Shown: positions 1 through 64,000 of the stretch, one piece after another
Position numbering within the stretch: the stretch's first letter is position 1
Layout: every line of letters starts with the position of its first letter
Assembly: GCF_021391675.1 (NCBI RefSeq)
Contig: NZ_CP090095.1
Span: 4,439,001-4,503,000, forward strand
DNA: 64,000 bases
Direction of reading: 5' to 3'
Source: Neorhizobium galegae
GTDB taxonomy: Bacteria > Pseudomonadota > Alphaproteobacteria > Rhizobiales > Rhizobiaceae
Notes under the pieces: generated by a model
Told to the model about the DNA's origin: nothing
The model's input: only the letters and a program-made list of their open reading frames with translations
Database searches by the model: none
Made by a program: the position numbers and the translations under genes

Positions 1-704
1 AAGACCGATTGGAAGCCTTCCGCGTGGGTCGACTTGCGTCCGCTGGCCTGGCCGCCGGAATTGCGCATGAAGTGGTTGCCGCGGTTCTCGGCGACATTCT
101 TGTAGAAGTGCCAGAGATGTTCCTGGCCTTCCATGCACTGGATGGCCGCCCACTTCTTTTCCCAGACGGGAGAGATGTCGAGGAAGACATCCGGCTTCCA
201 TTCCATCTGTTCGGTCTGATGCGGCTCGAACAGGTAGAGCTGCGGCGCGCCAAGAATCTTTTCGCCGGGATTGTGGCCCCAGGCCTGGGCGATCATGCGG
301 GCTTCGATCGCAACCTGCGTCGCATACATGTGGTCGGTATTGTAAGGGTCCCACTTGGAATGGGAGAGCATGAATTCCGGCTGAACCTTGCGGATCACGT
401 CGACCAGCTTGAACTTGGCCTCCTGGTCCACGACCAGCGGATAGTCGCCGAGATCGAAGAACTGGATGTCGGTGACGTTAAGCGCCTTGGCAGCATTTTC
501 TGCTTCCCTGCGGCGCTCCGTCTTCACCTTTTCGAGCGTCATGCCCGGGTTCTTCCAGAGCTTGGCGCTTTCGCCGCGCTCGCCATAGGACAGGCAGATG
601 ACGGTGACGTCGTAGCCCTTTTCCTCGTGAAGCGCGATCGCGCCGCCGCAACGCCAGACGAAATCCGCCGAATGGGCGCTGATGACCAATGCTGTCTTTG
701 CCAT
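1..704 (-). CDS. galB: 4-oxalomesaconate hydratase-like PIG-L family protein (3' end beyond window)
   Basis: The reverse-strand frame opens with ATG at 704 (AGAGG upstream) and runs off the left edge, so the C-terminus is missing; about 234 residues are visible. The N-terminus has SAHSADFVWRCGG, the metal-site region of the PIG-L deacetylase fold in the variant form I associate with GalB, the Zn-dependent hydratase of 4-oxalomesaconate in the gallate/protocatechuate 4,5-cleavage route. Later segments (HSKWDPYNTDHMYATQ and the EPHQTEQMEW stretch) also agree with that family. It lies 15 nt downstream of an extradiol dioxygenase gene on the same strand, which supports ring-cleavage catabolism. 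A true N-deacetylase cannot be excluded. Confidence 0.72.
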   Translation of the reverse strand, partial: MAKTALVISAHSADFVWRCGGAIALHEEKGYDVTVICLSYGERGESAKLWKNPGMTLEKVKTERRREAENAAKALNVTDIQFFDLGDYPLVVDQEAKFKLVDVIRKVQPEFMLSHSKWDPYNTDHMYATQVAIEARMIAQAWGHNPGEKILGAPQLYLFEPHQTEQMEWKPDVFLDISPVWEKKWAAIQCMEGQEHLWHFYKNVAENRGNHFMRNSGGQASGRKSTHAEGFQSV

Positions 705-719
705 GGGATGCCTCTTGAC

Positions 720-1676
720 TTACTTGTGCGCCACCGGCGGCGTGCCGTGCGTGTGGAAGGTTTCGATCGTCTTCATGCCCCAGGCCTGGCCTTTCTTGCG
801 GTCGGCTTCGGTCCAGACGACCGGCTTCCAGTCCGGCCGCAGGATCAGGCGGGCGCCTGCATTGGCGAGCTCGACGCGGTTGCCGGCGGGCTCCCAGACG
901 TAGAGGAAGAACGTGCCCTGGATCGCATGCTTGTGGGGGCCTGATTCGATGTGAACGCCGTTTTCCAGGAAGATGTCTGCGGCGCGCAGGATGTCCTCGC
1001 GCTGGTCGCAGGCATAGGTGACATGGTGGAAACGGCCATGCGAACCGGTATGGTCCTCGGAGCAGGCGAGATCATAGGTCTTGTTGTTGATGGTGAACCA
1101 GCAGCCGCCGAGACGGCCGTTGTCGAGCTGGATCATCTCGGTAACCCGGCTGCCCAGAGCCGTGGTCATGAATTCGCGGATCAGGCTGACATCGGCGGCA
1201 AGCAGATTGACGTGGTCGAGGCGGCGCGGGCTCGCACCGCGGCCATGGTAACGCTGGGCGATGTTCTTCAGCGCCGGCTTTTCTTCCGGCGGCGCCACAT
1301 ATTCCCTGGTGTCCCAGTAGAGCTCGAACAGATGGCCGTCAGGGCTCTTGAACTGGTAGGCCCGACCGTGACCAAGATCACCTTCGGTCCAGCCGACGCC
1401 CCAGCCCTTTTCCTCGATTACCCTGACGCGGCGCTCAAGCGCTTCGGCGGACGAGGTGCGATAGGCGATGTGGCCGACACCGGTCGTGTGATGCCTGGTG
1501 AGCTTCAGCGTGTGGAACTCGTAGTCGTCATAGGCGCGCAGATAGACGCTGTCGCCTTCACGGCCGCTTTCGGTCAGCCCGTAGACACGGGTGAAAAAGT
1601 CGAGCGACTCGTCGAAACGGTCTGAATAGAGCTCGACGTGGCCGAGATGGGCAACATCATAACAGGGTTCGGTCAT
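720..1676 (-). CDS. extradiol ring-cleavage dioxygenase (VOC superfamily, catechol 2,3-dioxygenase-like)
   Basis: 318 residues, the usual size of two-domain type I extradiol dioxygenases. Two vicinal-oxygen-chelate domains are visible: N-terminal about residues 8-125 (HLGHVELYSD) and catalytic C-terminal about 152-275. The likely Fe(II) ligands are His155 (LDHVNLLA), His218 (FHHVTYA) and Glu269 (GNRVELAN), with the conserved Tyr of the FLYVWEPAGN segment just before the Glu. It should open a catechol-type ring with O2 in the cytoplasm. The ATG at 1676 follows AGGAAAAG at good spacing. It is the first gene of a pair with the GalB-like gene. The substrate cannot be read from the sequence. Confidence 0.85.
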   Translation of the reverse strand: MTEPCYDVAHLGHVELYSDRFDESLDFFTRVYGLTESGREGDSVYLRAYDDYEFHTLKLTRHHTTGVGHIAYRTSSAEALERRVRVIEEKGWGVGWTEGDLGHGRAYQFKSPDGHLFELYWDTREYVAPPEEKPALKNIAQRYHGRGASPRRLDHVNLLAADVSLIREFMTTALGSRVTEMIQLDNGRLGGCWFTINNKTYDLACSEDHTGSHGRFHHVTYACDQREDILRAADIFLENGVHIESGPHKHAIQGTFFLYVWEPAGNRVELANAGARLILRPDWKPVVWTEADRKKGQAWGMKTIETFHTHGTPPVAHK

Positions 1677-1914
1677 GGCTTTTCCTAGATGGTCGATCTA
1701 TCGCGCCCGGCGGACAGGCGCATTCTCCTCCAAAAATCGAGCCCGCGTCCTCCACTCCAACACGGCCGGCGCATGGGCGCCGCAGCTTGGCATGAAGACA
1801 TAAAAGCAGATCGGCAGCCTGACGAATAGGTTCTGCTGACGCGGCATAAGTTTTGGTTGAGATCAGGAAAAAGCTGCTCGGCGCGTGGCGAGCGAAGACG
1901 GGACGCTAAAGGCC

Positions 1915-1950
1915 CGAAGAAAACGGCGCGGCGGCAGGACCGCCGCGCCG
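1915..1950 (-). terminator. Rho-independent terminator after the TerC-family gene
   Basis: Perfect 11-bp GC-only stem (1924-1934 with 1940-1950) and a 5-nt loop; on the reverse strand the stem is followed by GTTTTCTTC. It sits just past the stop of the TerC-family gene. Confidence 0.85.
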
Positions 1951-1957
1951 GACGACA

Positions 1958-2611
1958 TTACCCGGCGATATAGGGCGCAATTTCGTGATAGCCGCGCCAG
2001 ATCATCTCGAGCGACACGTAAAGGATGACGGCAAGACCGACATAGGCAATCCAGCGATGCCTGTTGAGCAGGCGGGCGATGAAGCTTGCCGCAATACCCA
2101 TCAGCGCGATCGAGAGGACCAGGCCGAAGATCAGGACTTCTGGATGTTCATGAGCAGCACCCGCAACGGCGAGCACGTTGTCGAGCGACATGGAGACGTC
2201 GGCAATGACGATCTGCCAGGCAGCCTGGGAGAAAGTCTTGCGCGGCGCACCGCCCGCGACCGTACCGTCGGCATTGAGGTCTGCATTCTGCAGCGCTTCG
2301 TTAGCTTCGTCCTCATGCTGATGGGGCGTGCGCAATTCGCGCCACATCTTCCAGCAGACCCAGAGAAGCAGGACACCACCGGCCAGCAGCAGGCCGACGA
2401 TCTGCAGAAGCTGGGTCGTGGCAAGCGCGAAACCGATACGCAGCACGGTCGCTGCGATGATACCGACCAGAATGGCTTTGGACCGCTGTTCCTTCGGCAG
2501 GCCTGCAGCAGCAAGGCCGATGACGATCGCATTGTCGCCGGCCAGCACGAGGTCGATCATGATAACCTGCAGGAGGGCGGACAATGCCTCCGCGCTGAAA
2601 ATTTCCATCAT
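1958..2611 (-). CDS. TerC family integral membrane protein (YjbE type)
   Basis: 217 residues with about seven hydrophobic segments. It has the family's two repeated acidic transmembrane motifs: MIDLVLAGDNAIVIGLA near residue 20 and IADVSMSLDNVLAVAGAA near residue 137, whose Asp and Asn residues are thought to line a metal path. A charged His-rich loop (TPHQHEDEANEA, about residues 95-106) lies between the halves. The family is linked to Mn(II) export or metal loading of exported proteins. ATG-ATG at 2611 gives two adjacent possible starts. The gene is single, with its own terminator and a long leader, and shows no link to the catabolic genes around it. Confidence 0.85.
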   Translation of the reverse strand: MMEIFSAEALSALLQVIMIDLVLAGDNAIVIGLAAAGLPKEQRSKAILVGIIAATVLRIGFALATTQLLQIVGLLLAGGVLLLWVCWKMWRELRTPHQHEDEANEALQNADLNADGTVAGGAPRKTFSQAAWQIVIADVSMSLDNVLAVAGAAHEHPEVLIFGLVLSIALMGIAASFIARLLNRHRWIAYVGLAVILYVSLEMIWRGYHEIAPYIAG

Positions 2612-2984
2612 TTGGCACCCAATCTCTTAAAAGGCGGGAGTGCCCGCGTGTGGACCGAGACGAACTTGAGACGCTCACGACCTGCATTTCCGCCTGTCGT
2701 AGGTCACCGCCGTTGTCGTCACATGATTCCCACGAACACCAGGCACCCAAGTTGGACTAATCCAGTCCGACATCACAGCTCAAGCATGAACTGTCAGAGG
2801 GGCCCGGTCCTGGTGGCGTGAGATTTAGCGGCATGATCGCAGAAACTCAAGTGGCGAGTTTATGAAACAGCTGGTTTTGGGCTGTTTTCGCCCGTGATCG
2901 TTGACGATCCGTTGTAATCCGTCCACAGCGCCAAGAGCTGCGTCAACGGAAGTGGCCACCGGGCTTGCGGCGACCACACCGAGA
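2612..2984. other. 373-bp intergenic region: TerC leader and downstream flank of ABC system A
   Basis: No convincing ORF. The 9-mer GGCACCCAA occurs twice in the same orientation (2614-2622 next to the TerC start, and 2742-2750), bracketing a roughly 130-nt GC-rich stretch able to form hairpins. TerC-family genes often carry a Mn riboswitch, but I could not match the conserved GGGGAGUAG and AGACC blocks here. Confidence 0.4.
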
Positions 2985-3866
2985 TTACGAAAGCGTGGGG
3001 TCGAGCTTGTCGCGCAGCCAGTCACCGACAATGCTGATCGACAGGGTGGTCAGCATGATCACGACCGACGGAGCGAGCATGATCCACGGCGCGCGGGTCA
3101 GGTATTCGCGGCCGAAACCGACCATGTTGCCAAGGCTCGTCTCCGGGGGCTGCACGCCGAGCCCCAGGAAGGAAAGACCGCTTTCCATCAGGATGATTTC
3201 CGGGAAGGTCAGCGTCATCGAGACGATCAACGTCGAGGCGACGTTCGGCAGGATGTGGTGGAAATAGACCCGCGCCGGTGTTGCGCCGAGCTGCACGACG
3301 GAGGCCGCATACCCTTGCGAGCTCGCCGAGATCGCCAGGCCGCGGGCGATGCGGGCGTAACGCTCCCAGCCGTAGAACCCCATGAGGCAGACGAGCAGCA
3401 CCATGGACGAGCCGAAGAAGGCGAGCACCGCGAGCGACATGATCAGGAACGGCAGCGCCGCCTGGAAATCGGCAAGCACCAGCACGAGATGTTCGACTGC
3501 ACCCCGGAATTGCGCCGCCGCGAAGCCGAGCGCCGTGCCGAACACCGCAGACAGGATCGTCGCGCCGAAGGCGATGATCAGCGACACCCGGACCGACTGG
3601 AGCAGGCGCGAAAGCACGTCGCGGCCGAGTTCATCGGTGCCGAGCAGATGTTTCAGAGCGCCCGGATGGGAAAGACGGCTCGACAGGTCCATGGCCGTGA
3701 TGTTGTAGGGGCGGATCTGGTCGGCGAAGACCGCAACCACCACCACGGCCGCCAGCCAGAGAATGCCGAGACCGACGGTGAACGGCACGTTGCGGCGCAG
3801 GCGGGTGATGAAGGTCGCATACCAGCCGGGCGTCCGCGAGCTTTCCGACAGATTGATCGTAGCCAT
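2985..3866 (-). CDS. peptide/opine-type ABC transporter permease (DppC-like), system A
   Basis: 293 residues, typical of DppC/OppC permeases. One N-terminal transmembrane helix (about residues 33-53) is followed by the DPDL-like periplasmic segment, LLGTDELGRDVLSRLL (the OppC signature) and a five-helix BPD_transp_1 domain. The EAA loop that contacts the ATPase is near IARGLAISASSQGYAASVVQLGA. It is the last gene of the system A operon, starting 12 nt after the DppB-like gene, and its product would form the inner-membrane heterodimer with it. Confidence 0.93.
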   Translation of the reverse strand: MATINLSESSRTPGWYATFITRLRRNVPFTVGLGILWLAAVVVVAVFADQIRPYNITAMDLSSRLSHPGALKHLLGTDELGRDVLSRLLQSVRVSLIIAFGATILSAVFGTALGFAAAQFRGAVEHLVLVLADFQAALPFLIMSLAVLAFFGSSMVLLVCLMGFYGWERYARIARGLAISASSQGYAASVVQLGATPARVYFHHILPNVASTLIVSMTLTFPEIILMESGLSFLGLGVQPPETSLGNMVGFGREYLTRAPWIMLAPSVVIMLTTLSISIVGDWLRDKLDPTLS

Positions 3867-3878
3867 ATCTCTTTATCC

Positions 3879-4805
3879 TCAATGCGCCGCGTTGGAGCGA
3901 AGGCGGGGGTCGAGCCAGCCGTAGAGCAGGTCGACGACGAGGTTCGAAACCACCATCGCGGCGGCAATGATCAGCAGGATGCACTGGACGACGGCGAGGT
4001 CGCGGTTGCTGACCGAGACGATCAGCAGGCGGCCGATGCCCGGCCAGGAGAAGATCGACTCGACCACCACGGCACCGGCAATCAGCGAGCCGACCATGAA
4101 GCCGACGATCGTCACGATCGGCACGGCCGCGTTCGGCAGCGCGTGGTTCCAGACGACGTCATGCCATTTCAGGCCCTTGGCGGAGGCGGTGCGGATATAG
4201 GGCTGGCCCATCACCTCGATCATCGCGCTACGCGAAAAGCGGGCGAGGATGCCGATGCCGCCGATGCTCATGGTCACCGTCGGCAGGATGCCATGCACCC
4301 AGGTGTCCTGCCCGCCGGACGGCAGCACGCCGAGGGTGACCGCAAAGATCAGCACCAGCAGGAGACCCATGACGAAGGACGGGATCGTGAAGCCGAGGAC
4401 CGCGAGCAAGATCACGCCGCGATCGGCAAAACTCTGGCGGTGCAGCGCCGCATAGACGCCGGCCGGGATGCCCAATACCAGTTTCAGGAGCAGCGCCGGC
4501 AGGGTGAGCTGCAGCGTCGCAGGCACGCGCTGCAGAACCAGATCGAGCGCCGACGCCTTGTCGCGCATCGACACGCCGAAATCGCCGCTGAAGATCGATT
4601 TGATGTAGGCGAGATATTGAATCCAGAGCGGCTGGTCGAGCCCCCAGGAGCGACGGAACGCATCGACGGCCTCCTGGGGCACGTCCGGGCCGAGCATGAC
4701 CTGCGCCGGGTCGCCCGACATGCGCAGCACGACGAAGGCGAAGGTGACGACGGCAAAGATGGTGATCATTGCCCTGAGGATTCGGACGGCTATGAAGCGG
4801 ATCAT
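3879..4805 (-). CDS. peptide/opine-type ABC transporter permease (DppB-like), system A
   Basis: 308 residues. I place the start at the ATG at 4805 because GAGGAG lies eight bases upstream and the product then begins MIRFIAVRILRAM, the usual DppB N-terminus; the frame stays open further upstream but there overlaps the ATPase gene. Features are the N-terminal helix, the GDPAQVMLG segment, GDFGVSMR, and a six-helix permease domain with the EAA-like loop YIRTASAKGLKWHDVVWNHA. It pairs with the DppC-like permease. Confidence 0.93.
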   Translation of the reverse strand: MIRFIAVRILRAMITIFAVVTFAFVVLRMSGDPAQVMLGPDVPQEAVDAFRRSWGLDQPLWIQYLAYIKSIFSGDFGVSMRDKASALDLVLQRVPATLQLTLPALLLKLVLGIPAGVYAALHRQSFADRGVILLAVLGFTIPSFVMGLLLVLIFAVTLGVLPSGGQDTWVHGILPTVTMSIGGIGILARFSRSAMIEVMGQPYIRTASAKGLKWHDVVWNHALPNAAVPIVTIVGFMVGSLIAGAVVVESIFSWPGIGRLLIVSVSNRDLAVVQCILLIIAAAMVVSNLVVDLLYGWLDPRLRSNAAH

Positions 4806-4815
4806 CTGGGGCTCC

Positions 4816-5799
4816 TCAGGCCGCAATCGCGGCGGCTTCGCCGGCCACGACATGACAGGCGGCCGTGCGGCCATTGCCGATCGGGCGAAGCTGCGGAACG
4901 ACAGCGCGGCAGACGTCCTGCGCCAGCGCGCAACGGGGGTGGAAAGCGCAGCCGGACGGGCGATTGGCCGGGTTCGGCGGCTCGCCCTGGAGAATGACGC
5001 GTCCTTCGAGGATCTTGCCCGGCACCGGCACGCTGGAAACCAGCGCCTTGGTATAGGGATGCTGCGGCGAGTGGAAAATCACGTCGGATGAGGCTTCCTC
5101 GACGATCCGGCCGAGATACATCACCGCCACCCGGTCGGCGATGTTGCGCACCACCTTGAGGTCGTGGCTGATGAACACCATGGCGATGCCGTTCTGCTCC
5201 TGCAGGTCCCGCAGCATGTTGACGACCTGCGCCTGGATGGAGACGTCGAGCGCGGAAACCGGCTCGTCGCAGACCAGAAGCTTGGGGCGTGCGGCAAGCG
5301 CGCGGGCGATCACGGCACGCTGCCGCTGGCCGCCTGACAGTTCATGCGGATAACGCCCGGCCTGATCCGGACGCAGGCCAACGGCCGTCATCAGTTCGGC
5401 GACGCGGGCTTGCTGGTGTTGTTTCGGGATGAGCTTGTGGATGTCCAGCGGTTCGCCGATCTGCCTGGCGATCGTCACGCGCCGATCGAGCGCCGCCAGC
5501 GGGTCCTGGTAGACGAACTGCATCTTCGCCCGCAGCGCGCGCCATTCCGGCGTCTTCAGCTGCGGCATCGGCTTGCCTTCGAACCTGACTTCGCCGCCCT
5601 GTGCGGCGTCGATGCCGAGCAGCATCCGGCCGAGGGTCGATTTGCCCGAGCCGGACTCACCGACGACGCCGAGCGTCTCGCCGGGCTTCAGCGCCAGCGA
5701 GATGCCGTCCACGGCACGCACCGGATGCGCCTGTGCAAACAACCCGCGACGGATCTGGTAGATGCGAACGAGATTGTCCGCTTCGATGAGCGCGGTCAT
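4816..5799 (-). CDS. oligopeptide-type ABC transporter ATP-binding protein (DppF-like), system A
   Basis: 327 residues starting at ATG 5799, which overlaps the previous stop by 4 nt (ATGA); the longer open frame upstream is only a shadow of that neighbour. Walker A GESGSGKST about 47-55, Q-loop FVYQDP, signature LSGGQRQR about 155-162, Walker B LLVCDEP and H-loop ISHD. The C-terminus has the oligopeptide-transporter cysteine motif (CAFHPRCALAQDVC). It is the second ATPase of the system A heterodimer. Confidence 0.95.
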   Translation of the reverse strand: MTALIEADNLVRIYQIRRGLFAQAHPVRAVDGISLALKPGETLGVVGESGSGKSTLGRMLLGIDAAQGGEVRFEGKPMPQLKTPEWRALRAKMQFVYQDPLAALDRRVTIARQIGEPLDIHKLIPKQHQQARVAELMTAVGLRPDQAGRYPHELSGGQRQRAVIARALAARPKLLVCDEPVSALDVSIQAQVVNMLRDLQEQNGIAMVFISHDLKVVRNIADRVAVMYLGRIVEEASSDVIFHSPQHPYTKALVSSVPVPGKILEGRVILQGEPPNPANRPSGCAFHPRCALAQDVCRAVVPQLRPIGNGRTAACHVVAGEAAAIAA

Positions 5800-6809
5800 A
5801 GCAGCATATCCTCGGTCACTCTGGTTCTTGGCTCGGCGGGCTCGTTTGCCGGCACCGGCCGGAAGCAGGCGAGCTGCCGGCCATCGGCCGATGTGACGAG
5901 CGGAGGGCGCTCGACGCGACAGGCTTCGACCGCGCGAAAACAGCGCGGCTGGAAGGAACAGCCTTCGGGGAGATGTTTCGGGTTCGGAACCGTGCCGGGA
6001 ATCGGGATCAGCCGCTGGCGGGGACCGTCGATCCGCGGGATCGCGTCGAATAGACCGCGCGTATAGGGATGGCGCGGCTCGGAAAAGAGCTGCGCAACGC
6101 TGCCCTCCTCGACGATCCGGCCGGCATACATGACGCAGACCCGTTCGCAGACCTGAGAAACGGCGCCGAGATCGTGGCTGATGAACACCGTCGCCATGCC
6201 GGTCTCGGCCCGGAGCTGGATCAGCAGGTCGAGGATCTGCGCCTGGATCGTCGCGTCGAGCGCCGTGGTCGGCTCGTCGGCGATCAGCAGGTCCGGTTCG
6301 CCGGCAAGCGCCATGGCGATCATCAGACGCTGACACTGGCCGCCCGAAAATTCGTGGGGATAAAGATCGAAACGGCGGCGGGCATCGGGAATGCCGACCA
6401 TGTCCAATAGCCGCAGCGCCTCCCTTCTAGCCGGGTCACCCCTGAGGCCGCGATGCAGCGACAGCGCCTCGACGATCTGGCGGCCGATCCTGAGCACCGG
6501 ATTGAGCGAGCTCGACGGGTCCTGGAAGATCATCGCGATCCGGCCGCCGCGCACCTGTTCGTAGACCTCGCGCGGGCCACCGGCGAGTTCCTGCCCCTCA
6601 AGCCGCACGGAACCGGTAACGCTCGCCTTGCCGGGAAGCAGTCCCAGCGCCGCGAGCCACGTCACCGACTTTCCACACCCCGATTCTCCGACGAGACCGA
6701 GCGCTTCGCCCCGGCCCACATTGAGATCGATGCCGTGCAGAACCTGGACGCCGTCGAAGGCGACCTTCAGGTCACGCAGCTCCACCAGATTGGACGATGC
6801 CCTATCCAT
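5796..6809 (-). CDS. oligopeptide-type ABC transporter ATP-binding protein (DppD-like), system A
   Basis: 337 residues from ATG 6809. Walker [11 protein letters not shown] about 41-50 (Val in place of the usual Ser/Thr after KS), Q-loop [10 protein letters not shown], signature FSGGQCQR, Walker B LLIADEP, H-loop ISHD, and the C-terminal cysteine motif [14 protein letters not shown]. It follows the substrate-binding protein gene after a hairpin that probably lowers downstream expression, and is translationally coupled to the second ATPase through ATGA. Confidence 0.94.
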
Positions 6810-6874
6810 ATCCCGCCATACTCCTGCCTCCCGCCGCTTCCGGACCGAAGACATTGCCGTTTTTGAAAACAAAT

Positions 6875-6902
6875 GCTCCGGCGGCCGCATGGTCGCCGGA
6901 GC
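6875..6902 (-). terminator. hairpin between SBP and ATPase genes of system A (attenuator-like)
   Basis: 9-bp stem, 6875-6883 with 6894-6902, loop 10 nt. On the reverse strand it is followed by ATTTGTTTTC. It lies immediately downstream of the SBP stop, a usual place for a partial terminator that favours SBP transcripts. Confidence 0.7.
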
Positions 6903-6919
6903 AGGGGAGAACGATCCCG

Positions 6920-8557
6920 TCAGATCGCCCAGTTGGAGGAGCGGAAGTCCATCGCGAAGGCCGGAGCGGCCTTCCACTTGAGCGACGACTTCATGCCCGT
7001 GAACACGGCGTTCTGGTGCAGGACCTGATAGACGGGGTCTTCGCGCTCGCAGATTTCCAGCATGCGGGCGATCGCCTTCTTGCGCAGCGCGCGGTCGGTG
7101 GAGGTTTCCATGACCTGCGCAAGCTTGTTCATTTCGGCGTTCGTCCAGTCCTTCTTCTGCTGGACTTCGCCGTTCGGGCCGAACTGCACGACAAGCGGGG
7201 TGATCGGGTCGTTGATCGTATTGGAAGCCGACCAGTCGCGGACGCCCTTGACGCCTGCCGGATCGTGGATCTGGCCCCAGTTTTCCTTCATTTCGATCTG
7301 CACGTTGATGCCGACCTGCTTCCACATCTCGACCATGATCTGGCCGTTGGCCGTCTGGTTCGTGTAGTAGTTGTTGAGTAGGCGATACGGGATCGGGTCA
7401 CCCTTGTAGCCGGCCTGCTTGATGAGGTCCTTGGCGAGCTGCGGATTGAATTCCGGAGCGGCCCAGCCTTCGATGAACATGTCCGAAGTCCGGAAGGATT
7501 CGAACTGCAGACCGGCCGGGGTGACCGTCTGGCCGGCCCAGAGCGCATCGACGATCGCCTTGCGGTCGATCGAGTGCGTCATCGCCCGGCGCATCAGCGG
7601 GTTGGCAAGGATCTGGTTCTGAGTGTTGAAGACCGAAACGCGGTGGTTCCAGATGGTCGAGCTCTGAACTTCAAAGCCCTTGGCAGCCTTGATCGTGGCG
7701 ATCTGGTCCGGCGGCAGGTCGCAGGCGAAGTCGTATTCGCCGGAGAGCAGGCCGTTGACGCGCGAGGCGACTTCCGGAACTTCGACGAAGCGGATCTGGG
7801 CGAGCGGCGGACGGCCACCCCAGTATTGATCGAAGGCGACGAGCGTCAGCGAGACATCCGGCTTGTATTCGGCAACCATGTAGGCGCCGGTCGTGACCGG
7901 CTTGCGGGACCACTCGGTAAAGGACTTGGCTTCGTCCCAGGCGCGGCGGTTGGTGATCTGGCTGCCGCCGGAATAAAGGCGGCCTTCCATCGTGACATCC
8001 GGTGTCGCGTTGTGGAAACGGACGGTGTACTTGTCGACGGCCTCGACGCCGGCAAGAGCCGGCCACAGACGGCGGCCAACGCCGGGAACGGAAGCCGGCA
8101 GTTCCTTGACGGTGGTCGGCTTGTGCTCGGCTTCGAAGATCGTCTTGCCGCCGGCCGGCTCCGTATTGCCGAACACGCGTTCCCTGGAGAACGAGAACAC
8201 GACGTCGTCAGCCGTCAGCTCGTCACCGTTATGGAACTTGACGCCCTGGCGCAGCTTCAGTTCCAGCGTCTTGTCGTCGATGCGCTTCCACTCGGTTGCG
8301 AGACCCGGAAGCGGACCCTGGTTGCCCATCCAGTTGCGCAGGATGAGACCTTCCCAGAGGTTCGGGAAGAAAACGCGCTCGCCGACATTCGACTGTTCGT
8401 GCCAGACGTCCAGCGAATTGTTGTTGGTGATCTTCTGGACGGCGATGGTGATCGACGGACGCTTGTCGCTCTGGGCGATCGAGAAACGCGGCAGGATCAG
8501 CGAACCGGCAGCGGCCCCGGCAAGGCCGAGCGTGCTGCGGCGGGTGAAGTTGACCAT
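6920..8557 (-). CDS. peptide/opine-type ABC transporter substrate-binding protein (SBP_bac_5), system A
   Basis: 545 residues from ATG 8557, preceded by AAAGGA. The N-terminus has an Arg pair and a hydrophobic stretch (FTRRSTLGLAGAAAG), resembling a Tat signal peptide with cleavage after about residue 28. The mature part has the family 5 layout: LKLRQGVKFHNGDELTADDV (class signature), the FSRERVF region, and the RRAMTHSIDRKAIVDALWAG motif. It binds the transported ligand in the periplasm. It is first in the system A operon; the ligand is unknown. Confidence 0.94.
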   Translation of the reverse strand: MVNFTRRSTLGLAGAAAGSLILPRFSIAQSDKRPSITIAVQKITNNNSLDVWHEQSNVGERVFFPNLWEGLILRNWMGNQGPLPGLATEWKRIDDKTLELKLRQGVKFHNGDELTADDVVFSFSRERVFGNTEPAGGKTIFEAEHKPTTVKELPASVPGVGRRLWPALAGVEAVDKYTVRFHNATPDVTMEGRLYSGGSQITNRRAWDEAKSFTEWSRKPVTTGAYMVAEYKPDVSLTLVAFDQYWGGRPPLAQIRFVEVPEVASRVNGLLSGEYDFACDLPPDQIATIKAAKGFEVQSSTIWNHRVSVFNTQNQILANPLMRRAMTHSIDRKAIVDALWAGQTVTPAGLQFESFRTSDMFIEGWAAPEFNPQLAKDLIKQAGYKGDPIPYRLLNNYYTNQTANGQIMVEMWKQVGINVQIEMKENWGQIHDPAGVKGVRDWSASNTINDPITPLVVQFGPNGEVQQKKDWTNAEMNKLAQVMETSTDRALRKKAIARMLEICEREDPVYQVLHQNAVFTGMKSSLKWKAAPAFAMDFRSSNWAI

Positions 8558-8958
8558 GGAAATAGTCCTTTGGCTTCGGGTTAATGGACGAGCTCGATCA
8601 GCCCCTGTGAGCTTGAGCGGTGACGGCTGAGGGGTTCGCTGAGCTTGGCCCGCCAACGGCACGCCATCCGCTCGGGCTGCAGCCGTGAAAGCCGCTCGCC
8701 CCGATTGACAACGTTAAGAAGCGTATTGCTGCCGCTCACGAATACCCCCTGATTTGCAGGGGCTATTTGGCCAGCCCGTGTATCAGTTCCGTGACGCTAA
8801 CTTGGCGATTCGATGAAATTGAACACGGATGCAAATTTCATGATCGCGCGTTACAAATGTAATATTGGCGACACAAAATTCTGGCATGGAACCCTCCGCG
8901 TAGATTTTCTTCCGGCGCATTCCTCCCCCAAATTTCCTTTGTTTTAATGGAGTTTTCC
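8558..8958. other. 401-bp divergent intergenic region (system A / isomerase)
   Basis: No gene seen. It must hold the promoters of the system A operon (-) and the isomerase gene (+). An inverted repeat at 8813-8841 is listed separately. The last 120 bp before the isomerase are AT-richer than the surroundings. Confidence 0.55.
8813..8841. promoter_or_regulatory. inverted repeat, candidate operator
   Basis: ATGAAATT (8813-8820) and AATTTCAT (8834-8841), 8-bp perfect arms with centres about two helical turns apart, between divergent genes. This geometry fits a dimeric regulator; which one is unknown. Confidence 0.4.
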
Positions 8959-9777
8959 ATGTCCTCCCTCCCCGTGATCGGCGCCGCCATGACGCTTGGC
9001 GAGCTCGAAATTCACCGCAACTGGCTTTTCGAAAAACAGCGCGATCTCGAACTCCAGGATTTCACCACCGGTGACGTTCTAAACGGCGACTGGGCGCCGC
9101 TGGCCGAGCGCGCCAGGAAGCTGCTCGACGGTTTTGAAGGCCGCCTCGGCATCCACGGCCCGTTCTGGGGCTTCACCATCGCTTCCCAGGATCCGGATAT
9201 CCGCGCCGTCGTCGCCAAGCGCCTGAAGCAGGGCCTCGACGTCTGCGCCGCGATCGGCGCAACCCAGATGGTGGCCCACAGCCCCTACACCACCTGGTCC
9301 TACAACAACCTCGACAACAACAAGGGCGAGGGCGAGCGCCTCGTCGAGCACGTGCATCTGACGATGCGCGATGCCGTCAAGCAGGCCGAGGATATCGGCG
9401 CAGTGATCGTTCTGGAAAACATCGAGGATATCGACCAGCACATCCGCGTGGCGCTTGCCGACAGCTTCAACTCGCCGGCCGTCGCGGTTTCGATCGATAC
9501 CGGCCATGCCCATTACGCGCACGGCTCCACCGGCGCTCCGCCGGTCGATTATTATGTGAAGGCGGCCGGCAATCGCCTGCAGCACGTGCACCTGCAGGAT
9601 GCCGACGGTTACGCGGACCGCCACTGGGCGCTCGGCGAAGGCAATATCCTCTGGCCGTCGGTCTTCCAGGCACTTGCCGATCTCACCAGCAATCCGCGCC
9701 TGATCGTCGAGATCAAGGACAAGTCGAAGATCCCGGCTTCGGTCGAGTATCTCGCTTCGCTCGGCCTCGGCCAGTAA
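8959..9777 (+). CDS. sugar phosphate isomerase/epimerase family protein (AP-endonuclease-2 TIM barrel)
   Basis: 272 residues from ATG 8959; an ATG at 8947 in the same frame is less likely because the sequence around it (ATGGAG) is the ribosome-binding site for 8959. It is a xylose-isomerase-like TIM barrel: LGIHGPFWGF (residues about 60-70), AHSPYTTW, VLENIEDID, SIDTGHAHYAHG, HVHLQDADGYADRHWALGEG and IVEIKD, with His/Glu/Asp residues placed to bind a divalent metal. The family isomerises or epimerises sugars and polyols. It is a single-gene unit divergent from system A and convergent with a GntR regulator; the true substrate is unknown. Confidence 0.8.
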   Translation: MSSLPVIGAAMTLGELEIHRNWLFEKQRDLELQDFTTGDVLNGDWAPLAERARKLLDGFEGRLGIHGPFWGFTIASQDPDIRAVVAKRLKQGLDVCAAIGATQMVAHSPYTTWSYNNLDNNKGEGERLVEHVHLTMRDAVKQAEDIGAVIVLENIEDIDQHIRVALADSFNSPAVAVSIDTGHAHYAHGSTGAPPVDYYVKAAGNRLQHVHLQDADGYADRHWALGEGNILWPSVFQALADLTSNPRLIVEIKDKSKIPASVEYLASLGLGQ

Positions 9778-9798
9778 GCCGGACCTTAAAAGCTCACG

Positions 9799-9819
9799 CC
9801 CCGGCGCACCGCGCCGGGG
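9799..9819. terminator. hairpin between convergent genes
   Basis: Perfect 9-bp GC stem (9799-9807 with 9811-9819) and a 3-nt loop between the isomerase (+) and GntR (-) stops. It has no clear U tract, so it may work with Rho or only as an mRNA end. Confidence 0.6.
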
Positions 9820-10530
9820 TTACCGTAGTTCCGGGGACATATCCCGCAGATGCGACTGGGTGGCGAGGATATCCCCTACCATCATGTCCCGCGCGAGCGC
9901 GCCATTGCGCTCTCGAAGCGCCGCAACGATCTTGAAATGATAGGACGAGAACGGGTACACGACGCCCTTGTCGAATTCCTTTTCCACGTAATTGGTCAGC
10001 ATCCGCATATAGGGGCCAAACCGCAGCCAGAGCATTTCGATATGCTGTGGCAGCACTTCGGAGCGCGATGCCTCGTAGATGCCGAAATGGAATTCCTGGT
10101 TCTTGCGCAGCATGCCGTAGACGTCGCCGGCCTTGCCGGTCTCGTCATGCTCGCGGGCGAGCGCTTCCGAACGGTCGATATCCTCGTCGGTCATATGCCC
10201 GGCGGCGAGTTCCGTCGCCAGACCCTCAAGCGCGATGCGTGCCTGGCAGAGATCGTCGAGCCGCTCACGGGAAACCGCCGGCACCCGCGCCGATCCGTTA
10301 TGGCCGATCTCCAGCCCGTTCTCCGCCGCGAGCCGTCTCAACGCCTCGCGCACCGGCATGTGGCTGGTGCCGAACTCGGTTGCCAGCGACGAAATGGTGA
10401 TCGCCTGCGCCGGGGCAAAGGAACCCCACATCAGCGCCCGGCGCAACTGTTCGTAGACCGTATCCTGAACAGTCACGCGCGACGTGACCTTCAAAAGCCC
10501 GCTATCCGCCATCCTTGTCCTCTGATCCAT
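9820..10530 (-). CDS. GntR family transcriptional regulator, FCD (FadR-like) subfamily
   Basis: 236 residues from ATG 10530; an internal ATG at 10512 also has AGAGG at good spacing and may be the real start. Winged helix about residues 20-85 (VYEQLRRALMWGSF, then SLATEFGTSHMPVREALRRLAAENGL), followed by the all-helical FCD ligand domain about 90-225 with metal-site residues (DDLCQARIALEGLATELAA; HFGIYEASRSEVL). It is divergent from the class V PLP enzyme gene, with a TTGATCAA-centred inverted repeat between them that is a likely target. Confidence 0.9.
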   Translation of the reverse strand: MDQRTRMADSGLLKVTSRVTVQDTVYEQLRRALMWGSFAPAQAITISSLATEFGTSHMPVREALRRLAAENGLEIGHNGSARVPAVSRERLDDLCQARIALEGLATELAAGHMTDEDIDRSEALAREHDETGKAGDVYGMLRKNQEFHFGIYEASRSEVLPQHIEMLWLRFGPYMRMLTNYVEKEFDKGVVYPFSSYHFKIVAALRERNGALARDMMVGDILATQSHLRDMSPELR

Positions 10531-10644
10531 TCATATCACAACCAGGCCTCGCATAACGGGCCGCGCTCTTCAAGTCTCCCGGCGTCCGGCCATCTCCTGT
10601 TCGCGACGCGTTCCCCTTGATCGAATGCCGATGACACAATAGAA

Positions 10645-10666
10645 CATTTGAAAGTTTGATCAAATG
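10645..10666. promoter_or_regulatory. inverted repeat with TTGATCAAA core, candidate GntR operator
   Basis: CATTTGA (10645-10651) and TCAAATG (10660-10666) form an inverted repeat between the divergent GntR and PLP enzyme genes. Positions 10654-10666 read on the reverse strand are CATTTGATCAAAC, identical over 13 nt to 53728-53740. Confidence 0.5.
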
Positions 10667-10758
10667 CTCATTAGGCTGTGAGCAAACATAAATAGGGGGA
10701 GGCTTATTGTGTCACGGGTATCCCTCTTCATCGATCGACGACACCCAGGGAGAAATCC

Positions 10759-12036
10759 ATGAACACGCATGTCACGGCAGGCGACAACCTCGCCAAGGCC
10801 TTTCCGGTCGATGAACTCAGGCTGAAATTTCCGGCCCTCCAGAAATACAAGGACTTCATCTTCTTCGAAAATGCCGGCGGCGCTCAGGTGCCCCAGGCCG
10901 TCGTTGATGCCGTCGCAGCCCATCTCGTCGATTGCAACGTGCAGCGCATGGCGCCCTATCTGCACAGCCAGGGCGTTGACCGCACGATCGCCGAGGCCCG
11001 CGTCTCGGTGGGCCTGCTGGTCAATGCCTACCGTCCGGAGGAAATCTCCTTCGGCCTCAACGCCACCTCGTTCATCCGCCTCGTCAGCCTCGGCATCGCC
11101 AAGATGCTGCAGGAGCGCAACGAGATCATCGTCACCGACATGGACCATGACGCCGACATCGCCACCTGGATGGCGCTCGAAGCCGACGGTGCCAAGATCG
11201 TCTGGTGGAGGATGCGCGAAGACGGCATGCTGCATACCGACGACCTGAAGCCGCTCCTGAACGACAAGACCCGTCTCGTCGCCTGCACGGTCACCGCCCA
11301 TTCGATCGGCACGATCGTCGATGTGGCGACCGTCGGCAAGCTGGCGCATGCGGCCGGCGCCGAGGTCTTCCTCGACTGCGTGCATTACGGCCCGCACGCG
11401 CTGATCGACGTGCAGGCCTGGGATTGCGACTATCTCGTCTGCTCCGGCTACAAGAATTTTTCGCCGCATATGGGCTTCCTCTGGGGGCGCTATGACGCGC
11501 TGGTCAAGCTCCCCACCTTCAAGGAAGACTTCATTCCGGACGTTCCGCCCTACAAGATCGAGGTCGGCACCTTCACGTATGAGAACGTCGCCGGCATGAA
11601 TGCCGCCGTGCTCTATCTCGAGGACCTCGGCCGCAGGTTCCTTGCCGACGGCGAACATTCGCGCCGCGATGCGCTTGCCGCCGCCATGGGCGCCATCCGC
11701 GCCTACGAGCAGACGCTGTCGAAGAAGATGCTGTCGGTCTTGAAGAAGCATGGCGCCACAATCTACGGCGTTTCCGACGAAGCCCAGGTGGAAAAGCGCG
11801 TTCCGACCATCTGCTTCAACATTCCGGGCCTGACGCCGCAATATCTCTCAGTCGAACTCGGCAAGAACAATATCGGCAGCCGCGACGGCCATATGTTCGC
11901 ACCGCGCCTGATGAAACGCCTCGGGCTCACCATAGAAAGCGGCTGCATGCGGGTCTCCATGGTCCACTACAACAAGGTGGAAGAAATCGACCGTTTCGAC
12001 ACGGTGCTCGGCGAGATCATCGCCAAGGCCAGATAA
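10759..12036 (+). CDS. class V aminotransferase / cysteine-desulfurase-like PLP enzyme
   Basis: 425 residues, ATG preceded by AGGGAGAAATCC. Fold type I PLP enzyme of aminotransferase class [19 protein letters not shown] near the N-terminus, [10 protein letters not shown], the PLP-pyridine Asp region [17 protein letters not shown], and Schiff-base lysine in [13 protein letters not shown] about residue 232. Its pattern resembles the cysteine-desulfurase-like VC1184 group rather than kynureninase, although kynureninase shares the fold and the region looks aromatic-amine related. No sulfur-carrier partner lies nearby, so Fe-S assembly is unlikely. It is controlled perhaps by the divergent GntR. 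Confidence 0.8.
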
Positions 12037-12041
12037 TGCAA

Positions 12042-12074
12042 AGACCTCCGCGGGACTCGTTACCGCGGAGATCT
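12042..12074. terminator. bidirectional terminator hairpin
   Basis: AGACCTCCGCGG (12042-12053) pairs with CCGCGGAGATCT (12063-12074) with one imperfect pair, between the convergent PLP enzyme (+) and flavin reductase (-) genes. Confidence 0.65.
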
Positions 12075-12079
12075 TCATC

Positions 12080-12589
12080 TCATTTGAGGTGATGGTAGCG
12101 ACGCCGGAAATAAACGAGTGCTTCTTCATCCGCCGGCCCGTGGGCAATCCCGACGACACGGCAGAACAGTACGTGATGCGTTCCGCTCTCGACCGCATTT
12201 TCCACTTCGCAATCGAACGAGACGATCGCATCCGTCAGCCGCGGCGATCCCGTCGCGCCGAGCACCCAATCGCCCACCGCAAACCGGTCGTTCTGCGGCG
12301 TCGAACCGCCGAACAGCCTCGACATCGGCTCGTGGCCTGCGGCCAGCGTATTGACGCAGAGCACGCGATTTTTCTCGAACATGCCGGCGACCGAACTCGA
12401 CCGGTTGAGGCAGACGAGCAGCGTCGGCGGCCGGTCCGTCACGCTGCAGACGGCCGAAGCCGTGAAGCCCGCAAGCCCGCCCGGCCCGTCTGTCGTGACG
12501 ATGTTCACCGCCGCCGCCAGTTGCGCCATGCCTTCCCGGAAGGCGAGCCGCGTCGCGTCCACTTCGTCGCTTTGAATATTTATCGTCAT
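12080..12589 (-). CDS. flavin reductase family protein (RutF/HpaC-like)
   Basis: 169 residues, the standard size of small FMN/FAD:NAD(P)H reductases. Visible family features: [42 protein letters not shown] (flavin-binding), VNTLAAG and the C-terminal [11 protein letters not shown]. It should supply reduced flavin to the luciferase-like monooxygenase encoded just upstream, with which it overlaps by 4 nt (ATGA at 12586-12589). This makes a two-component flavin monooxygenase. Confidence 0.88.
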
Positions 12590-13680
12590 TCGACCCTTAG
12601 CCCCGCCTTCCTCAACAAAGGCATGACGCGATCACAGAAGAAAGGCAGCTCATAGGTGTAGTTTACGAAGGACATGGCAATACCGGAATACCCCTGTTCG
12701 GAGATCGCAATCATGTCTTCGACTATCTTTTCCGGTGTGCCGATCAGCGGATAACCGCCGGCGCCGCCTGCAAACCGCTTTCGATAAAGATCGTAAGCAT
12801 TTTTGTCGTGCGACTGGGTGAATTCCTTCTTGCCGGCCATATGCGCATCGACCGCCGCGTGATCTGCCATCGTCACCGCATAACGCTCGTAATATTCCTC
12901 GGCCTCCTGCTGGGTCTCGCGGCAGACGACATGGCAAACCGTATAGGCACCGACATCGCGCCCGAGCTTGTCCGCGCGGACTTTGATGTCCTCCACGTGT
13001 TTTCCGGCCTCGGCAATCTCCGTGAACGTCGTGAACAGGTACTCGCAGTTCTTGGCCGCGAAATCCCGACCCGGCCCGCCGAAGGCGGCATTCATGGTGA
13101 CCGGCCGCGGCGACTGCAGGCTGGCTGGCCGGCTGACGACGTCCTTGAGCTTGTAATAGGTGCCGTCATAATCGAATGGCGCGTCGGACGTAAAGGCCCG
13201 CTCCATGATCTCCAGCCATTCGTCGGCCTGGTCGTAGCCCTTCTCGACCAGCGGCACGCCGAACATGCCGAATTCCTTCGGGTTCCAGCCGCAGACGATG
13301 TTGAGGCCCGCCCGGCCGCTGCTGATGTGATCGACGGTCGCCAGCGCCTTTGCCGCGTAAAGCGGATGCACAAGCGGCACATGCACGGTCATGAACAGCC
13401 CGATCCGCTCGGTGACGGAAGCAAGGCCCGCTGCCCAGGTGAACGTCTCGAACGACCATTCGCGCACCCGGTTCTTGCCGCCGAAACCCTTCCAGCGGGC
13501 GATCGGCAGGAAGAAATCGAGCCCGCCCCGATCGGCGATCTGCACGGCGTTGAGATTGTCCTCCCAACGCGCCTGCCAGCGTTCCGGCACGTCGGTAATC
13601 GCCAGCCCCCCGTCTGCATTCGGCGAAAAGACGCCGAGTTTCAGTCTGCTGGGGCCTTTCAGCGGATGCGGCTTGATCAT
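12586..13680 (-). CDS. LLM-class flavin-dependent monooxygenase (luciferase-like, RutA-type)
   Basis: 364 residues from ATG 13680, which overlaps the GntR stop by 4 nt. TIM-barrel bacterial-luciferase fold: [53 protein letters not shown] (FMN-phosphate region) and the [22 protein letters not shown] lid region. It resembles RutA, SfnG and dimethylsulfone-type oxygenases, which use FMNH2 and O2 to cleave C-N or C-S bonds. No other rut genes are present, so pyrimidine use is unlikely. Operon order is GntR, monooxygenase, reductase. The substrate is unknown. Confidence 0.88.
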
Positions 13681-14384
13681 GCTGTTCCTCTCTTTTGTAT
13701 TCTTCTGCGGACGGGACGCGCGGTCTGCGCCTCCTGCAACTGGCGCCGCCGGACGGAGAGATAGGCCTCCTCGGCCGCGAACATGAAAAGCGTCATGCGG
13801 TCCTGGACCATCAGCGGATCGTGCGCGAGGAAGGCTGCGTGAATGCGGGAAAGACCGTCGATATACTGGTAGGCGGCACCCGGATCGGCGAACGTGCCGA
13901 GCCGCACCGACTGGAAATAATCGATGAAACGGGAAATCGTCGCCGCCATATGCGGATTGTTGACGGCCTTCAGCCACGCATTGCGGAAATCGACATTGGC
14001 CGCCAGCAGGGCCGGAATATCGCTCGCACCCAGCGCCAGTTCCACCCGGTTCATCGCCGCCGTGATCTCCGCCTCGATCTCGGGCGTCATGTCGCGGGCC
14101 GCACAGGCCGCGGCGCGCGGCTCGAGCTGGCGACGCACCTCGAAAAGCCCGGAAATATCGTCCAGCGACAATTCCCGCACTGCAAAGCCGCGCGTCGTGC
14201 CGACAAGATAACCTTCAGAAACCAGCCGAAGCAGCGCCTCTCGCGCCGGCATGCGGGAAATGCCGTGGGCATGGGCGATCTCGGTATCCACCAAGCGATC
14301 CGTCGGCGAAACGGCACTCCGCTGCAGCTTCAGCCGCAGATCGGCATAGATCGCATCCACCAGATTGTCGGTCGGCTTCAACAT
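13677..14384 (-). CDS. GntR family transcriptional regulator (FCD domain)
   Basis: 235 residues. Winged helix in the first 70 residues (TDNLVDAIYADLRLKL, then IAHAHGISRMPAREALLRLVSEGYL), FCD effector domain about 75-215 (LFEVRRQLEPRAAACAA, NVDFRNAWLKAVNNPHMA). It is the first gene of an operon with the two-component monooxygenase, coupled by ATGA, and is divergent from an aldolase gene. Repeats of GTATACTG in the 195-bp divergent region are candidate binding sites, so it probably controls both sides. Confidence 0.9.
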   Translation of the reverse strand: MLKPTDNLVDAIYADLRLKLQRSAVSPTDRLVDTEIAHAHGISRMPAREALLRLVSEGYLVGTTRGFAVRELSLDDISGLFEVRRQLEPRAAACAARDMTPEIEAEITAAMNRVELALGASDIPALLAANVDFRNAWLKAVNNPHMAATISRFIDYFQSVRLGTFADPGAAYQYIDGLSRIHAAFLAHDPLMVQDRMTLFMFAAEEAYLSVRRRQLQEAQTARPVRRRIQKRGTA

Positions 14385-14404
14385 CGAAATCTCCTGCGAA
14401 AACC

Positions 14405-14486
14405 GTATACTGATTCTGTCTTATATCAAGCAAATTTTTCCATAATGCATATACACTCCCTATTTCATGTAATTTTCAGTATACTG
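14405..14486. promoter_or_regulatory. GTATACTG direct repeats and AATGCATA element, candidate GntR sites
   Basis: GTATACTG occurs at 14405-14412 and 14479-14486 (74 bp apart, about seven helical turns), each with a palindromic GTATAC core. Between them is AATGCATATAC (14444-14454). All lie in the AT-rich divergent region of the GntR gene. The 8-mer AATGCATA recurs at 44962-44969. Confidence 0.45.
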
Positions 14487-14512
14487 TTTAATTCGCTTGC
14501 AGCTCCAGGAAT

Positions 14513-14524
14513 TTTAGGCTTAAA
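14513..14524 (+). promoter_or_regulatory. recurrent operator-like motif, copy 1 (TTTAGGCTTAAA)
   Basis: 12-bp near-palindrome 55 nt upstream of the aldolase start. It is one of a family of related sites in the window (also 23529, 23706, 31242, 31303, 45046, 53859). Confidence 0.55.
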
Positions 14525-14579
14525 CTTTAATTTGACGCAGGTTTGAAAGCCGTTTCAGCAGACTTCACAAGGTATCCCG

Positions 14580-15335
14580 ATGAGCGACTTCCGCAGGAAA
14601 TGTATTGGCCATGAGCGCGTCATCGGCACATTCGCGGCGATCCCGCATCCGGTCGCAATCGAGGTGACCGCTGCGGCCGGTCTCGATTTCATCTGCGTCG
14701 ACGCCGAACATGCTCAGATCGGCCGCGAGCTGATCGAAAACCTCGTCCGTGCCTCGGATGTCCATCGCGTGCCCGCCATGGTGCGCGTTCCCGGCCACGC
14801 CCCGGAATCGATAGCCGCCGTGCTCGACGCCGGAGCTGCCGGCGTGCTGGTGCCGCGGATCTCGAACGCCGCCCAGGCCAAGGCTGCCGTTCTGGCGACC
14901 CGTTATCCGCCGATCGGCGAACGCGGCGTCGGCCCGGGACGCGCCGCGGGCTACGGCTACCGCATTCCCGACTATCTGAAGTCGGCGAATGAAAGCCTCG
15001 TCCTCGCGATCCAGATCGAGACCGCCGAAGGGCTCGCCAATGTCGAGGAAATTGTCGCCGTCGAGGGCGTCGACGTGGTCTTCATCGGCCCCGGCGACCT
15101 CTCGGTCTCGATCGGCGCAATGGGGCCGGATGGAGCCGAGAAGCTGGATGCGGCCATTCTGACGATCACCAGGGCTGCCCGCAAAGCGGGCAAGGCCGTC
15201 GGCATCTTCCGCCCCTCCGCCGATGACGTCGGAAAATGGTCGGAAGCCGGCATCAGCTTCTATCTGCTCTCAAGCGATACGAGGTTCCTCGGCGCCGGCA
15301 TCGCTGCCGAGGTCGCCACCGCGCGCTCCGCATAA
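14580..15335 (+). CDS. HpcH/HpaI aldolase family protein
   Basis: 251 residues, ATG preceded by AAGGT. Class II pyruvate aldolase TIM barrel: IGTFAAIPHPVAIEVTAAAGLDFICVDAEHAQ (DxEH metal/base region about 33-42), VRVPGHAPESIAAVLDAGAAGVLVPRI, then QIETAEGLANVEEI and VFIGPGDLSVSIG. It should cleave or form 2-keto-3-hydroxy acids or related malyl/citramalyl-type substrates with a divalent metal. The usual catalytic His of HpaI-like enzymes appears kept in DAEHAQ. It is followed 28 nt later by a medium-chain dehydrogenase, probably co-transcribed. Confidence 0.88.
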   Translation: MSDFRRKCIGHERVIGTFAAIPHPVAIEVTAAAGLDFICVDAEHAQIGRELIENLVRASDVHRVPAMVRVPGHAPESIAAVLDAGAAGVLVPRISNAAQAKAAVLATRYPPIGERGVGPGRAAGYGYRIPDYLKSANESLVLAIQIETAEGLANVEEIVAVEGVDVVFIGPGDLSVSIGAMGPDGAEKLDAAILTITRAARKAGKAVGIFRPSADDVGKWSEAGISFYLLSSDTRFLGAGIAAEVATARSA

Positions 15336-15363
15336 GCTGCATCAATTTTCCAGGAGTGACGAC

Positions 15364-16290
15364 GTGAAAGCCATCCAGTACAGCGAACACGGCCCGGCCG
15401 ATGCGATGCATTATGTCGACCTGCCCGATCCGGTCGCCGGACCGGGCCAGATCCTGGTGAAGCTCGAGGCTGCCAGCGTCACGCCTTTCGACTGGAAGCT
15501 CCGCGCCGGACACTTGCAAAGTCACTTCACCCTACCGATGCCGAGTGTGCCCGGCCGCGACGGTGGCGGCACGGTGATCGCCATCGGCGACGGCGTCACC
15601 GAGTTCAAGGTAGGCGACCGGGCCGCGGTCATGGCCGGCGTTTTCGCCCAGGGCGGATATGCGGAAATGATCGCTGTCGATGAAAAGCATGCTGTCAAAA
15701 TTCCGGACAACCTCTCGACCGTCGATGCGGTGGCGCTGACCAATGCCGGCTTGAGCACCTGGATCGCAGTGCGGACTGCGGAAGTCAAATCAGGCGACAA
15801 GGTTCTCGTGCATTCCGGTTCGGGCGCAGTCGGCGGATTGCTGGTCCAGCTCTGCCACCACCTCGGCGCCCACGTCACTGCCACCTGCCGCTCGACCAAT
15901 CGCGACTATGTGCTCGGTCTCGGCGCCGATCGGGTGATCGCCTATGACGAGGATGACTTTTCCGAACGCCTCACCGATCAGGATATCGTCTTCGAACTGA
16001 TGGGCGGCGAAGTCCACGACAAGTCCTACAAGGTGCTCAAGAAGGGCGGCCATATGGTCTGGCTGGTCGCCGACCCGATCAGGGATCGCGGCGAGGAATT
16101 CGGCGTCAAGGTCACCCGGGCGATGATCACCGACGACAAGTCGGCGCTGCAATCAATGATGGATCTCGCCGGCGCCGGCCTGCTCAAGCCCCAGGTTGCC
16201 CGCACCATGCCGCTGTCGGAAGTGGCCGAAGCCCATCGCCTGATGGAAAAAGGCGCCATTTCGCGCGGACGCCTGATACTGACGATGTGA
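15364..16290 (+). CDS. zinc-free medium-chain dehydrogenase/reductase (quinone oxidoreductase-like)
   Basis: 308 residues from GTG 15364, chosen because CAGGAG lies ten bases upstream and the product then begins VKAIQYSEHGPADAM, the standard MDR start. GroES-like domain about 1-120 (GRDGGGTVIAIGDGVTEFKVGD), Rossmann domain with VLVHSGSGAVGGLLVQLCHHLG about 140-161. The structural-zinc cysteines of alcohol dehydrogenases are absent, as in quinone oxidoreductases. It probably reduces an enone or quinone with NADPH. It is convergent with the racemase-like gene, only 6 bp apart. Confidence 0.88.
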   Translation: MKAIQYSEHGPADAMHYVDLPDPVAGPGQILVKLEAASVTPFDWKLRAGHLQSHFTLPMPSVPGRDGGGTVIAIGDGVTEFKVGDRAAVMAGVFAQGGYAEMIAVDEKHAVKIPDNLSTVDAVALTNAGLSTWIAVRTAEVKSGDKVLVHSGSGAVGGLLVQLCHHLGAHVTATCRSTNRDYVLGLGADRVIAYDEDDFSERLTDQDIVFELMGGEVHDKSYKVLKKGGHMVWLVADPIRDRGEEFGVKVTRAMITDDKSALQSMMDLAGAGLLKPQVARTMPLSEVAEAHRLMEKGAISRGRLILTM

Positions 16291-16296
16291 CGTTCT

Positions 16297-17103
16297 TCAG
16301 GTGCCACTCGGAAACAGCGGCGCCTGACGGCCCTTGGCGACAAAAGTCCGGAAATCCTCGATCGCGTGCTCGTTGGCGAGCGCGCAGAACGGCCCGCGAC
16401 TGACCTCTATGCCGTTGATCTTCTGCAGCCGCACGTCCATCTCGGCGCTCTTCAGTGCCACCGCCGCCGTATTGACGACCGGCGCATGCAGGACCTTGAA
16501 CCCGTATTCGCCGCCGACCAGCAGTCCCGGCAGAACGCCTGCCGGCACCACGACGTCGGCGCCGTCGCGCACCAACGGCTCAGCGCAAGCGGTGAAATTG
16601 GCAAGCATCCGCCGCCGCGCGTCTTCGTCGCCCGCAAAGGCGGCGCTGAAATCCGAAGGTTCGCAATTCATGCCGACGACGTGCTTCACCCGGCCGCCGA
16701 GGCCGTAGAGATCGGCCTGCTCGTAATGCCAGGTCTGAAAGACGTCATCGAGGGTGACCAGCGCCATGCGCCGGCCCAGCCGTGCCGCATAATGCATACA
16801 GACCTCGCCGGCGCCGATCACCGGAATGGTCAGCGCCGACTTGAGCTCATAGAGGCCGGGATCCTGGAAATGGCCGATGACGACGGCGTCATATCCACGG
16901 CTCGCCGCCTCCAGCCCGTTGTCGATGGCGATCGCCGCGCAACGGAACTCCGCCAGCCGCCCGAAATGACGGTCCGGCGGGCTGATGCCGAAGACGTCGA
17001 CTGTCGTGCCCGGCTCGGCAATGCTGTTCAGATAGTCCGAGAGCCGCGTCATATAGGCGGCGCTTGCAGTGGCATCGATGAAACTTTGCCAGAAGATGCG
17101 CAT
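16297..17103 (-). CDS. aspartate/glutamate/hydantoin racemase family protein
   Basis: 268 residues from ATG 17103 (GAGGGGAAC upstream). Asp/Glu racemase superfamily: IGHFQDPGLYELKSALTIPVIGAGEVCMHYAA contains the second-half substrate motif, and PAGVLPGLLVGG a later conserved loop. In standard racemases two cysteines act as acid/base; here the first expected Cys position reads GHFQD (His instead) and the second region reads PAGVLPG without Cys. It may therefore be a maleate-isomerase/decarboxylase-like variant or a non-racemase. It is divergent from a MarR-like gene. Confidence 0.78.
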   Translation of the reverse strand: MRIFWQSFIDATASAAYMTRLSDYLNSIAEPGTTVDVFGISPPDRHFGRLAEFRCAAIAIDNGLEAASRGYDAVVIGHFQDPGLYELKSALTIPVIGAGEVCMHYAARLGRRMALVTLDDVFQTWHYEQADLYGLGGRVKHVVGMNCEPSDFSAAFAGDEDARRRMLANFTACAEPLVRDGADVVVPAGVLPGLLVGGEYGFKVLHAPVVNTAAVALKSAEMDVRLQKINGIEVSRGPFCALANEHAIEDFRTFVAKGRQAPLFPSGT

Positions 17104-17130
17104 GTTCCCCTCGTTTCGTTCATTTTCCGG

Positions 17131-17143
17131 GTGCGATTCGCAC
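17131..17143. promoter_or_regulatory. 13-bp palindrome in the racemase/MarR divergent region
   Basis: GTGCGATTCGCAC: perfect 6-bp arms around one central base, 28 nt upstream of the racemase-like start. The short size suits a local regulator. A weaker relative of the window-wide motif, TTTAAGGCTTTA, lies at 17159-17170. Confidence 0.4.
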
Positions 17144-17170
17144 TCGTCAAAACCCCAATTTAAGGCTTTA

Positions 17171-17195
17171 CTCCGGGTACAGAAACACCCCGGAG
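17171..17195 (+). promoter_or_regulatory. hairpin covering the ribosome-binding site of the MarR-like gene
   Basis: CTCCGGG (17171-17177) pairs with CCCGGAG (17189-17195). The right arm includes most of the GGAGAG Shine-Dalgarno serving ATG 17202, so the structure could lower translation. Confidence 0.4.
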
Positions 17196-17201
17196 AGCCG
17201 C

Positions 17202-17744
17202 ATGACTGTGTCGACCACGCCTGAAAACCCGCTGAGCGACACGACCGTCGAGATGTCGGAAGCGGCGCTGACCGAGTTCGAATGGTCGCTCTGGCGAATT
17301 TCCGCCGCCTTCCTGCGGTGGCAGTCGGAAAGTTCAAGCGAGCTTGCCGGCGCGGGCCTGAGCGGCCTCGACACCGCCATCCTGCACACGATCCGTTATC
17401 GCAACAAGCCGAAAGGGCTCGGCGAGATTTCCCGTCTGCTCGGCCGCGACGACACCGCCAACATCCAATACGCCATCAAGAAGCTGCAGACGCTGCAGCT
17501 CATCGAGCGGGTCAAGGGCCGGTCGCGCAAGGACACGCTCTACACGCCGACCCGCAAGGGCACCAAGCTTACCCAGGATTATCGGGCTCTGCGCCGGCAG
17601 CTTCTCGTGTCGCTGATCCAGAAAATGGATCACGCGGAACAGGGGCTTGGCGAGGCGACCGAAATGCTGGAGCTGCTCACGAGCTTCTACGACACCGCCG
17701 CCCGGCGCGTGGCGAGTGGATCTCATCTGGTGGAGCGTTCCTGA
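17202..17744 (+). CDS. MarR-like winged-helix transcriptional regulator
   Basis: 180 residues. N-terminal helices (about 20-55), then winged helix about 60-130: LGEISRLLGRDDTANIQYAIKKLQTLQLIERVK (recognition helix) and the wing RSRKDTLYTPTRKGTKLT. Similar proteins are annotated as winged-helix MarR types associated with amino-acid or aromatic catabolism. It is divergent from the racemase-like gene with a palindrome between. Its 3' end overlaps the convergent cyclase gene by 22 bp. It is one of three MarR-type regulators here and so a candidate for the shared operator. Confidence 0.82.
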   Translation: MTVSTTPENPLSDTTVEMSEAALTEFEWSLWRISAAFLRWQSESSSELAGAGLSGLDTAILHTIRYRNKPKGLGEISRLLGRDDTANIQYAIKKLQTLQLIERVKGRSRKDTLYTPTRKGTKLTQDYRALRRQLLVSLIQKMDHAEQGLGEATEMLELLTSFYDTAARRVASGSHLVERS

Positions 17745-18514
17745 ACGAGCGCCAGAACGCGCAAGGGGCTGCCCGAACCGTCCTGGATCTTGAGCGGTGC
17801 TGCCACGACCATCGCACCGGTCGGCGGCAGCTGGTCGAGATTGGTGAGGCATTGCAGCCCGTATCGGCCAGCGCCATGAAGGTAATGGTGCGCCGGATAG
17901 GGCGGCGAGAAATGCCCGGCCTGGCCGGCGTCCGTGCCGATCGTCTCGGTGCCGAAGCCGATGATGTCCCGTTCCGCCACGAGCCAGCGCATCACCTCCG
18001 CATCCGGCCCCGGAGTATGGGCGCCGTCGGCGAGCAGGTTTGCATAGGCGGCGCCTGACTTCTTCGACCAATCGGTTCTGAGCAGGGCCCATGAGCGCGC
18101 CGGGATGCGACCATATTGCTCTTCCCACTTCATGACGTCCGAAACGGTCAGCAGGAAATCCGCGTCCTTGGCCGCGTCGACAGAACAATCGATCACGCAG
18201 GCCGGCGCGATCATGTCGGCCGGCGGCAGGGTATCGACGGAATTGAGCGGTAGATCGCGGCCCGTATACCAATGGATCGGCGCATCGAAATGCGTGCCGG
18301 TGTGCTCGCCGAAGGAGAGGTTGTTCCAGTACCAGGCTGGCCCGCCGCCATCGTAGCGGGAAATTCTCTCCATGCGGAACGGCGCGGATTGCCCAAGTTC
18401 CGGCGGCATGACGATGACGGGGAAATCGGGCGACAGGGTGTGGGTGAGGTCGACGACGCGGACCGCACCGCTCGCCAATGCCCCCGCAAATTTTCCCAGA
18501 ATATCGCCGCTCAT
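17723..18514 (-). CDS. cyclase family protein (kynurenine formamidase / isatin hydrolase fold), paralogue 1
   Basis: 263 residues from ATG 18514, overlapping the DUF35-SDR stop by 4 nt. The family's metal motif is present: GEHTGTHFDAPIHW about residues 75-88 (HxGTHxDxPxH, Mn or Zn ligands), and the C-terminal QLPPTGAMVVAAPLKI core. Members hydrolyse N-formylkynurenine, isatin or related amides. It shares many residues with the second copy at 34054-34836 (for example VVDLT near the N-terminus and the GSPxRxLAL end), so they are paralogues. It is last in a six-gene minus-strand operon. Confidence 0.88.
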   Translation of the reverse strand: MSGDILGKFAGALASGAVRVVDLTHTLSPDFPVIVMPPELGQSAPFRMERISRYDGGGPAWYWNNLSFGEHTGTHFDAPIHWYTGRDLPLNSVDTLPPADMIAPACVIDCSVDAAKDADFLLTVSDVMKWEEQYGRIPARSWALLRTDWSKKSGAAYANLLADGAHTPGPDAEVMRWLVAERDIIGFGTETIGTDAGQAGHFSPPYPAHHYLHGAGRYGLQCLTNLDQLPPTGAMVVAAPLKIQDGSGSPLRVLALVQERSTR

Positions 18515-19755
18515 TGACCAGCCTCCCGCTCGACGGCTTTCGGATTGTCGAACAACCGCGCCTCGATATCCTTGGCGACATCGCCGACATAAATGTCTTC
18601 CAAACCGCGCTTCAATCCGTCGAGAACGGCATCCGCCATGGCCTTTGGCGCCACCTTCGGCGGCGGTACGGTCTGGAACCATTCGGTATCGAGCGGCCCG
18701 GTGAAGGCGTTGATGACCCGGATACCGCCCGGCCTAAGCTCGGTGCGCAGCCATTGCGACAGCGACAGGCACGCCGCATGCGCGGCGGAATGGACGCCGA
18801 ACTGCGGCGCATTGCTGAGTCCGTGGACCGAAAGCACGTTGACCCAGGCAGCGGCTCCAGCCGCGCCATCGGCGCCGCGCGAACGCATCACCGGTCCAAA
18901 AGCCTGGGCAAGGCGCATCAGTCCCATCACGGTATGATCCATCGCCTCACGCACCGCATTGGCCGCCCCCGCATCGAAGAGATGCGCCGGCCGGACATGA
19001 TCGGCCGTGTTGATCAGGATCTCCACCTTGGCGCCGATATCCATCGACAGGTCCTGCACGGAACGCTCGCTCGTCAGATCCAGATCGACGAATTCGACAC
19101 CTTCGATCGCCTCCAGCGACGCCTGCTGGTCGAAAGGTTTCCAGCGATCTGTCACGCCGACAAAAATCCTGGCCGCTCCCGCTTTCTTCAGTGCCTGCGC
19201 CAGCGGCAATGCAAGCGGGCTCCGCCCGTCGGTGATCAGAACCCGCCGGTGTCTCGGATCGGCGGTCATCTCGCGCCATTGAGGATCGTCTTCCATGTGC
19301 GACACCTCCAAAACGGGTTTGGCGAAGAACACGGCCTGTCCGGCCCGGTCCAGCTGCAAGGACAGCTTGAGCCGGCTACCGGGTCCGCCGCAACCGCCAT
19401 GCAGATGCACGATAACAATCGGCCCGCAGTCGAGCTGAACCAGCCCGGTGCGCCACGGCATGTGTTCACGGAAATAGGGATCGCTGGTCACCTCGATCCG
19501 CGTTTCCGACAGCAGCGAACCACCGGTCGGCGCGTCCCTGAACGTCAGGTCGGACGAAAGGCAGTTCGGGCAGGCCTCGCGTGCCGGATAGGTGTAGCGG
19601 CCGCATTCGCCGCAGCATTGCAGCACGAAGCGGCCGGTCGCGGCAGCGAGCGTTAGCCCGTGCGCCTTGCGGCTGCGGGCCGAGGGAGGCAGCAGCGGTT
19701 GAGTGGTGCGGGCGAGCGGGTTCTTTCGCTTCGGCTTGAGGAAGGGTCCGGTCAT
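18511..19755 (-). CDS. DUF35 (OB-fold, zinc ribbon) fused to a degenerate short-chain dehydrogenase domain
   Basis: 414 residues from ATG 19755 (ATGA overlap with the thiolase-like gene). Residues about 30-165 form a DUF35 module: rubredoxin-like zinc ribbon CGECGRYTYPAREACPNC followed by an OB-fold. Residues about 175-395 are SDR-like. In the SDR half the glycine motif is replaced (VLITDGRSPLAL), and the usual Tyr-x3-Lys reads HSAAH after the conserved Ser (VLSVHGLSN), so the catalytic Tyr and Lys are both lost. DUF35 proteins partner thiolase-like subunits, as in Ltp2-ChsH2, and the adjacent gene is such a protein. The fusion probably forms a complex with it; the SDR half may only bind CoA, nucleotide or protein. 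Confidence 0.82.
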   Translation of the reverse strand: MTGPFLKPKRKNPLARTTQPLLPPSARSRKAHGLTLAAATGRFVLQCCGECGRYTYPAREACPNCLSSDLTFRDAPTGGSLLSETRIEVTSDPYFREHMPWRTGLVQLDCGPIVIVHLHGGCGGPGSRLKLSLQLDRAGQAVFFAKPVLEVSHMEDDPQWREMTADPRHRRVLITDGRSPLALPLAQALKKAGAARIFVGVTDRWKPFDQQASLEAIEGVEFVDLDLTSERSVQDLSMDIGAKVEILINTADHVRPAHLFDAGAANAVREAMDHTVMGLMRLAQAFGPVMRSRGADGAAGAAAWVNVLSVHGLSNAPQFGVHSAAHAACLSLSQWLRTELRPGGIRVINAFTGPLDTEWFQTVPPPKVAPKAMADAVLDGLKRGLEDIYVGDVAKDIEARLFDNPKAVEREAGQ

Positions 19756-20930
19756 GATGCCCTCGCCAGAATGGCGGCTGCAGAAGCGAGCCCCCGGTCG
19801 TAGTTGATCATCCCGAAACCTGAAACCAGCCCGAGCTTCGCATCCTCGACCTGCCTGCCTTCTGCCGTCCCTAAAAGCTGGCGCATCGCTTCGGTAAGCC
19901 CAAGATGCCCGCCCGCGGCTCCCGCCTGGCCGACCGAAAGCTGGCCGCCGGACGTGTTGTGCGGAAAGGACCCGTCGATCGTGAACGTGTGATGGCGCAC
20001 GAAATCCGGGCCCTCGCCCTTGGCGCAAAAACCCAGATCCTCGAACTGCATCATCGAGATCACCGCATAATCGTCGTAGGTCTGGACAAAATCCATGTCG
20101 TCCGGCTTCGAACCCGCCATCCCGTAAAGCTCGTCGCGATCAACCACCCAGCCGCCGCGCACCTGCACCGGATCCTCGGCAAACGCATTGTGCCGCTCGA
20201 TGGCCGACAGTAGCCGGACAAAGGGAAGCCCGAGCGAAACGGCCGTCTCCTCGCGCATCACCAGAAAGGCCTCCGCACCGGCGCAGGGCATGACGCAATC
20301 GAACAGATGGAACGGCTCGGCAATCGCCCGCGCCGACATGTATTGCTCCAGCGTCAGCGGCTTCTTCATCAGCGCATCGGGATTGCGCAGCGCATTGTCG
20401 CGCTGCGCGACGCAGAGCTTGCCGAAATCCTCGCGTGTCGCGCCATAGCGATCCATGTAATGCCGGGCGATCAGGGCAAAACTGCCGTTGGCGCCGCCGG
20501 CACCATAGGGATAGACGGCATCCTGCGAAAACCGGGAAAAGCCAGCCAGCAGATTGCGGAAACTGTCGACCCGGTTGGTGTCGGCCGCCACGCAGGCGAC
20601 GATATCCGCATCGCCCGCCTGCACCGCCCGTGCCGCCCGACGAAGCGAGACGATACCCGCAGCCCCACCCATCGGCACGTGGTCGATATGGCGCGGGGAC
20701 AACCCGAAATGCTGGGTCAGACCGACCGCGACATCCGGTCCCATCGTGAAGCTCGCGACCGAAAAGCCATCAAAATCCCGATGGCTGATGCCGGCGCCTT
20801 CCGCCAATGCCCTGAGCGCCTTGCCCATCCACCAGTGCGCGGTCTCGATGGAATAGCGCTGGTAGGGCACCGTCACCGGCACCGCCAGAACCACGCCGTC
20901 ATAAGATTGCCGCGCGCGGGACAAAACCAT
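19752..20930 (-). CDS. thiolase-superfamily protein of the lipid-transfer/SCP-x type, probable Ltp2-like aldolase
   Basis: 392 residues. Thiolase fold (RRAARAVQAGDADIVACVAADT; TSGGQLSVGQAGAAGGHLGLTEA with the conserved His). The loop that carries the nucleophilic Cys in true thiolases reads VPMGGAAGI, and the C-terminal CxG loop reads SGFGMINYDRG, so both catalytic cysteines are missing. A YDDY motif and other tyrosines resemble those of Ltp2-type steroid side-chain aldolases. With the DUF35 partner encoded next door, retro-aldol cleavage of a 3-hydroxyacyl-CoA is more likely than thiolysis. The start ATG shares its A with the Ohr stop (TGATG). Confidence 0.85.
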   Translation of the reverse strand: MVLSRARQSYDGVVLAVPVTVPYQRYSIETAHWWMGKALRALAEGAGISHRDFDGFSVASFTMGPDVAVGLTQHFGLSPRHIDHVPMGGAAGIVSLRRAARAVQAGDADIVACVAADTNRVDSFRNLLAGFSRFSQDAVYPYGAGGANGSFALIARHYMDRYGATREDFGKLCVAQRDNALRNPDALMKKPLTLEQYMSARAIAEPFHLFDCVMPCAGAEAFLVMREETAVSLGLPFVRLLSAIERHNAFAEDPVQVRGGWVVDRDELYGMAGSKPDDMDFVQTYDDYAVISMMQFEDLGFCAKGEGPDFVRHHTFTIDGSFPHNTSGGQLSVGQAGAAGGHLGLTEAMRQLLGTAEGRQVEDAKLGLVSGFGMINYDRGLASAAAILARAS

Positions 20931-21355
20931 CAGGCGACCGTCAGCTTGACGTCGACATTGCCGCGCGTCGCATTGGAATAGGGGCAGCGCTCATGCGCAC
21001 CGGCGACTACTTCTTCCGCGACTGCGCGCTCGATGCCGGGCAAGGACGCCACAAGCTCGACCGCCAGCGCGTAACCGACCGGCACGGGGCCGATGCCGAC
21101 TTTGGCGGTGATCGAAACGTCATCCGGCAGCGCGATCTTGCTGGTGCGCGCCACGAGCTTCACCGCACCGAGGAAACAGGCCGCATAACCGGCGGCGAAA
21201 AGCTGCTCCGGATTGGTTCCTTCGCCGCCCGGGCCGCCGAGCCCTTTCGGCACCGAGAGATTGACGGCAAAGCTGCCGTCCGTGCTCTGCGCTTTTCCTT
21301 CCCGGCCGCCATGCGCGGTAACGGACGTCTCATAGAGGATCTTTTCCGGGGTCAT
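20930..21355 (-). CDS. ohr: Ohr family organic hydroperoxide resistance protein
   Basis: 141 residues from ATG 21355, preferred over the ATG at 21367 because TGGAGG lies between them at proper spacing. OsmC/Ohr fold with both redox cysteines: AAGYAACFLGAV (peroxidatic, about residue 60) and ERCPYSNATRGN (resolving, about 124). It reduces organic hydroperoxides with lipoylated protein as donor. Here it is inside a catabolic operon and not next to an ohrR gene. It may protect against peroxides from flavin oxygenases, or its operon position may be incidental. Confidence 0.9.
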   Translation of the reverse strand: MTPEKILYETSVTAHGGREGKAQSTDGSFAVNLSVPKGLGGPGGEGTNPEQLFAAGYAACFLGAVKLVARTSKIALPDDVSITAKVGIGPVPVGYALAVELVASLPGIERAVAEEVVAGAHERCPYSNATRGNVDVKLTVA

Positions 21356-21374
21356 GCATGCCTCCATATCATGA

Positions 21375-21386
21375 TTTAAGCTGTGA
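21375..21386. promoter_or_regulatory. weak copy of the recurrent motif upstream of ohr
   Basis: TTTAAGCTGTGA, left half conserved and right half diverged, 19 nt upstream of the ohr start in the 71-bp AT-rich gap after the CoA ligase gene. It may mark an internal promoter. Confidence 0.3.
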
Positions 21387-21426
21387 TTTATAGTATATCA
21401 GAAGCGAACAAGGATCGTAAGGGAGT

Positions 21427-23040
21427 TCATCCCGCCTTTCGGATGGACGCCTTCAGCTTCCTGAGATCGATCGCCGAGCCATCCTCGACCGCCTTTGCCG
21501 CCATCGTCTTGATCTCGCCGCGCTGCAGCTTCTGGGTCGAACTCACCGGCAGCCTGTCGATGAAGACCACGTAGCCGGGCAGTTTGTGATAGGCGATATG
21601 GGCGCCGGCGGCCTTGATGATCCGCTTTGCCTTCTCGGCCGGCTCGCCCGCTCCGGCAGTTTCGCTCTCGACGATGAAGGCAAAAACCTCCTCGCCGCGC
21701 AGGTCGTCCGGCACTGGCGTTACCGCCGAAGCCTTGACCGCCGGATCCTTGGCAAGGGCCGCCTCCACCTCCAGCACGGCGATATTCTCGCCGCTGCGCC
21801 GCACGATGCTCTTCTTGCGGTCGAAGAAATAGAGAAGCCCCTTCTCGTCGGCATAAACGACGTCGCCGGTATGGAACCAGCCGCCTTCCCAGGCCTCCTC
21901 GGTCGCCTTCTCGTCCTTCAAATAGCCGCTGAAGAAACCGTCGCGCGGGTTCGCGCCTTGGGCACGCACCAGCAGTTCTCCCGGCTTGCCGAGTTCCGCG
22001 TCGTTCCCCGCATCATCGACGATCCGAAAATCCATGCCGGCACGCGGCCGGCCGATGCAGCGCAGGCCTGGCGTATACTCGTCCGCCGCGGTGGTGGTCA
22101 CTGCCCGGCCCCCGGTTTCGGTCATCGCCCAGGCTTCGACGATCGGGATGCCGTAGCGCTTCTCGAATTCGATCTTGTGCCGGGCATCGACGCCCGGTCC
22201 CAACGCGAATTTCACCTTGTGTGCCCGCTCTGCTTCGACGGTCGGGAGCTGCAGCAGGATCGCTGGGATGACGCCGAGGCAATGAATGATCGTCGCGCCG
22301 GAATCGGCGATCGACGCCCACCAACTGCTCGAATGGAACCGGTCGAGCGGCACGATCGCGCCACCCTTCATGATCATGCCGACAGCCGTGCAGCCAAGCG
22401 CGTTCATATGGAACATCGGCAACGGCGTCAGCGCCACTTCGGCTCCCTCGCCCATTTCGGCGATACCGCCCTGCGTCGTGTACCATTCGGCGATGCCGAC
22501 GAAATAGATGTTCGAAAGGATGCAGCCCTTCGGCTTGCCGGTGCTGCCGGAGGTGAACAGCAGAGCGCATTCGGCATCCCGGCCGCCGGGTCGTGCCTCT
22601 CGTGTTTCAGGCGAAGGCGGAATGTCGTCGCCGGCAGCGATCACCGCCACCTTGCCGGGCGAGATGTCCCGCAGATCATCCAGCCGCGCGCGGATGACGA
22701 CCATCAGCGAAGCCTCGGCCATATCGAGCTGAAAGAGCAGTTCGTCGCGGCGCAGATCGGGATTGATCGGCACGATCGAGGCGCCGATCGCGTTCAGCGC
22801 CAGCCAGTAGTCGAAGAATTCCGGACGGTTTTCGAGGAGGAGAGCCACGCGGGCTCCGATCCCATATCCTGCCGCCGCGAACGTCTGCTTCAGAAGACCG
22901 ACGCGCGTGAAAACCTCGCCGTAGCTATAGCGAAAGCCCCCGGGCGCATAAGGCAGCTTGGCGCTGGCCGGTGCGATCAGCATCGGCGCGTCCGGGCTCT
23001 TCAGCGCCTGGTTCTCGAATAGGAGGTAGGGAGAATGCAT
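21427..23040 (-). CDS. AMP-binding acyl-/aryl-CoA ligase
   Basis: 537 residues, full length for ANL-superfamily CoA ligases. Motifs: P-loop LLFTSGSTGKPKGC about 166-179, MFHMNALG, AWAMTETGG (A5), GWFHTGDVVYADEKG (A7), the hinge DRKKSIVRRSGENI, and catalytic lysine in SSTQKLQRGE near the C-terminus. It activates a carboxylate with ATP and CoA in the cytoplasm. It begins 10 nt after the SRPBCC gene and heads the catabolic minus operon with it. Substrate could be an aromatic or ring-derived acid, for example anthranilate; the sequence alone does not decide. Confidence 0.9.
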   Translation of the reverse strand: MHSPYLLFENQALKSPDAPMLIAPASAKLPYAPGGFRYSYGEVFTRVGLLKQTFAAAGYGIGARVALLLENRPEFFDYWLALNAIGASIVPINPDLRRDELLFQLDMAEASLMVVIRARLDDLRDISPGKVAVIAAGDDIPPSPETREARPGGRDAECALLFTSGSTGKPKGCILSNIYFVGIAEWYTTQGGIAEMGEGAEVALTPLPMFHMNALGCTAVGMIMKGGAIVPLDRFHSSSWWASIADSGATIIHCLGVIPAILLQLPTVEAERAHKVKFALGPGVDARHKIEFEKRYGIPIVEAWAMTETGGRAVTTTAADEYTPGLRCIGRPRAGMDFRIVDDAGNDAELGKPGELLVRAQGANPRDGFFSGYLKDEKATEEAWEGGWFHTGDVVYADEKGLLYFFDRKKSIVRRSGENIAVLEVEAALAKDPAVKASAVTPVPDDLRGEEVFAFIVESETAGAGEPAEKAKRIIKAAGAHIAYHKLPGYVVFIDRLPVSSTQKLQRGEIKTMAAKAVEDGSAIDLRKLKASIRKAG

Positions 23041-23050
23041 GGTCCTGTCC

Positions 23051-23479
23051 TTATGCCCGTTCCAGAATGCCCTTGATCAGGAACATTTCAGCCTCGTGGA
23101 TCGTGCCGAACTGGATCCACTCCGCATCCGTCTGCGTCTCCAGCCGCCAGGTCAGCAGCGTCACCACGCACTTGTCCGGCCCCATGCGCAGCAGTTCGCC
23201 CGGGATGACGCGAGACATATTGCGAAACTGCATGGCGTCCTTGGCCGCACCGACTTCGTAATCCACCTGGAAGCGGGGCTGGTCGACATTGAGCCGCACG
23301 AATGTCTGCTTTCCGGTAAAGGTCGAGGTGCCGCGGAAGAGGCCAGGCTCCACCTCGGTGCGATTGAGGCTGCCCCAGGCCCACTGGCCCTGTTTCAGCC
23401 CGTCCGACATGAGTTCGAAGGCGACCGCCGCCGGGCGCTCCACCATGATGCTGCTGGAATGACAATGCGGATCGATCAT
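23051..23479 (-). CDS. SRPBCC (START/Bet v1-like) family small protein
   Basis: 142 residues, ATG preceded by GAGGGACGCTC. The N-terminus (SIMVERPAAVAFELMSDGLKQGQWAWGS) has the beta1-helix pattern of SRPBCC proteins, followed by alternating strands (FVRLNVDQPRFQVDYEV; VTLLTWRL) and a C-terminal helix (IHEAEMFLIKGILERA). Such proteins bind hydrophobic ligands in a cavity, and some act as cyclases or hydrolases. It is first gene of the operon that continues with the CoA ligase, ohr, thiolase-like, DUF35-SDR and cyclase genes. Confidence 0.65.
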   Translation of the reverse strand: MIDPHCHSSSIMVERPAAVAFELMSDGLKQGQWAWGSLNRTEVEPGLFRGTSTFTGKQTFVRLNVDQPRFQVDYEVGAAKDAMQFRNMSRVIPGELLRMGPDKCVVTLLTWRLETQTDAEWIQFGTIHEAEMFLIKGILERA

Positions 23480-23528
23480 GAGCGTCCCTCTTTCAGTCGC
23501 GCTAAGGCGTCATTTTTCTAAAAGACAT

Positions 23529-23540
23529 TTTAAGCATAAA
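23529..23540. promoter_or_regulatory. recurrent operator-like motif, copy 2 (TTTAAGCATAAA)
   Basis: Part of TTTTAAGCATAAAA, 49 nt upstream of the SRPBCC start (reverse strand). Confidence 0.55.
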
Positions 23541-23705
23541 ATAATTGGAAAGAACGTCAACGGGTTTTTGTGCCGCCGGCCTACGGTGACCGCTTTGGTG
23601 ATCGCCGCTCATCACGCTCTCAACCTGCAGGCTGGCAAAACCCGACGTTTCCGGCCTTCTACACGCAGAAGTCGATGGGATTCTCAATTTCTGGCGATCG
23701 GAAAT

Positions 23706-23717
23706 TTTAGGCTTGAA
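23706..23717. promoter_or_regulatory. recurrent operator-like motif, copy 3 (TTTAGGCTTGAA)
   Basis: 162 nt upstream of the system B SBP start; differs from copy 1 by one base. Confidence 0.5.
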
Positions 23718-23879
23718 GTAATTTATACCTCGTTCTACGATCCCTCAATTGTTAAGGGGACGACCGCAAAAAGCGGCATCGAAAATCAAGAGAAGCCCCT
23801 GGCAGGATTGCAGGCTTGCGTTTCACCAACCGCCGCAGGTCCGTCGGTCGCGATCGACGGGCAAACCAGAGGGATCGTC

Positions 23880-25415
23880 ATGACTTTTGAAATCGACCGC
23901 AGAAATCTCCTGCAGATGCTCGGCCTTGCCGCGGTCAGCGGCTCCGTGCTTTCGCAGGCCACAATCGCCTTCGCTGCAGATACCGACAACGTCACCATCG
24001 GCTGGCCGTCCGACGTGCCCTCCTGGGACCCGAACCTTCGCTTCGTCCCGGATGCGCAGCCGCTCTTCAAGATGGTCTTCGACCAGCCGCTCGATCAGTC
24101 GCCGGACCTGAAGCTCATCGGCAATCTCATCACCAAGTGGGAACTGAAGCCGGATGGCCTTTCGATGCCGTTCGAGATCCGCAGCGACGTGAAGTTCCAC
24201 AATGGCGATCCGATGACGATGGAGGACTTCAAGTACACCTTCGTCGACCGCATCAAGTCCGGCCTGAAGCTCGACATCGCCAATTCCTGGCGTACGCTCA
24301 CCGATATCGAGATCCTTTCGCCGACCTCAGGCGTGATGAAATTCTCCGCCCCGACGCCGACCGCGCCGCAGTGGCTTGCGTTCCTCGGCAGCTACCTCGT
24401 GCCGAAGAAATATATCGAATCCGTCGGCCCGGAAGAGTTCGCCAAAAAGCCGGTCGGCACCGGCCCCTATAAGCTCGTCGACTACCAGATGAATTCGCGC
24501 ATCGTATTCGAGCGCAACGACGACTATTTCGGTACCAAGCCGAAGATCAAGCGCGTCACCATCGACATCATCAAGGATCCATCGGCCCGTACCGCCGCCA
24601 TCCAATCCGGCCAGGTGGATCTCACCGTCAATATTCCGGTCCGTGAAGCTGAGCGCCTTGGTAAGACCGAAGGCCTGACGGCAGAGATCAACCCCTTTAC
24701 CCGCCTGATCCTTCTGCAGATGCGCAACGACCTGGGTTTTACCGACAAGGCCGTCCGTCTCGCCGCCCACCACGCGATCGACAAGGCAGCACTTTCCAAG
24801 GCGTTCTACGGCGGTGCCGCCGTGCCGCTCTCGATTCCGGCGACCCCCGGCACGCCGGGCTACCTACCCGACTACAAGTTTCCCTACGACCCGGAACTGT
24901 CGAAGAAGCTCTTGGCCGATGCGGGTTACACGTCCGACAAACCGGCGACCTTCAAGCTCGCCGCGACCAACGGTCAGTTCCCGAGCGATTTCGATATTGC
25001 CCGCGCCCTGGTGCAGATGTGGCAGAAGGTCGGCCTCAAGGTCGAACTCGAACAGATCGAATATTCGAAATATTTCGAGCTCAACCGCGGCGGCAAGCTG
25101 CCGGAAGCGACGCTCTACAGCTTCGACAACGCCACCGGCGACCCGGAAATCTTCTCCGGTTATCTGATGAACCCGAAGATGCCGTTCGGCGCCTGGAAGG
25201 GAATGGAGATCGGCGACAAGATCCTCAAGCTCTTCGTCGAGCCTGTCTACGAGAAGCGCATCGCCGGTTACAAGGCCGTAGCGCAGGAAGCTGTCGAAAC
25301 CGGCGCCAATATTCCGATCCTGCAGAGCGTCCAGACGCTGGTCAAAAAGAAGAGCCTCAACTACGTCAAATATGGCAATGCCTGGGTCCTAGGCAGCACC
25401 ATGTCCTGGTCGTAA
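23880..25415 (+). CDS. peptide-type ABC transporter substrate-binding protein (SBP_bac_5), system B
   Basis: 511 residues from ATG 23880 (AGAGGGAT upstream). Tat-like signal peptide IDRRNLLQMLGLAAVSG with cleavage near ATIAFAA. Family 5 features: MPFEIRSDVKFHNGDPMTMEDFKYTF, KKPVGTGPYKLVDYQ, and RLAAHHAIDKAALSKAFYGG. It binds the ligand in the periplasm for the permeases encoded next. A hairpin follows the stop. The operon ends with an FMN-dependent 2-hydroxyacid dehydrogenase, so a hydroxy-acid-containing ligand is conceivable. Confidence 0.93.
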   Translation: MTFEIDRRNLLQMLGLAAVSGSVLSQATIAFAADTDNVTIGWPSDVPSWDPNLRFVPDAQPLFKMVFDQPLDQSPDLKLIGNLITKWELKPDGLSMPFEIRSDVKFHNGDPMTMEDFKYTFVDRIKSGLKLDIANSWRTLTDIEILSPTSGVMKFSAPTPTAPQWLAFLGSYLVPKKYIESVGPEEFAKKPVGTGPYKLVDYQMNSRIVFERNDDYFGTKPKIKRVTIDIIKDPSARTAAIQSGQVDLTVNIPVREAERLGKTEGLTAEINPFTRLILLQMRNDLGFTDKAVRLAAHHAIDKAALSKAFYGGAAVPLSIPATPGTPGYLPDYKFPYDPELSKKLLADAGYTSDKPATFKLAATNGQFPSDFDIARALVQMWQKVGLKVELEQIEYSKYFELNRGGKLPEATLYSFDNATGDPEIFSGYLMNPKMPFGAWKGMEIGDKILKLFVEPVYEKRIAGYKAVAQEAVETGANIPILQSVQTLVKKKSLNYVKYGNAWVLGSTMSWS

Positions 25416-25442
25416 GCGAAGATCTGACTGATCTGTTTTATT

Positions 25443-25465
25443 GGGTCCGGAGCCGATCCGGACCC
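25443..25465 (+). terminator. hairpin after system B SBP (attenuator-like)
   Basis: GGGTCCGG (25443-25450) pairs with CCGGACCC (25458-25465), followed by CCTTCCCT. Probably a partial terminator between SBP and permease genes. Confidence 0.6.
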
Positions 25466-25490
25466 CTTCCCTAACATCGTAATACGGGGC

Positions 25491-26513
25491 ATGCGCATGT
25501 TTGCGACCATTGCCAAGCTTTTGGTAAAGCGCGTGCTGACCGCGATACCGATCCTTCTACTTGTTTCCGCGCTTCTCTTCTGCATCCTGCGCATCCTGCC
25601 GGTCGATCCGGCCGCCATGTCCCTGCCGCCCAATGCGACGGTTCAGGAAGTCGAGGCGATGCGCACCGAAATGGGCCTCAACCTGCCGCTCTATCAGCAG
25701 TATGGCATCTGGCTGAACAAGCTCTTCCATGGTGATATCGGCCGCTCCATCCATTTCCGCCAGGACGTGACAAGCCTGATCGGTTCGACACTGCCCGCGA
25801 CTATCGAGCTTGCCGTCATCGCCATGATGGTCGCAACCGTCTTCGGCCTCGCGGGCGGCCTCTTCCTGTTCTACGTGCGCGGCACCCGCGCCGAAGCGGT
25901 GATGGATTTCGTTTCCATCCTGCTGCTCTCGCTTCCGGAATTCCTCTGGAGCCTGTTCTTGCTCCTCATATTCGGTGTCTTTTTCGAGGTCCTGCCCTTC
26001 ACCGGCCGTCTCAGCCCCGGCTTCGAGCGCCCACTCGTCACTGGTTTCCTGCTGCTCGACAGCCTGATCACCGGCAATATCCCGACCTTTCTCAATGCGC
26101 TCCAACACATGATCCTGCCGTGCCTCGCACTCGGCATCGCGCTGTCTCCGTCGCTCATGCGCGTGCTGCGCTCGAGCCTGCTCGATGCCTATCAGGACGA
26201 CTACATCCAGCAGGCCCGGCTTCGCGGACTTTCCGAAAAGCGCATCCTGATCCGCCACGGCCTGAAGAACGCCATCCTGCCGACGCTGAGCCTGATGGGC
26301 GTGCAGTTCGGCTTCCTGTTCGGCGGCACGCTGCTGGTCGAGATCATCTATTCCTACCCGGGCATGGGCAACCTGATGGTCGATGCGATCCGCAACGCCG
26401 ACCTTCCGATCATCCAGGGCGCGGGGCTCACCTATTGCGTCGCCGTTCTGGTGATCAGCATCGTGGTCGACAGTCTCTACCTGATCCTCAACCCGAAACT
26501 GAGGGTGCGTTGA
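25491..26513 (+). CDS. peptide-type ABC transporter permease (DppB-like), system B
   Basis: 340 residues from ATG 25491; the in-frame ATG at 25497 is better spaced from GGGG and may be the true start. N-terminal helix (LLVKRVLTAIPILLLVSALLF), RILPVDPAAMSLPP, GDIGRSIHFR, six-helix permease domain with EAA-like loop DDYIQQARLRGLSEKRILIRHGLKNA, and the end motif YPGMGNLMVDAIRNADLPIIQ. It forms the channel with the DppC-like protein. Confidence 0.94.
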   Translation: MRMFATIAKLLVKRVLTAIPILLLVSALLFCILRILPVDPAAMSLPPNATVQEVEAMRTEMGLNLPLYQQYGIWLNKLFHGDIGRSIHFRQDVTSLIGSTLPATIELAVIAMMVATVFGLAGGLFLFYVRGTRAEAVMDFVSILLLSLPEFLWSLFLLLIFGVFFEVLPFTGRLSPGFERPLVTGFLLLDSLITGNIPTFLNALQHMILPCLALGIALSPSLMRVLRSSLLDAYQDDYIQQARLRGLSEKRILIRHGLKNAILPTLSLMGVQFGFLFGGTLLVEIIYSYPGMGNLMVDAIRNADLPIIQGAGLTYCVAVLVISIVVDSLYLILNPKLRVR

Positions 26514-26514
26514 C

Positions 26515-27390
26515 ATGCAACAGCACGCTAAAGGGCGACCGCTTCCGCTCTGGCTGAAATCCGGCCGCGTCCAGACAGGCCTGGTGATCATCTTCATTCT
26601 GGCCGTCTGTGCGATCTTTGCCCCCTATCTGGCGCCCAACGATCCGAACGAACAGAACCTGCTATCGATCCTGACCCCGCCCGTCTGGGCCGATGGCGGC
26701 GACACGATGTTTCCGCTCGGCACCGACAGCCTCGGCCGCTGCGTCCTCTCCCGCCTGATCTTCGGCGCCCGCGTGGCGCTCACCGTGGCGTTTACAGCCT
26801 CAATCGGCGCGATGATCATCGGCGCCTTTTTCGCCCACGTGGCCGGGTATTTCGGCGGCTGGGTCGATTGGGTGATCGGCCGCATCGTCGAGATCTGGCT
26901 CTCCTTTCCGCCAGTCATTCTGTCTCTGATCCTGATGGTCGGCCTCGGCACCGGGCTGCGCAACGTCGTGCTCGCCATCATCCTGGTCGACTGGACCCGC
27001 TTCTGTCGCGTGCTGCGAAGCGAAGTCATCGTCCTGCGCCGGCGAGACTACGTCTCCGCCGCACAGCTCATCGGCTTCTCGCACTGGCGCACCATCACCC
27101 GCGAAATCCTGCCCGGCACACTGCCGCTGCTCATCACACTGATGAGCCTCGAAATGGGCGTCGCCATCATCGTCGAGGCGATCCTCTCCTTCGTCGGCAT
27201 GAGCGTCGGCTCGGAAACGGCGGCCTGGGGCCAGATGATCGCCGATGCGCGCCAGAACATCTACGAGGCGCCGTTCAACCTGATCGCGCCGATCTTCGCG
27301 ATCTTCTTCGCGGTCTTCGGTTTCAATATCCTGGGCGACGGCCTGCGCCGCACTCTCGATACGCGCCTGACCCAGACGGAGCGCACCTGA
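26515..27390 (+). CDS. peptide-type ABC transporter permease (DppC-like), system B
   Basis: 291 residues, starting one base after the DppB stop. Single N-terminal helix (VIIFILAVCAIFAPYLAP), FPLGTDSLGRCVLSRLIFGARVAL signature, permease domain with EAA-like loop RDYVSAAQLIGFSHWRTITREILP, and ILSFVGMSVGSETAAWGQMI. The stop is followed one base later by the ATPase start. The neighbouring downstream ATPase is a fusion. Confidence 0.94.
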   Translation: MQQHAKGRPLPLWLKSGRVQTGLVIIFILAVCAIFAPYLAPNDPNEQNLLSILTPPVWADGGDTMFPLGTDSLGRCVLSRLIFGARVALTVAFTASIGAMIIGAFFAHVAGYFGGWVDWVIGRIVEIWLSFPPVILSLILMVGLGTGLRNVVLAIILVDWTRFCRVLRSEVIVLRRRDYVSAAQLIGFSHWRTITREILPGTLPLLITLMSLEMGVAIIVEAILSFVGMSVGSETAAWGQMIADARQNIYEAPFNLIAPIFAIFFAVFGFNILGDGLRRTLDTRLTQTERT

Positions 27391-27391
27391 C

Positions 27392-29248
27392 ATGGCCATT
27401 CTTTCAGCAAAGAACCTCTGCGTTGAATCGCTCGGAGCCAAGGAAAGCTTCCCGGTCCTGACCGACCTCAACTTCTCGCTGGAACCCGGCAAGATCCTCG
27501 GTCTGGTCGGTGAATCCGGCGCCGGCAAGTCGATGATCGGCCGCACCATCTCGCAATACCTGCCGAAGGGTTTTGCGGTCACCAAGGGTACGCTCGCCTT
27601 CGATGGCGAGGACCTAGTGAGCATGTTGCCGGAACGCCGCCGCAACCTGCTCGGCCGCGACATCGCCTTCATCCCGCAGGAGCCGCTTTCCGGGCTCAAC
27701 CCGGTCCTGACGGTCGGCCAGCAGATCAAGGAACATCTTCTGCGCATCGGCCTCGCACCCGGTGAAAATTGGCGCGAGCGAGCGCTGAAGGAGTTCGAAT
27801 CCGTACATCTGCCACATGGCGCGGCGCTGCTCGAAAAATATCCGCACCAGCTTTCCGGCGGCATGTGCCAGCGCATCCTGATCGCCATGGCCTTTGCCAG
27901 CCGCCCGCGTCTCTTGATCGCCGACGAACCGACCACCGCGCTTGACGTGACGATCCAGGCCCGCATCGTCAAGCTGATCGCCGAAATGCAGAAGCGCGAT
28001 GGCACGGCGGTGATCTTCATCACCCACGACCTGCGCCTCGCCTCGCAGATCAGCGACGAGATCATGGTGCTCTATGCCGGCCGGCCGGCCGAGCGCGGTC
28101 CTGCAAAACAGCTTTTCTCGGCACCGGCGCATCCCTATACGCGCTGCCTGCAGCTTGCCAACCCGACGATCACAGGCCCGCGCCGCGGCCTTTTCATCCT
28201 GCCCGAGCGCATGCCGGGCCTGCGGGTGCTGAAGGAGTTGAAGGGCTGCCGCTTCGCCTCCCGCTGTCCGAATGCGATCGAGGCCTGCACCCGGGCCGAA
28301 CCGCCGCTTGCCGATATCGGCCCGAACCATATCGCTGCCTGCATTCGCACCGAAAAGACGCCGGACATCGTGCCGCCGCCGCTGGCGCCCGGCCGCGAGA
28401 TCGCATCGGCCAGGATCCATCTCAACGGCGAGAAGCTGACCAAGGCCTATACGACCGCCTGGAGCCCGTTCGCCAAGCGCAGCGCCTTCAAGGCGGTCAA
28501 CAGCGTCGATTTTTCGCTCGGCGAGGGTGAGTTCGTCGGCATCGTCGGCGAAAGCGGCAGCGGCAAGAGCTCGCTTGCCCGCCTCGTTGTCGGCCTCGAT
28601 ACGCCGACCGATGGCAGGATCACGCTTGCCGGCCGCGACATCACCGCCAATGGAAATGCGGACCGGGCCTATCGCCGCGAATACATCCAGATGGTCTTCC
28701 AGGACCCGCAATCGGCGCTCAACCCGCGGCGGCGGATCGGCAGCATCGTCACCCAGGCGAACGAGGCGAGCGGGCTGCACAACAGCACCCGCGAGCGCAT
28801 GGACCGCGCCGCCGAACTGCTGAAGGAAATCGGCCTGCCCCCGGATGCGGCGATGCGCTTTCCCTCGCAGCTTTCGGGTGGACAGAAACAGCGCGTCAAC
28901 ATCGCCCGCGCGCTCTGCACCCTGCCGCGCATCCTCGTCGCCGACGAGATCGTCTCCGGCCTCGATGTCTCGGTGCAGGCCCAGCTTCTGGACCTTCTGC
29001 TGAAGCTTCGCGACGAGCACGGCTTCTCGATGTTGTTCATCAGCCACGACCTCTCCGTCGTCCGTTATCTCTGCGATCGGGTGATGGTCATGTATCGCGG
29101 CGAAGTGGTGGAAAGCGGCAGGACCGAAACCGTGTTTGCCAATCCGCAACATGCCTATACCCGCAGTCTGCTCGCCGCCGTGCCGCCGGATGACGTCAAC
29201 GCCGAGTGGTCGCCGGTGCTTGCGGAAGCCGGCTACCAGGTCGAATGA
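27392..29248 (+). CDS. fused double ABC ATP-binding protein (DppD-DppF), system B
   Basis: 618 residues with two complete ATPase modules. Module 1: Walker A GESGAGKSMIG about 42-52, FIPQEPLSGLNPV, signature LSGGMCQRI, LLIADEP, FITHD, then the cysteine motif CRFASRCPNAIEAC. Module 2 from about 345: Walker A GESGSGKSSLA, MVFQDPQSALNP, signature LSGGQKQRV, ILVADEI (Ile at the usual Pro position after the Glu-bearing segment), FISHD. The second module lacks a long oligopeptide C-terminal tail. Such fusions replace separate D and F subunits. It overlaps the next gene by 4 nt. Confidence 0.94.
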   Translation: MAILSAKNLCVESLGAKESFPVLTDLNFSLEPGKILGLVGESGAGKSMIGRTISQYLPKGFAVTKGTLAFDGEDLVSMLPERRRNLLGRDIAFIPQEPLSGLNPVLTVGQQIKEHLLRIGLAPGENWRERALKEFESVHLPHGAALLEKYPHQLSGGMCQRILIAMAFASRPRLLIADEPTTALDVTIQARIVKLIAEMQKRDGTAVIFITHDLRLASQISDEIMVLYAGRPAERGPAKQLFSAPAHPYTRCLQLANPTITGPRRGLFILPERMPGLRVLKELKGCRFASRCPNAIEACTRAEPPLADIGPNHIAACIRTEKTPDIVPPPLAPGREIASARIHLNGEKLTKAYTTAWSPFAKRSAFKAVNSVDFSLGEGEFVGIVGESGSGKSSLARLVVGLDTPTDGRITLAGRDITANGNADRAYRREYIQMVFQDPQSALNPRRRIGSIVTQANEASGLHNSTRERMDRAAELLKEIGLPPDAAMRFPSQLSGGQKQRVNIARALCTLPRILVADEIVSGLDVSVQAQLLDLLLKLRDEHGFSMLFISHDLSVVRYLCDRVMVMYRGEVVESGRTETVFANPQHAYTRSLLAAVPPDDVNAEWSPVLAEAGYQVE

Positions 29249-30423
29249 TGGCGATCACCGGACGCAGATATTACAGCGGCCGGGATGTCGGCCGCGCCGT
29301 CACCATCGCCGACTTGCAGGCCATGGCGCGTCGCCGCCTGCCTGCCTTCGTGCTGGAATATCTCGAGGGCGGTGCAGAAGACGAATGGACGCTCCGCCGC
29401 AACCGCGAAGTCTTTTCGGAAATCGAGTTCCGCCCCTCGACGCTGACCGGTGTCGGCGTGCCCGATCTTTCGACGACAATCTTCGGCAAAAAGATGCGGC
29501 TGCCCTTCATCATCGCGCCGACAGGTTTCAACGGTCTCTTCCAGTATCAGGGAGATCGGCTGCTGGCTGAAGCCGCAGCCAAGGCTGGCATCACCTTCAC
29601 CCAGAGCACCGTCTCCAACATGCGGATCGAAGAGCTTTCCGGCATCCCGAACCTCTCCCACTGGATGCAGCTTTACGTCTTCCGCTCCCAGACCTTCATG
29701 GACGAACTGGTCGGCCGCGCCGAAAGAGCCGGCTGCCAGGCGCTGATGGTGACCACCGACGCAGCGACATTCGGCAACCGCGAATGGGATCGCCGCAATT
29801 ATCGCTCCGGCATGGACCCGACCTTCCGCCACAAGCTGGATATCCTCTGCCATCCGCGCTGGGCATTGTCGGTCATGGCGCGTGGCATCCCGCCCTTCGG
29901 AAACCTGCTCGATTTCCTGCCCACCGACCAGCAGACCTTCGCTCGCACGGCCATCTGGTCGCGCGAGCAGGTAGAGCCGGACCTTCACTGGAGCCACATC
30001 CGCCACCTGCGGAAAATCTGGAAAAAGCCGCTGATCGTCAAAGGCGTCATGACTTTGCGCGACGCGGAACTAGCCGCGGATGCGGGAGCTGATGGCATCG
30101 TCATCAGCAATCACGGCGGTCGCCAGCTTGACGGTGCGCCATCGCCGATCACCATCCTGCCGAAGATCGCCAACAAGCTGAAGGGCAGGATCACCATCCT
30201 CGCCGACAGCGGTTTTCGCCGCGGCACGGATATCGTCAAGGCTTTGGCGCTCGGCGCCGATGCGGTGATGACCGGACGTGCAACACTTTATGGTCTCGCA
30301 GCCGGCGGCGAGGCTGGCGCGGCCCGCGCCATCACCATCCTCGAAGAGGAAACCCGCCGCACCATGGCGCTTCTCGGCTGCCGCTCGGTCGCCGATCTGG
30401 ACCGCGACCATATAAAGCTCTGA
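29245..30423 (+). CDS. FMN-dependent alpha-hydroxyacid dehydrogenase (lactate/mandelate dehydrogenase family)
   Basis: 392 residues from ATG 29245 (ATGA overlap with the ATPase stop). FMN TIM barrel: LPAFVLEYLEGGAEDE, IIAPTGFNGLFQ, WMQLYVF, VTTDAATFGNREWDRRN, LIVKGVM (Lys), GIVISNHGGRQLDGAPSPI with the catalytic His and Arg, ILADSGFRRGTDIVKALALGADAVMTGR (FMN phosphate). It oxidises an L-2-hydroxy acid to the 2-keto acid. Attached to ABC system B, it may act on the imported compound; indolelactate feeding the IorAB enzyme is one possible but unproven role. Confidence 0.92.
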   Translation: MMAITGRRYYSGRDVGRAVTIADLQAMARRRLPAFVLEYLEGGAEDEWTLRRNREVFSEIEFRPSTLTGVGVPDLSTTIFGKKMRLPFIIAPTGFNGLFQYQGDRLLAEAAAKAGITFTQSTVSNMRIEELSGIPNLSHWMQLYVFRSQTFMDELVGRAERAGCQALMVTTDAATFGNREWDRRNYRSGMDPTFRHKLDILCHPRWALSVMARGIPPFGNLLDFLPTDQQTFARTAIWSREQVEPDLHWSHIRHLRKIWKKPLIVKGVMTLRDAELAADAGADGIVISNHGGRQLDGAPSPITILPKIANKLKGRITILADSGFRRGTDIVKALALGADAVMTGRATLYGLAAGGEAGAARAITILEEETRRTMALLGCRSVADLDRDHIKL

Positions 30424-30439
30424 GCGGCCTCACCGTCCA

Positions 30440-31144
30440 TCAGGGGACGATGATCTGCGTCTCCATCGGGAAGTGGGAATTGCCGCCTTCGAAGGGCGGG
30501 AAGGTCTTGAAATCCTCCCGCATGGCGATGCGCGCCGGCGATTGCAGCGCTGCCTGCAGTGCTGCCGGGCTGTCGAACATCACCCGGTTGCGCTGCATGT
30601 GATTGACCCGCTCCCAGGGGAGGAAACCGCACCAGTCGATCCGCGACAAAACCTCGATCTTGCGGATGCCCGGGAAGGTGCGCATCACCGGCGGATGATG
30701 GCTGACATAATGGTGCATCCAGACGTTCAGGTCTTCGGCTGGGCCGGTATAATGGACCACGTAGGAACAGGGGTTGCCGTTCGTAGCGACATCGAGCTTG
30801 GCGTCGTCGACCGGAAAGTGTCGCGCATACATGGCCTGCTGCGTGCCCCTGGCGCCGCGAATGCTCGACAGCACGCCCGAAGCCGCAAGCTGATGCAAAT
30901 GGCCAGCCGGCGCCATCGCGTCTTCCAGGTCGGTAAGATCGTTGAAATAGAGCTGCATGCCGAAGATGGGAGACTGCTCATCCTTGTTATACATGTCCTT
31001 GGTGACTTCAGGCGTGTAGAGATTGGCGGTGGTCAGCCCCGGCGTCAGCTTGATGATTTCAGCGACGGTCTCGACGTCCGCCTTGCTCACGGCGAGCTGA
31101 CTTCCATCGACATTCTCGAAAAAGGCGAAATAGGCAAAACGCAT
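30440..31144 (-). CDS. EthD-like dimeric alpha-beta barrel protein
   Basis: 234 residues from ATG 31144. The C-terminal part (about 125-225) has an EthD-like pattern: VVHYTGPAEDLNVWMHHYV, HHPPVMRTFPGIRKIEVLSR and NRVMFDSPAALQAALQSP. The N-terminal half (YFAFFENVDGSQLAV and so on) may be a second diverged copy. EthD proteins occur in catabolic clusters, often as accessory or isomerase/monooxygenase-like factors, and have no single known reaction. It is convergent with the hydroxyacid dehydrogenase gene and divergent from the amino-acid SBP gene, with a palindromic site upstream. Confidence 0.7.
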   Translation of the reverse strand: MRFAYFAFFENVDGSQLAVSKADVETVAEIIKLTPGLTTANLYTPEVTKDMYNKDEQSPIFGMQLYFNDLTDLEDAMAPAGHLHQLAASGVLSSIRGARGTQQAMYARHFPVDDAKLDVATNGNPCSYVVHYTGPAEDLNVWMHHYVSHHPPVMRTFPGIRKIEVLSRIDWCGFLPWERVNHMQRNRVMFDSPAALQAALQSPARIAMREDFKTFPPFEGGNSHFPMETQIIVP

Positions 31145-31241
31145 GGCTCGGCTTCCTGCTTCTATGGGACCGCAACGATTACGGGCGGCCTCTGTTCCCC
31201 AGCGGTGGCCCACTATCGAACCGCCAGCGGCGAAAAACAAG

Positions 31242-31253
31242 TTTAGACCTAAA
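31242..31253. promoter_or_regulatory. recurrent operator-like motif, copy 4 (palindrome GTTTAGACCTAAAC at 31241-31254)
   Basis: Perfect 6-bp arms GTTTAG/CTAAAC around AC. On the reverse strand the core reads TTTAGGTCTAAA, 97 nt upstream of the EthD-like start. Confidence 0.55.
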
Positions 31254-31302
31254 CTATTTTTCAAGCCTGTTTGCCTGACCAAAACGACCCGCCCGGACAT
31301 GA

Positions 31303-31314
31303 TTTAAGCTTCAA
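31303..31314. promoter_or_regulatory. recurrent operator-like motif, copy 5 (TTTAAGCTTCAA)
   Basis: Between the divergent EthD-like and amino-acid SBP genes, about 197 nt upstream of the SBP start. Confidence 0.45.
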
Positions 31315-31511
31315 TCTTTCCGCTTGAATCTTGCTGGATTTTCGATCACGATCCGCTCCCACGCGCGTTGAAGAGGATAGGGACGCCGCCGGATAGCTCT
31401 TGGGAGAGGGCTTGCGTCACGTCACTCCGCCTGCCGGCCATCAAGAACAATTTCGCATCCGATCCGGCAGGAAAAAAGCCCGCCGGGCACCAAAACAGAG
31501 GGAACGCAATC

Positions 31512-32315
31512 ATGACCATGAGCCTTTTCCGCCGCGCCTTTTTCGGCCTTGCGGGCGCTGCTGCCCTGTCCGTCGCAAGCGCCGGCTTGGCATCCGCCGC
31601 GGCGCTTGCCGTTGGCTCCTATCCGAGCAATCCGCCCTTCGAATACAAGACGGCTACGGGTACTTTCGAGGGTTTCGAGGTCGACATCGTCAACGAAGTC
31701 GCCAAGCGCCTCGGCATGACGGTCGAGATTTCCGACCTCGGCTTCCAGGCGCTGTTTGCCGCCACCGCTTCCAAGCGTATCGATGTGGCGATCTCCTCGA
31801 TCACCATCACCAAGGAGCGCCTCGGCAGCCAGTCCTTCACGCAGGCCTATTATGATGCTGACATGGGCATCGCCACCCGCAAGGAAGCGACCGTGTCCAA
31901 GGTCGAAGACCTGAAGGGCAAGGTCGTCGGCGTCCTGGCCGGCTCCACCGGCGACAAGTGGGCCAAGGACAACAAGGAAAAATACGGCATTACCGACATC
32001 AAGAGCTACAACGCCCAGCAGGACCTGCTGATGGATCTCTCCGCCGGCCGTGCCGATGTGGCCGTCAGCGACGTTCCGGGCATGGAATACGCCTTCCTCA
32101 AGATGAAGGACCTCGCCGTCAAGGTGCGCATCAGGACCGGTGAACAGTACGGCCTGATGATGACCAAGGACCATCCGCTGCTTGCCAAGGCGAACTACGC
32201 GATCACCGCCATGAAGAAGGACGGCACGCTGGCCGCAATCCACAAGAAGTGGTTCGGCTCCGATCCGGCCGCCGGTTCCGCCTCCGCCGTCGACCAGCCG
32301 CTGCCGAAGCCCTGA
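31512..32315 (+). CDS. polar amino-acid-type ABC transporter substrate-binding protein (SBP_bac_3)
   Basis: 267 residues from ATG 31512 (AGAGGGAACG upstream). Signal peptide with an Arg pair (LFRRAFFGLAGAAAL) and an AxA-like cleavage near ASAAA. Family 3 features: NPPFEY, GTFEGFEVDIVNEVAKRLG (signature), DVAISSITITKER, and the KKDGTLAAIHKKWFG end motif. It binds an amino acid or related small ligand in the periplasm. A strong hairpin with a U tract separates it from its permease gene. Confidence 0.93.
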   Translation: MTMSLFRRAFFGLAGAAALSVASAGLASAAALAVGSYPSNPPFEYKTATGTFEGFEVDIVNEVAKRLGMTVEISDLGFQALFAATASKRIDVAISSITITKERLGSQSFTQAYYDADMGIATRKEATVSKVEDLKGKVVGVLAGSTGDKWAKDNKEKYGITDIKSYNAQQDLLMDLSAGRADVAVSDVPGMEYAFLKMKDLAVKVRIRTGEQYGLMMTKDHPLLAKANYAITAMKKDGTLAAIHKKWFGSDPAAGSASAVDQPLPKP

Positions 32316-32343
32316 GGCGGCTACCGATAACGCGCCTAATCAT

Positions 32344-32368
32344 GCCGGCCGGCGACGGCCGGCTTTTT
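32344..32368 (+). terminator. terminator/attenuator between amino-acid SBP and permease genes
   Basis: GCCGGCC (32344-32350) pairs with GGCCGGC (32357-32363), then TTTTT. It is a textbook hairpin plus U tract, and probably reduces read-through into the permease gene. Confidence 0.85.
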
Positions 32369-32391
32369 CGTGAGCTTAGAGGCACCAGGAA

Positions 32392-33066
32392 ATGACCCTC
32401 CTCGATACATTCTTCAACCTCGGGGTTCTCGGCGACGCGTTTCCGGCGCTGCTGCGCGGACTGATCAACACCTTCCTGCTCGGCGTGGCGGGCATCGGCA
32501 TCGGCATTCCGATCGGCCTGGTGATAGCGCTCCTGCGCCTCTACGGACCGAAGCCGGTGCGTTATCTGACGGTTTTCTACATCGACATCTTTCGCGCGGC
32601 GCCGATGCTGGTGGTGTTGATCCTCATCTACTACGCGCTGCCGTTCGTCGGCATCCGCCTGTCCTCCTGGACATCCGCGGGCCTTGCCTTCTCGATCGTC
32701 ATGGCCGCCTATTCGGCGGAGATTTTCCGCTCCGGCATCGAGGGCATCCCTCGCGGCCAGTTCGAGGCCGCGGCGGCCCTCGGCCTGCCTTTCTTCGTCA
32801 CACTGCGGAAGGTCGTGCTGCCGCAGGCGATCCGCATCGTCATTCCGCCGATGACCAACAACTGCGTCTCGATGTTCAAGGATACGTCGCTCGCCTCCAC
32901 AGTCGCTCTGCCGGAACTCCTCAAGGAGGCGACGGACGCACAGGCGCTCTATGCCAACCCGACACCGCTGATCGGGGCTGCGCTGATCTACATCGCCTTC
33001 CTCTGGCCGATGGTGCGGCTGGTCAATCTCCTCGAACAGAGGTTCAACAAGGAAAAGAAGCGCTGA
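32392..33066 (+). CDS. polar amino-acid ABC transporter permease (HisM/GlnP type)
   Basis: 224 residues, about five helices. Features: ALLRGLINTFLLGVAGIGIGI, FRAAPMLVVLILIYYALP, the family motif AAYSAEIFRSGIEGIPRGQFEAAAALG with the EAA loop, and VLPQAIRIVIPPMTNNCVSMFKDTSLAS. A homodimer would form the channel. No matching ATPase gene (HisP/GlnQ type) is present nearby, because the next gene is a convergent MarR regulator, so the transporter must borrow an ATPase from elsewhere. Confidence 0.93.
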   Translation: MTLLDTFFNLGVLGDAFPALLRGLINTFLLGVAGIGIGIPIGLVIALLRLYGPKPVRYLTVFYIDIFRAAPMLVVLILIYYALPFVGIRLSSWTSAGLAFSIVMAAYSAEIFRSGIEGIPRGQFEAAAALGLPFFVTLRKVVLPQAIRIVIPPMTNNCVSMFKDTSLASTVALPELLKEATDAQALYANPTPLIGAALIYIAFLWPMVRLVNLLEQRFNKEKKR

Positions 33067-33084
33067 CGCCAGAGGCGGCGAGGC

Positions 33085-33600
33085 CTATTCGAAGGCGGCG
33101 CCGGAAAGGTGGTTGTTGGCGGAGGTCTTGACCGTGCCGATCTCCGCCCAGAGCGCCGCAACCGCATGCGGGTCGATATCCGCCATCATGTCCTGCAGCC
33201 AGCCTTCGTGCGCCGCGGCCATCGCCGCAAACAGTGTCACACCCGCCTCGGTGAGTTTTGCGACCGTCACGCGCCGGTCGCCCTGCGGCGTCACCCGCTG
33301 GACGTAACCATCGGCTTCGAGCCTCTCGACGAGCCCGGTGACATTGCCGTTGGTGACCATGGTGCGCTTGGAGAGCTCGCCGAGGCGAAGCCCGTCCTTC
33401 TCGCGATAGAGCTGTGCCATCAGGTCGAACTGCGGCAGCGTCGCGCCGAATTCGGCACGCAGGCGGCGACGGATTTCCTGGCTGATCAGCTTGGTCGTGG
33501 ACAGCATCCGCAACCACAGGCGCAGCTCGGGCTTCGACCGCCCGTGGGCGCCCTGGACGATGATCTCCAGATCGACGTCGATCGCTTCCGCTTCTGCCAT
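33085..33600 (-). CDS. MarR family transcriptional regulator
   Basis: 171 residues. Classic MarR layout: helices 1-2 (LWLRMLSTTKLISQEIRRRL), winged helix about 60-130 (QFDLMAQLYREKDGLRLGELSKRTMVTNGNVTGLVERLEADGYVQRV; wing PQGDRRVTVAKLTEAG), C-terminal dimer helices. It is divergent from the second cyclase gene. A near-perfect palindrome 42 bp upstream (33642-33656) is its probable operator, and a close copy lies at 53637-53650, so it may also act at that region. Confidence 0.92.
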   Translation of the reverse strand: MAEAEAIDVDLEIIVQGAHGRSKPELRLWLRMLSTTKLISQEIRRRLRAEFGATLPQFDLMAQLYREKDGLRLGELSKRTMVTNGNVTGLVERLEADGYVQRVTPQGDRRVTVAKLTEAGVTLFAAMAAAHEGWLQDMMADIDPHAVAALWAEIGTVKTSANNHLSGAAFE

Positions 33601-34053
33601 TCCGAATATTGCCTCTGTAGCCGATCCACCGTCTAGAAGTAGATATTTGAAATGTCAAAGGTTCGTGCTCTGACGGTCCTTCAGGGATGGTGCCCGCAAA
33701 TCCATATGGCTGCCCCGATGATCACCGCATCACCAGCCGTCTTCCCCGTCCCGTTATTTATTCATATGCATACATTTTCTGAAAACTGCATCAAGAGCAG
33801 GCAATCTGTCGATAAGCGGACCGCTACTCATGCTTGCCCTTCACCGAGTCCGCAACAGGCTATTTCTCACGGAAGTGATCGATGTTCTTCCGTAGGGATC
33901 GAGCACGTGAATTTGCTCGACGCAGCTTCGCCCAATTGCTTGCATCCTCATATTTTCTGCAATAGGCTTCCTCATCGTTCAGCGGCATCCGGAGAGGAAA
34001 ACCGGCTGCCGCGCGGCTTAACGAAACCGGTCATTCAAGGGGAACCCGGCACC
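33601..34053. other. 453-bp divergent region between MarR and the second cyclase gene
   Basis: A frame open through most of this region joins the cyclase, but it has no ribosome site and no family similarity, whereas ATG 34054 follows AAGGGGAACC. I read it as a long leader with regulatory sites: the MarR-like palindrome at 33642-33656 and a CATATGCATAC element at 33763-33773. Confidence 0.55.
33642..33656. promoter_or_regulatory. candidate MarR operator (GATATTTGAAATGTC)
   Basis: 7-bp arms with one mismatch around a central G, directly upstream of the MarR gene. 13 of 14 bases from 33643 match 53637-53650. Confidence 0.5.
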
Positions 34054-34836
34054 ATGTCTTCCACAACGCTCACCACTCTCGCTTCCGCTCTCCTCTCCGG
34101 CTCGGTCAAGGTCGTCGACCTGACGGCGCCGCTCGGGCCGGATACCCCCGTTCTTTACCTGCCGCCGCAGTTCGGCAAGAACACGCCGAAGGTCGCCGTC
34201 CACACGATCTCCGAATACAACGAGGACGGTCCGTTCTGGGCCTGGAACTGGCTGGAACTCGGCGAACACACCGGCACCCATTTCGATGCGCCATGTCATT
34301 GGATCACCGGCAAGGACAAACCGAACAACACGACCGACACTATCCCGCCGCAGAATTTCGTGGCACCGGTCAACGTCATCGACCGTTCCAAGGAAGCCGC
34401 CGAAAACCCGGATTATCTGCTCACTGTCGACAGCATCAAGGAATGGGAAGCCGAGCATGGCGCGATCGAGGCCGGCAGCTGGGTGCTGATGCGCTCCGAC
34501 TGGTACAAGCGCAACGGCTCGACCGAAACCTTCCTGAATGCCGACGAGAACGGCCCGCATTCTCCCGGCCCGACCGCCGAAGCGATCCAATACCTGATTT
34601 CGAAGGACATTGTCGGCTGGGGCCAGGAAACCATCGGCACCGATGCCGGCTCGGCCGGCGGCATGAACCCGCCCTTCCCGGCCCATAACCTCATGCACGG
34701 CGCCGGCAAATACGGCCTTGCATCGCTGTCGAACCTCGACCAGCTGCCGCCGAAGGGCGCCGTGCTGATCGCCGCACCGCTGAAGCTCGTCAAGGGCACC
34801 GGTTCGCCGGTCCGTGCGCTGGCTCTGATCGCCTGA
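34054..34836 (+). CDS. cyclase family protein (kynurenine formamidase / isatin hydrolase fold), paralogue 2
   Basis: 260 residues from ATG 34054. Metal motif GEHTGTHFDAPCHW about residues 70-83, then VLMRSDWYKR, GPHSPGPTAEAI, IGTDAGSAGGMNPPFPAH, and the C-terminal QLPPKGAVLIAAPLKL. Paralogue of the 17723-18514 product, though with clear differences, so the two may handle different amides or lactams. Its link to a MarR gene and a CrtI-like oxidoreductase suggests a catabolic step such as isatin or formylkynurenine hydrolysis. A terminator follows the stop. Confidence 0.88.
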   Translation: MSSTTLTTLASALLSGSVKVVDLTAPLGPDTPVLYLPPQFGKNTPKVAVHTISEYNEDGPFWAWNWLELGEHTGTHFDAPCHWITGKDKPNNTTDTIPPQNFVAPVNVIDRSKEAAENPDYLLTVDSIKEWEAEHGAIEAGSWVLMRSDWYKRNGSTETFLNADENGPHSPGPTAEAIQYLISKDIVGWGQETIGTDAGSAGGMNPPFPAHNLMHGAGKYGLASLSNLDQLPPKGAVLIAAPLKLVKGTGSPVRALALIA

Positions 34837-34844
34837 TCCGATCG

Positions 34845-34876
34845 AAAGGGCCGGACCCGGAAGGTTCCGGCCCTTT
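34845..34876 (+). terminator. hairpin terminator after the second cyclase gene
   Basis: AAAGGGCCGG (34845-34854) pairs perfectly with CCGGCCCTTT (34867-34876); the right arm ends in a T run followed by CCTTATCC. Confidence 0.8.
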
Positions 34877-34902
34877 CCTTATCCAGCAGGAAGACGGGCG
34901 GC

Positions 34903-36492
34903 ATGGCGGATTTCGACTACATCATCGTCGGCAGCGGCATCAACGCACTGGTCGCCGCCGCCATGCTCGGTAAGAAGGGCAAGAAGGTTCTCGTGCTGGA
35001 ACGCAGCGAACGCATCGGCGGCTGCCTGCGCACGGAAGAGATCACCGAGCCGGGCTTTATCCACGACGTGATGGCCACCACCATGGTGCTGTTCCTCACC
35101 TCGCCCGCCTATGGCGCACTCGGCAAGGATCTCGAGGCCCGCGGCCTGGAATTCGCCCATGCCGACCTGCCGACCGGCGTGCTGCGCCCGGACGGTTCTT
35201 CCGTCATCTTCTCAAAAGATCGCCAGCGCAATATCGCGACGTTCGAGGCACTCGCGGCCGGCGACGGCAAGACTTTCGACAAGGAAATGAACGTTCTCGG
35301 CGCCGATGCCGCCTTCCTGTTTTCACTGCTCGGCGGCGCACTCTGGTCCGGCACGACGCTGAAGACAGTCGCCAAACAGGGCTGGGGCATGGGCCTGCGC
35401 CAACTCGCCGCCTGGTTCGGCGATGCGCTGACACCGGCGCGCGGTTATCTCGAAACCACCTACAAATCCGAGGCGGCGCACGCCCTCTGGGCGCCCTGGG
35501 TCCTGCATTGCGGCCTGGCGCCGGAAAGCGCCTATTCGGCCGAAATGCTGAAGGTCATCGGTTTTGCGATCGAGCTCGCCGGCTGCCCGATCGTCAAGGG
35601 CGGCGCGGCCAACCTCGTCGCGGCTTTCGAACGGCTGATCACGGATCAGGGCGGCGCGATCCGCACTGGCGCGGATGTCGAACGTATCCTTCCCGGCCCA
35701 GGCAACAGGGCCGCCGGGGTAAGGCTTGCAAACGGCGAGACGATCGAAGCTGCAGCCGGCGTGGTCTGCTCCACGACGCCGAACCAGATCTATGACCGGC
35801 TGCTGAAGGACTGGCCGCAGCCGGCACCCGCCGAAATCCGGGAAAGCGTCGCCCGCTATCGCTACGGCAAGGGCAATATGCAGATCCACTACGCCCTCTC
35901 CGCACCACCGCGCTGGAGAGGCGATCCGGATCTCGCCAAGGTGGCGCTGCTGCACCTGACATCCGGCCTCGACGGCGTCTCGCGCGCCACCAACGAATGC
36001 GAACGCGGGCTGCTGCCCGCCGAGCCGACCGTCTGCGTCGGCCAGCCCGCCAGCTTCGATCCTTCGCGTGCGCCGGACGGCAAGTCGATACTCTGGCTGC
36101 AGCTTCCCGAAGCGCCGCGTTTCATCAAGGGCGATGCGGCCGGTGAGATCGCCGCACCTGCCGACGGCCGCTGGACCGACGAGCTGCGCGAACTTTATGC
36201 CGACCGCGTCGAGGCTCTGCTTTCCCGCCACATCGGGAATTTTGCCGAGATCAAGCTCGCCCGCCGGGCCTATTCTCCGGCCGATCTGGAGGCGATGAAC
36301 AGGAACCTTGTCGGCGGCGATCCCTATGGCGGCTTCTGCGGGCTCGACCAGTTTTTCCTCTGGCGGCCCTTCAAGTCGTCTGTTAACCACCGCACCCACG
36401 TGCCGGGCCTTTATCATATCGGCGCCTCGACCCATCCGGGACCGGGGCTTGCCGGCGGCTCGGGCTTTCTGCTCGCATCGTCGCTGCGTTGA
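34903..36492 (+). CDS. FAD-dependent oxidoreductase, phytoene-desaturase (CrtI)-like
   Basis: 529 residues. N-terminal dinucleotide motif YIIVGSGINALVAAAMLGKKGKKVLVLER (residues about 6-34) followed by the second CrtI element RIGGCLRTEEITEPGFIHDV. The C-terminal FAD motif is GLYHIGASTHPGPGLAGGSGFLLASSL. The Ser-Ala region between fits the NAD(P)/FAD oxidoreductase group annotated as phytoene dehydrogenase-like, which in bacteria lacking carotenoid clusters usually acts on other substrates. No crtB or crtE is nearby. It could dehydrogenate a ring or side chain in the local pathway. Confidence 0.87.
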   Translation: MADFDYIIVGSGINALVAAAMLGKKGKKVLVLERSERIGGCLRTEEITEPGFIHDVMATTMVLFLTSPAYGALGKDLEARGLEFAHADLPTGVLRPDGSSVIFSKDRQRNIATFEALAAGDGKTFDKEMNVLGADAAFLFSLLGGALWSGTTLKTVAKQGWGMGLRQLAAWFGDALTPARGYLETTYKSEAAHALWAPWVLHCGLAPESAYSAEMLKVIGFAIELAGCPIVKGGAANLVAAFERLITDQGGAIRTGADVERILPGPGNRAAGVRLANGETIEAAAGVVCSTTPNQIYDRLLKDWPQPAPAEIRESVARYRYGKGNMQIHYALSAPPRWRGDPDLAKVALLHLTSGLDGVSRATNECERGLLPAEPTVCVGQPASFDPSRAPDGKSILWLQLPEAPRFIKGDAAGEIAAPADGRWTDELRELYADRVEALLSRHIGNFAEIKLARRAYSPADLEAMNRNLVGGDPYGGFCGLDQFFLWRPFKSSVNHRTHVPGLYHIGASTHPGPGLAGGSGFLLASSLR

Positions 36493-36512
36493 AGCGAGGC
36501 GGCTTAGGAGAG

Positions 36513-37031
36513 ATGGATTTCATGGCAGAACGGTTTTCAGGCGTGGTGCTGCGCTGGCATCAGGAGGGCGATCAGGAAAATCGGCCGACCATGGGCGAGA
36601 TCGGCCTCAATCACTTCGCACCCTACCTGATGAACCGCATCATCTCCCGCTGGAACTCCAACATGGCGGAGGAACTGCGCGAATACGACTTGTCGACCGC
36701 CAAGATGCGCACACTCGCGGTCCTTAGCGTCTCTGCTTCGCTCACCATCAACGAGCTTTCCGTGTTCGCGGTCATCGAACAGTCGACCATGAGCCGCACG
36801 CTCGATTCCCTCGAGGACCAGGGTTACATCCGCCGCACGCCCCGTGCCGAGGACATGCGCATCCGCGATGTGACGATCACCGAGGAAGGCCGCGCCGCCT
36901 TTGGGCGCTTCTGGCCGACCATGTACGATTCACTGCTGCGGATGTTCGACGGCATCGACGAGGAGGAATACCGCGCCTTCACGGGCACGCTTCACAAGAT
37001 CCTCCTCAACATCCGCAAGCACGAGATCTGA
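36513..37031 (+). CDS. MarR family transcriptional regulator
   Basis: 172 residues if translation begins at ATG 36513; ATG 36522 is also possible, and the upstream TTG is unlikely. MarR winged helix about 45-125: MRTLAVLSVSASLTINELSVFAVIEQSTMSRTLDSLEDQGYIRR, wing EDMRIRDVTITEEG, and C-terminal dimer helix (LLRMFDGIDEEEYRAFTGTLHKILLNI). It lies 20 nt after the CrtI-like gene and is probably co-transcribed. It is convergent with atvA. It has no palindrome of its own nearby and is a candidate regulator for the recurrent motif. Confidence 0.9.
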   Translation: MDFMAERFSGVVLRWHQEGDQENRPTMGEIGLNHFAPYLMNRIISRWNSNMAEELREYDLSTAKMRTLAVLSVSASLTINELSVFAVIEQSTMSRTLDSLEDQGYIRRTPRAEDMRIRDVTITEEGRAAFGRFWPTMYDSLLRMFDGIDEEEYRAFTGTLHKILLNIRKHEI

Positions 37032-37036
37032 TCGAT

Positions 37037-38407
37037 CTATTTCGTCAGCCGTGTCTGAAGGCTGTCGCGGATGCGCTTGCCGAGCGCCTGGTAGTTCTCG
37101 TCGAAATGATGTCCGCCCTCGATCGGCACGACTTCGACGCCCTTGTCCTTCAAGGTCGGGCAAGGGTCGTCGTCCTCATCGGTGCCGTAGACGCATTGGA
37201 TGAGCTTCGGATCGATCTTGACGATATCGGTCATCGGATCGCCGCCCTTGCCGTCGCCTGAGACGCCAAGCCAGCCGGTCACGGAAATCTCGTAGTCCAC
37301 TTCATGCGACAGGCCGAGCAGCGTGATCTGCTTGACGCGAGCCCGGTCTGCGTCCGGCAGGAGGTTGTAGGTGGCGGGCAGCACATCCGCGCCGAACGAA
37401 TAACCGACCAGCAACACGTTCTGAACGCCCCATTGCCGGCGATAATGTTCGATGATCTTCGCCAAGTCGTCCGCCGTCGCTTGGGGGCTGCGCTCGGACC
37501 AGAAATACCGCAGCGAATCCAGCCCTATCGTCGGAATCCCCTGGGATTGCAGATAGCCCCCCACTTCGCTGTCGAGGTCGCGCCACCCGCCATCGCCGGA
37601 AAAGATCACCGCCATCGTGTTCATGGCCGGCTTGGCTTGAAGCACGTTCAGCGGCAGGTCGAGCGGCTGGTTGGTCCGGCCGGCAGCCGCGATGCGGGTG
37701 GCCAGCACTTGTGACAGCGCCACATCCGGCGCCTCACCGGAGTTGATCAGCTCGACCTCCTGATGATCCTGTTTCAGGCGCTGTCCATGCGCCTTGCCCG
37801 CCGCATCGGCAGAAGGCGTGGAAACGATCGTCACCGCCGCCGGTACTGCGCCGTCGTCAAAACCATAGACCGTGCGATCGCCGACCTTCTGTTTGGATGC
37901 CGGCGTGCAGAGCTCCTTGGCGAGCGGGATGCCGGCCAGCGGATCGACGGCAATCGCCTCCTCGATCGTCGCGTTCGGGCTCTGGGAGATCATCGCCAGC
38001 GCCAACGCGCCGCCTTCTCCGATGCCGGCGACGATCGGGTGGCGGTATTGCGGATTGCCGATCCGTCGCTGCACCTGCTGGGAGACGTCCTCGATATCGG
38101 AAACCATATAGATGCAGTCGCCGTCGTCGGTGGCCAGCGACTTGATGTAGGAGGGGAAATCGATGCCGACCACGGCGGCACCGGCGGCGAGCAGCTTCTG
38201 CGCCTCCGTGTCCTCCCGAGCCCCCCAGCCCTGCCCGCCTGAAATCAGGAAGACGATGCCTTCAAGTTCGCTGCCATTGTTCGGCACGAGGATGCGCGGC
38301 TGCGGGATAAGGCCCGTATGGTAATCCTGCTGATCCTGGGCAGCCGCCATCGGGACACCGAACAGCAGCGCTGCAAACACGATAGCAAGAAAACGCAGAT
38401 ACATCAT
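37037..38407 (-). CDS. atvA: AcvB/VirJ family lysyl-phosphatidylglycerol hydrolase, periplasmic
   Basis: 456 residues with a signal peptide (MMYLRFLAIVFAALL to about AAAQ). Two related alpha/beta-hydrolase-like halves: the N-terminal half has GIGEGGALALAM, the C-terminal VirJ-like half has VLLVGYSFGADVLPATYN with the nucleophile Ser, and EGGHHFDENY near the end with a conserved His. Agrobacterium AcvB is known to hydrolyse lysyl-phosphatidylglycerol, and Rhizobium tropici atvA is co-transcribed with lpiA. Here it overlaps the lpiA stop by 4 nt, the same arrangement. It probably balances cationic lipid levels in the envelope under acid or peptide stress. Confidence 0.93.
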   Translation of the reverse strand: MMYLRFLAIVFAALLFGVPMAAAQDQQDYHTGLIPQPRILVPNNGSELEGIVFLISGGQGWGAREDTEAQKLLAAGAAVVGIDFPSYIKSLATDDGDCIYMVSDIEDVSQQVQRRIGNPQYRHPIVAGIGEGGALALAMISQSPNATIEEAIAVDPLAGIPLAKELCTPASKQKVGDRTVYGFDDGAVPAAVTIVSTPSADAAGKAHGQRLKQDHQEVELINSGEAPDVALSQVLATRIAAAGRTNQPLDLPLNVLQAKPAMNTMAVIFSGDGGWRDLDSEVGGYLQSQGIPTIGLDSLRYFWSERSPQATADDLAKIIEHYRRQWGVQNVLLVGYSFGADVLPATYNLLPDADRARVKQITLLGLSHEVDYEISVTGWLGVSGDGKGGDPMTDIVKIDPKLIQCVYGTDEDDDPCPTLKDKGVEVVPIEGGHHFDENYQALGKRIRDSLQTRLTK

Positions 38408-40986
38408 TTACCAACCACTCCCCTCAAGCCGCCGCCGATCAGAAGCGTTGCGTCCATCATCACGATGGCGGGGCTGACGCCCCCTGCCACAGCCAGATAA
38501 CGGGGCTCCCAGGCGGGATGAAACTTCGACTTGAAAGCCTTCAACCCTTTGAAATTGTAGAACCGTTCACCGTGCTCGAAAACAACGCTGCCGATCCTGT
38601 CCCAGGCGAGTGCCGCCTCCCGCGTGGACATGCCGGAAAGCGGCGCCATGCCGAGATTGAAATGTCCATAACCGGCATCGCGAAGATAATCCATAATCTT
38701 CACGAACAGGAAATCCATAGAGCCTTTCGGCGCATCCGGCATGAAGCGCATCAGATCGACGGTGCCTTCGTGTTTCGTGTCGGTGAGCGACAGCGTCGCG
38801 AAGGCAACGATGTGGTCCTCCTTCTTGAGCACCGCAACCGGCTGGGCACTGACATAGTCATCCCGGAAAGCGCCGAGCGAAAAGGTCTTCTCGCGCGTGT
38901 TGTGGTCTTCGAGCCAGGCATCCGACACGCGCCGCAATTCCTCGATATGCGCCATCACATCCGGCTGGTCGATGACGGAAAACTCCAGCCCCTCGCGTGC
39001 ACCTTTGTTGACGGCCTGACGAAGCCCGGCCAGCCGGCCGCCCTTGAGGTCGAAGCTGGACAGGTCGACGATCGCCAATTCGCCGAGCTTGAAGGCCCTG
39101 AGGCCTGCATCGGCGCAATGCGAAAGGAGGCTGGGCGAAATCTGATAGAGCACGGCGCGGCCGCCTCGAGCACGGGCTTCCTCGACGAAACGCCAGACGA
39201 GATCCGCTGTCTCCTCCTGCGGTCCGACCGGATCGAAAAGCGCGATCCAGGAGCGGCCCTGGATGCCGTACATGATGAAGGCATTGCCGCTCTCGGAGAA
39301 CATCAGCCGCTTGTCGCCCATCCGGACGAGGTTGGCGTCGGCATTGTCCTGGGCCATGACGAGCTGGATCGCCCGATCGAGATCGTCCGCCGTGGACAGT
39401 GCCGAACGTCGGGCCGCCGGCCGCAATAGGCTGAACACCGAGATCGTCGCCGCAAAAATCGCAAGGCCAAGGACCGCGCGCAGTCCGCGCGGCGCTTCCT
39501 CGGAAAATTCGAACTGCCACCAGAGTTCGCGGCTGTAATCCACTTCGCGATAGACGAAGAGCAGCACCGTGATCGCCGCAGCCACGACGATGAACATGGC
39601 GGCGATCCAGCTCGGCGTCAGCACCTGACCGAACAGCGACGCCCGGCGTTTGAACTGCTTGGCACTGAGGAACAGGCTGACCAGCAGGATGATCAGGAAC
39701 GTCGCCTCGAAAAGCGCGATCGCCCGCATGAAGGCGAAAACCAGCGCCAGAGAGGTGCAGACCATGGCGGTCCACCACGCCCCGTCCAGCCGCTGGCCGA
39801 TGCCGCGCGCCGCGACGAACAGCAGGAGGCCGAGAATGCTGGAAAGGAAATGCGCGCCCTCGAACACCGGCAGCGGCAGGTAGTTGCCAAGAAAATTGAT
39901 GTCGGAATCCGGCGTCGGCGTCACGCTCGAGAAGATCAGCATTGCGCCGGCGATCATCGAGAAGGTCGCCAGAAGCGGCGGCGCGAGGCGGAATTCAAGC
40001 TTTCGAAGCGTCGATGCAATGGGGTGATGGGCAAGTTGGCGAATTTCGACACCAATCACCACCAGCGTGGCGATGAGCAGCGGCAGGACATGATAGATGA
40101 CGCGGTACAGGACGAGGCTGCCGAGCACTTCATCGAGGCTGACCGTGTTGCCGAGTGCCGCGACGATCACCGTCTCGAAGACGCCGAGGCCGGCAGGTAC
40201 ATGGCTGAGGACACCCAGGCCGACGGCGGTTGCATAGATCGCCAGGAAGGACGGCCAGCCGATTTCCGTCTGCGGCAGAAGCACGTAGAGGACGGAGGCG
40301 GAGGCGGCGACATCAAGCGCCGTGATAAGGAATTGCTGCGAGGACGTACGGCTGTCCGGCAGGCGGATGCTCAAGCGTCCGACGGATACCGTCCGTCCGC
40401 CTCGCCCGAGGATCAGAAGAGCGATGAGCACGAGGATGATCATGATCGCGCCGGCGCGAACCCAGGTGCCGTCGATGTCGAGGATTGCTCCTATCCTCGG
40501 TGCCGTGACCAGCGACGCGAGCGCGGTGACTGCCAGAAGCCCGATGCCGAAGGCGAGCGTCACAAATGCGATGACACGACCGATATCGTCGGGCGAAAGC
40601 CCCAGGCGCGAATAGGCGCGGAACCGGATCGCTCCGCCGCTGAGGGCTCCGAAACCGGCCGTGTTGCCGACCGCATAGGCGCTGAAGGCCGTTATCGCGA
40701 CAGGCACGAAAGGCAGCGTCCGGCCGATATAGGTAATCGCGTTGATGTCATATCCGACCAGCGCCGCGAAACTCAGTGCCGTGAAGAAAACCGCAAGCCC
40801 GATCGAAGACCAACGCGTATTGCCGAGCGCCTCGATGACGTCGTCGTAGCTGACCTCGTTGGTGAGGTTGTAGATGGCAAATGTCGTGAACGCAAAAACC
40901 GCCAGCGCCGCCAAGGCGATGAGGTAAGGACGGTACGTCTCAAGGATGTCTCGAAAGCGACTTGGCTGACGAACCGTGGATTCCAT
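38404..40986 (-). CDS. lpiA: bifunctional lysylphosphatidylglycerol flippase/synthetase (MprF/LpiA)
   Basis: 860 residues, full length for MprF. Residues about 15-520 are membrane helices: an N-terminal flippase domain (GNTAGFGALSGGAIRFRAYSRLGLS is a conserved loop) and further helices. Residues about 545-850 form the cytoplasmic DUF2156 domain that moves lysine from Lys-tRNA to phosphatidylglycerol (MGDKRLMFSESGNAFIMYGIQGRSW; DLMRFMPDAPKGSMDFLFVKIMDYLRDAGYGHFNLGMAPL). It gives resistance to cationic peptides and acid. It forms an operon with atvA. The upstream iorB terminator isolates it from the catabolic genes. Confidence 0.95.
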   Translation of the reverse strand: MESTVRQPSRFRDILETYRPYLIALAALAVFAFTTFAIYNLTNEVSYDDVIEALGNTRWSSIGLAVFFTALSFAALVGYDINAITYIGRTLPFVPVAITAFSAYAVGNTAGFGALSGGAIRFRAYSRLGLSPDDIGRVIAFVTLAFGIGLLAVTALASLVTAPRIGAILDIDGTWVRAGAIMIILVLIALLILGRGGRTVSVGRLSIRLPDSRTSSQQFLITALDVAASASVLYVLLPQTEIGWPSFLAIYATAVGLGVLSHVPAGLGVFETVIVAALGNTVSLDEVLGSLVLYRVIYHVLPLLIATLVVIGVEIRQLAHHPIASTLRKLEFRLAPPLLATFSMIAGAMLIFSSVTPTPDSDINFLGNYLPLPVFEGAHFLSSILGLLLFVAARGIGQRLDGAWWTAMVCTSLALVFAFMRAIALFEATFLIILLVSLFLSAKQFKRRASLFGQVLTPSWIAAMFIVVAAAITVLLFVYREVDYSRELWWQFEFSEEAPRGLRAVLGLAIFAATISVFSLLRPAARRSALSTADDLDRAIQLVMAQDNADANLVRMGDKRLMFSESGNAFIMYGIQGRSWIALFDPVGPQEETADLVWRFVEEARARGGRAVLYQISPSLLSHCADAGLRAFKLGELAIVDLSSFDLKGGRLAGLRQAVNKGAREGLEFSVIDQPDVMAHIEELRRVSDAWLEDHNTREKTFSLGAFRDDYVSAQPVAVLKKEDHIVAFATLSLTDTKHEGTVDLMRFMPDAPKGSMDFLFVKIMDYLRDAGYGHFNLGMAPLSGMSTREAALAWDRIGSVVFEHGERFYNFKGLKAFKSKFHPAWEPRYLAVAGGVSPAIVMMDATLLIGGGLRGVVGK

Positions 40987-41004
40987 GTGGGCTGCCGGTG
41001 CTGG

Positions 41005-41037
41005 AAAAATTACGCATCTAGAGTTTGGTCAGATGCG
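41005..41037 (-). terminator. Rho-independent terminator after iorB
   Basis: CGCATCT (41013-41019) pairs with AGATGCG (41031-41037); on the reverse strand it is followed by TAATTTTTCC. It lies between the iorB stop and the lpiA start. Confidence 0.75.
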
Positions 41038-41086
41038 CAGCAAAAGCAACGGGATCGCGGCTATAATGTGTCTGTATGCTTAAAAC

Positions 41087-42634
41087 CTAAAGCGTGGACA
41101 CGGTCTTCAGCGCCCCGTCCAGCGCAATTCCGCTTTCGTCCAGGAGTGCCGCTTGGCGCAGGCGCTTCATCCAGGCCGCACCGTCGTCGCGGTCCGCCAA
41201 GGTCGTCAGCGCCGACATCACCCGGTCGAACTTCGAGAGCCCGCGCGCATGGGTATCGGAATAGCCCTTCACCAGCCGGCGATTGTTGATCACTTCCACT
41301 GCGAGATCATAGTTCCGGGGGAGCAGCGAGGTTGCCGCGTCGAGCCAGGCTTCGCGATGCTCGGTTTCGCGTGAGTGACGCAGCGTGCCGCGACGGGTAC
41401 GGCGCAAGGCTGCCAGCGTGTAGAGCGTCAGAAACCAGAACAGCGTGCCGGTCTGCACTCGGCGGCCCTTGTTGATGCGGCGGTCGAGCCAGGCGAAAAC
41501 CTTCGGGCGGTTTTCGACCCAGAGACCGAGCCGCTTCGGCATGGTCCCAACGACCTCTTCCATGCGCGGATGCATGTATTCGGTCATGTAGAGGATCTGA
41601 TCCTGCTTCACGCCGACTTCCTTGGCGACGCGGTCGAACCGGGTGCCGCGAGTCTTGAGATCCGCGACGCGGATCACGTCGTCGTAGGCCATGGCGACGG
41701 CGACGTATTTAGCGGACTGGACGGTGAAGGCATAGTCGCGATCCTCGCCGCCATTGGCACGGTCGAGCACATGAAGTTTGCCGACCCGATCGAGATATTC
41801 GCTGGCATAGGCCGGATCCTGGAAATCCGTGAGCTTCTTGACCCCGGCAAACAGCAGCGGCCAGGCGACCTCGGGGAATTCGGCGCGCATGCGATGCACC
41901 AGCCGATCGAGGTCCGGATGGCCGGCGGTTTCCGGCATCACGTCGAAACGCTTCGGCGCCGAGGCGGTGACTTCGTCCCGCGGCTTGGCCTTGGTGCGTT
42001 CATAGGCAGCATTGAAGGCACGCAGGCTGGGCTCGACGCCCTTGCCGCCGCCGCGAATGGTCGCCTCGAAAGCTTCCTTCGGGAAAGGCAGCACGTCGGC
42101 CGCGGCAAGTGCGCCGAACATCGAGGCAGAAATCACGCTGCCGTTTTTCGTTGCCAGCGTATCCATATCGAAGGCGATGGTGCGTCTGGCGGCGAAGTCG
42201 GTCGCGCCGACCACCACCGTCGGATCGCCGATACCGTCGCCCGGCTTCTCTTTCTCGCCGACCGCGAAGGAACGATGCGTCGAGGCGATCAGCGTGGTCT
42301 TGTCCGGCGTGACGAGCCCGCGCAGCACGGAGCGGCCGGCTTCCATCAACTCGGCGGCAAGCACGACATCCACATCGCCCGGCGTCGGCATCAGCGAAAA
42401 GATCGGCGATACGCCGTCGCGGGCCGGCAGCATCTCGATGTAGTAGATCGTCGCACCCGTGCGCTGGGCGACACCCGGCACCGAGGTCGACTGCGCCATC
42501 CAGCCCTGTTCTTCGGCAAGGCCAACGATCCAGTCGGCGAGCACGCCGCCGCCCTGGCCGCCCATGGCCATGATGGCAAGCGCCAGCGGCTTGTCGGAAG
42601 CGTAGAGCGCCTTGAGGTTCACGGTCTCGTTCAT
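41087..42634 (-). CDS. indolepyruvate:ferredoxin oxidoreductase beta subunit-like protein with DUF6537-type extension
   Basis: 515 residues, much longer than classic IorB (about 190). The N-terminal third is the pyruvate-ferredoxin oxidoreductase gamma-type domain (IMAMGGQGGGVLADWIVGLAEEQG; STSVPGVAQRTGATIYYIE). The rest matches the extension found in alphaproteobacterial indolepyruvate oxidoreductases (LTDFQDPAYASEYLDRV; VKQDQILYMTEYMHPRMEEV). With the alpha subunit it would decarboxylate indolepyruvate or another aryl-pyruvate to the CoA ester, passing electrons to ferredoxin. It starts 3 nt after the alpha-subunit stop. No ferredoxin gene is adjacent. Confidence 0.88.
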   Translation of the reverse strand: MNETVNLKALYASDKPLALAIMAMGGQGGGVLADWIVGLAEEQGWMAQSTSVPGVAQRTGATIYYIEMLPARDGVSPIFSLMPTPGDVDVVLAAELMEAGRSVLRGLVTPDKTTLIASTHRSFAVGEKEKPGDGIGDPTVVVGATDFAARRTIAFDMDTLATKNGSVISASMFGALAAADVLPFPKEAFEATIRGGGKGVEPSLRAFNAAYERTKAKPRDEVTASAPKRFDVMPETAGHPDLDRLVHRMRAEFPEVAWPLLFAGVKKLTDFQDPAYASEYLDRVGKLHVLDRANGGEDRDYAFTVQSAKYVAVAMAYDDVIRVADLKTRGTRFDRVAKEVGVKQDQILYMTEYMHPRMEEVVGTMPKRLGLWVENRPKVFAWLDRRINKGRRVQTGTLFWFLTLYTLAALRRTRRGTLRHSRETEHREAWLDAATSLLPRNYDLAVEVINNRRLVKGYSDTHARGLSKFDRVMSALTTLADRDDGAAWMKRLRQAALLDESGIALDGALKTVSTL

Positions 42635-42637
42635 CGA

Positions 42638-44794
42638 TCAAGCCTCCGCGAACACGACGCGGCCGGCGGCACGGCGGGCCTGCAGCCAGCCGATCACCGA
42701 AGCGCGGAATTTCGAGAGGAACTTGTCCCAACCGGTCGGATTCATGATCACATCGGCGCGGTAGAAGGATGGACAGAGAACGGCGGCCTCGGAAACCTCG
42801 CCGCAATTGCCGCAGCCGACGCAGCTATTGTCGATCGCCGCGACCGGATCGTCTTTCAAAGGATCGTCCGTGTGTTTGACCGACAGCGACGGGCAGCCCG
42901 ACAGCCGGATGCAGGCGTGATCGCCGGTGCAGACATCCTCGTCCACCCCGAAACGCTCCTTCACCATACGCTTGCCGTCCTTGACCGCCTGGCTGAACTG
43001 CGGCTTCACGCGACGCTGCTTGTTCAGCATGCATTCGGAAGAGGCGACGATGATCTTCGGGCCTTTTTCCTTGCTCGTCAGCGCCTCCTTCAGCGTGTCG
43101 CGCATCTTGGCGACATCATAGGTGCGGTCGATCTGGCGCACCCAGGTGGCTCCGATGCCCTTTACCGCATTGACGATCGAATTGTTGGTCTTGCGGTTCG
43201 GGTTGATCGCCCGTGACGACAGGATGTCCTGGCCGCCGGTCGCCGCCGAATAGAAATTGTCGACGACGAGGATGACGCCGTCCTGCTTGTTGAACACCGC
43301 ATTGCCGACCGAGGTCGCAAGGCCGTTGTGCCAGAAGCCGCCATCGCCCATGACCGCGATCGAGCGCTTGTCCGCCTCGACATTGAAGGCAGAAGCGGAA
43401 GCCGGGCCGAGGCCGTAGCCCATGGTGGTGCCGCCGATATTGAACGGCGGCAGGATCGAGAACAGATGGCAGCCGATATCGGCCGAGACATGATGTTCGC
43501 CGAGTTCCTTTTCGACCAGTTTCATGGCCGCAAAGATCGGCCGCTCCGGACAGCCGGTACAGAAACCAGCCGGACGTGCCGGCACGACTTCGGCCAGAGC
43601 CTTCACCTTGGGGTCGTTGAGAACATCGCTCGGATCCGGCACCGGCGGCTGGTTGCCGAGAAGCAGTCGGTCATACTTCTCGATGAAGGTCTTCAGCCCC
43701 TTCATCATCACGGGCGCGGTATACTCGCCACCGAGCGGCAGGATGTCCTTGCCGTGCAGGCGCGTCTGGATATCGCGACGGCGCATCAGCGTATGGAGCG
43801 TCTGCTCGACATATTCCGGCGCGCCTTCTTCCACCATGATCACGGCTTTCTTGCCGAGACAGAAATCGACCACCTCGTCGTCGATCGTCGGGTAGGCGAC
43901 GTTCATCACGTAGATCGGCACCGACGAATTGCCGTAGACATCCGCCAGGCCGAGCTGCTGCAGGCCGCGCATGACGCCATTATAGAGACCGCCGAGCGTG
44001 ATGATGCCGATCTCGCCTTCTTCGGGGCCAAAGAACTCGTTGAGCTTCTTCTCCTTGATAAAGTTGACGGCAGCCGGCCAGCGGCGCTCCAGCTTGTCCT
44101 TCTCCTGCCCGAAATTCGCCGGCGGCAGGACGATGCGGTTGACGTCACGGACCGGGTTTTCGAGCGCCTCGCGGAGCGTGAACTTTGGCCGCTGGTTATC
44201 CTTGGCGACGAACTGGCCATGCACGTGACAGGCGCGGATGCGTACCTCCAGCATGACAGGGGTGTTGGAGGCTTCCGAAAGCTGGAAGCCATCTTCCACG
44301 GCCTGAACCATTGCCGACAGGTTGGGACGCGGGTCGAGAAGCCACATCTGCGACTTCATCGCAAACGCATGGCTGCGTTCCTGCATGATCGAAGAACCTT
44401 CGCCGAAATCCTCGCCGAGGATGATCAGCGCGCCGCCATTGACGCCGCCGGAAGACAGGTTGGAAAGCGCGTCCGACGCGACATTGGTACCGGCCGTCGA
44501 TTTCCATGTCACGGCGCCGCGCACCGGATACATCACCGAGGCAGACAACATCGCCGCCGCTGCCGCTTCCGAGGCCGAGGTCTCGAAATGAACCCCGAGA
44601 TCCTCCATGATGTCCTTGGCATCGGCCAGTACGTCCATCAGATGCGAGATCGGTGAGCCCTGGTAACCGCCGACATAGGAAACGCCGGATTGCAGCAGCG
44701 CCTTGGTGATGGCGAGAATGCCTTCCCCGCGGAAAATCTCGCCTTCTCCTAGTTTGAGATCTTCGACTTCGCGCGCAAAAGATCGCTCGGCCAT
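42638..44794 (-). CDS. indolepyruvate:ferredoxin oxidoreductase alpha subunit-like protein
   Basis: 718 residues from ATG 44794 (GAAGGGGAACTGCC upstream). Order: pyrimidine-binding domain (GYQGSPISHLMDVLAD; FETSASEAAAAAMLSAS), central domain (GIITLGGLYNGVMRGL), TPP domain (FCTGCPERPIFAAMK; GDGGFWHNGLATSVGNAVF with the TPP-Mg motif) and two C-terminal cysteine clusters (CTGDHACIRLSGCPSL; CVGCGNCGEVSEAAVLC) for 4Fe-4S centres. This is the IorA layout. It is divergent from the aryl-CoA monooxygenase operon, which supports an indole-to-anthranilate theme. Aryl-pyruvate specificity is inferred. Confidence 0.92.
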   Translation of the reverse strand: MAERSFAREVEDLKLGEGEIFRGEGILAITKALLQSGVSYVGGYQGSPISHLMDVLADAKDIMEDLGVHFETSASEAAAAAMLSASVMYPVRGAVTWKSTAGTNVASDALSNLSSGGVNGGALIILGEDFGEGSSIMQERSHAFAMKSQMWLLDPRPNLSAMVQAVEDGFQLSEASNTPVMLEVRIRACHVHGQFVAKDNQRPKFTLREALENPVRDVNRIVLPPANFGQEKDKLERRWPAAVNFIKEKKLNEFFGPEEGEIGIITLGGLYNGVMRGLQQLGLADVYGNSSVPIYVMNVAYPTIDDEVVDFCLGKKAVIMVEEGAPEYVEQTLHTLMRRRDIQTRLHGKDILPLGGEYTAPVMMKGLKTFIEKYDRLLLGNQPPVPDPSDVLNDPKVKALAEVVPARPAGFCTGCPERPIFAAMKLVEKELGEHHVSADIGCHLFSILPPFNIGGTTMGYGLGPASASAFNVEADKRSIAVMGDGGFWHNGLATSVGNAVFNKQDGVILVVDNFYSAATGGQDILSSRAINPNRKTNNSIVNAVKGIGATWVRQIDRTYDVAKMRDTLKEALTSKEKGPKIIVASSECMLNKQRRVKPQFSQAVKDGKRMVKERFGVDEDVCTGDHACIRLSGCPSLSVKHTDDPLKDDPVAAIDNSCVGCGNCGEVSEAAVLCPSFYRADVIMNPTGWDKFLSKFRASVIGWLQARRAAGRVVFAEA

Positions 44795-44862
44795 GGCAGT
44801 TCCCCTTCGCCTTGTCGGCTTCAATCCATAATCATTTGCAAAAGCATATTTTCGACACCCGC

Positions 44863-44882
44863 CATTTGTCAATTCACAAATG
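44863..44882. promoter_or_regulatory. 20-bp inverted repeat near the iorA start
   Basis: CATTTGT (44863-44869) and ACAAATG (44876-44882), perfect 7-bp arms and a 6-nt centre, about 70 nt upstream of iorA. Candidate repressor or activator site. Confidence 0.45.
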
Positions 44883-44954
44883 CTGCCGGAACGGTAAGTC
44901 CTGCTTAAGCCGAGCGTCGGACAGGATACGAGGATCAGCAATAGGTATCATTAT

Positions 44955-44970
44955 ATATGCTAATGCATAT
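44955..44970. promoter_or_regulatory. inverted repeat ATATGC-TAAT-GCATAT
   Basis: Perfect 6-bp arms. The AATGCATA part (44962-44969) also occurs at 14444-14451 in the GntR/aldolase divergent region, and ATGCATA at 33766-33772. It could be a shared GntR-type site. Confidence 0.4.
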
Positions 44971-45045
44971 TATTTGGCCGATCCCGCATGAAAACTGCCG
45001 GCGTTGCCGCAAATCCGCTTGACGGGTCGATCAAACGCCATATAG

Positions 45046-45057
45046 TTTAAACTTAAA
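45046..45057 (+). promoter_or_regulatory. recurrent operator-like motif, copy 6 (TTTAAACTTAAA)
   Basis: 35 nt upstream of the aryl-CoA monooxygenase start, a position that would overlap a promoter or block initiation. Confidence 0.5.
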
Positions 45058-45092
45058 ATAATGAGCGACTGAACGTCAAGGAGGACTTGGAT

Positions 45093-47435
45093 ATGCGCAT
45101 CGTCTGTATCGGTGGCGGCCCGGCCGGTCTCTATTTCGCGCTCCTGATGAAGAAGCTGCATCCCGAGCATTCCATTTCCGTTGTCGAGCGCAACAAGCCT
45201 TACGACACGTTCGGCTGGGGCGTCGTCTTCTCCGATGCCACCATGGTGTCGATGAAGGCGTGGGACCCGGAAAGTGCGGCCGAAATCGAGGACGCCTTCA
45301 ACCACTGGGACGATATCGAGCTGCTGTTCAAGGGCACGCGCCAGCGCACCTCCGGCCACGGCTTTGTCGGCATTGGCCGCAAGAAGCTCTTGAACATCCT
45401 GCAGCGCCGCTGCGAGGCGCTCGGCGTCGAGCTTGTTTTTGAAACCGATTCCAACGGCGATGTCGACTATCCGGATGCGGACCTGATCATCGCGTCGGAC
45501 GGTTTCAACTCGAAGATCCGCAACCGTTATCCGGAGGTCTTCGAACCGGATCTCGTCGTGCGTCCGAACCGCTATATCTGGCTCGGCACAAACAAGCTGT
45601 TCGACGCCTTCACCTTCGACTTCCGCAAGACGGATCACGGCTGGTTCCAGGCGCATATCTACAAGTTCGACGACCAGACCTCGACCTTCATCGTCGAAAC
45701 GACGGAAGAAGCTTACGAAAAGCACGGCCTCGGCCAGATGGACCAGCAGGGCTCGATCGATTTCTGCCAGGACCTGTTCTCGGAAGTCCTCGAAGGCTCC
45801 GAACTGATGACCAATGCCCGGCACCTGCGCGGCAGCGCCTGGCTCAACTTCAACCGCCTGATCTGCGGCAAGTGGAGCCATTTCAACGGTAACTCGCATG
45901 TCGTGCTGATGGGTGATGCCGCCCATACCGCCCATTTTGCGATCGGTTCCGGCACCAAGCTCGCCATCGATGACGCGATCGAGCTCAGCAACCAGTTCAA
46001 CAAGCTCGGCCATTCGAAGGACAAGATCCCGGAAGTCCTCGAAACCTACGAGGAAATCCGCCGCGTCGACGTCGCCCGCATCCAGAATGCCGCCCGCAAC
46101 GCCATGGAATGGTTCGAAGTGGTTGGCCAGCGTTATGCCGATACGCTGGAGCCGGAACAGTTCATGTATTCGATGCTGACCCGCTCGCAGCGCATCAGCC
46201 ACGAGAATCTTCGCCTGCGCGACCCAAAATGGCTGGAGGGTTACGAGCGCTGGTTCGCGAGGAAAAACGGCATCGAGGTGAACGGCAACGGCCGCACCCT
46301 GCCGCCGATGTTTACGCCCTATTCGCTGCGCGAAACCCATCTGCCGAACCGTATCGTCATGTCGCCGATGGCCATGTACTCCGCCAGGGACGGGCTGCTG
46401 GACGATTTCCATCTGGTCCACCTCGGCTCCCGCGCGCTCGGCGGCGCCGGCCTCGTGTTTGGGGAAATGACCTGCGTCTCGCCCGACGCCCGCATCACTC
46501 CCGGCTGCCTCGGCCTCTGGAACGAGGAACAGGCGGCCGCCTGGAAACGCTTCGTCACCTTCGTACATGACAATTCAGGCGCCAAGGTCGGCATCCAGCT
46601 GGGTCATGCGGGCCGCAAGGGCTCGACCAAGGTTGCCTGGGAAGGTATCGACCAGCCGGTCGAAGAAGGCGGCTGGGATCTGATCTCGGCCTCTGCTCTG
46701 CCCTACCTCAAGATCGGCCAGGTTCCGAAGGCTATGGATCGCGCCGACATGGATCGTGTCATCGCCGACCATATGCGCTCCGCAAAGTTCGCGGCCGAAG
46801 CCGGTGCGGATTGGTTGGAGCTGCACTGCGCCCACGGTTATCTTCTGTCGAGCTTCCTTTCGCCGCTCACCAATATCCGCACCGACGAATACGGCGGCAG
46901 CCATGAAAACCGCGCGCGTTATCCGCTGGAAGTCTTCAAGGCGGTCCGCGAGGTCTGGCCGCAAAACAAGCCGATCTCCGTGCGGCTCTCCTGCCATGAC
47001 TGGTTCGAAGGCGGCAACACGCCGGAAGACGCGGCGATCTACGCGCAGATGTTCAAGGATGCCGGTGCCGACCTGATCGACTGCTCGTCCGGCCAGGTAT
47101 GGAAGGAAGAAAAGCCGGTCTATGGCCGCCTCTTCCAGACGCCCTTCTCCGACAAGATCCGCAACGAAATCGGCATTCCGACCATCGCCGTCGGCGCGAT
47201 TTCGGAGGCCGATCATGCGAACTCGATCATCGCCGCCGGCCGCGCCGATCTCTGCGCCGTCGCCCGCCCGCATCTTGCCGATCCGGCCTGGGTTCTGCAT
47301 GAAGCGGCAAAGATCGGCCTGAAGGACATTCCCTGGCCAAAACAATATTATTCCGGCAAGGCGCAATACGAGACCAACCTCGCGCGCGCTGCGGCAGCCG
47401 TTGCCCCTCTGGCTGTCGGCCCGGCGGCGAAATAA
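45093..47435 (+). CDS. bifunctional aryl-CoA monooxygenase / OYE-type reductase (2-aminobenzoyl-CoA monooxygenase/reductase or salicylyl-CoA 5-hydroxylase type)
   Basis: 780 residues from ATG 45093 (AAGGAGG nine bases upstream; the TTG at 45087 is rejected). The N-terminal half (about 1-390) is a class A flavin monooxygenase: VCIGGGPAGLYFALLMKK at 4-21 and GDAAHTAHFAIGSGTKLAIDDA near 275. The C-terminal half (about 400-770) is an old-yellow-enzyme domain: FTPYSLRETHLPNRIVMSPM, LGHAGRKGS, HCAHGYLLSSFLSP with catalytic His, and CAVARPHLADP. This fusion is known from the Azoarcus evansii 2-aminobenzoyl-CoA pathway, where one protein hydroxylates and then reduces the ring. It heads an eight-gene operon with beta-oxidation-like genes and RidA. 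Whether the substrate is the 2-amino or 2-hydroxy compound cannot be read from the sequence. Confidence 0.9.
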   Translation: MRIVCIGGGPAGLYFALLMKKLHPEHSISVVERNKPYDTFGWGVVFSDATMVSMKAWDPESAAEIEDAFNHWDDIELLFKGTRQRTSGHGFVGIGRKKLLNILQRRCEALGVELVFETDSNGDVDYPDADLIIASDGFNSKIRNRYPEVFEPDLVVRPNRYIWLGTNKLFDAFTFDFRKTDHGWFQAHIYKFDDQTSTFIVETTEEAYEKHGLGQMDQQGSIDFCQDLFSEVLEGSELMTNARHLRGSAWLNFNRLICGKWSHFNGNSHVVLMGDAAHTAHFAIGSGTKLAIDDAIELSNQFNKLGHSKDKIPEVLETYEEIRRVDVARIQNAARNAMEWFEVVGQRYADTLEPEQFMYSMLTRSQRISHENLRLRDPKWLEGYERWFARKNGIEVNGNGRTLPPMFTPYSLRETHLPNRIVMSPMAMYSARDGLLDDFHLVHLGSRALGGAGLVFGEMTCVSPDARITPGCLGLWNEEQAAAWKRFVTFVHDNSGAKVGIQLGHAGRKGSTKVAWEGIDQPVEEGGWDLISASALPYLKIGQVPKAMDRADMDRVIADHMRSAKFAAEAGADWLELHCAHGYLLSSFLSPLTNIRTDEYGGSHENRARYPLEVFKAVREVWPQNKPISVRLSCHDWFEGGNTPEDAAIYAQMFKDAGADLIDCSSGQVWKEEKPVYGRLFQTPFSDKIRNEIGIPTIAVGAISEADHANSIIAAGRADLCAVARPHLADPAWVLHEAAKIGLKDIPWPKQYYSGKAQYETNLARAAAAVAPLAVGPAAK

Positions 47436-47445
47436 GGATCGCGTC

Positions 47446-48258
47446 ATGACCGAAGCGCCCCCTGCCAGTCTTGCCAGTGCCAGTCTTGCCAGCCGTCACG
47501 CCCTCGTCACCGGCGCGGGCTCGGGCATCGGTGCGGCGATCGCGACGGCGCTGGTGGAAGCCGGCGCGCGGGTGACGCTCGCCGGCCGGCGGGCAGAACC
47601 TCTTGAGGAGCTTGCCACAGCGCTTGGTAGGGACAAGGTCTGCGTCGCGGCCGGTTTCGACGTCACCGACGAGATAGCCATCGGCACCGGCCTGAAGGCG
47701 GCACGAGCCGTGTTCGGTCCTGTCGATATCCTCGTCAACAATGCCGGCGAGGGCCCGAGCGCGCCCTTCGAAAAGACCTCGCTGGAGATGTGGAACCGCG
47801 TCATGTCGGTCGATCTCACCGGCGTATTCCTCGTGACCCAGGCCGTACTGCCGGATCTCAAGGCTTTTGGCGCAGGCGCCCGCATCATCAATATTGCCTC
47901 AACCGCGGGGCTCACCGGCTACGCCTACGTCTCGGCCTACGTGGCCGCCAAACATGGCGTCGTCGGCCTCACCCGTTCGCTGGCGCTCGAGCTTGCCAGG
48001 ACCGGCATCACCGTCAACGCCGTCTGCCCCGGCTTTACCGACACGCCCCTGATCGCGCGCTCCATCGAGACGATCGTCGCAAAGACCGGACGGACGGAAG
48101 AGCAGGCACGACAGGAATTTACCAGGAACAACCCACAGGGGCGGCTGGTGAAGCCGGAGGAAGTCGCAGACACGGTTCTGTGGCTGGCATCGCCCGGAGC
48201 GGCGTCGATCAACGGACAGGCAATCGCGGTTGCCGGGGGAGAAGTCATGGCAGGCTAG
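47446..48258 (+). CDS. short-chain dehydrogenase/reductase (3-hydroxyacyl-CoA dehydrogenase-like)
   Basis: 270 residues from ATG 47446, 10 nt after the monooxygenase stop. Complete classical SDR: ALVTGAGSGIGAAIATAL about 18-35, VNNAGEGP, catalytic Ser-Tyr-Lys in NIASTAGLTGYAYVSAYVAAKHG, and the GFTDTPL motif after the active site. It should oxidise or reduce a hydroxyl/keto group with NAD(P) in the ring-degradation route. Unlike the SDR half of the DUF35 fusion, all catalytic residues are kept. Confidence 0.92.
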   Translation: MTEAPPASLASASLASRHALVTGAGSGIGAAIATALVEAGARVTLAGRRAEPLEELATALGRDKVCVAAGFDVTDEIAIGTGLKAARAVFGPVDILVNNAGEGPSAPFEKTSLEMWNRVMSVDLTGVFLVTQAVLPDLKAFGAGARIINIASTAGLTGYAYVSAYVAAKHGVVGLTRSLALELARTGITVNAVCPGFTDTPLIARSIETIVAKTGRTEEQARQEFTRNNPQGRLVKPEEVADTVLWLASPGAASINGQAIAVAGGEVMAG

Positions 48259-48301
48259 TCGGCCTCGGCATGAACCAGGGAATGAAAACCGGGAGATCAG
48301 G

Positions 48302-48748
48302 ATGGAACTGGAAAAGGGCATAACCGAGAACGGTAGCGGATATAACGGCACCAGCTGGAATATCCTCGGCCAGGTCTATTTCCCAAAGGCGGTCTGCGAC
48401 GACACCTTCGCCTTTGAAACCAACAGTCTGCCGGGTCAGTTCGTGCCTGTGCACGTCCACCCGACCCAGGACGAATTCATCCTTGTGCAGGAGGGTGAAC
48501 TTGATCTGAAGCTCGACGGCCAATGGGTCAAGGCTAAGGCCGGAGATCTGGTGCGCATGCCGCGCGGCATCCCTCACGGATACTTCAACAAGTCCGACAA
48601 GCCGTGCCGGGCACTCTTCTGGGTCTCACCGGCCCGCAAGCTCCAGAAGCTTTTCGAAGAGCTGCACGAGATGACCGACGTGGAGGAAATCGTGAAGGTT
48701 TCCGCCGCGCACGAGGTGGATTTCCTGCCACCCTCCGCCAACGACTGA
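48302..48748 (+). CDS. small cupin domain protein
   Basis: 148 residues from ATG 48302, with GGGAGATCAGG upstream. Single cupin barrel: FVPVHVHPTQDEFILVQEGELDLKLDG (His/His/Glu metal-binding pattern, about 45-70) and AGDLVRMPRGIPHGYFN with the last His. Such one-domain cupins act as dioxygenases, isomerases or ligand-binding accessory proteins. It is third in the aryl-CoA operon. It is far too small for a gentisate dioxygenase (about 340 residues), so gentisate cleavage is not supported. Confidence 0.88.
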   Translation: MELEKGITENGSGYNGTSWNILGQVYFPKAVCDDTFAFETNSLPGQFVPVHVHPTQDEFILVQEGELDLKLDGQWVKAKAGDLVRMPRGIPHGYFNKSDKPCRALFWVSPARKLQKLFEELHEMTDVEEIVKVSAAHEVDFLPPSAND

Positions 48749-48808
48749 CCCCGGGAGAGGTCCTGCCGCCCGGAAAGGGACGGTCGATGAAAAGGAGAGG
48801 AGACGGAT

Positions 48809-49650
48809 ATGAGTGACGTGATGAAGGACATGAAACACAGTTTTCGCGACTACCAGCCGAAACATTTCCTCTGGGAAGTGAGCGAAAACGGCCGCGTCGG
48901 GACGGTTCGCCTCAATCGCCCGGAGCGCAAGAACCCGCTGACCTTCGAAAGCTATGCGGAACTGCGCGATCTTTTCCGCGATCTCGTCTACGCCTCCGAC
49001 ATCCGCTCGATCGTCCTGACCGGCGCCGGCGGCAATTTTTCCTCCGGCGGCGACGTCTTCGAAATCATCGAGCCGCTGACCCATATGGCGATGCCGGACC
49101 TGCTCGCTTTCACCCGCATGACCGGCGATCTCGTCAAGGCCATGAAGAAATGCCCACAGCCGATCGTCGCTGCGGTCGACGGCATCTGCATGGGGGCAGG
49201 CGCGATCCTCGCCATGGCCTCAGACATGCGGCTGGCGACGCCCGAAACCAAGACCGCCTTCCTCTTCACCCGCGTCGGCCTTGCCGGAGCCGACATGGGC
49301 GCCTGCGGGATTCTGCCACGCATCATCGGCCAGGGCCGCGCCGCCGAACTGCTCTTCACCGGCCGTTCGATGAGCGCCGATGAAGGCCATGCATGGGGCT
49401 TCTTCAACGCCCTTCACCCGCAGGACGCGGTCGAGGCAGAGGCCGTCAAGCTCGCCCATTCGCTGGCGAATGGTCCGTGGTTCGCACACACGATGACCAA
49501 AACCATGCTGAACCAGGAATGGGCGATGGGCATCGAAGAGATGATCGAATCCGAAGCCCAGGCGCAGGCGATCTGCATGGCGACCAAGGATTTCCGCCGC
49601 GCCTTCGAGGCTTTCGCCGAAAAGCGCAAGCCGGTTTTCGAGGGCGACTG

Positions 49651-49651
<1 letters not shown>
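48809..49651 (+). CDS. enoyl-CoA hydratase/isomerase family protein
   Basis: 280 residues; ATG preceded by GGAGAGGAGACGG. Crotonase fold: [22 protein letters not shown], oxyanion-hole pieces [11 protein letters not shown] about 70-80 and [19 protein letters not shown], then [22 protein letters not shown] in place of the usual acidic loop of hydratases. That loop differs from typical enoyl-CoA hydratases, so it may act as a ring hydrolase or isomerase on an alicyclic CoA ester. Fourth gene in the operon; its stop shares one base with the next start. Confidence 0.9.
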
Positions 49652-50826
<1,175 letters not shown>

Positions 50827-50834
50827 GGACGATC

Positions 50835-51266
50835 ATGGCTTACACGACCTCCCGCCGATTGAATTTTGGAGATTGCGACCCTTCCGGCATCGCCTATTTC
50901 CCCTCCTATCTGAACATCATGGTCGGCGTTTGCGAGGAATTTTTCGGCGCGATCGGCTCGCCCTGGCCGGAAATGATCAGTCGCCGCAAGATTGGCGTGC
51001 CGACCGTGACGCTGGACGTCGCGTTCAAGAGCCCAGGCTACCATGGCGATATGATGGATTTCACCATCAAGGTTATGCGGATCGGCAACAGCTCTGTCGA
51101 TCTCGAATACGAGGTGCGGGCCGGGGACCGGCTGCTCTGGACTGCGAAGCAGCGGCTCGTCGCCACCTCGAACGAAACCCACAAGGCCATTCCCTGGCCA
51201 GACGATATGCGCGCCGCGCTGACACAGCATTTGGAGAAGAATAATGCACACCATCCTGCAGCCTGA
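50835..51266 (+). CDS. acyl-CoA thioesterase, 4HBT hot-dog family
   Basis: 143 residues, ATG preceded by GAGGACGATC. 4-hydroxybenzoyl-CoA thioesterase-type active site NFGDCDPSGIAYFPSYLN about residues 10-27 with the Asp that positions water. The rest is a hot-dog beta-sheet (TVTLDVAFKSPGYHGDMMDFTIKVMRIGNSSVDLEYEV). In a CoA-dependent aromatic operon it may release dead-end CoA esters. Its 3' end overlaps the RidA gene by 23 nt. Confidence 0.9.
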   Translation: MAYTTSRRLNFGDCDPSGIAYFPSYLNIMVGVCEEFFGAIGSPWPEMISRRKIGVPTVTLDVAFKSPGYHGDMMDFTIKVMRIGNSSVDLEYEVRAGDRLLWTAKQRLVATSNETHKAIPWPDDMRAALTQHLEKNNAHHPAA

Positions 51267-51639
51267 AGGCTGGGCAAAACCGATCGGTTACGCCAACGGC
51301 GTCGCCGCCAACGGCCGCCAGGTCTTCGTCGGCGGGCAGATCGGCTGGAATGGCCAATGCCAGTTCGAGACCGACGATTTTGTCGGCCAGGTCAGGCAGA
51401 CGCTGCAGAACGTCGTCGCCGTGCTGGCCGAGGCCGGCGCCGGACCCGAGCACATCACCACCATGACCTGGTATTTTACCGACAAGGCCGAATATCTCGG
51501 CAACCTGAAGGGCATCGGCCAGGTCTACCGGGAAATCATCGGCAAGCACTTTCCGGCCATGGCCGCGATGCAGGTCGTGGCGCTGGTGGAAGACCGCGCC
51601 AAGATCGAAATCCAGGCCACCGCCGTCATTCCGTCCTGA
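51244..51639 (+). CDS. RidA family protein (reactive enamine/imine deaminase)
   Basis: 131 residues, typical RidA/YjgF length. Conserved features: IGYANGVAANGRQVFVGGQIGW, ETDDFVGQVRQTLQNVVAVLAEAGAGPEHITTMTWYF and PAMAAMQVVALVEDRAKIEIQATAV. The catalytic Arg usual in RidA near residue 105 is not obvious in this segment (KHFPAMAAMQVV), so it may be a diverged group. RidA hydrolyses enamines, and placing it between the aryl-CoA monooxygenase and beta-oxidation genes suggests removal of the ring amino group after dearomatisation. That is an inference supporting an anthraniloyl-CoA substrate. Confidence 0.9.
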   Translation: MHTILQPEGWAKPIGYANGVAANGRQVFVGGQIGWNGQCQFETDDFVGQVRQTLQNVVAVLAEAGAGPEHITTMTWYFTDKAEYLGNLKGIGQVYREIIGKHFPAMAAMQVVALVEDRAKIEIQATAVIPS

Positions 51640-51646
51640 GGCAGTC

Positions 51647-53608
51647 ATGAGCAAGACGACCGAATTTTCCGCCACGGTTTCAGCCGCGACCCGCAACGGA
51701 GTTCTGGTCGTCACGATCGACAATCCGCCGGTCAACGCCACCTCCGTCGATGTCCGCAGCGGGCTGGAAAAGGCTCTCGCCCATGCCGAAACGGCCGACG
51801 ATGTGACCGGAGTCGTCGTCACCGGCGCCGGAAAGACATTCATCGGCGGCGCCGACATCAAGGAATTCGGCAAGCCGGCCATGGAACCGACCTTGCCGGC
51901 GGTCATCGAGAAGATCGAAGGCCTGTCGAAGCCCGTGGTCGCTGCGCTGAACGGTGCAGCACTCGGCGGCGGTCTCGAAGTTGCGCTTGCCTGCCACCAC
52001 CGAGTGGCTTCGCCGGCAGCACAGGTTGGCTTGCCGGAAGTCAAACTCGGCATCGTACCCGGCGCCGGCGGCACGCAACGCCTGCCGCGCCTGATCGGCA
52101 TCCCGGCGGCACTCGACCTGATCACCTCGGGGCGTTCCGTGAAGGCCGACGAAGCCCTGAAGCTCGGGATCATCGACGAGGTGGCCGCAGGCGATCTCGT
52201 CGACGCTGCAATATCCGCTGCTTCGGCATTGCCCGGCAAACCTCTCCGCCGCACGGGCGATCTGACCGTCGCCGCTGTCGATCCGGCCGAGGTCGAAAAG
52301 GCTTCAGTCAAAATCCTCGCCAAGGCGCGCGGCCAGAAGGCGCCCGCGGAAGCGGTCCGGCTTGTCACCTCGTCCAATCGCCCGCTCGCCGAAGGCCTGG
52401 CGGACGAACGTGCCACCTTCCTCACACTCCGCGACAGTCGCGAGGCGGCGGCCCTTCGCCATGTCTTCTTCGCCGAACGGGAATCCTCGAAGGTCGTGGG
52501 TCTGGAAGGCGTCGAACCTCGCCCGGTCGAGGCGATCGGCATCTGCGGCCTTGGCCTGATGGGCAGCGGCATCGCCGTCGCAGCCCTTGGTGCCGGTTAT
52601 TCGGTGATCGGCCTCGATCAGACTGTCGAAGCTGCCGAAAAGGGCCGCGAGCGCATCATCGGCCTGCTGGAACGCAACGTCGCCTCGGGCCGCCTCGACC
52701 AGGCCGGCTTCGAAGCCCAGAAGGCGCGGCTTTCCGTGACCGCGGAAGATGTCGATCTCGCTCCCTGCGATCTCGTCGTCGAAGCCGTGTTCGACGACCT
52801 CGCCGTCAAGACCGACCTCTTCCAGCGTCTCGACAAGGTCATCCGCCCGGATGCCGTGCTGGCGACCAATACCAGCTACCTGAACCCGGACGAGATCGCC
52901 GCCGCCACCGCCCACCCGGAACGAGTGCTCGGCCTGCACTTCTTCTCGCCCGCCCACGTGATGCGCCTGCTCGAAGTCGTGCGCTGCGCCAAGACCGCGC
53001 CGGACGTGCTGGCGACGGGACTGGCGGTCGCCAAGAAACTGCGCAAACTGCCGGTCGTCACCGGCGTCACCGAAGGCTTCATCGGCAACCGCATCTTTTC
53101 CGCCTATCGCCGCGAAGCCGAGTTCCTGTTGGAAGACGGCGCCCTGCCGCACGAGATCGACGCTGCACTGGAGGACTACGGTTTCCCGATGGGTCTCTTC
53201 GCCGTCTATGACATGGCTGGTCTTGAAATCGCCTGGGCGCGCCGCAAGCGGCAGGCCGCTACCCGCAACCGTTCGGCGCGTTATGTCGAGATTGCCGATA
53301 CGCTCTGCGAAGCGGGCCGCCTGGGCCAGAAGGCCGGCCGAGGCTGGTACGCTTACTCCGACGGCAAGCGGACGATCGATCCCGAAGTGACCGCCATCAT
53401 AGAAGCCGCCCGAGCCAAAAAGGGCATCGTCCCCCGTGCATTTTCGAAAGACGAAATTCTCGAAAGAATGCTCGGCGCGATGACTTTGGAAGGCGAGGCG
53501 CTGCTGGCGGAAAGGATCGCCGCGAGATCCAGCGATATCGACCTGGTAATGATCAACGGCTACGGTTTCCCCGCTCACAAAGGCGGCCCGATGTTTGCCA
53601 AGGCCTGA
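51647..53608 (+). CDS. bifunctional enoyl-CoA hydratase / 3-hydroxyacyl-CoA dehydrogenase (FadB/L-bifunctional type), C-terminally short
   Basis: 653 residues, GAGGCAGTC upstream of the ATG. Order: crotonase domain about 10-190 (GKTFIGGADIKEFGK; ALGGGLEVALACHHRVA; IVPGAGGTQRLPRLIG), linker, NAD domain about 295-480 (ICGLGLMGSGIAVAALGAGY; LHFFSPAHVMRLLEVV with catalytic His; VTEGFIGNRIF) and 3HCDH C-terminal repeats. The last repeat ends at NGYGFPAHKGGPMFAKA, some 40-50 residues earlier than usual for this family, and no continuation is seen in other frames. It is last in the aryl-CoA operon. Confidence 0.92.
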   Translation: MSKTTEFSATVSAATRNGVLVVTIDNPPVNATSVDVRSGLEKALAHAETADDVTGVVVTGAGKTFIGGADIKEFGKPAMEPTLPAVIEKIEGLSKPVVAALNGAALGGGLEVALACHHRVASPAAQVGLPEVKLGIVPGAGGTQRLPRLIGIPAALDLITSGRSVKADEALKLGIIDEVAAGDLVDAAISAASALPGKPLRRTGDLTVAAVDPAEVEKASVKILAKARGQKAPAEAVRLVTSSNRPLAEGLADERATFLTLRDSREAAALRHVFFAERESSKVVGLEGVEPRPVEAIGICGLGLMGSGIAVAALGAGYSVIGLDQTVEAAEKGRERIIGLLERNVASGRLDQAGFEAQKARLSVTAEDVDLAPCDLVVEAVFDDLAVKTDLFQRLDKVIRPDAVLATNTSYLNPDEIAAATAHPERVLGLHFFSPAHVMRLLEVVRCAKTAPDVLATGLAVAKKLRKLPVVTGVTEGFIGNRIFSAYRREAEFLLEDGALPHEIDAALEDYGFPMGLFAVYDMAGLEIAWARRKRQAATRNRSARYVEIADTLCEAGRLGQKAGRGWYAYSDGKRTIDPEVTAIIEAARAKKGIVPRAFSKDEILERMLGAMTLEGEALLAERIAARSSDIDLVMINGYGFPAHKGGPMFAKA

Positions 53609-53636
53609 GCGCTGCCAGACAAAAAGAAGCCTATAA

Positions 53637-53650
53637 ATATTTGAAATATC
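53637..53650. promoter_or_regulatory. second copy of the candidate MarR site
   Basis: ATATTTGAAATATC, 13/14 identical to 33643-33656 in front of the MarR gene at 33085-33600. Confidence 0.45.
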
Positions 53651-53727
53651 TATGATATTCTGATTGGCTCGGCGCTTCGGAAGCGCTTCCGCGCGCCGGT
53701 GATTTGCCCAGCCAAAAGAGTTACGCT

Positions 53728-53754
53728 CATTTGATCAAACATGCTTGCATGTTT
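53728..53754. promoter_or_regulatory. TTGATCAAA element overlapping an 18-bp palindrome
   Basis: CATTTGATCAAAC (53728-53740) is the exact 13-mer found at 10654-10666 (reverse strand) next to the FCD-type GntR gene. It overlaps AAACATGC-TT-GCATGTTT (53737-53754), perfect 8-bp arms, so two proteins might compete here. Confidence 0.45.
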
Positions 53755-53854
53755 CCTTAAATCGCCTATTGTTTGCCCAAGCCTCGCAAGTAGGCATCTC
53801 AAACAACGACTGGGAACGCTGCGTGCTCACACTTTCAGAGCTAACTCCGTCTAG

Positions 53855-53874
53855 ATATTTTAGGCATAAAATAT
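53855..53874 (+). promoter_or_regulatory. recurrent operator-like motif, copy 7 (best palindrome)
   Basis: ATATTTTA-GGCA-TAAAATAT, perfect 8-bp arms, core TTTAGGCATAAA at 53859-53870, 53 nt upstream of the SBP start. It is the most symmetric member of the motif family. Confidence 0.6.
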
Positions 53875-53927
53875 CTTCCACATCGTTGTCCCGTATTCCG
53901 ACTGCCTCGTGTCGCGCTTAGGAGATC

Positions 53928-55535
53928 ATGATGTCTTTCTCGTTTTCCGCATTCAAACGTAAGATGCTGCTGGGCACGATCGCCGTAGCCGCGATTGCCG
54001 CTCCGCTTGGCGGCATGGCCCAGGCAGCGGATTTCAAATTCGCCGGCCCGCTCGATGCCTACACGCTGGATCCGCATGCGGTCTCGAACACGCTGATCTT
54101 CGCCGTTCTTGCCAATGTCTACGAGCCGCTTGTGCGCCGTAACGCCGAGCAGAAGATCGAGGGGGCACTTGCGACCGACTGGAAGCAGATCGACGGCACG
54201 ACCTGGGAATTCAATCTCCGCAAGGACGTGAAATTTTCGAACGGCAATGCCTTTACCGCCGATGACGTGGTCTTCTCGCTGACCCGCGGCCAGGCCGGCG
54301 GCATCAAGGCAAACCTCAATTCGATCGCCTCGATCGAGAAGGTTGACGATTACAAGATCCGCATCAAGACCCGCGCCATCAACCCGATCCTGCCGAACCA
54401 GATCACCAACTGGTACATCATGGACAAGGAATGGGCCGAAGCGAACAACACCGTACAGCCGGGTGCCGCCAACAACGCCACCGAAACCTTCGCGAACCGC
54501 AATGCCATGGGCACCGGCCCCTACATCATCAAGGAGCGCGATCCGGGCGTGAAGACGGTCTTTGCACCGAACCCCGGCTGGTGGGACAAGAAGACCGGCA
54601 ATGTCGACAACGCGACGTTCTTCGTCATCCCCAACCCATCGACCCGCGTGTCCGCTCTCGTTTCCGGCGAAGTCGATATGATCGACGGCGTACCGCCGCA
54701 GGATGCCGAGCGCATCGAGAACGATCCGAAGCTGCACATGCAGGCCGGCCCGGACCTTCGCACCATCTACATCCAGCCGGACGTGGCGCGCGACAGCCTG
54801 ATCTTCGGCAGCGAAAAGACCAAGAACCCCTTCAAGGAGTTGAAGGTTCGCCAGGCGATGGAACTGGCGATCGATACCGGCGCGATCCAGAAGCGCATCA
54901 TGCGCAATTTCTCGGTCCCGGTCGGCCTGCCGATCGGCAAGGAAGTCAACGGTTTCGATGCCGCCCTCGGCGCGCCGGTGAAACCGGATGTCGACAAGGC
55001 CAAGGCGCTGATGAAGGAAGCCGGCTACGAAAACGGCTTCTCCGTGACGCTGGATTGCACCAGCGACCGTTTCATGAACGACGAGGCGACCTGCCTTGCG
55101 GTCGCCGCCTCGCTCGCCCGCATCAATATCAAGGTCGATCCGCGCGCCCAGCCGACCGCCAAGTGGGCAACCCAGGTCAACCCGCCGGAATACAACACCA
55201 GTATGGCGATGCTCGGTTATTCGCCGGCCACCTATGACGCGCACATCTTCCTGACCTCGATCGCCGCCACCCGTGACGCCAAGAGCGGCCTCGGCGCCTT
55301 CAACATCGGCGGTTACTCCAATCCGGAAGTCGACAAGCTGATCGACCTGATCGGCAAGGAAACCGACCAGGCCAAGCGCACCGGATACATCACCCAGGCC
55401 TTCAAGCTCATGAAAGCCGATGTCGCCTTCATTCCTCTGCACCAGTTGAACATTCTCTGGGGCGTCAAGGACAACGTCACCGTTGTCCAGCCTGCCGACC
55501 TTGCCTACCCGCTGCGCTATTTCACGGTGAAATAA
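53928..55535 (+). CDS. peptide-type ABC transporter substrate-binding protein (SBP_bac_5), system D
   Basis: 535 residues, AGGAG upstream of the ATG pair. Sec-type signal peptide (MLLGTIAVAAIAAPLGG, cleavage near AQA). Family 5 signature region WEFNLRKDVKFSNGNAFTADDVVFSLTR, NAMGTGPYIIKERD, and ELKVRQAMELAIDTGAIQKRIMRNFS. It should deliver a peptide or acyl-amino-acid-like ligand. Its stop overlaps the following M20 peptidase start by one base (TAATG), so uptake and hydrolysis are tightly coupled. Confidence 0.94.
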   Translation: MMSFSFSAFKRKMLLGTIAVAAIAAPLGGMAQAADFKFAGPLDAYTLDPHAVSNTLIFAVLANVYEPLVRRNAEQKIEGALATDWKQIDGTTWEFNLRKDVKFSNGNAFTADDVVFSLTRGQAGGIKANLNSIASIEKVDDYKIRIKTRAINPILPNQITNWYIMDKEWAEANNTVQPGAANNATETFANRNAMGTGPYIIKERDPGVKTVFAPNPGWWDKKTGNVDNATFFVIPNPSTRVSALVSGEVDMIDGVPPQDAERIENDPKLHMQAGPDLRTIYIQPDVARDSLIFGSEKTKNPFKELKVRQAMELAIDTGAIQKRIMRNFSVPVGLPIGKEVNGFDAALGAPVKPDVDKAKALMKEAGYENGFSVTLDCTSDRFMNDEATCLAVAASLARINIKVDPRAQPTAKWATQVNPPEYNTSMAMLGYSPATYDAHIFLTSIAATRDAKSGLGAFNIGGYSNPEVDKLIDLIGKETDQAKRTGYITQAFKLMKADVAFIPLHQLNILWGVKDNVTVVQPADLAYPLRYFTVK

Positions 55536-56689
55536 TGACGATTGCATCCGATATCTCGCGCCAGCTTGCCGGTCTCGTTGCTTTCCCGACCGTCAGTGCC
55601 GTTTCCAACCTCGACCTGATCAAACATGTCGAAGCCCAGACCGCCCCCTTCGGGGGGCGTGTCCGGCGCTTTGCCAATCCCGAGGGCGACAAGGCAAACG
55701 TGCTGATCACGATCGGCCCGGAAGCGCCCGGCGGCATCATCTTCAGCGGCCATACGGATGTGGTGCCGACCGAAGGCCAGGCTTGGACGGGCGACCCGTG
55801 GACGCTGCGCGAAGCCAACGGCCGCCTGATCGGCCGCGGCGCCACCGACATGAAGGGATTTCTTGCCTGCTGTCTTGCGGCCGTGCCCGGCATCGCGAAG
55901 AAGAACCTCAAGAAACCGATCCATCTCGCCTTTTCCTATGACGAGGAAGTCGGCTGCACCGGTGTCGGCTCGATGGCCGAATGGGTTGGCGCAAGCGACC
56001 TGAAGCCCCGTCTTGCCGTCATTGGCGAAGCCACCAGCATGGACATGATCGCGGCCCACAAGGGCGGCCTGATCGGCTGGTGCCGCATCAAGGGCAAGCC
56101 CGGCCATTCCTCCCAGCCGGACCGCTACGTCAACGCCGTCATGGTCGCCGGCGACATGATCGCCGAGATCAACCGCATTCGAGAGGACATGCGCAACGGC
56201 CCACGGTTCGAAGGGCTCGACCCGCCCTATTCGACCACCCAGGTCAATGTCATCCACGGTGGCATAGCCGGCAATATAGTCTCGGAGAAATGCGAATTCT
56301 TCTGGGAGATGCGCCTCATCCCGGGCCAGAACACCTATGACGTGCTGGACCGAATGAAGCGTTTTGCCGCCGAAAAGCTTGAGCCGGCCATGAAGGCGAT
56401 CGATCCGTCCTGCGGTATCGTCTTCGATGTCCAGGCCAGCATCCCGGGCCTTAAACCCAACAACGATCCTGCGCTCGATGCGGAATTATTGGCGCTTCTC
56501 GGCCGCACCGAACCCCGCTATGTTTCCTATGGCACGGAAGCGGGCATTTTCCAGATCGCCGGCGTCCCTTCGGTCGTCATCGGTCCGGGCGATATCGCCG
56601 ATGCCCATCAGCCGGACGAGTCGGTCGCCATTTCCGAGCTCGAGAAATGCACCGCCTTCCTCGACCAGCTCGGGGATAGCTGCTGCTGA
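55535..56689 (+). CDS. M20 family deacylase (acetylornithine deacetylase / ArgE-DapE-like)
   Basis: 384 residues. Dinuclear-metal M20 motifs: IIFSGHTDVVPTEG about residues 68-81, GRGATDMKGFLACCLAA, FSYDEEVGCTGVGSM with the Glu-Glu pair, VIGEATSMD, and the dimer-domain motif GKPGHSSQPDRYVNAV. The C-terminal His ligand is in DIADAHQPDESVAI. It removes an N-acyl group or splits a dipeptide-like bond. Encoded inside the ABC operon between SBP and permease genes, it probably acts on the imported ligand, not in arginine synthesis. It ends with an unusual GDSCC. Confidence 0.92.
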   Translation: MTIASDISRQLAGLVAFPTVSAVSNLDLIKHVEAQTAPFGGRVRRFANPEGDKANVLITIGPEAPGGIIFSGHTDVVPTEGQAWTGDPWTLREANGRLIGRGATDMKGFLACCLAAVPGIAKKNLKKPIHLAFSYDEEVGCTGVGSMAEWVGASDLKPRLAVIGEATSMDMIAAHKGGLIGWCRIKGKPGHSSQPDRYVNAVMVAGDMIAEINRIREDMRNGPRFEGLDPPYSTTQVNVIHGGIAGNIVSEKCEFFWEMRLIPGQNTYDVLDRMKRFAAEKLEPAMKAIDPSCGIVFDVQASIPGLKPNNDPALDAELLALLGRTEPRYVSYGTEAGIFQIAGVPSVVIGPGDIADAHQPDESVAISELEKCTAFLDQLGDSCC

Positions 56690-56699
56690 GGAATTTGTT

Positions 56700-57671
56700 G
56701 TGCTGAATTATGCCGCGTCACGGATCGTGCAGACGGTCATCGTCCTGCTCGTGATCAGCTTCATCGCCTTCCTGCTGGTCGCCAATATCGGCGACCCGCT
56801 GGCGGCCCTCCTCTCTGCCGACGCGACCGTCAACGAGCGGCTGGAACTGATCGCCAAGCTCGGCCTCGACCAGCCCCTCTGGACGCGGTTCCTGCATTTC
56901 ATCGGCAATATGCTGCAGGGCGATTTCGGCTTTTCCTATCGCACCCAGGATCCGGTCGCCAACCTGATCGCCGAACGGCTGCCCGCCACCGTCGAGCTCG
57001 CCTTCGTCAGCCTGCTGATCACCATCGTGGTCGGCGTGCCGGCCGGCATCTATTGCGGCGTCAATCCGAACTCGCTGTTTGGCCGCTTCATCATGCTGAT
57101 CTCGACGGCCGGCATCACGCTCCCGAATTTCGTCGTTGGCATCCTGCTGATCGCGGTGTTTTCCGTACAGCTCGGCCTGCTTCCCTCGTTCGGACGCGGC
57201 ACGGTAATCGATCTCGGCTTCTGGAAGACCGGGCTTCTCAGCGTCTCCGGCTGGCGGGCGATCCTCCTGCCGGCAGCGACCCTTTCCACCTTCCAGGTCG
57301 CCTTCATCATCCGCATGCTGCGCACCCAGCTGATGGAAGTCGGCCAGAGCGAACATATCCGCTTTGCCCGCGCCCGCGGTCTGTCGGAAGCGCGCATCTG
57401 GTATGTCTACGCCATCAGGAACACGCTGCTGCCCGTCATCACCATGCTCGGCCTGCAGCTCGGCAATATCATCGCCTTTTCGGTGGTGACGGAAAACGTC
57501 TTCGCCTGGCCGGGCCTCGGCTCGCTCTTCCTGCAATCGATCCAGGGTGCCGACATTCCGGTCATCGCCATCTACCTGATCTTCGTCGGCCTGGTCTTCA
57601 TGGTCATCAATCTGGTCGTCGAACTGCTCTATCCGCTGATCGACGCCCGCGTGTTGAGGAGGCAATCATGA
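56700..57671 (+). CDS. peptide-type ABC transporter permease (DppB-like), system D
   Basis: 323 residues from GTG 56700, selected because GAGGA (overlapping the preceding stop) sits seven bases upstream and the product then begins VVLNYAASRIVQTVIVLL, the DppB N-terminus; no suitable ATG exists close by. The frame continues upstream only as a shadow of the peptidase gene. Permease features include NIGDPLAALLS, GDFGFSYR, EHIRFARARGLSEARIWYVYAIRN (EAA loop) and FAWPGLGSLFLQSIQGADIPVI. Confidence 0.92.
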   Translation: MLNYAASRIVQTVIVLLVISFIAFLLVANIGDPLAALLSADATVNERLELIAKLGLDQPLWTRFLHFIGNMLQGDFGFSYRTQDPVANLIAERLPATVELAFVSLLITIVVGVPAGIYCGVNPNSLFGRFIMLISTAGITLPNFVVGILLIAVFSVQLGLLPSFGRGTVIDLGFWKTGLLSVSGWRAILLPAATLSTFQVAFIIRMLRTQLMEVGQSEHIRFARARGLSEARIWYVYAIRNTLLPVITMLGLQLGNIIAFSVVTENVFAWPGLGSLFLQSIQGADIPVIAIYLIFVGLVFMVINLVVELLYPLIDARVLRRQS

Positions 57672-58612
57672 CGCCTGTCGTCAACACTCCCGCGGCCGGC
57701 CCCGCTCGCCGCAGCAGAGGCGCCAAGCTTCTGCGCGCCATGCGCAGGGCACCCGGCCCCACTTTGTGCGCGATCGTGATCATCGCGCTGCTGATCTACG
57801 CTTTCGTCGTGCCGCTGTTCTCGCTGAACCCGTTCGAATTCTCCGGCATGTCGGTGCTGGACAGCTTCATTCCGCCGGCATGGATGGCGGACGGTTCTCC
57901 CGATTTCCCGCTCGGCACCGACGACCAGGGCCGCAACCTGATCACCGCCATGGCCTATGGCATGCGCACCTCGATCATCGTCGGCTTCCTCTCCGTCACC
58001 ATCGGCCTCGTCCTCGGCGGCAGCCTCGGCCTGATCGCCGGCTTCGTCGGCGGCAAGGTGGATGCCTTCATCATGCGCGTTGCCGACGTGCAGCTTGCCT
58101 ATCCCGCCCTGCTGCTCGCAATGATCATCGATGGTGCCGCCCGCGCAGTGCTCGGCACCGAGCGCAGCGTCGGCACCGCGATCGCCATCGTCGTGATGTC
58201 GATCGGCATTGCCTTCTGGGTCCAGTATGCCCGCACCATCCGCTCTTCCGTGATGATCGAGCGCGACCAGGACTATGTCTCGGCCGCCCGCATCACCGGC
58301 CGCAGCAACCTTTCCATTATCGTCCTGCACATCCTGCCGAACGTGATGGCGCCGGTCCTCGTCATTGCCACCATCAATCTCGGCATCGCCATCATTACGG
58401 AGGCGACCTTGAGCTTTCTCGGCATCGGCATTCCGGTCACCTCGCCCTCTCTCGGCACGCTGATCCGCAACGGCAACAATTTTTTGCAGTCGGGCGAATG
58501 GTGGATCTCGGTCTGGCCTTGCCTGATCCTCGTCCTCTTCGTCGTGTCGGTAAATATCCTCGGCGACCACCTGCGCGACGTCTACAATCCGCGCCTGCGG
58601 GGCCGCTCATGA
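57668..58612 (+). CDS. peptide-type ABC transporter permease (DppC-like), system D
   Basis: 314 residues from ATG 57668 (ATGA overlap). A basic N-terminal tail (ARRSRGAKLLRAMRRA), one helix, FPLGTDDQGRNLITAMAYGMRTSI signature, and permease domain with RDQDYVSAARITGRSNLSIIVLHILPNV as EAA loop. The periplasmic stretch between helix 1 and the signature is longer than in system B. The stop overlaps the ATPase start by 4 nt. Confidence 0.93.
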   Translation: MTPVVNTPAAGPARRSRGAKLLRAMRRAPGPTLCAIVIIALLIYAFVVPLFSLNPFEFSGMSVLDSFIPPAWMADGSPDFPLGTDDQGRNLITAMAYGMRTSIIVGFLSVTIGLVLGGSLGLIAGFVGGKVDAFIMRVADVQLAYPALLLAMIIDGAARAVLGTERSVGTAIAIVVMSIGIAFWVQYARTIRSSVMIERDQDYVSAARITGRSNLSIIVLHILPNVMAPVLVIATINLGIAIITEATLSFLGIGIPVTSPSLGTLIRNGNNFLQSGEWWISVWPCLILVLFVVSVNILGDHLRDVYNPRLRGRS

Positions 58613-59597
58613 TGACGTCAACCACTCCGCTCCTCGACGTCCGCGATCTGACCGTGACCATCAACCGCGACGGAGGTCTGGTCACCGCACTCGACAAGGT
58701 CTCCTTTTTCGTCAATCCCGGCGAAGTGCTCGGCATCGTCGGCGAATCCGGCGCCGGCAAGTCGATCACCGGTGCTGCGATCATCGACCTCCTCGTGCCG
58801 CCGCTGAAACGGACCGGCGGCACCATCACCCTTGCCGGCACCCGTCTCGACCAGCTTTCCCCGAAAGCGATGCGCAGCGTGCGCGGCGGCCGGATCGGGT
58901 TCGTGTTCCAGGACCCGATGACCAGCCTCAACCCGGTGATCACCATCGGCCAGCAGCTCTGCGACACCATCCAGGCGCATCTGAAACTCGGCGGCAACCA
59001 GACGAAAAAAGGGCGCTGGATTGGCTCGACCGCGTCGGCCTGCCCAATCCGGACGTTCAGTTCAAGCGTTTTCCCCACCAGCTTTCCGGCGGCATGCGGC
59101 AGCGCGTGGTGATCGCGCTGGCACTCTGCGCCGATCCGGCACTCGTCATCGCCGACGAGCCGACCACCGCGCTCGACGTCTCGGTCCAGGCCCATATCCT
59201 CGAACTGCTGCGAGACCTGCATCGCGAAAGCAATGTCAGCATGATGCTGATCACCCACGATCTCGGCGTCATCGCCAAGATGGCCGATCGCGTCGCGGTG
59301 CTTTATGCCGGCCGCGTCGCCGAGATCAGCCCGGTCGGCGAACTCTTCAATGCGCCGAAACATCCCTATACGCGCGGCCTGATCCGTGCGACGCCGATGC
59401 CGTCGGCCACGGGCGAGATGCGGCTCGACCAGATCCCCGGCGCCATGCCAGGCCTTGGAGCCGTTCCGCCCGGCTGCGCCTTCAATCCGCGCTGTTTCAG
59501 GGCTGAAGGCGATTGCCGCGCGACCATTCCGCCGCTTTATCATGAGGAAAGCTCTGCCTTTTCCTGTTTCCATCCGCTGGAAAGGGTGACCGCATGA
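58609..59597 (+). pseudogene. peptide-type ABC ATP-binding protein (DppD-like), system D, with a single frameshift
   Basis: The first frame runs from ATG 58609 with Walker A GESGAGKSITG and FQDPMTSLNP to a run of six A and three G at 59005-59013; after this the correct protein continues in the next frame (ALDWLDRVGL, then FPHQLSGGMRQRVVIAL, LVIADEP, LITHD and the cysteine motif CAFNPRCFRAEGDC) to the stop at 59595-59597. Adding one base in the run restores about 329 residues. Both halves look intact, so either this is a recent inactivation, a sequencing error in a homopolymer, or slippage makes the full protein. Without it system D lacks one ATPase. Confidence 0.9.
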
Positions 59598-60601
59598 GCG
59601 CTTCCGATTTCCTCATCCTCAATCACGTCAGCAAGGTCTATCGCCGCAACCAGAGCCTCCTCGAGCGGCTGAAGAAGAACGAGACCGGCGGCACCAAGGC
59701 CGTCAGCGACGTCAGCCTCACAGTCCACCATGGCGAGACCATGGGCCTGGTCGGCGAAAGCGGCTGCGGCAAGTCCACGCTGGCGCGCCTTGTCTCCGGC
59801 CTGATGGCGCCGACATCCGGCGAAATCAGTTTCCCGCCGAACGCATCCGGCAACAAGCCGCGCCTGCAGATGATCTTCCAGGATCCCTATTCCTCGCTCA
59901 ACGGCCGCTGGACGATCGAGGACATTATCGCCGAGCCGATCCGGGTACATAAGCTGCGCAATGGCCGCGCCGCCATCCGCGCCCGTGTCGACGAACTGCT
60001 GGTCCAGGTCGGCCTTTCCGCGGCCGATGCTGAAAAATATCCGCAGGAATTCTCAGGCGGCCAGCGGCAGCGCATCTGCATTGCCCGGGCGCTTGCCGGT
60101 GAGCCGGAATTCCTGATCCTCGACGAGCCGACCTCGGCGCTCGACGTGTCGGTGCAGGCGCAGATCCTCAATCTGCTGCGCGACCTTCAGAAGAACCTGC
60201 ACCTCACCAGCCTGTTCATCACCCACAATCTCTCGGTCGTGCGCATCATGGCGGACCGGATCGGCGTCATGTATCTCGGCGAGCTGGTCGAGGAGGCGAC
60301 GTCAGTGGAGTTGTTCCGCAAGCCGCGCCATCCCTATACCCGCCTGCTGATCGATGCCGCGCCGGACATGGATACCAGCGACCGCTCGCTGCATCCGATC
60401 GCCGGCGAGCTGCCGAACCCGGCCTTCCCGCCCTCCGGCTGCCGTTTCCACACCCGCTGTCCGTTCGCGCAGGATATTTGCCGCAACACCGTACCGCCGC
60501 AGAAGGCAACCGAGACCGGCGGCATGTTCCGCTGCCATTTCGATCTCGACCTCTCCAACGCATCGGTCTTCCCGCCTGCCGCCGAGGTCAAGACCGCCTG
60601 A
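59594..60601 (+). CDS. peptide-type ABC transporter ATP-binding protein (DppF-like), system D
   Basis: 335 residues from ATG 59594, overlapping the preceding stop by 4 nt. Walker [12 protein letters not shown] about 53-63, FQDPYSSLNGRW, signature FSGGQRQRICIARAL, Walker B FLILDEP, ITHN (Asn after the switch His) and C-terminal cysteine motif CRFHTRCPFAQDIC. It is intact and would pair with the frameshifted DppD-like protein. Confidence 0.94.
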   Translation: MSASDFLILNHVSKVYRRNQSLLERLKKNETGGTKAVSDVSLTVHHGETMGLVGESGCGKSTLARLVSGLMAPTSGEISFPPNASGNKPRLQMIFQDPYSSLNGRWTIEDIIAEPIRVHKLRNGRAAIRARVDELLVQVGLSAADAEKYPQEFSGGQRQRICIARALAGEPEFLILDEPTSALDVSVQAQILNLLRDLQKNLHLTSLFITHNLSVVRIMADRIGVMYLGELVEEATSVELFRKPRHPYTRLLIDAAPDMDTSDRSLHPIAGELPNPAFPPSGCRFHTRCPFAQDICRNTVPPQKATETGGMFRCHFDLDLSNASVFPPAAEVKTA

Positions 60602-60619
60602 ATGTCCAAGGATGCCCCG

Positions 60620-62008
60620 ATGACGACCGCCTCCCGCCAAGCAACGATCGACAAGGCCATCGGCTATCTCGATGACGGCTCCTTCAAGGAAACCTTGCGC
60701 AGGCGCGTGGCAATCCCTTCCGCCAGCCGCGTCGCCGCCAACAGGCCGGACCTCTGGCGCTACGTCACCGAAGACATGCAGCCCTTTTTCGAGCGGCTCG
60801 GCTTCACCACCAAAATCTACGAGAACGACACGGCACCCGGCCCGTTTCTGCTCGCCGAACGCATCGAGGATCCACACTTCACCACCGTCCTGCAATATGG
60901 CCATGGCGATGTCGTCGCCGGCCTGGACGGCCAGTGGGAGACAGGCCTCTCGCCCTTCGAGATGACCGAAAGGAACGGCTCCTGGTATGGCCGTGGTACC
61001 GCTGATAACAAGGGCCAGCATGCGGTGAACCTCGCCGCCGTCGAGGCGCTGCTCGCGACAAAGGGTTCGCTCGGCTTCAACCTCAAATACCTGATCGAGA
61101 TGGGCGAAGAATCCGGATCGCTGGGACTGGAGGAAATGTGCGCAGCGCATCGGGACGAGCTGAAGGCGGACGTCTTCATCGCCTCGGACGGCCCACGTCT
61201 CGCGCTCGACCGCCCGACCATTTTCCTCGGCGCCCGCGGCGGCATGTCCTTCCATATGGAGATCAATGCCCGCGAGAGTTTCCAGCATTCCGGCAACTGG
61301 GGCGGCATCCTCTCCAATCCCGGCATCGAACTCTGCCATGCGATCACCGCACTGGTCGGCCGTACCGGCCAGATCAAGGTGCCCGAGATGACGCCGGGGT
61401 CGATCCCGGAAAACGTCCGTGCAGCATTGAAGCACTGCCACATCACGCCCGCCGCCGGCGATCCGCCGGTCGAGCCCTGGTGGGGCGAGCCGGGCCTGAC
61501 GCCCGAGGAGAAGGTCTTCGCCTGGAGTTCCTTCGAGGTGATGGAGATGGAATGCGGCAATCTCGCCCAGCCGCTCTACGCGATCCCGCCCAAGGCACGC
61601 GCCCGCATGCAGCTCCGCTTCCCGGTCGGCGTTGATCCGGATGCGGTCGTCCCGGCCGTCCGCAAAGCGCTGAAGGACGCAGCTTACGACCGCGTCGTGG
61701 TCAAGGATCCAACCGACGCGATTTTCCCCGCCAGCCGCCTCGATCCTGATCATCCATGGGTCAGGCGCGTGGCGGCTTCGATTGAAAAAACCGTCGGCGC
61801 CCCGCCGGCGATCCTGCCTAATCTCGGCGGCTCGCTGCCGAACAACATCTTTTCCGACCTGCTCGGCCTGCCGACCATCTGGATTCCGCATTCCTATCCG
61901 GGCTGCCTGCAGCACGCGCCGAACGAGCACCTGCCGATCTCGATCGTCCGCGAGGGCCTCGCGATGATGGCCGGGCTCTATTGGGATATCGGCGAAACCG
62001 CGGCCTGA
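60620..62008 (+). CDS. M20 family metallopeptidase / dipeptidase-like protein
   Basis: 462 residues if started at ATG 60620, which has AAGGA at 60607-60611; the ATG at 60602, directly after the DppF stop, would add six residues. M20 motifs: VLQYGHGDVVAGLDG, GRGTADNKGQHAVNLAAV, LIEMGEESGSLGLEEM (Glu-Glu), FIASDGPRLA, and C-terminal HSYPGCLQHAPNEHLP with the His ligand. Length fits the carnosinase/dipeptidase branch. It is the second peptidase of the system D operon and probably processes the same imported class of compound. Confidence 0.9.
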   Translation: MTTASRQATIDKAIGYLDDGSFKETLRRRVAIPSASRVAANRPDLWRYVTEDMQPFFERLGFTTKIYENDTAPGPFLLAERIEDPHFTTVLQYGHGDVVAGLDGQWETGLSPFEMTERNGSWYGRGTADNKGQHAVNLAAVEALLATKGSLGFNLKYLIEMGEESGSLGLEEMCAAHRDELKADVFIASDGPRLALDRPTIFLGARGGMSFHMEINARESFQHSGNWGGILSNPGIELCHAITALVGRTGQIKVPEMTPGSIPENVRAALKHCHITPAAGDPPVEPWWGEPGLTPEEKVFAWSSFEVMEMECGNLAQPLYAIPPKARARMQLRFPVGVDPDAVVPAVRKALKDAAYDRVVVKDPTDAIFPASRLDPDHPWVRRVAASIEKTVGAPPAILPNLGGSLPNNIFSDLLGLPTIWIPHSYPGCLQHAPNEHLPISIVREGLAMMAGLYWDIGETAA

Positions 62009-62023
62009 TCGTCAGCTTCGGCG

Positions 62024-62740
62024 TCAAGGTCTGCGCACGGCGCCGCTCGCTATGACAGGACCGGTCGCCACACCGGTCGGCGAGCCGCCGAACGGTTCGA
62101 GGCTGACGGCAAGCGTCGCGCCCTCGGTCAGGTTGCGGCGCAGATCGGCAGGTATCACGAGCTCACCTGCCTGATCCGGCTCAAAGACACCGAGAGACCG
62201 CGGGTTGCCGCTTCCGGGCACCAGCCAGAGCTCCAGCGACTTCTCTTCACGACCGCCGGCCGCGACCGGTACGATCCGCAAACGCCCGTTGCCGGCATCG
62301 TAGGAGGCAAGCAGGTTGATCTGGCTATCGGTCGAGGACAATTCCGCCACCAGCGGCGCAGATCCCTGCTGCCCCGGGATCACGCCCGATGCATAGACGA
62401 CGGCAGCCACCGCAACCGCCGTCGTGGCGAATGAGAGCCGTCGCCAGAACAGCGCGGAATTCCACAGACCCCATGAGGGCCCAGCAACCCGGGCAGGGCC
62501 GAAGAGCCGCGTTTCGATCCGGCCGAAAATCGCCTGGCCCGGCACCACGTCCTCATAATCGTCGTTGAATGAAGCAAGGTCCGCCTGCCACCGTTCGACG
62601 ATCCGGGCAAAAGCGCGGTCGTTGGCGATCCGCTGCTCCACGGCGCGGCGGGCCTCGAGCGACAGGACGCCGAGCACATATTCGCCGGCCAGGATCTCGT
62701 CCTGCGGCCGCCTGCCCTGACTTTGTTCGCCCGACGTCAT
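62024..62740 (-). CDS. anti-sigma factor, RskA family
   Basis: 238 residues from ATG 62740, overlapping the sigma factor stop by 4 nt; a longer upstream frame is not needed. N-terminal cytoplasmic helix bundle about 10-75 (ILAGEYVLGVLSLEARRAVEQRIANDRAFARIVERWQADL, the typical start of RskA proteins, without zinc-binding His/Cys), one membrane helix about 100-122, and a periplasmic RskA domain (SLELWLVPGSGNPRSLGVF; LAVSLEPFGGSPTG). It should hold the ECF sigma factor inactive until a periplasmic signal. Confidence 0.9.
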   Translation of the reverse strand: MTSGEQSQGRRPQDEILAGEYVLGVLSLEARRAVEQRIANDRAFARIVERWQADLASFNDDYEDVVPGQAIFGRIETRLFGPARVAGPSWGLWNSALFWRRLSFATTAVAVAAVVYASGVIPGQQGSAPLVAELSSTDSQINLLASYDAGNGRLRIVPVAAGGREEKSLELWLVPGSGNPRSLGVFEPDQAGELVIPADLRRNLTEGATLAVSLEPFGGSPTGVATGPVIASGAVRRP

Positions 62741-63303
62741 CGCTCCATGCACTCTCTCAATTTCAGAAGGCTCCGGCGCAGCCACGTGCGCACCGTATTC
62801 AACGGTACCTTCAATTCTTCCGCCAGTTCAAGATAACTCAAACCTTCCACATAGGCACGTCGAACCGCACGCGCATGCACGGAGTCGAGCTCCTGCATGC
62901 ACCTGTCGATGCGACGGCCTTCATCCGCATTGGCCACCTGCTGTTCGGGATCGAGCGTGCCGTCGTCGGCAAGGTCGTAGGCATCGTCAAGGTCCTCTGT
63001 GACAGGCTTCCTGGCCCGGAGGATGTCGATCGCATGATTACGCGCGATCGCCGCCAACCAGGCCAGGGGCGAACCGGTATCGGCTGCAAAAGTCCTGGAG
63101 CGCTGCCAGAGCCTGACATAGATTTCCTGGAGCGCTTCTTCCGCGTCGGCCCTGTCTTTCAAGATACGCAGGCAGATCGAAAATAGTTTCGGGCTCGTCG
63201 CATTATACAACGACGCGAACGCTTTGCGATCACCCATCGCCACGCGATTGACCAGAGCCGCGATCTCATTGCTTTGCATTCGGAAAAACCTCGCCATCTC
63301 CAT
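62737..63303 (-). CDS. ECF sigma factor (SigK-like)
   Basis: 188 residues from ATG 63303; ATGs at 63297 and 63279 are also possible. Sigma-2 about 25-95 (FASLYNATSPKLFSICLRIL; DAEEALQEIYVRLW; SPLAWLAAIARNHAIDILR), acidic linker, sigma-4 about 130-185 (ARAVRRAYVEGLSYLELAEELKVPLNTVRTWLRRSLLKLRECM). It forms the usual operon with the RskA-type anti-sigma gene. It may control genes outside this window; no evidence connects it to the catabolic genes. Confidence 0.93.
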   Translation of the reverse strand: MEMARFFRMQSNEIAALVNRVAMGDRKAFASLYNATSPKLFSICLRILKDRADAEEALQEIYVRLWQRSRTFAADTGSPLAWLAAIARNHAIDILRARKPVTEDLDDAYDLADDGTLDPEQQVANADEGRRIDRCMQELDSVHARAVRRAYVEGLSYLELAEELKVPLNTVRTWLRRSLLKLRECMER

Positions 63304-63399
63304 CTATAGAGAACGTCGATCTCAAAAAACAAGGCGCCTTCGTCGCAAAACCCGCAGCAGCGTCTTCTATCTCCTCGCAGCCGATATCCGCGATGCCTT

Positions 63400-63660
63400 T
63401 GTCTCGCCGAGGTCGCCGCCGGTCGCCCGTGCAGGCCGAGAACGAGAACCTGCTTGGCGCCGAACCGGTCTCCAAGGATGCCGAAGACGACACGCCCACC
63501 CATGCCCGCCAGTCCTTCATCGGAATGCCGCAGGTCACCGCATAGCTCACGGTGTGAGAGATCGGTCCCGAATGGGTGGCGCAGCAGAAAAAATTGGTAA
63601 CCAGCAGGATGATGAACTGGGCGACCTCAACACCTGCGCCGTCGACCTGGACGACTGAAG
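63400..63660 (-). pseudogene. remnant of an MFS transporter gene
   Basis: On the reverse strand one frame reads NFFCCATHSGPISHTVSYAV and TCGIP, then a different frame continues EGLAGMGGRVVFGILGDRFG and AKQVLVLGL, both recognisable as adjacent parts of an MFS transporter helix region. The join near 63515 lacks the residues expected between them, so an internal deletion has shifted the frame, and both flanks decay into unrelated sequence. It lies between the ECF sigma gene and the next ABC ATPase. Confidence 0.65.
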
Positions 63661-63798
63661 TTCGCCCTCGGCGGGGGCAGCGGCATCGCTCTTAAGCCCA
63701 GTTTAAAAGCATGCTTTTCATCGCACGCAGCAACGTCGTCAGCCTCGCGCGATGCGGCTCAGCAAGTCACGGGTGAAGACCCTTCCTGCTCTGCCGGA

Positions 63799-64000
63799 TC
63801 AGTCCAAATCGTCCCGGATGCAGGCCTTGAAATGTCCTTTCGTCCCTTCCCTGAGTGGCGGCACGACGTTCGCGCAGGCTTCGATCGCAACCGGACAACG
63901 GGTACGAAAGACGCAGCCGCTTGGGGGATTGGCGGGGCTTGGGATATCACCTTTGAGGATCTGCCGGTTCGCATGCCGCGAGGGGTCCGGCGACGGGACA
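63799..64000 (-). CDS. oligopeptide-type ABC transporter ATP-binding protein, C-terminal end (5' end beyond window)
   Basis: Reverse-strand frame ending at the TGA of 63799-63801 and entering from the right edge; 66 residues are visible. It contains the oligopeptide/dipeptide transporter C-terminal motif [20 protein letters not shown] followed by RCPVAIEAC and the CIRDD tail, as in DppF-type ATPases. The ATPase core lies outside the window. It indicates a further peptide ABC operon to the right. Confidence 0.88.

Follow-up and report, generated by a model that had tools for sequence, protein, structure and literature searches.

CouR is a MarR repressor of p-hydroxycinnamate catabolism in Rhodococcus jostii (PMC4737184). 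In the iad loci of Variovorax, the regulator IadR (MarR_73) has a 24 bp site in the intergenic region of iadR and iadA, and a second MarR of iad loci, IadR2 (MarR_50, or MarR_Bj2), does not bind IAA; the accessible sections of that paper gave neither a ligand nor a DNA site for MarR_50 (PMC9613470). Loss of IAA in Variovorax requires the iadD/iadE Rieske oxygenase pair, which is also sufficient for it. Neither a named MarR for 2-aminobenzoyl-CoA nor the operator described below as type A was found in the open-licence literature, and the accessible part of PMC10374108 holds nothing on a regulator.

Gene content of the region

The region lies in a 64,000-nucleotide stretch of the Neorhizobium galegae genome (the window) and is proposed to degrade an isatin-like, plant-hormone-related aromatic compound. 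It includes an isatin hydrolase gene (33652..34836, plus strand; PDB 4j0n, E 2.7e-120), whose true start is probably near 34060 because the PDB match begins at residue 138, and an IorB/IorA-like pair (41087..44800, minus strand) homologous to IadB/IadA, of the 2-oxoacid:ferredoxin oxidoreductase type. The abmG gene (45093..47435, plus strand), of the salicylyl-/2-aminobenzoyl-CoA monooxygenase type, matches NF006101 (PRK08255, bifunctional salicylyl-CoA 5-hydroxylase/oxidoreductase) at 1339 bits, where the cut-off is 1078, and its neighbouring genes suggest 2-aminobenzoyl-CoA as the substrate. Three MarR-type genes are present, namely MarR1 (HTH_27; 17202..17744, plus strand), MarR2 (33085-33600, or from 33088, minus strand; MarR_2/MarR in Pfam) and MarR3 (36489..37031, plus strand; best PDB sequences 3cjn and 7kym). 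MarR2 has a MarR winged-helix domain (PF12802, 1.3e-11; PF01047, 3.6e-11).

In gene content the region resembles an iad auxin-degradation locus. Besides iadA/iadB it holds iadF/G/H/J-type genes, a mapping to IadF-J that published annotation suggests. Amino acid identities to a Variovorax locus (L180) are 66% for IorA, 48% for IorB, 44% for the ligase, 67% for the thiolase, 47% for ChsH2-SDR and 62% for the SDR, and the last four genes stand in the same order. No match to the Rieske beta-subunit (PF00866, IadE-type) was obtained in the whole genome, and the single alpha-subunit family match (PF00848, C1:991277) is unlinked, about 3.4 Mb away. With no linked match for either subunit of an iadD/iadE-type oxygenase pair, the region was not classed as an iad locus.

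Two classes of palindromic site

Seven transcription units of the region are preceded by a shared palindrome, here designated type A, with the consensus TAT-TTTA-N4-TAAA-ATA, which by its sequence statistics is a real motif and a putative operator. All seven main sites listed in the earlier note were found where it had placed them, and they are intergenic, given the start codons chosen. The best-scoring site in a weight-matrix scan (45046..45057; score 32.7, rank 1) precedes the abmG operon, and the -10 region expected from a TTGACG promoter coincides in part with the left arm of the site. The second (53859..53870; 26.7) precedes ABC system D (SBP family 5, M20 peptidases) and lies within a perfect 8+8 palindrome at 53855-53874, as had been claimed, reading ATATTTTA-GGCA-TAAAATAT around a 4-nt centre; the corresponding stretch of G047, from the same genus, has neither an SBP5D match nor a matching site. 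The third (23529..23540; 24.5), with an identical 12-mer in G047, precedes the operon 23051 (minus strand)/CoA-ligase/OsmC/thiolase/ChsH2-SDR/SDR, 55 nt from 23479. The fourth (14513..14524; 22.6), for which one position of the 400 kb control was as good, precedes an HpcH/HpaI-family aldolase gene (14580, plus strand); the identical 12-mer lies ahead of HpcH in G047, and TTTAAACATAAA lies ahead of an 84% HpcH in L112. The fifth (31242..31253; 20.9), before an EthD-like gene (minus strand), has diverged to TTTAAACTTATA in G047. The sixth (23706..23717; 20.2) precedes ABC system B (SBP family 5), and its 12-mer is identical in G047 and in the Neorhizobium sp. SOG26 plasmid (L048). The seventh and weakest accepted site (31303..31314; 14.7), before an SBP family 3 gene (31368, plus strand), has TTTAAGCTTAAA at the equivalent place in G047. 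A text search places this 12-mer in one paper as well, PMC6352095. With starts chosen among candidates, the distance from site centre to start codon is 41.5-63.5 nt for five sites, 103.5 nt for the EthD site (ATG at 31144) and about 168 nt for the system B SBP site if its start is 23880.

Pattern counts, which taken alone are biased because the motif was picked by a reader from the same window, gave 17 strand matches to TTTARGCWTAAA with up to two mismatches in the window, against 1.94 expected and a maximum of 8 among 100 shuffles. The exact TTTARGCWTAAA occurs three times in the genome (6,049,186 bases), always inside the window; with up to one mismatch 7 of 17 distinct genome places fall in the window, which makes up 1% of the genome, as do 5 of 7 for TTTARNNHTAAA. 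The reversed pattern is commoner genome-wide than the motif (43 versus 23 strand hits; 39 versus 11 for the second pattern), but it is absent from the window even with one mismatch allowed, although its base composition equals that of the motif. The family-wide count of TTTARNNYTAAA was a reading by eye and depends strongly on base composition.

The more independent test was the weight matrix, for whose training abmG promoters were taken from 27 other genomes, 26 belonging to other genera and one (G204) to the window's genus; without G204 the same 15 distinct training sites remain and the matrix is unchanged. It was run over the window and 400 kb of control sequence from the same genome, the whole genome being covered by pattern matching. 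The seven sites took ranks 1-7 in the window, with scores of 14.7-32.7 and the next best position at 9.3; a single control position exceeded 14, and shuffles of the window had a mean of 0.03 positions of at least 14 (maximum 1). The motif is therefore not equally common elsewhere, by patterns genome-wide and by the matrix against the control. The two weaker relatives proposed alongside the main sites did not hold up, that at 17159 scoring 2.1 (68 control positions equally good) and that at 21375 scoring 5.9 (18 control positions equally good). A near-match at 41073/41080, absent from the original list, was also set aside as weak (0.6/8.7).

A second operator class, type B (ATATGC-N4-GCATAT), is predicted ahead of the IadA-like and isatin hydrolase genes. 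The strongest site, TATGCTAATGCATA (44956..44969; score 33.7), in the abmG/IorA intergenic region, is an exact match to TATGC-N4-GCATA and has no equal in the 400 kb control. The others lie before IorA (44835..44848; 27.9; IadA-like, start about 44800, minus strand) and between MarR2 (minus strand) and the isatin hydrolase gene (plus strand; 33759..33772; 23.2).

Conservation of the sites and candidate regulators

That the sites would be kept in orthologous promoters was borne out for abmG, whose site is conserved across genera; the other six were seen mainly in relatives of the same genus. In a matrix-free search of abmG upstream regions from other genera, no palindrome ranked above TTTA-N4-TAAA (22 of 29, 0.6 expected). 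Once the window's near relatives are set aside, 27 of 34 abmG promoters carry it without mismatch. A TTGAC box stands 19-23 nt before the operator in 26 of these 27, a placement that would suit a repressor site over the -10 box. Scores of at least 14 were obtained for 35 of 38 abmG promoters outside the near relatives, a set in which 27 are training rows and one, G204, is of the same genus, and for 8 of the 11 outside the training set. The palindrome search covered nine gene sets, those for HpcH, SBP5D and flavred being too small (3, 1 and 1); type A ranked first for the abmG and IorA sets only, and was outside the top ten for isatinase, SBP3, MarR2 and MarR3. Near-matches (TTCAGGTCTAAA or TTCAGATCTAAA) in iadA promoters of Variovorax/Pseudacidovorax (L181-L183, three of six such loci) were at first taken as support and later judged weak; the matrix maximum for L180-L184 and L186 was 9.6.

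The earlier note had proposed a single dimeric regulator, perhaps one of the three MarR proteins, governing a local regulon. The comparative evidence gives good support to a shared operator served by one local MarR, MarR2 being the best candidate; the second operator class, tied to MarR3, means that part of the region would answer to another regulator. Most likely, one of the three MarR-type repressors acts at the type A motif. We put at roughly 0.75 the probability that type A serves as the MarR2 operator, that a metabolite of the lower pathway lifts the repression, 2-aminobenzoyl-CoA (or anthranilate) being the likeliest, and that MarR3 acts through type B.

MarR2 is preferred over MarR3 because the motif persists in six genomes without MarR3 (1e-30) and IadA (IorA, 1e-50). 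These genomes carry a MarR2-type gene, which in four of them (G061, G092, G204 and G137) is beside abmG or in a run of lower-pathway genes; each of their fetched MarR2 stretches has a type A site (22.4-35.7; none of 100 shuffles as good), and none has a type B site of at least 15. Among the 18 regions with a MarR2-type but no MarR3 match, A was found in 15 and B in one. The two classes also separate within genomes, as in G207, G085 and G046, where the MarR3 locus has B without A, and the abmG promoter has A without B, with a MarR2-type gene 0.8-1.9 kb off. Nine of 13 aligned MarR2-type proteins, including a paralogue from the window's own genome, share the segment VTNGN(V/I)TGLVERLE. As MarR2 and type A occur in genomes with abmG but without IadA (five of the six), the effector is to be expected among the compounds of the lower pathway, of which an aryl-CoA would be a sensible one.

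Other counts are less clear-cut. Type A is present in 50 of 58 regions with a local MarR2-type gene and in 29 of 53 without, a weak contrast among regions related by descent, for which Fisher P values overstate the association. For some of these 29, MarR2 is encoded at another place in the genome, and G140 has MarR2 on one contig and abmG on another. The L152 genome has a type A site (16.9) and no MarR2 homologue at 1e-15, and G018 has a strong abmG site (29.6) with MarR2 homologues at 42-44% only. A site in G003, a genome lacking abmG, is flanked by a transhydrogenase gene and a LacI-type gene and may be due to chance. In the window the promoter of MarR2 itself has no type A site of at least 9 by the matrix.

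Binding of type A by another protein, be it the MarR2 paralogue (C1:228800), MarR1 or an unlinked protein, is improbable, and is the rival that survives best. The paralogue is 81% identical to MarR2, has the same recognition-helix segment and is clustered with a benzoate-CoA-ligase-like gene preceded by an A-like site (16.5), so it may be the actual regulator or share that role, and the regulon is probably not strictly local; against this rival, 14 of 44 abmG-holding regions have a MarR2-type gene within 7 kb of abmG. As for MarR1, L048 combines it with a conserved type A site and no MarR2 or MarR3 within 41 kb, but its close relatives (89-94%) among the fetched regions are confined to G047 and L048, others being at 33-40%, and type A occurs in many genera; MarR1 was thus not favoured.

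That MarR3 binds type A, a single auxin-type regulator controlling everything, was an early hypothesis based on the isatin hydrolase and the kinship with IadR, and now seems quite unlikely. Type A does occur in 51 of 59 regions with MarR3, and MarR3 is the best match to 7kym among the three MarR proteins of the window. The idea was dropped when genomes lacking MarR3 were seen to keep the motif and type B emerged, which is found in 57 of the 59 regions with MarR3 versus 15 of 52 without; the MarR3 loci of G018, G207, G085 and G046 have B and no A of at least 14.

Least probable is a mere recurring AT-rich promoter element (-10 box) with no common regulator. In its favour, the -10 region expected in abmG promoters is touched by the left arm, and in some IorA promoters of Betaproteobacteria and Bradyrhizobium the TAAA arm resembles, by eye, a -10 box. 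Against it, the site is a palindrome with both arms conserved, its right arm lies beyond the expected -10 box, a single control position in 400 kb reaches 14, and the reversed pattern finds no match in the window.

With MarR2 as the regulator of type A, the dimeric winged-helix protein would occupy the -10/start region of the seven promoters when inducer is absent and block RNA polymerase. Accumulation of the lower-pathway metabolite would release it, so that the ring-degrading operon of abmG, the operon of CoA-ligase and thiolase, the aldolase and EthD-like genes and three uptake systems are induced jointly. MarR3, via type B, would govern IorA/B as well as the intergenic region between isatin hydrolase and MarR2, giving two-tier control of the pathway.

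Relation to described MarR systems

The closest likeness to IadR is on the MarR3 side. A MarR regulator adjoins IadA-type genes in both cases (PMC9613470, as far as accessible), and MarR3 appears related to B. japonicum IadR (7.6e-26 against its structure, 7kym), forming a supported clade (98/96) with MarR3-like proteins of Bradyrhizobium iad-type loci, while its grouping with Variovorax IadR lacks support (34/65). The difference is that MarR3 appears tied to type B and not to the motif first noticed. A second operator is thereby offered for an IadR-like protein, and both halves of the control are open to gel shift.

MarR2 may be the counterpart of IadR2, in which case the type A motif would give a DNA site to test. 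It differs in that MarR2-type proteins of Bradyrhizobium are only 40-44% identical and the helix segment differs in the single one that was aligned; four of five B. japonicum-type loci with such a protein (L133, L136, L137 and L140) have B without A, and L146 has a type A site. A more far-reaching reading, which we hold only tentatively and think rather doubtful, is that an undescribed MarR2/TTTA-N4-TAAA pair of Alphaproteobacteria is a 2-aminobenzoyl-CoA sensor stacked under IadR-like MarR3 (ATATGC-N4-GCATAT), in an iad-like pathway that lacks the IadDE-type oxygenase pair and is supplied by peptide-type ABC importers and M20 hydrolases, hence aimed at oxidised or amino-acid-conjugated auxin (plant auxin waste) and not at free IAA. 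The gene content suggests rhizobia degrading auxin breakdown products instead of auxin.

CouR is alike in being a MarR dimer whose inverted repeats recur in several promoters within a single aromatic-acid regulon, and is released by an aroyl-CoA intermediate; its box, cATTGA-N5-TCAATg, lies over the -35 (PMC4737184, accessible part), whereas TTTA-N4-TAAA, with its predicted binding and putative effector, lies at the expected -10/start. The type A system would accordingly be a further MarR/operator regulon of a known sort, with a two-tier layout, and provides an operator and a named candidate regulator for 2-aminobenzoyl-CoA-type catabolism in many rhizobia.

The TTTA-N4-TAAA motif and its targets

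The operator-like motif described in the earlier note, TTTA-N4-TAAA (type A), was found at all seven main positions (14513, 23529, 23706, 31242, 31303, 45046 and 53859). Its local concentration was likewise borne out, as all three exact matches in the 6.05 Mb genome lie inside the 64 kb window, together with 7 of the 17 distinct genome places having at most one mismatch. The reversed pattern, commoner than the motif across the whole genome, is absent from the window even when one mismatch is allowed.

Because the motif had been chosen from the window itself, an independent test was based on promoters of abmG (45093-47435, + strand; salicylyl-/2-aminobenzoyl-CoA monooxygenase type) from other genomes; the set excluded the window together with G047 and L109-L111, its near relatives. 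An open palindrome search ranked TTTA-N4-TAAA first (22/29; 0.6 expected from block shuffles), and in a larger set, up to 200 nt upstream, it was exact in 27 of 34 promoters, the other seven comprising four with one mismatch, one with two and two without it. A symmetrised matrix built from the 27 sites (15 distinct, and the same 15 when G204, of the same genus as the window, is dropped) was applied to the window and to a 400 kb control from the same genome (5,550 and 48,780 intergenic bases, respectively, as counted with a simple gene caller that uses GC3). The seven sites took window ranks 1-7 (32.7, 26.7, 24.5, 22.6, 20.9, 20.2 and 14.7), rank 8 scored 9.3, and the "weaker relatives" claimed earlier failed. 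Shuffled windows gave on average 0.03 positions of at least 14, and the control a single position above 14 (24.3 at C1:3325767 of the chromosome contig). This sole strong control site (L103:5767) is flanked by an SBP_bac_6 transporter operon and a UvrD-like gene. Beyond the near relatives, 35 of 38 abmG promoters scored at least 14; 27 of the 38 had trained the matrix, and of the 11 others, eight pass this cut-off and L150, L154 and L177 fail.

Conservation across genera is demonstrated, at the level of sequence, above all for the abmG site. For the other six window sites, conservation was seen in G047, L048 and L112. G047 keeps 14513, 23529, 23706 and 31303, 31242 has diverged, and no counterpart of ABC system D was found there; the 23706-type site is conserved in L048 (Neorhizobium sp. 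SOG26 plasmid), and L112 has a site before one HpcH gene. The stretch of the catabolic region with MarR1 (17202-17744, +), the ligase and ABC system B also has a copy on the L048 plasmid. By promoter set, type A headed the list only for abmG and IorA and was outside the top ten listed palindromes for isatinase (63 promoters), SBP3 (9), MarR2 (28) and MarR3 (43); the HpcH (n=3), SBP5D (n=1) and flavin reductase (n=1) sets were small.

TTGAC stands 19 to 23 nt ahead of the operator at 26 of the 27 exact abmG sites, so that the left arm coincides with the expected -10 region and the right one lies beyond it. The 45046 site has the same layout, and such a position would suit a repressor.

A second operator class and the proposed assignment of regulators

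Promoters of IorA (IadA-like; IorA/IorB pair at 41087-44800, - strand) contained TTTA-N4-TAAA in 22/93 cases and ATGC-N4-GCAT in 16/93 (0.2 expected). Sites of this second class, ATATGC-N4-GCATAT (type B), occur at IorA (44956-44969, score 33.7; 44835-44848, 27.9) and in the MarR2/isatin hydrolase intergenic region (33759-33772, 23.2), the control maximum being 15.6. Over the whole window TATGC-N4-GCATA with two mismatches showed no excess (10 matches vs 14.2 expected).

Co-occurrence was compared over 111 regions, which share kinship by descent and include two regions from some genomes. Type B was present in 57/59 regions with MarR3 (36489-37031, +; at least 45% identity) vs 15/52 without, and in 38/58 with a MarR2-type gene (33088-33600, -; at least 38% identity, assigned at 38-55% by best match alone) vs 34/53 without. 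Type A was present in 50/58 regions with MarR2-type genes vs 29/53 without, and in 51/59 with MarR3 vs 28/52 without. Six of the 15 B-bearing regions without MarR3 at 45% hold a 35-38% relative (Bradyrhizobium L133, L136, L137, L140, L146, and L144).

Since MarR2 and MarR3 mostly co-occur, the discordant genomes matter. G003, G061, G092, G137, G140 and G204 gave no MarR3 at 1e-30 and no IorA at 1e-50; abmG is present in five of them. In each of the six MarR2 stretches fetched, type A scores above 100/100 dinucleotide shuffles, and none has type B of at least 15. In G092 and G204 abmG and MarR2 diverge from the site, and in G137 a site is ahead of an SDR-MarR2-ECH run; in G061 the abm operon is followed by MarR2, in G003 unrelated genes flank the site, and G140 has MarR2 and abmG on separate contigs. 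A MarR2-type gene is inside the abm operon in G085 and G046, and in G207 it is found 1.9 kb upstream of abmG in the same orientation; the MarR3 loci of these three have type B and lack type A.

Against a link between MarR2 and type A count the arrangements in G003 and G140 and the following cases. Eight of the 58 MarR2-type regions lack type A of at least 14 (L133, L136, L137, L140, L144, L163, L165, L170), L163, L165 and L170 scoring 13.9. Conversely, 29 regions have type A and no local MarR2-type gene, which for some is elsewhere in the genome; the L152 genome, with type A, gave no MarR2 homologue at 1e-15, and G018 has a strong site, yet MarR2 homologues only 42-44% identical. Type A is a real motif, conserved at its best target, abmG, and is best read as the probable operator of MarR2; type B, a second conserved palindrome class, appears tied to the IadR-like MarR3. 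The single regulator proposed earlier, perhaps a MarR protein, is supported for the type A sites, and the region as a whole probably answers to more than one regulator.

A MarR2 paralogue in the window's own genome (81% identical, C1:228800) is clustered with a benzoate-CoA-ligase-like gene (TIGR02262, 370 bits, slightly below the cut-off of 375) and two ABC ATPase-like matches; an A-like site precedes the ligase gene (16.5 in the window's genome, 25.8 in G140, 19.5 in G047). The segment VTNGN(V/I)TGLVERLE is identical in 9 of 13 aligned MarR2-type proteins and differs in G204, G137, G020 and G102. MarR2 promoters show a variant palindrome, TTTGA-N4-TCAAA, in 7/28 outside the near relatives; the window copy (33646-33663) is TTTGAAATGTCAAA, and the variant is a possible autoregulatory site.

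Pathway genes and the missing oxygenase pair

Besides abmG and the IorA/IorB-like proteins, the window encodes an isatin hydrolase (PDB 4j0n, 2.7e-120). Its IorA is 99% identical to those of the nearest named loci, in Rhizobium sp. CF080 and Neorhizobium galegae bv. officinalis. Downstream of abmG are SDR, cupin, enoyl-CoA hydratase, acyl-CoA dehydrogenase, thioesterase-like, RidA-like and 3-hydroxyacyl-CoA dehydrogenase genes. The gene block downstream of IorA/IorB in Variovorax L180 (66% and 48% identical to the window pair) is matched by a ligase (44%), a thiolase-like protein (67%), ChsH2-SDR (47%) and an SDR (62%). We equate these four, by inference, with IadF-J of Variovorax, to which published work gives the roles of acyl-CoA synthetase, ketothiolase, alcohol dehydrogenase, amidase and dehydrogenase (PMC12633357).

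PF00866 (ring-hydroxylating beta-subunit, IadE-type) had no match in the whole genome and PF00848 (alpha-subunit family) one, unlinked and far from the window (C1:991277), so that the genome has an Iad-like gene set with no apparent IadDE-type pair. As the protein families suggest, thiolase/ChsH2-type retro-aldol cleavage may convert a 3-hydroxy-oxindole-acetyl-CoA to isatin, and amino-acid conjugates may be taken up and then hydrolysed by M20 enzymes. A peptide-type ABC system and two M20 peptidase genes (53928-62008), with a type A site ahead, are a possible importer and hydrolase for such conjugates. Also within the catabolic region (37037-40986) are a VirJ-domain gene (37037-38407) and the gene at 38404-40986, tentatively labelled mprF. 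L109 and L110 have TTTAAGCATAAA at the corresponding place after IorB; the window copy scores low.

Comparison with known systems

The best PDB sequences for MarR3 were 3cjn (1.2e-41) and 7kym (7.6e-26), the latter given as a Bradyrhizobium japonicum protein (PMC11630574); by sequence MarR3 is probably an IadR relative. Since the oxygenase pair that defines an iad locus was searched for and not found, the region is not classed as one; the two-operator layout and this missing pair give it added interest. In betaproteobacterial loci a palindrome, ATGAAATTTCAT, was seen by eye upstream of IorA (L155, L156, L160, L162, L167, L171, L174, L158, L172, L176) and is perhaps an IadR site. CouR (PMC4737184) differs from the type A system in box sequence and promoter position; like it, CouR acts through an inverted repeat at several promoters of one aromatic regulon, and its release by aroyl-CoA is a feature in which the type A system may, by analogy, be likened to it.
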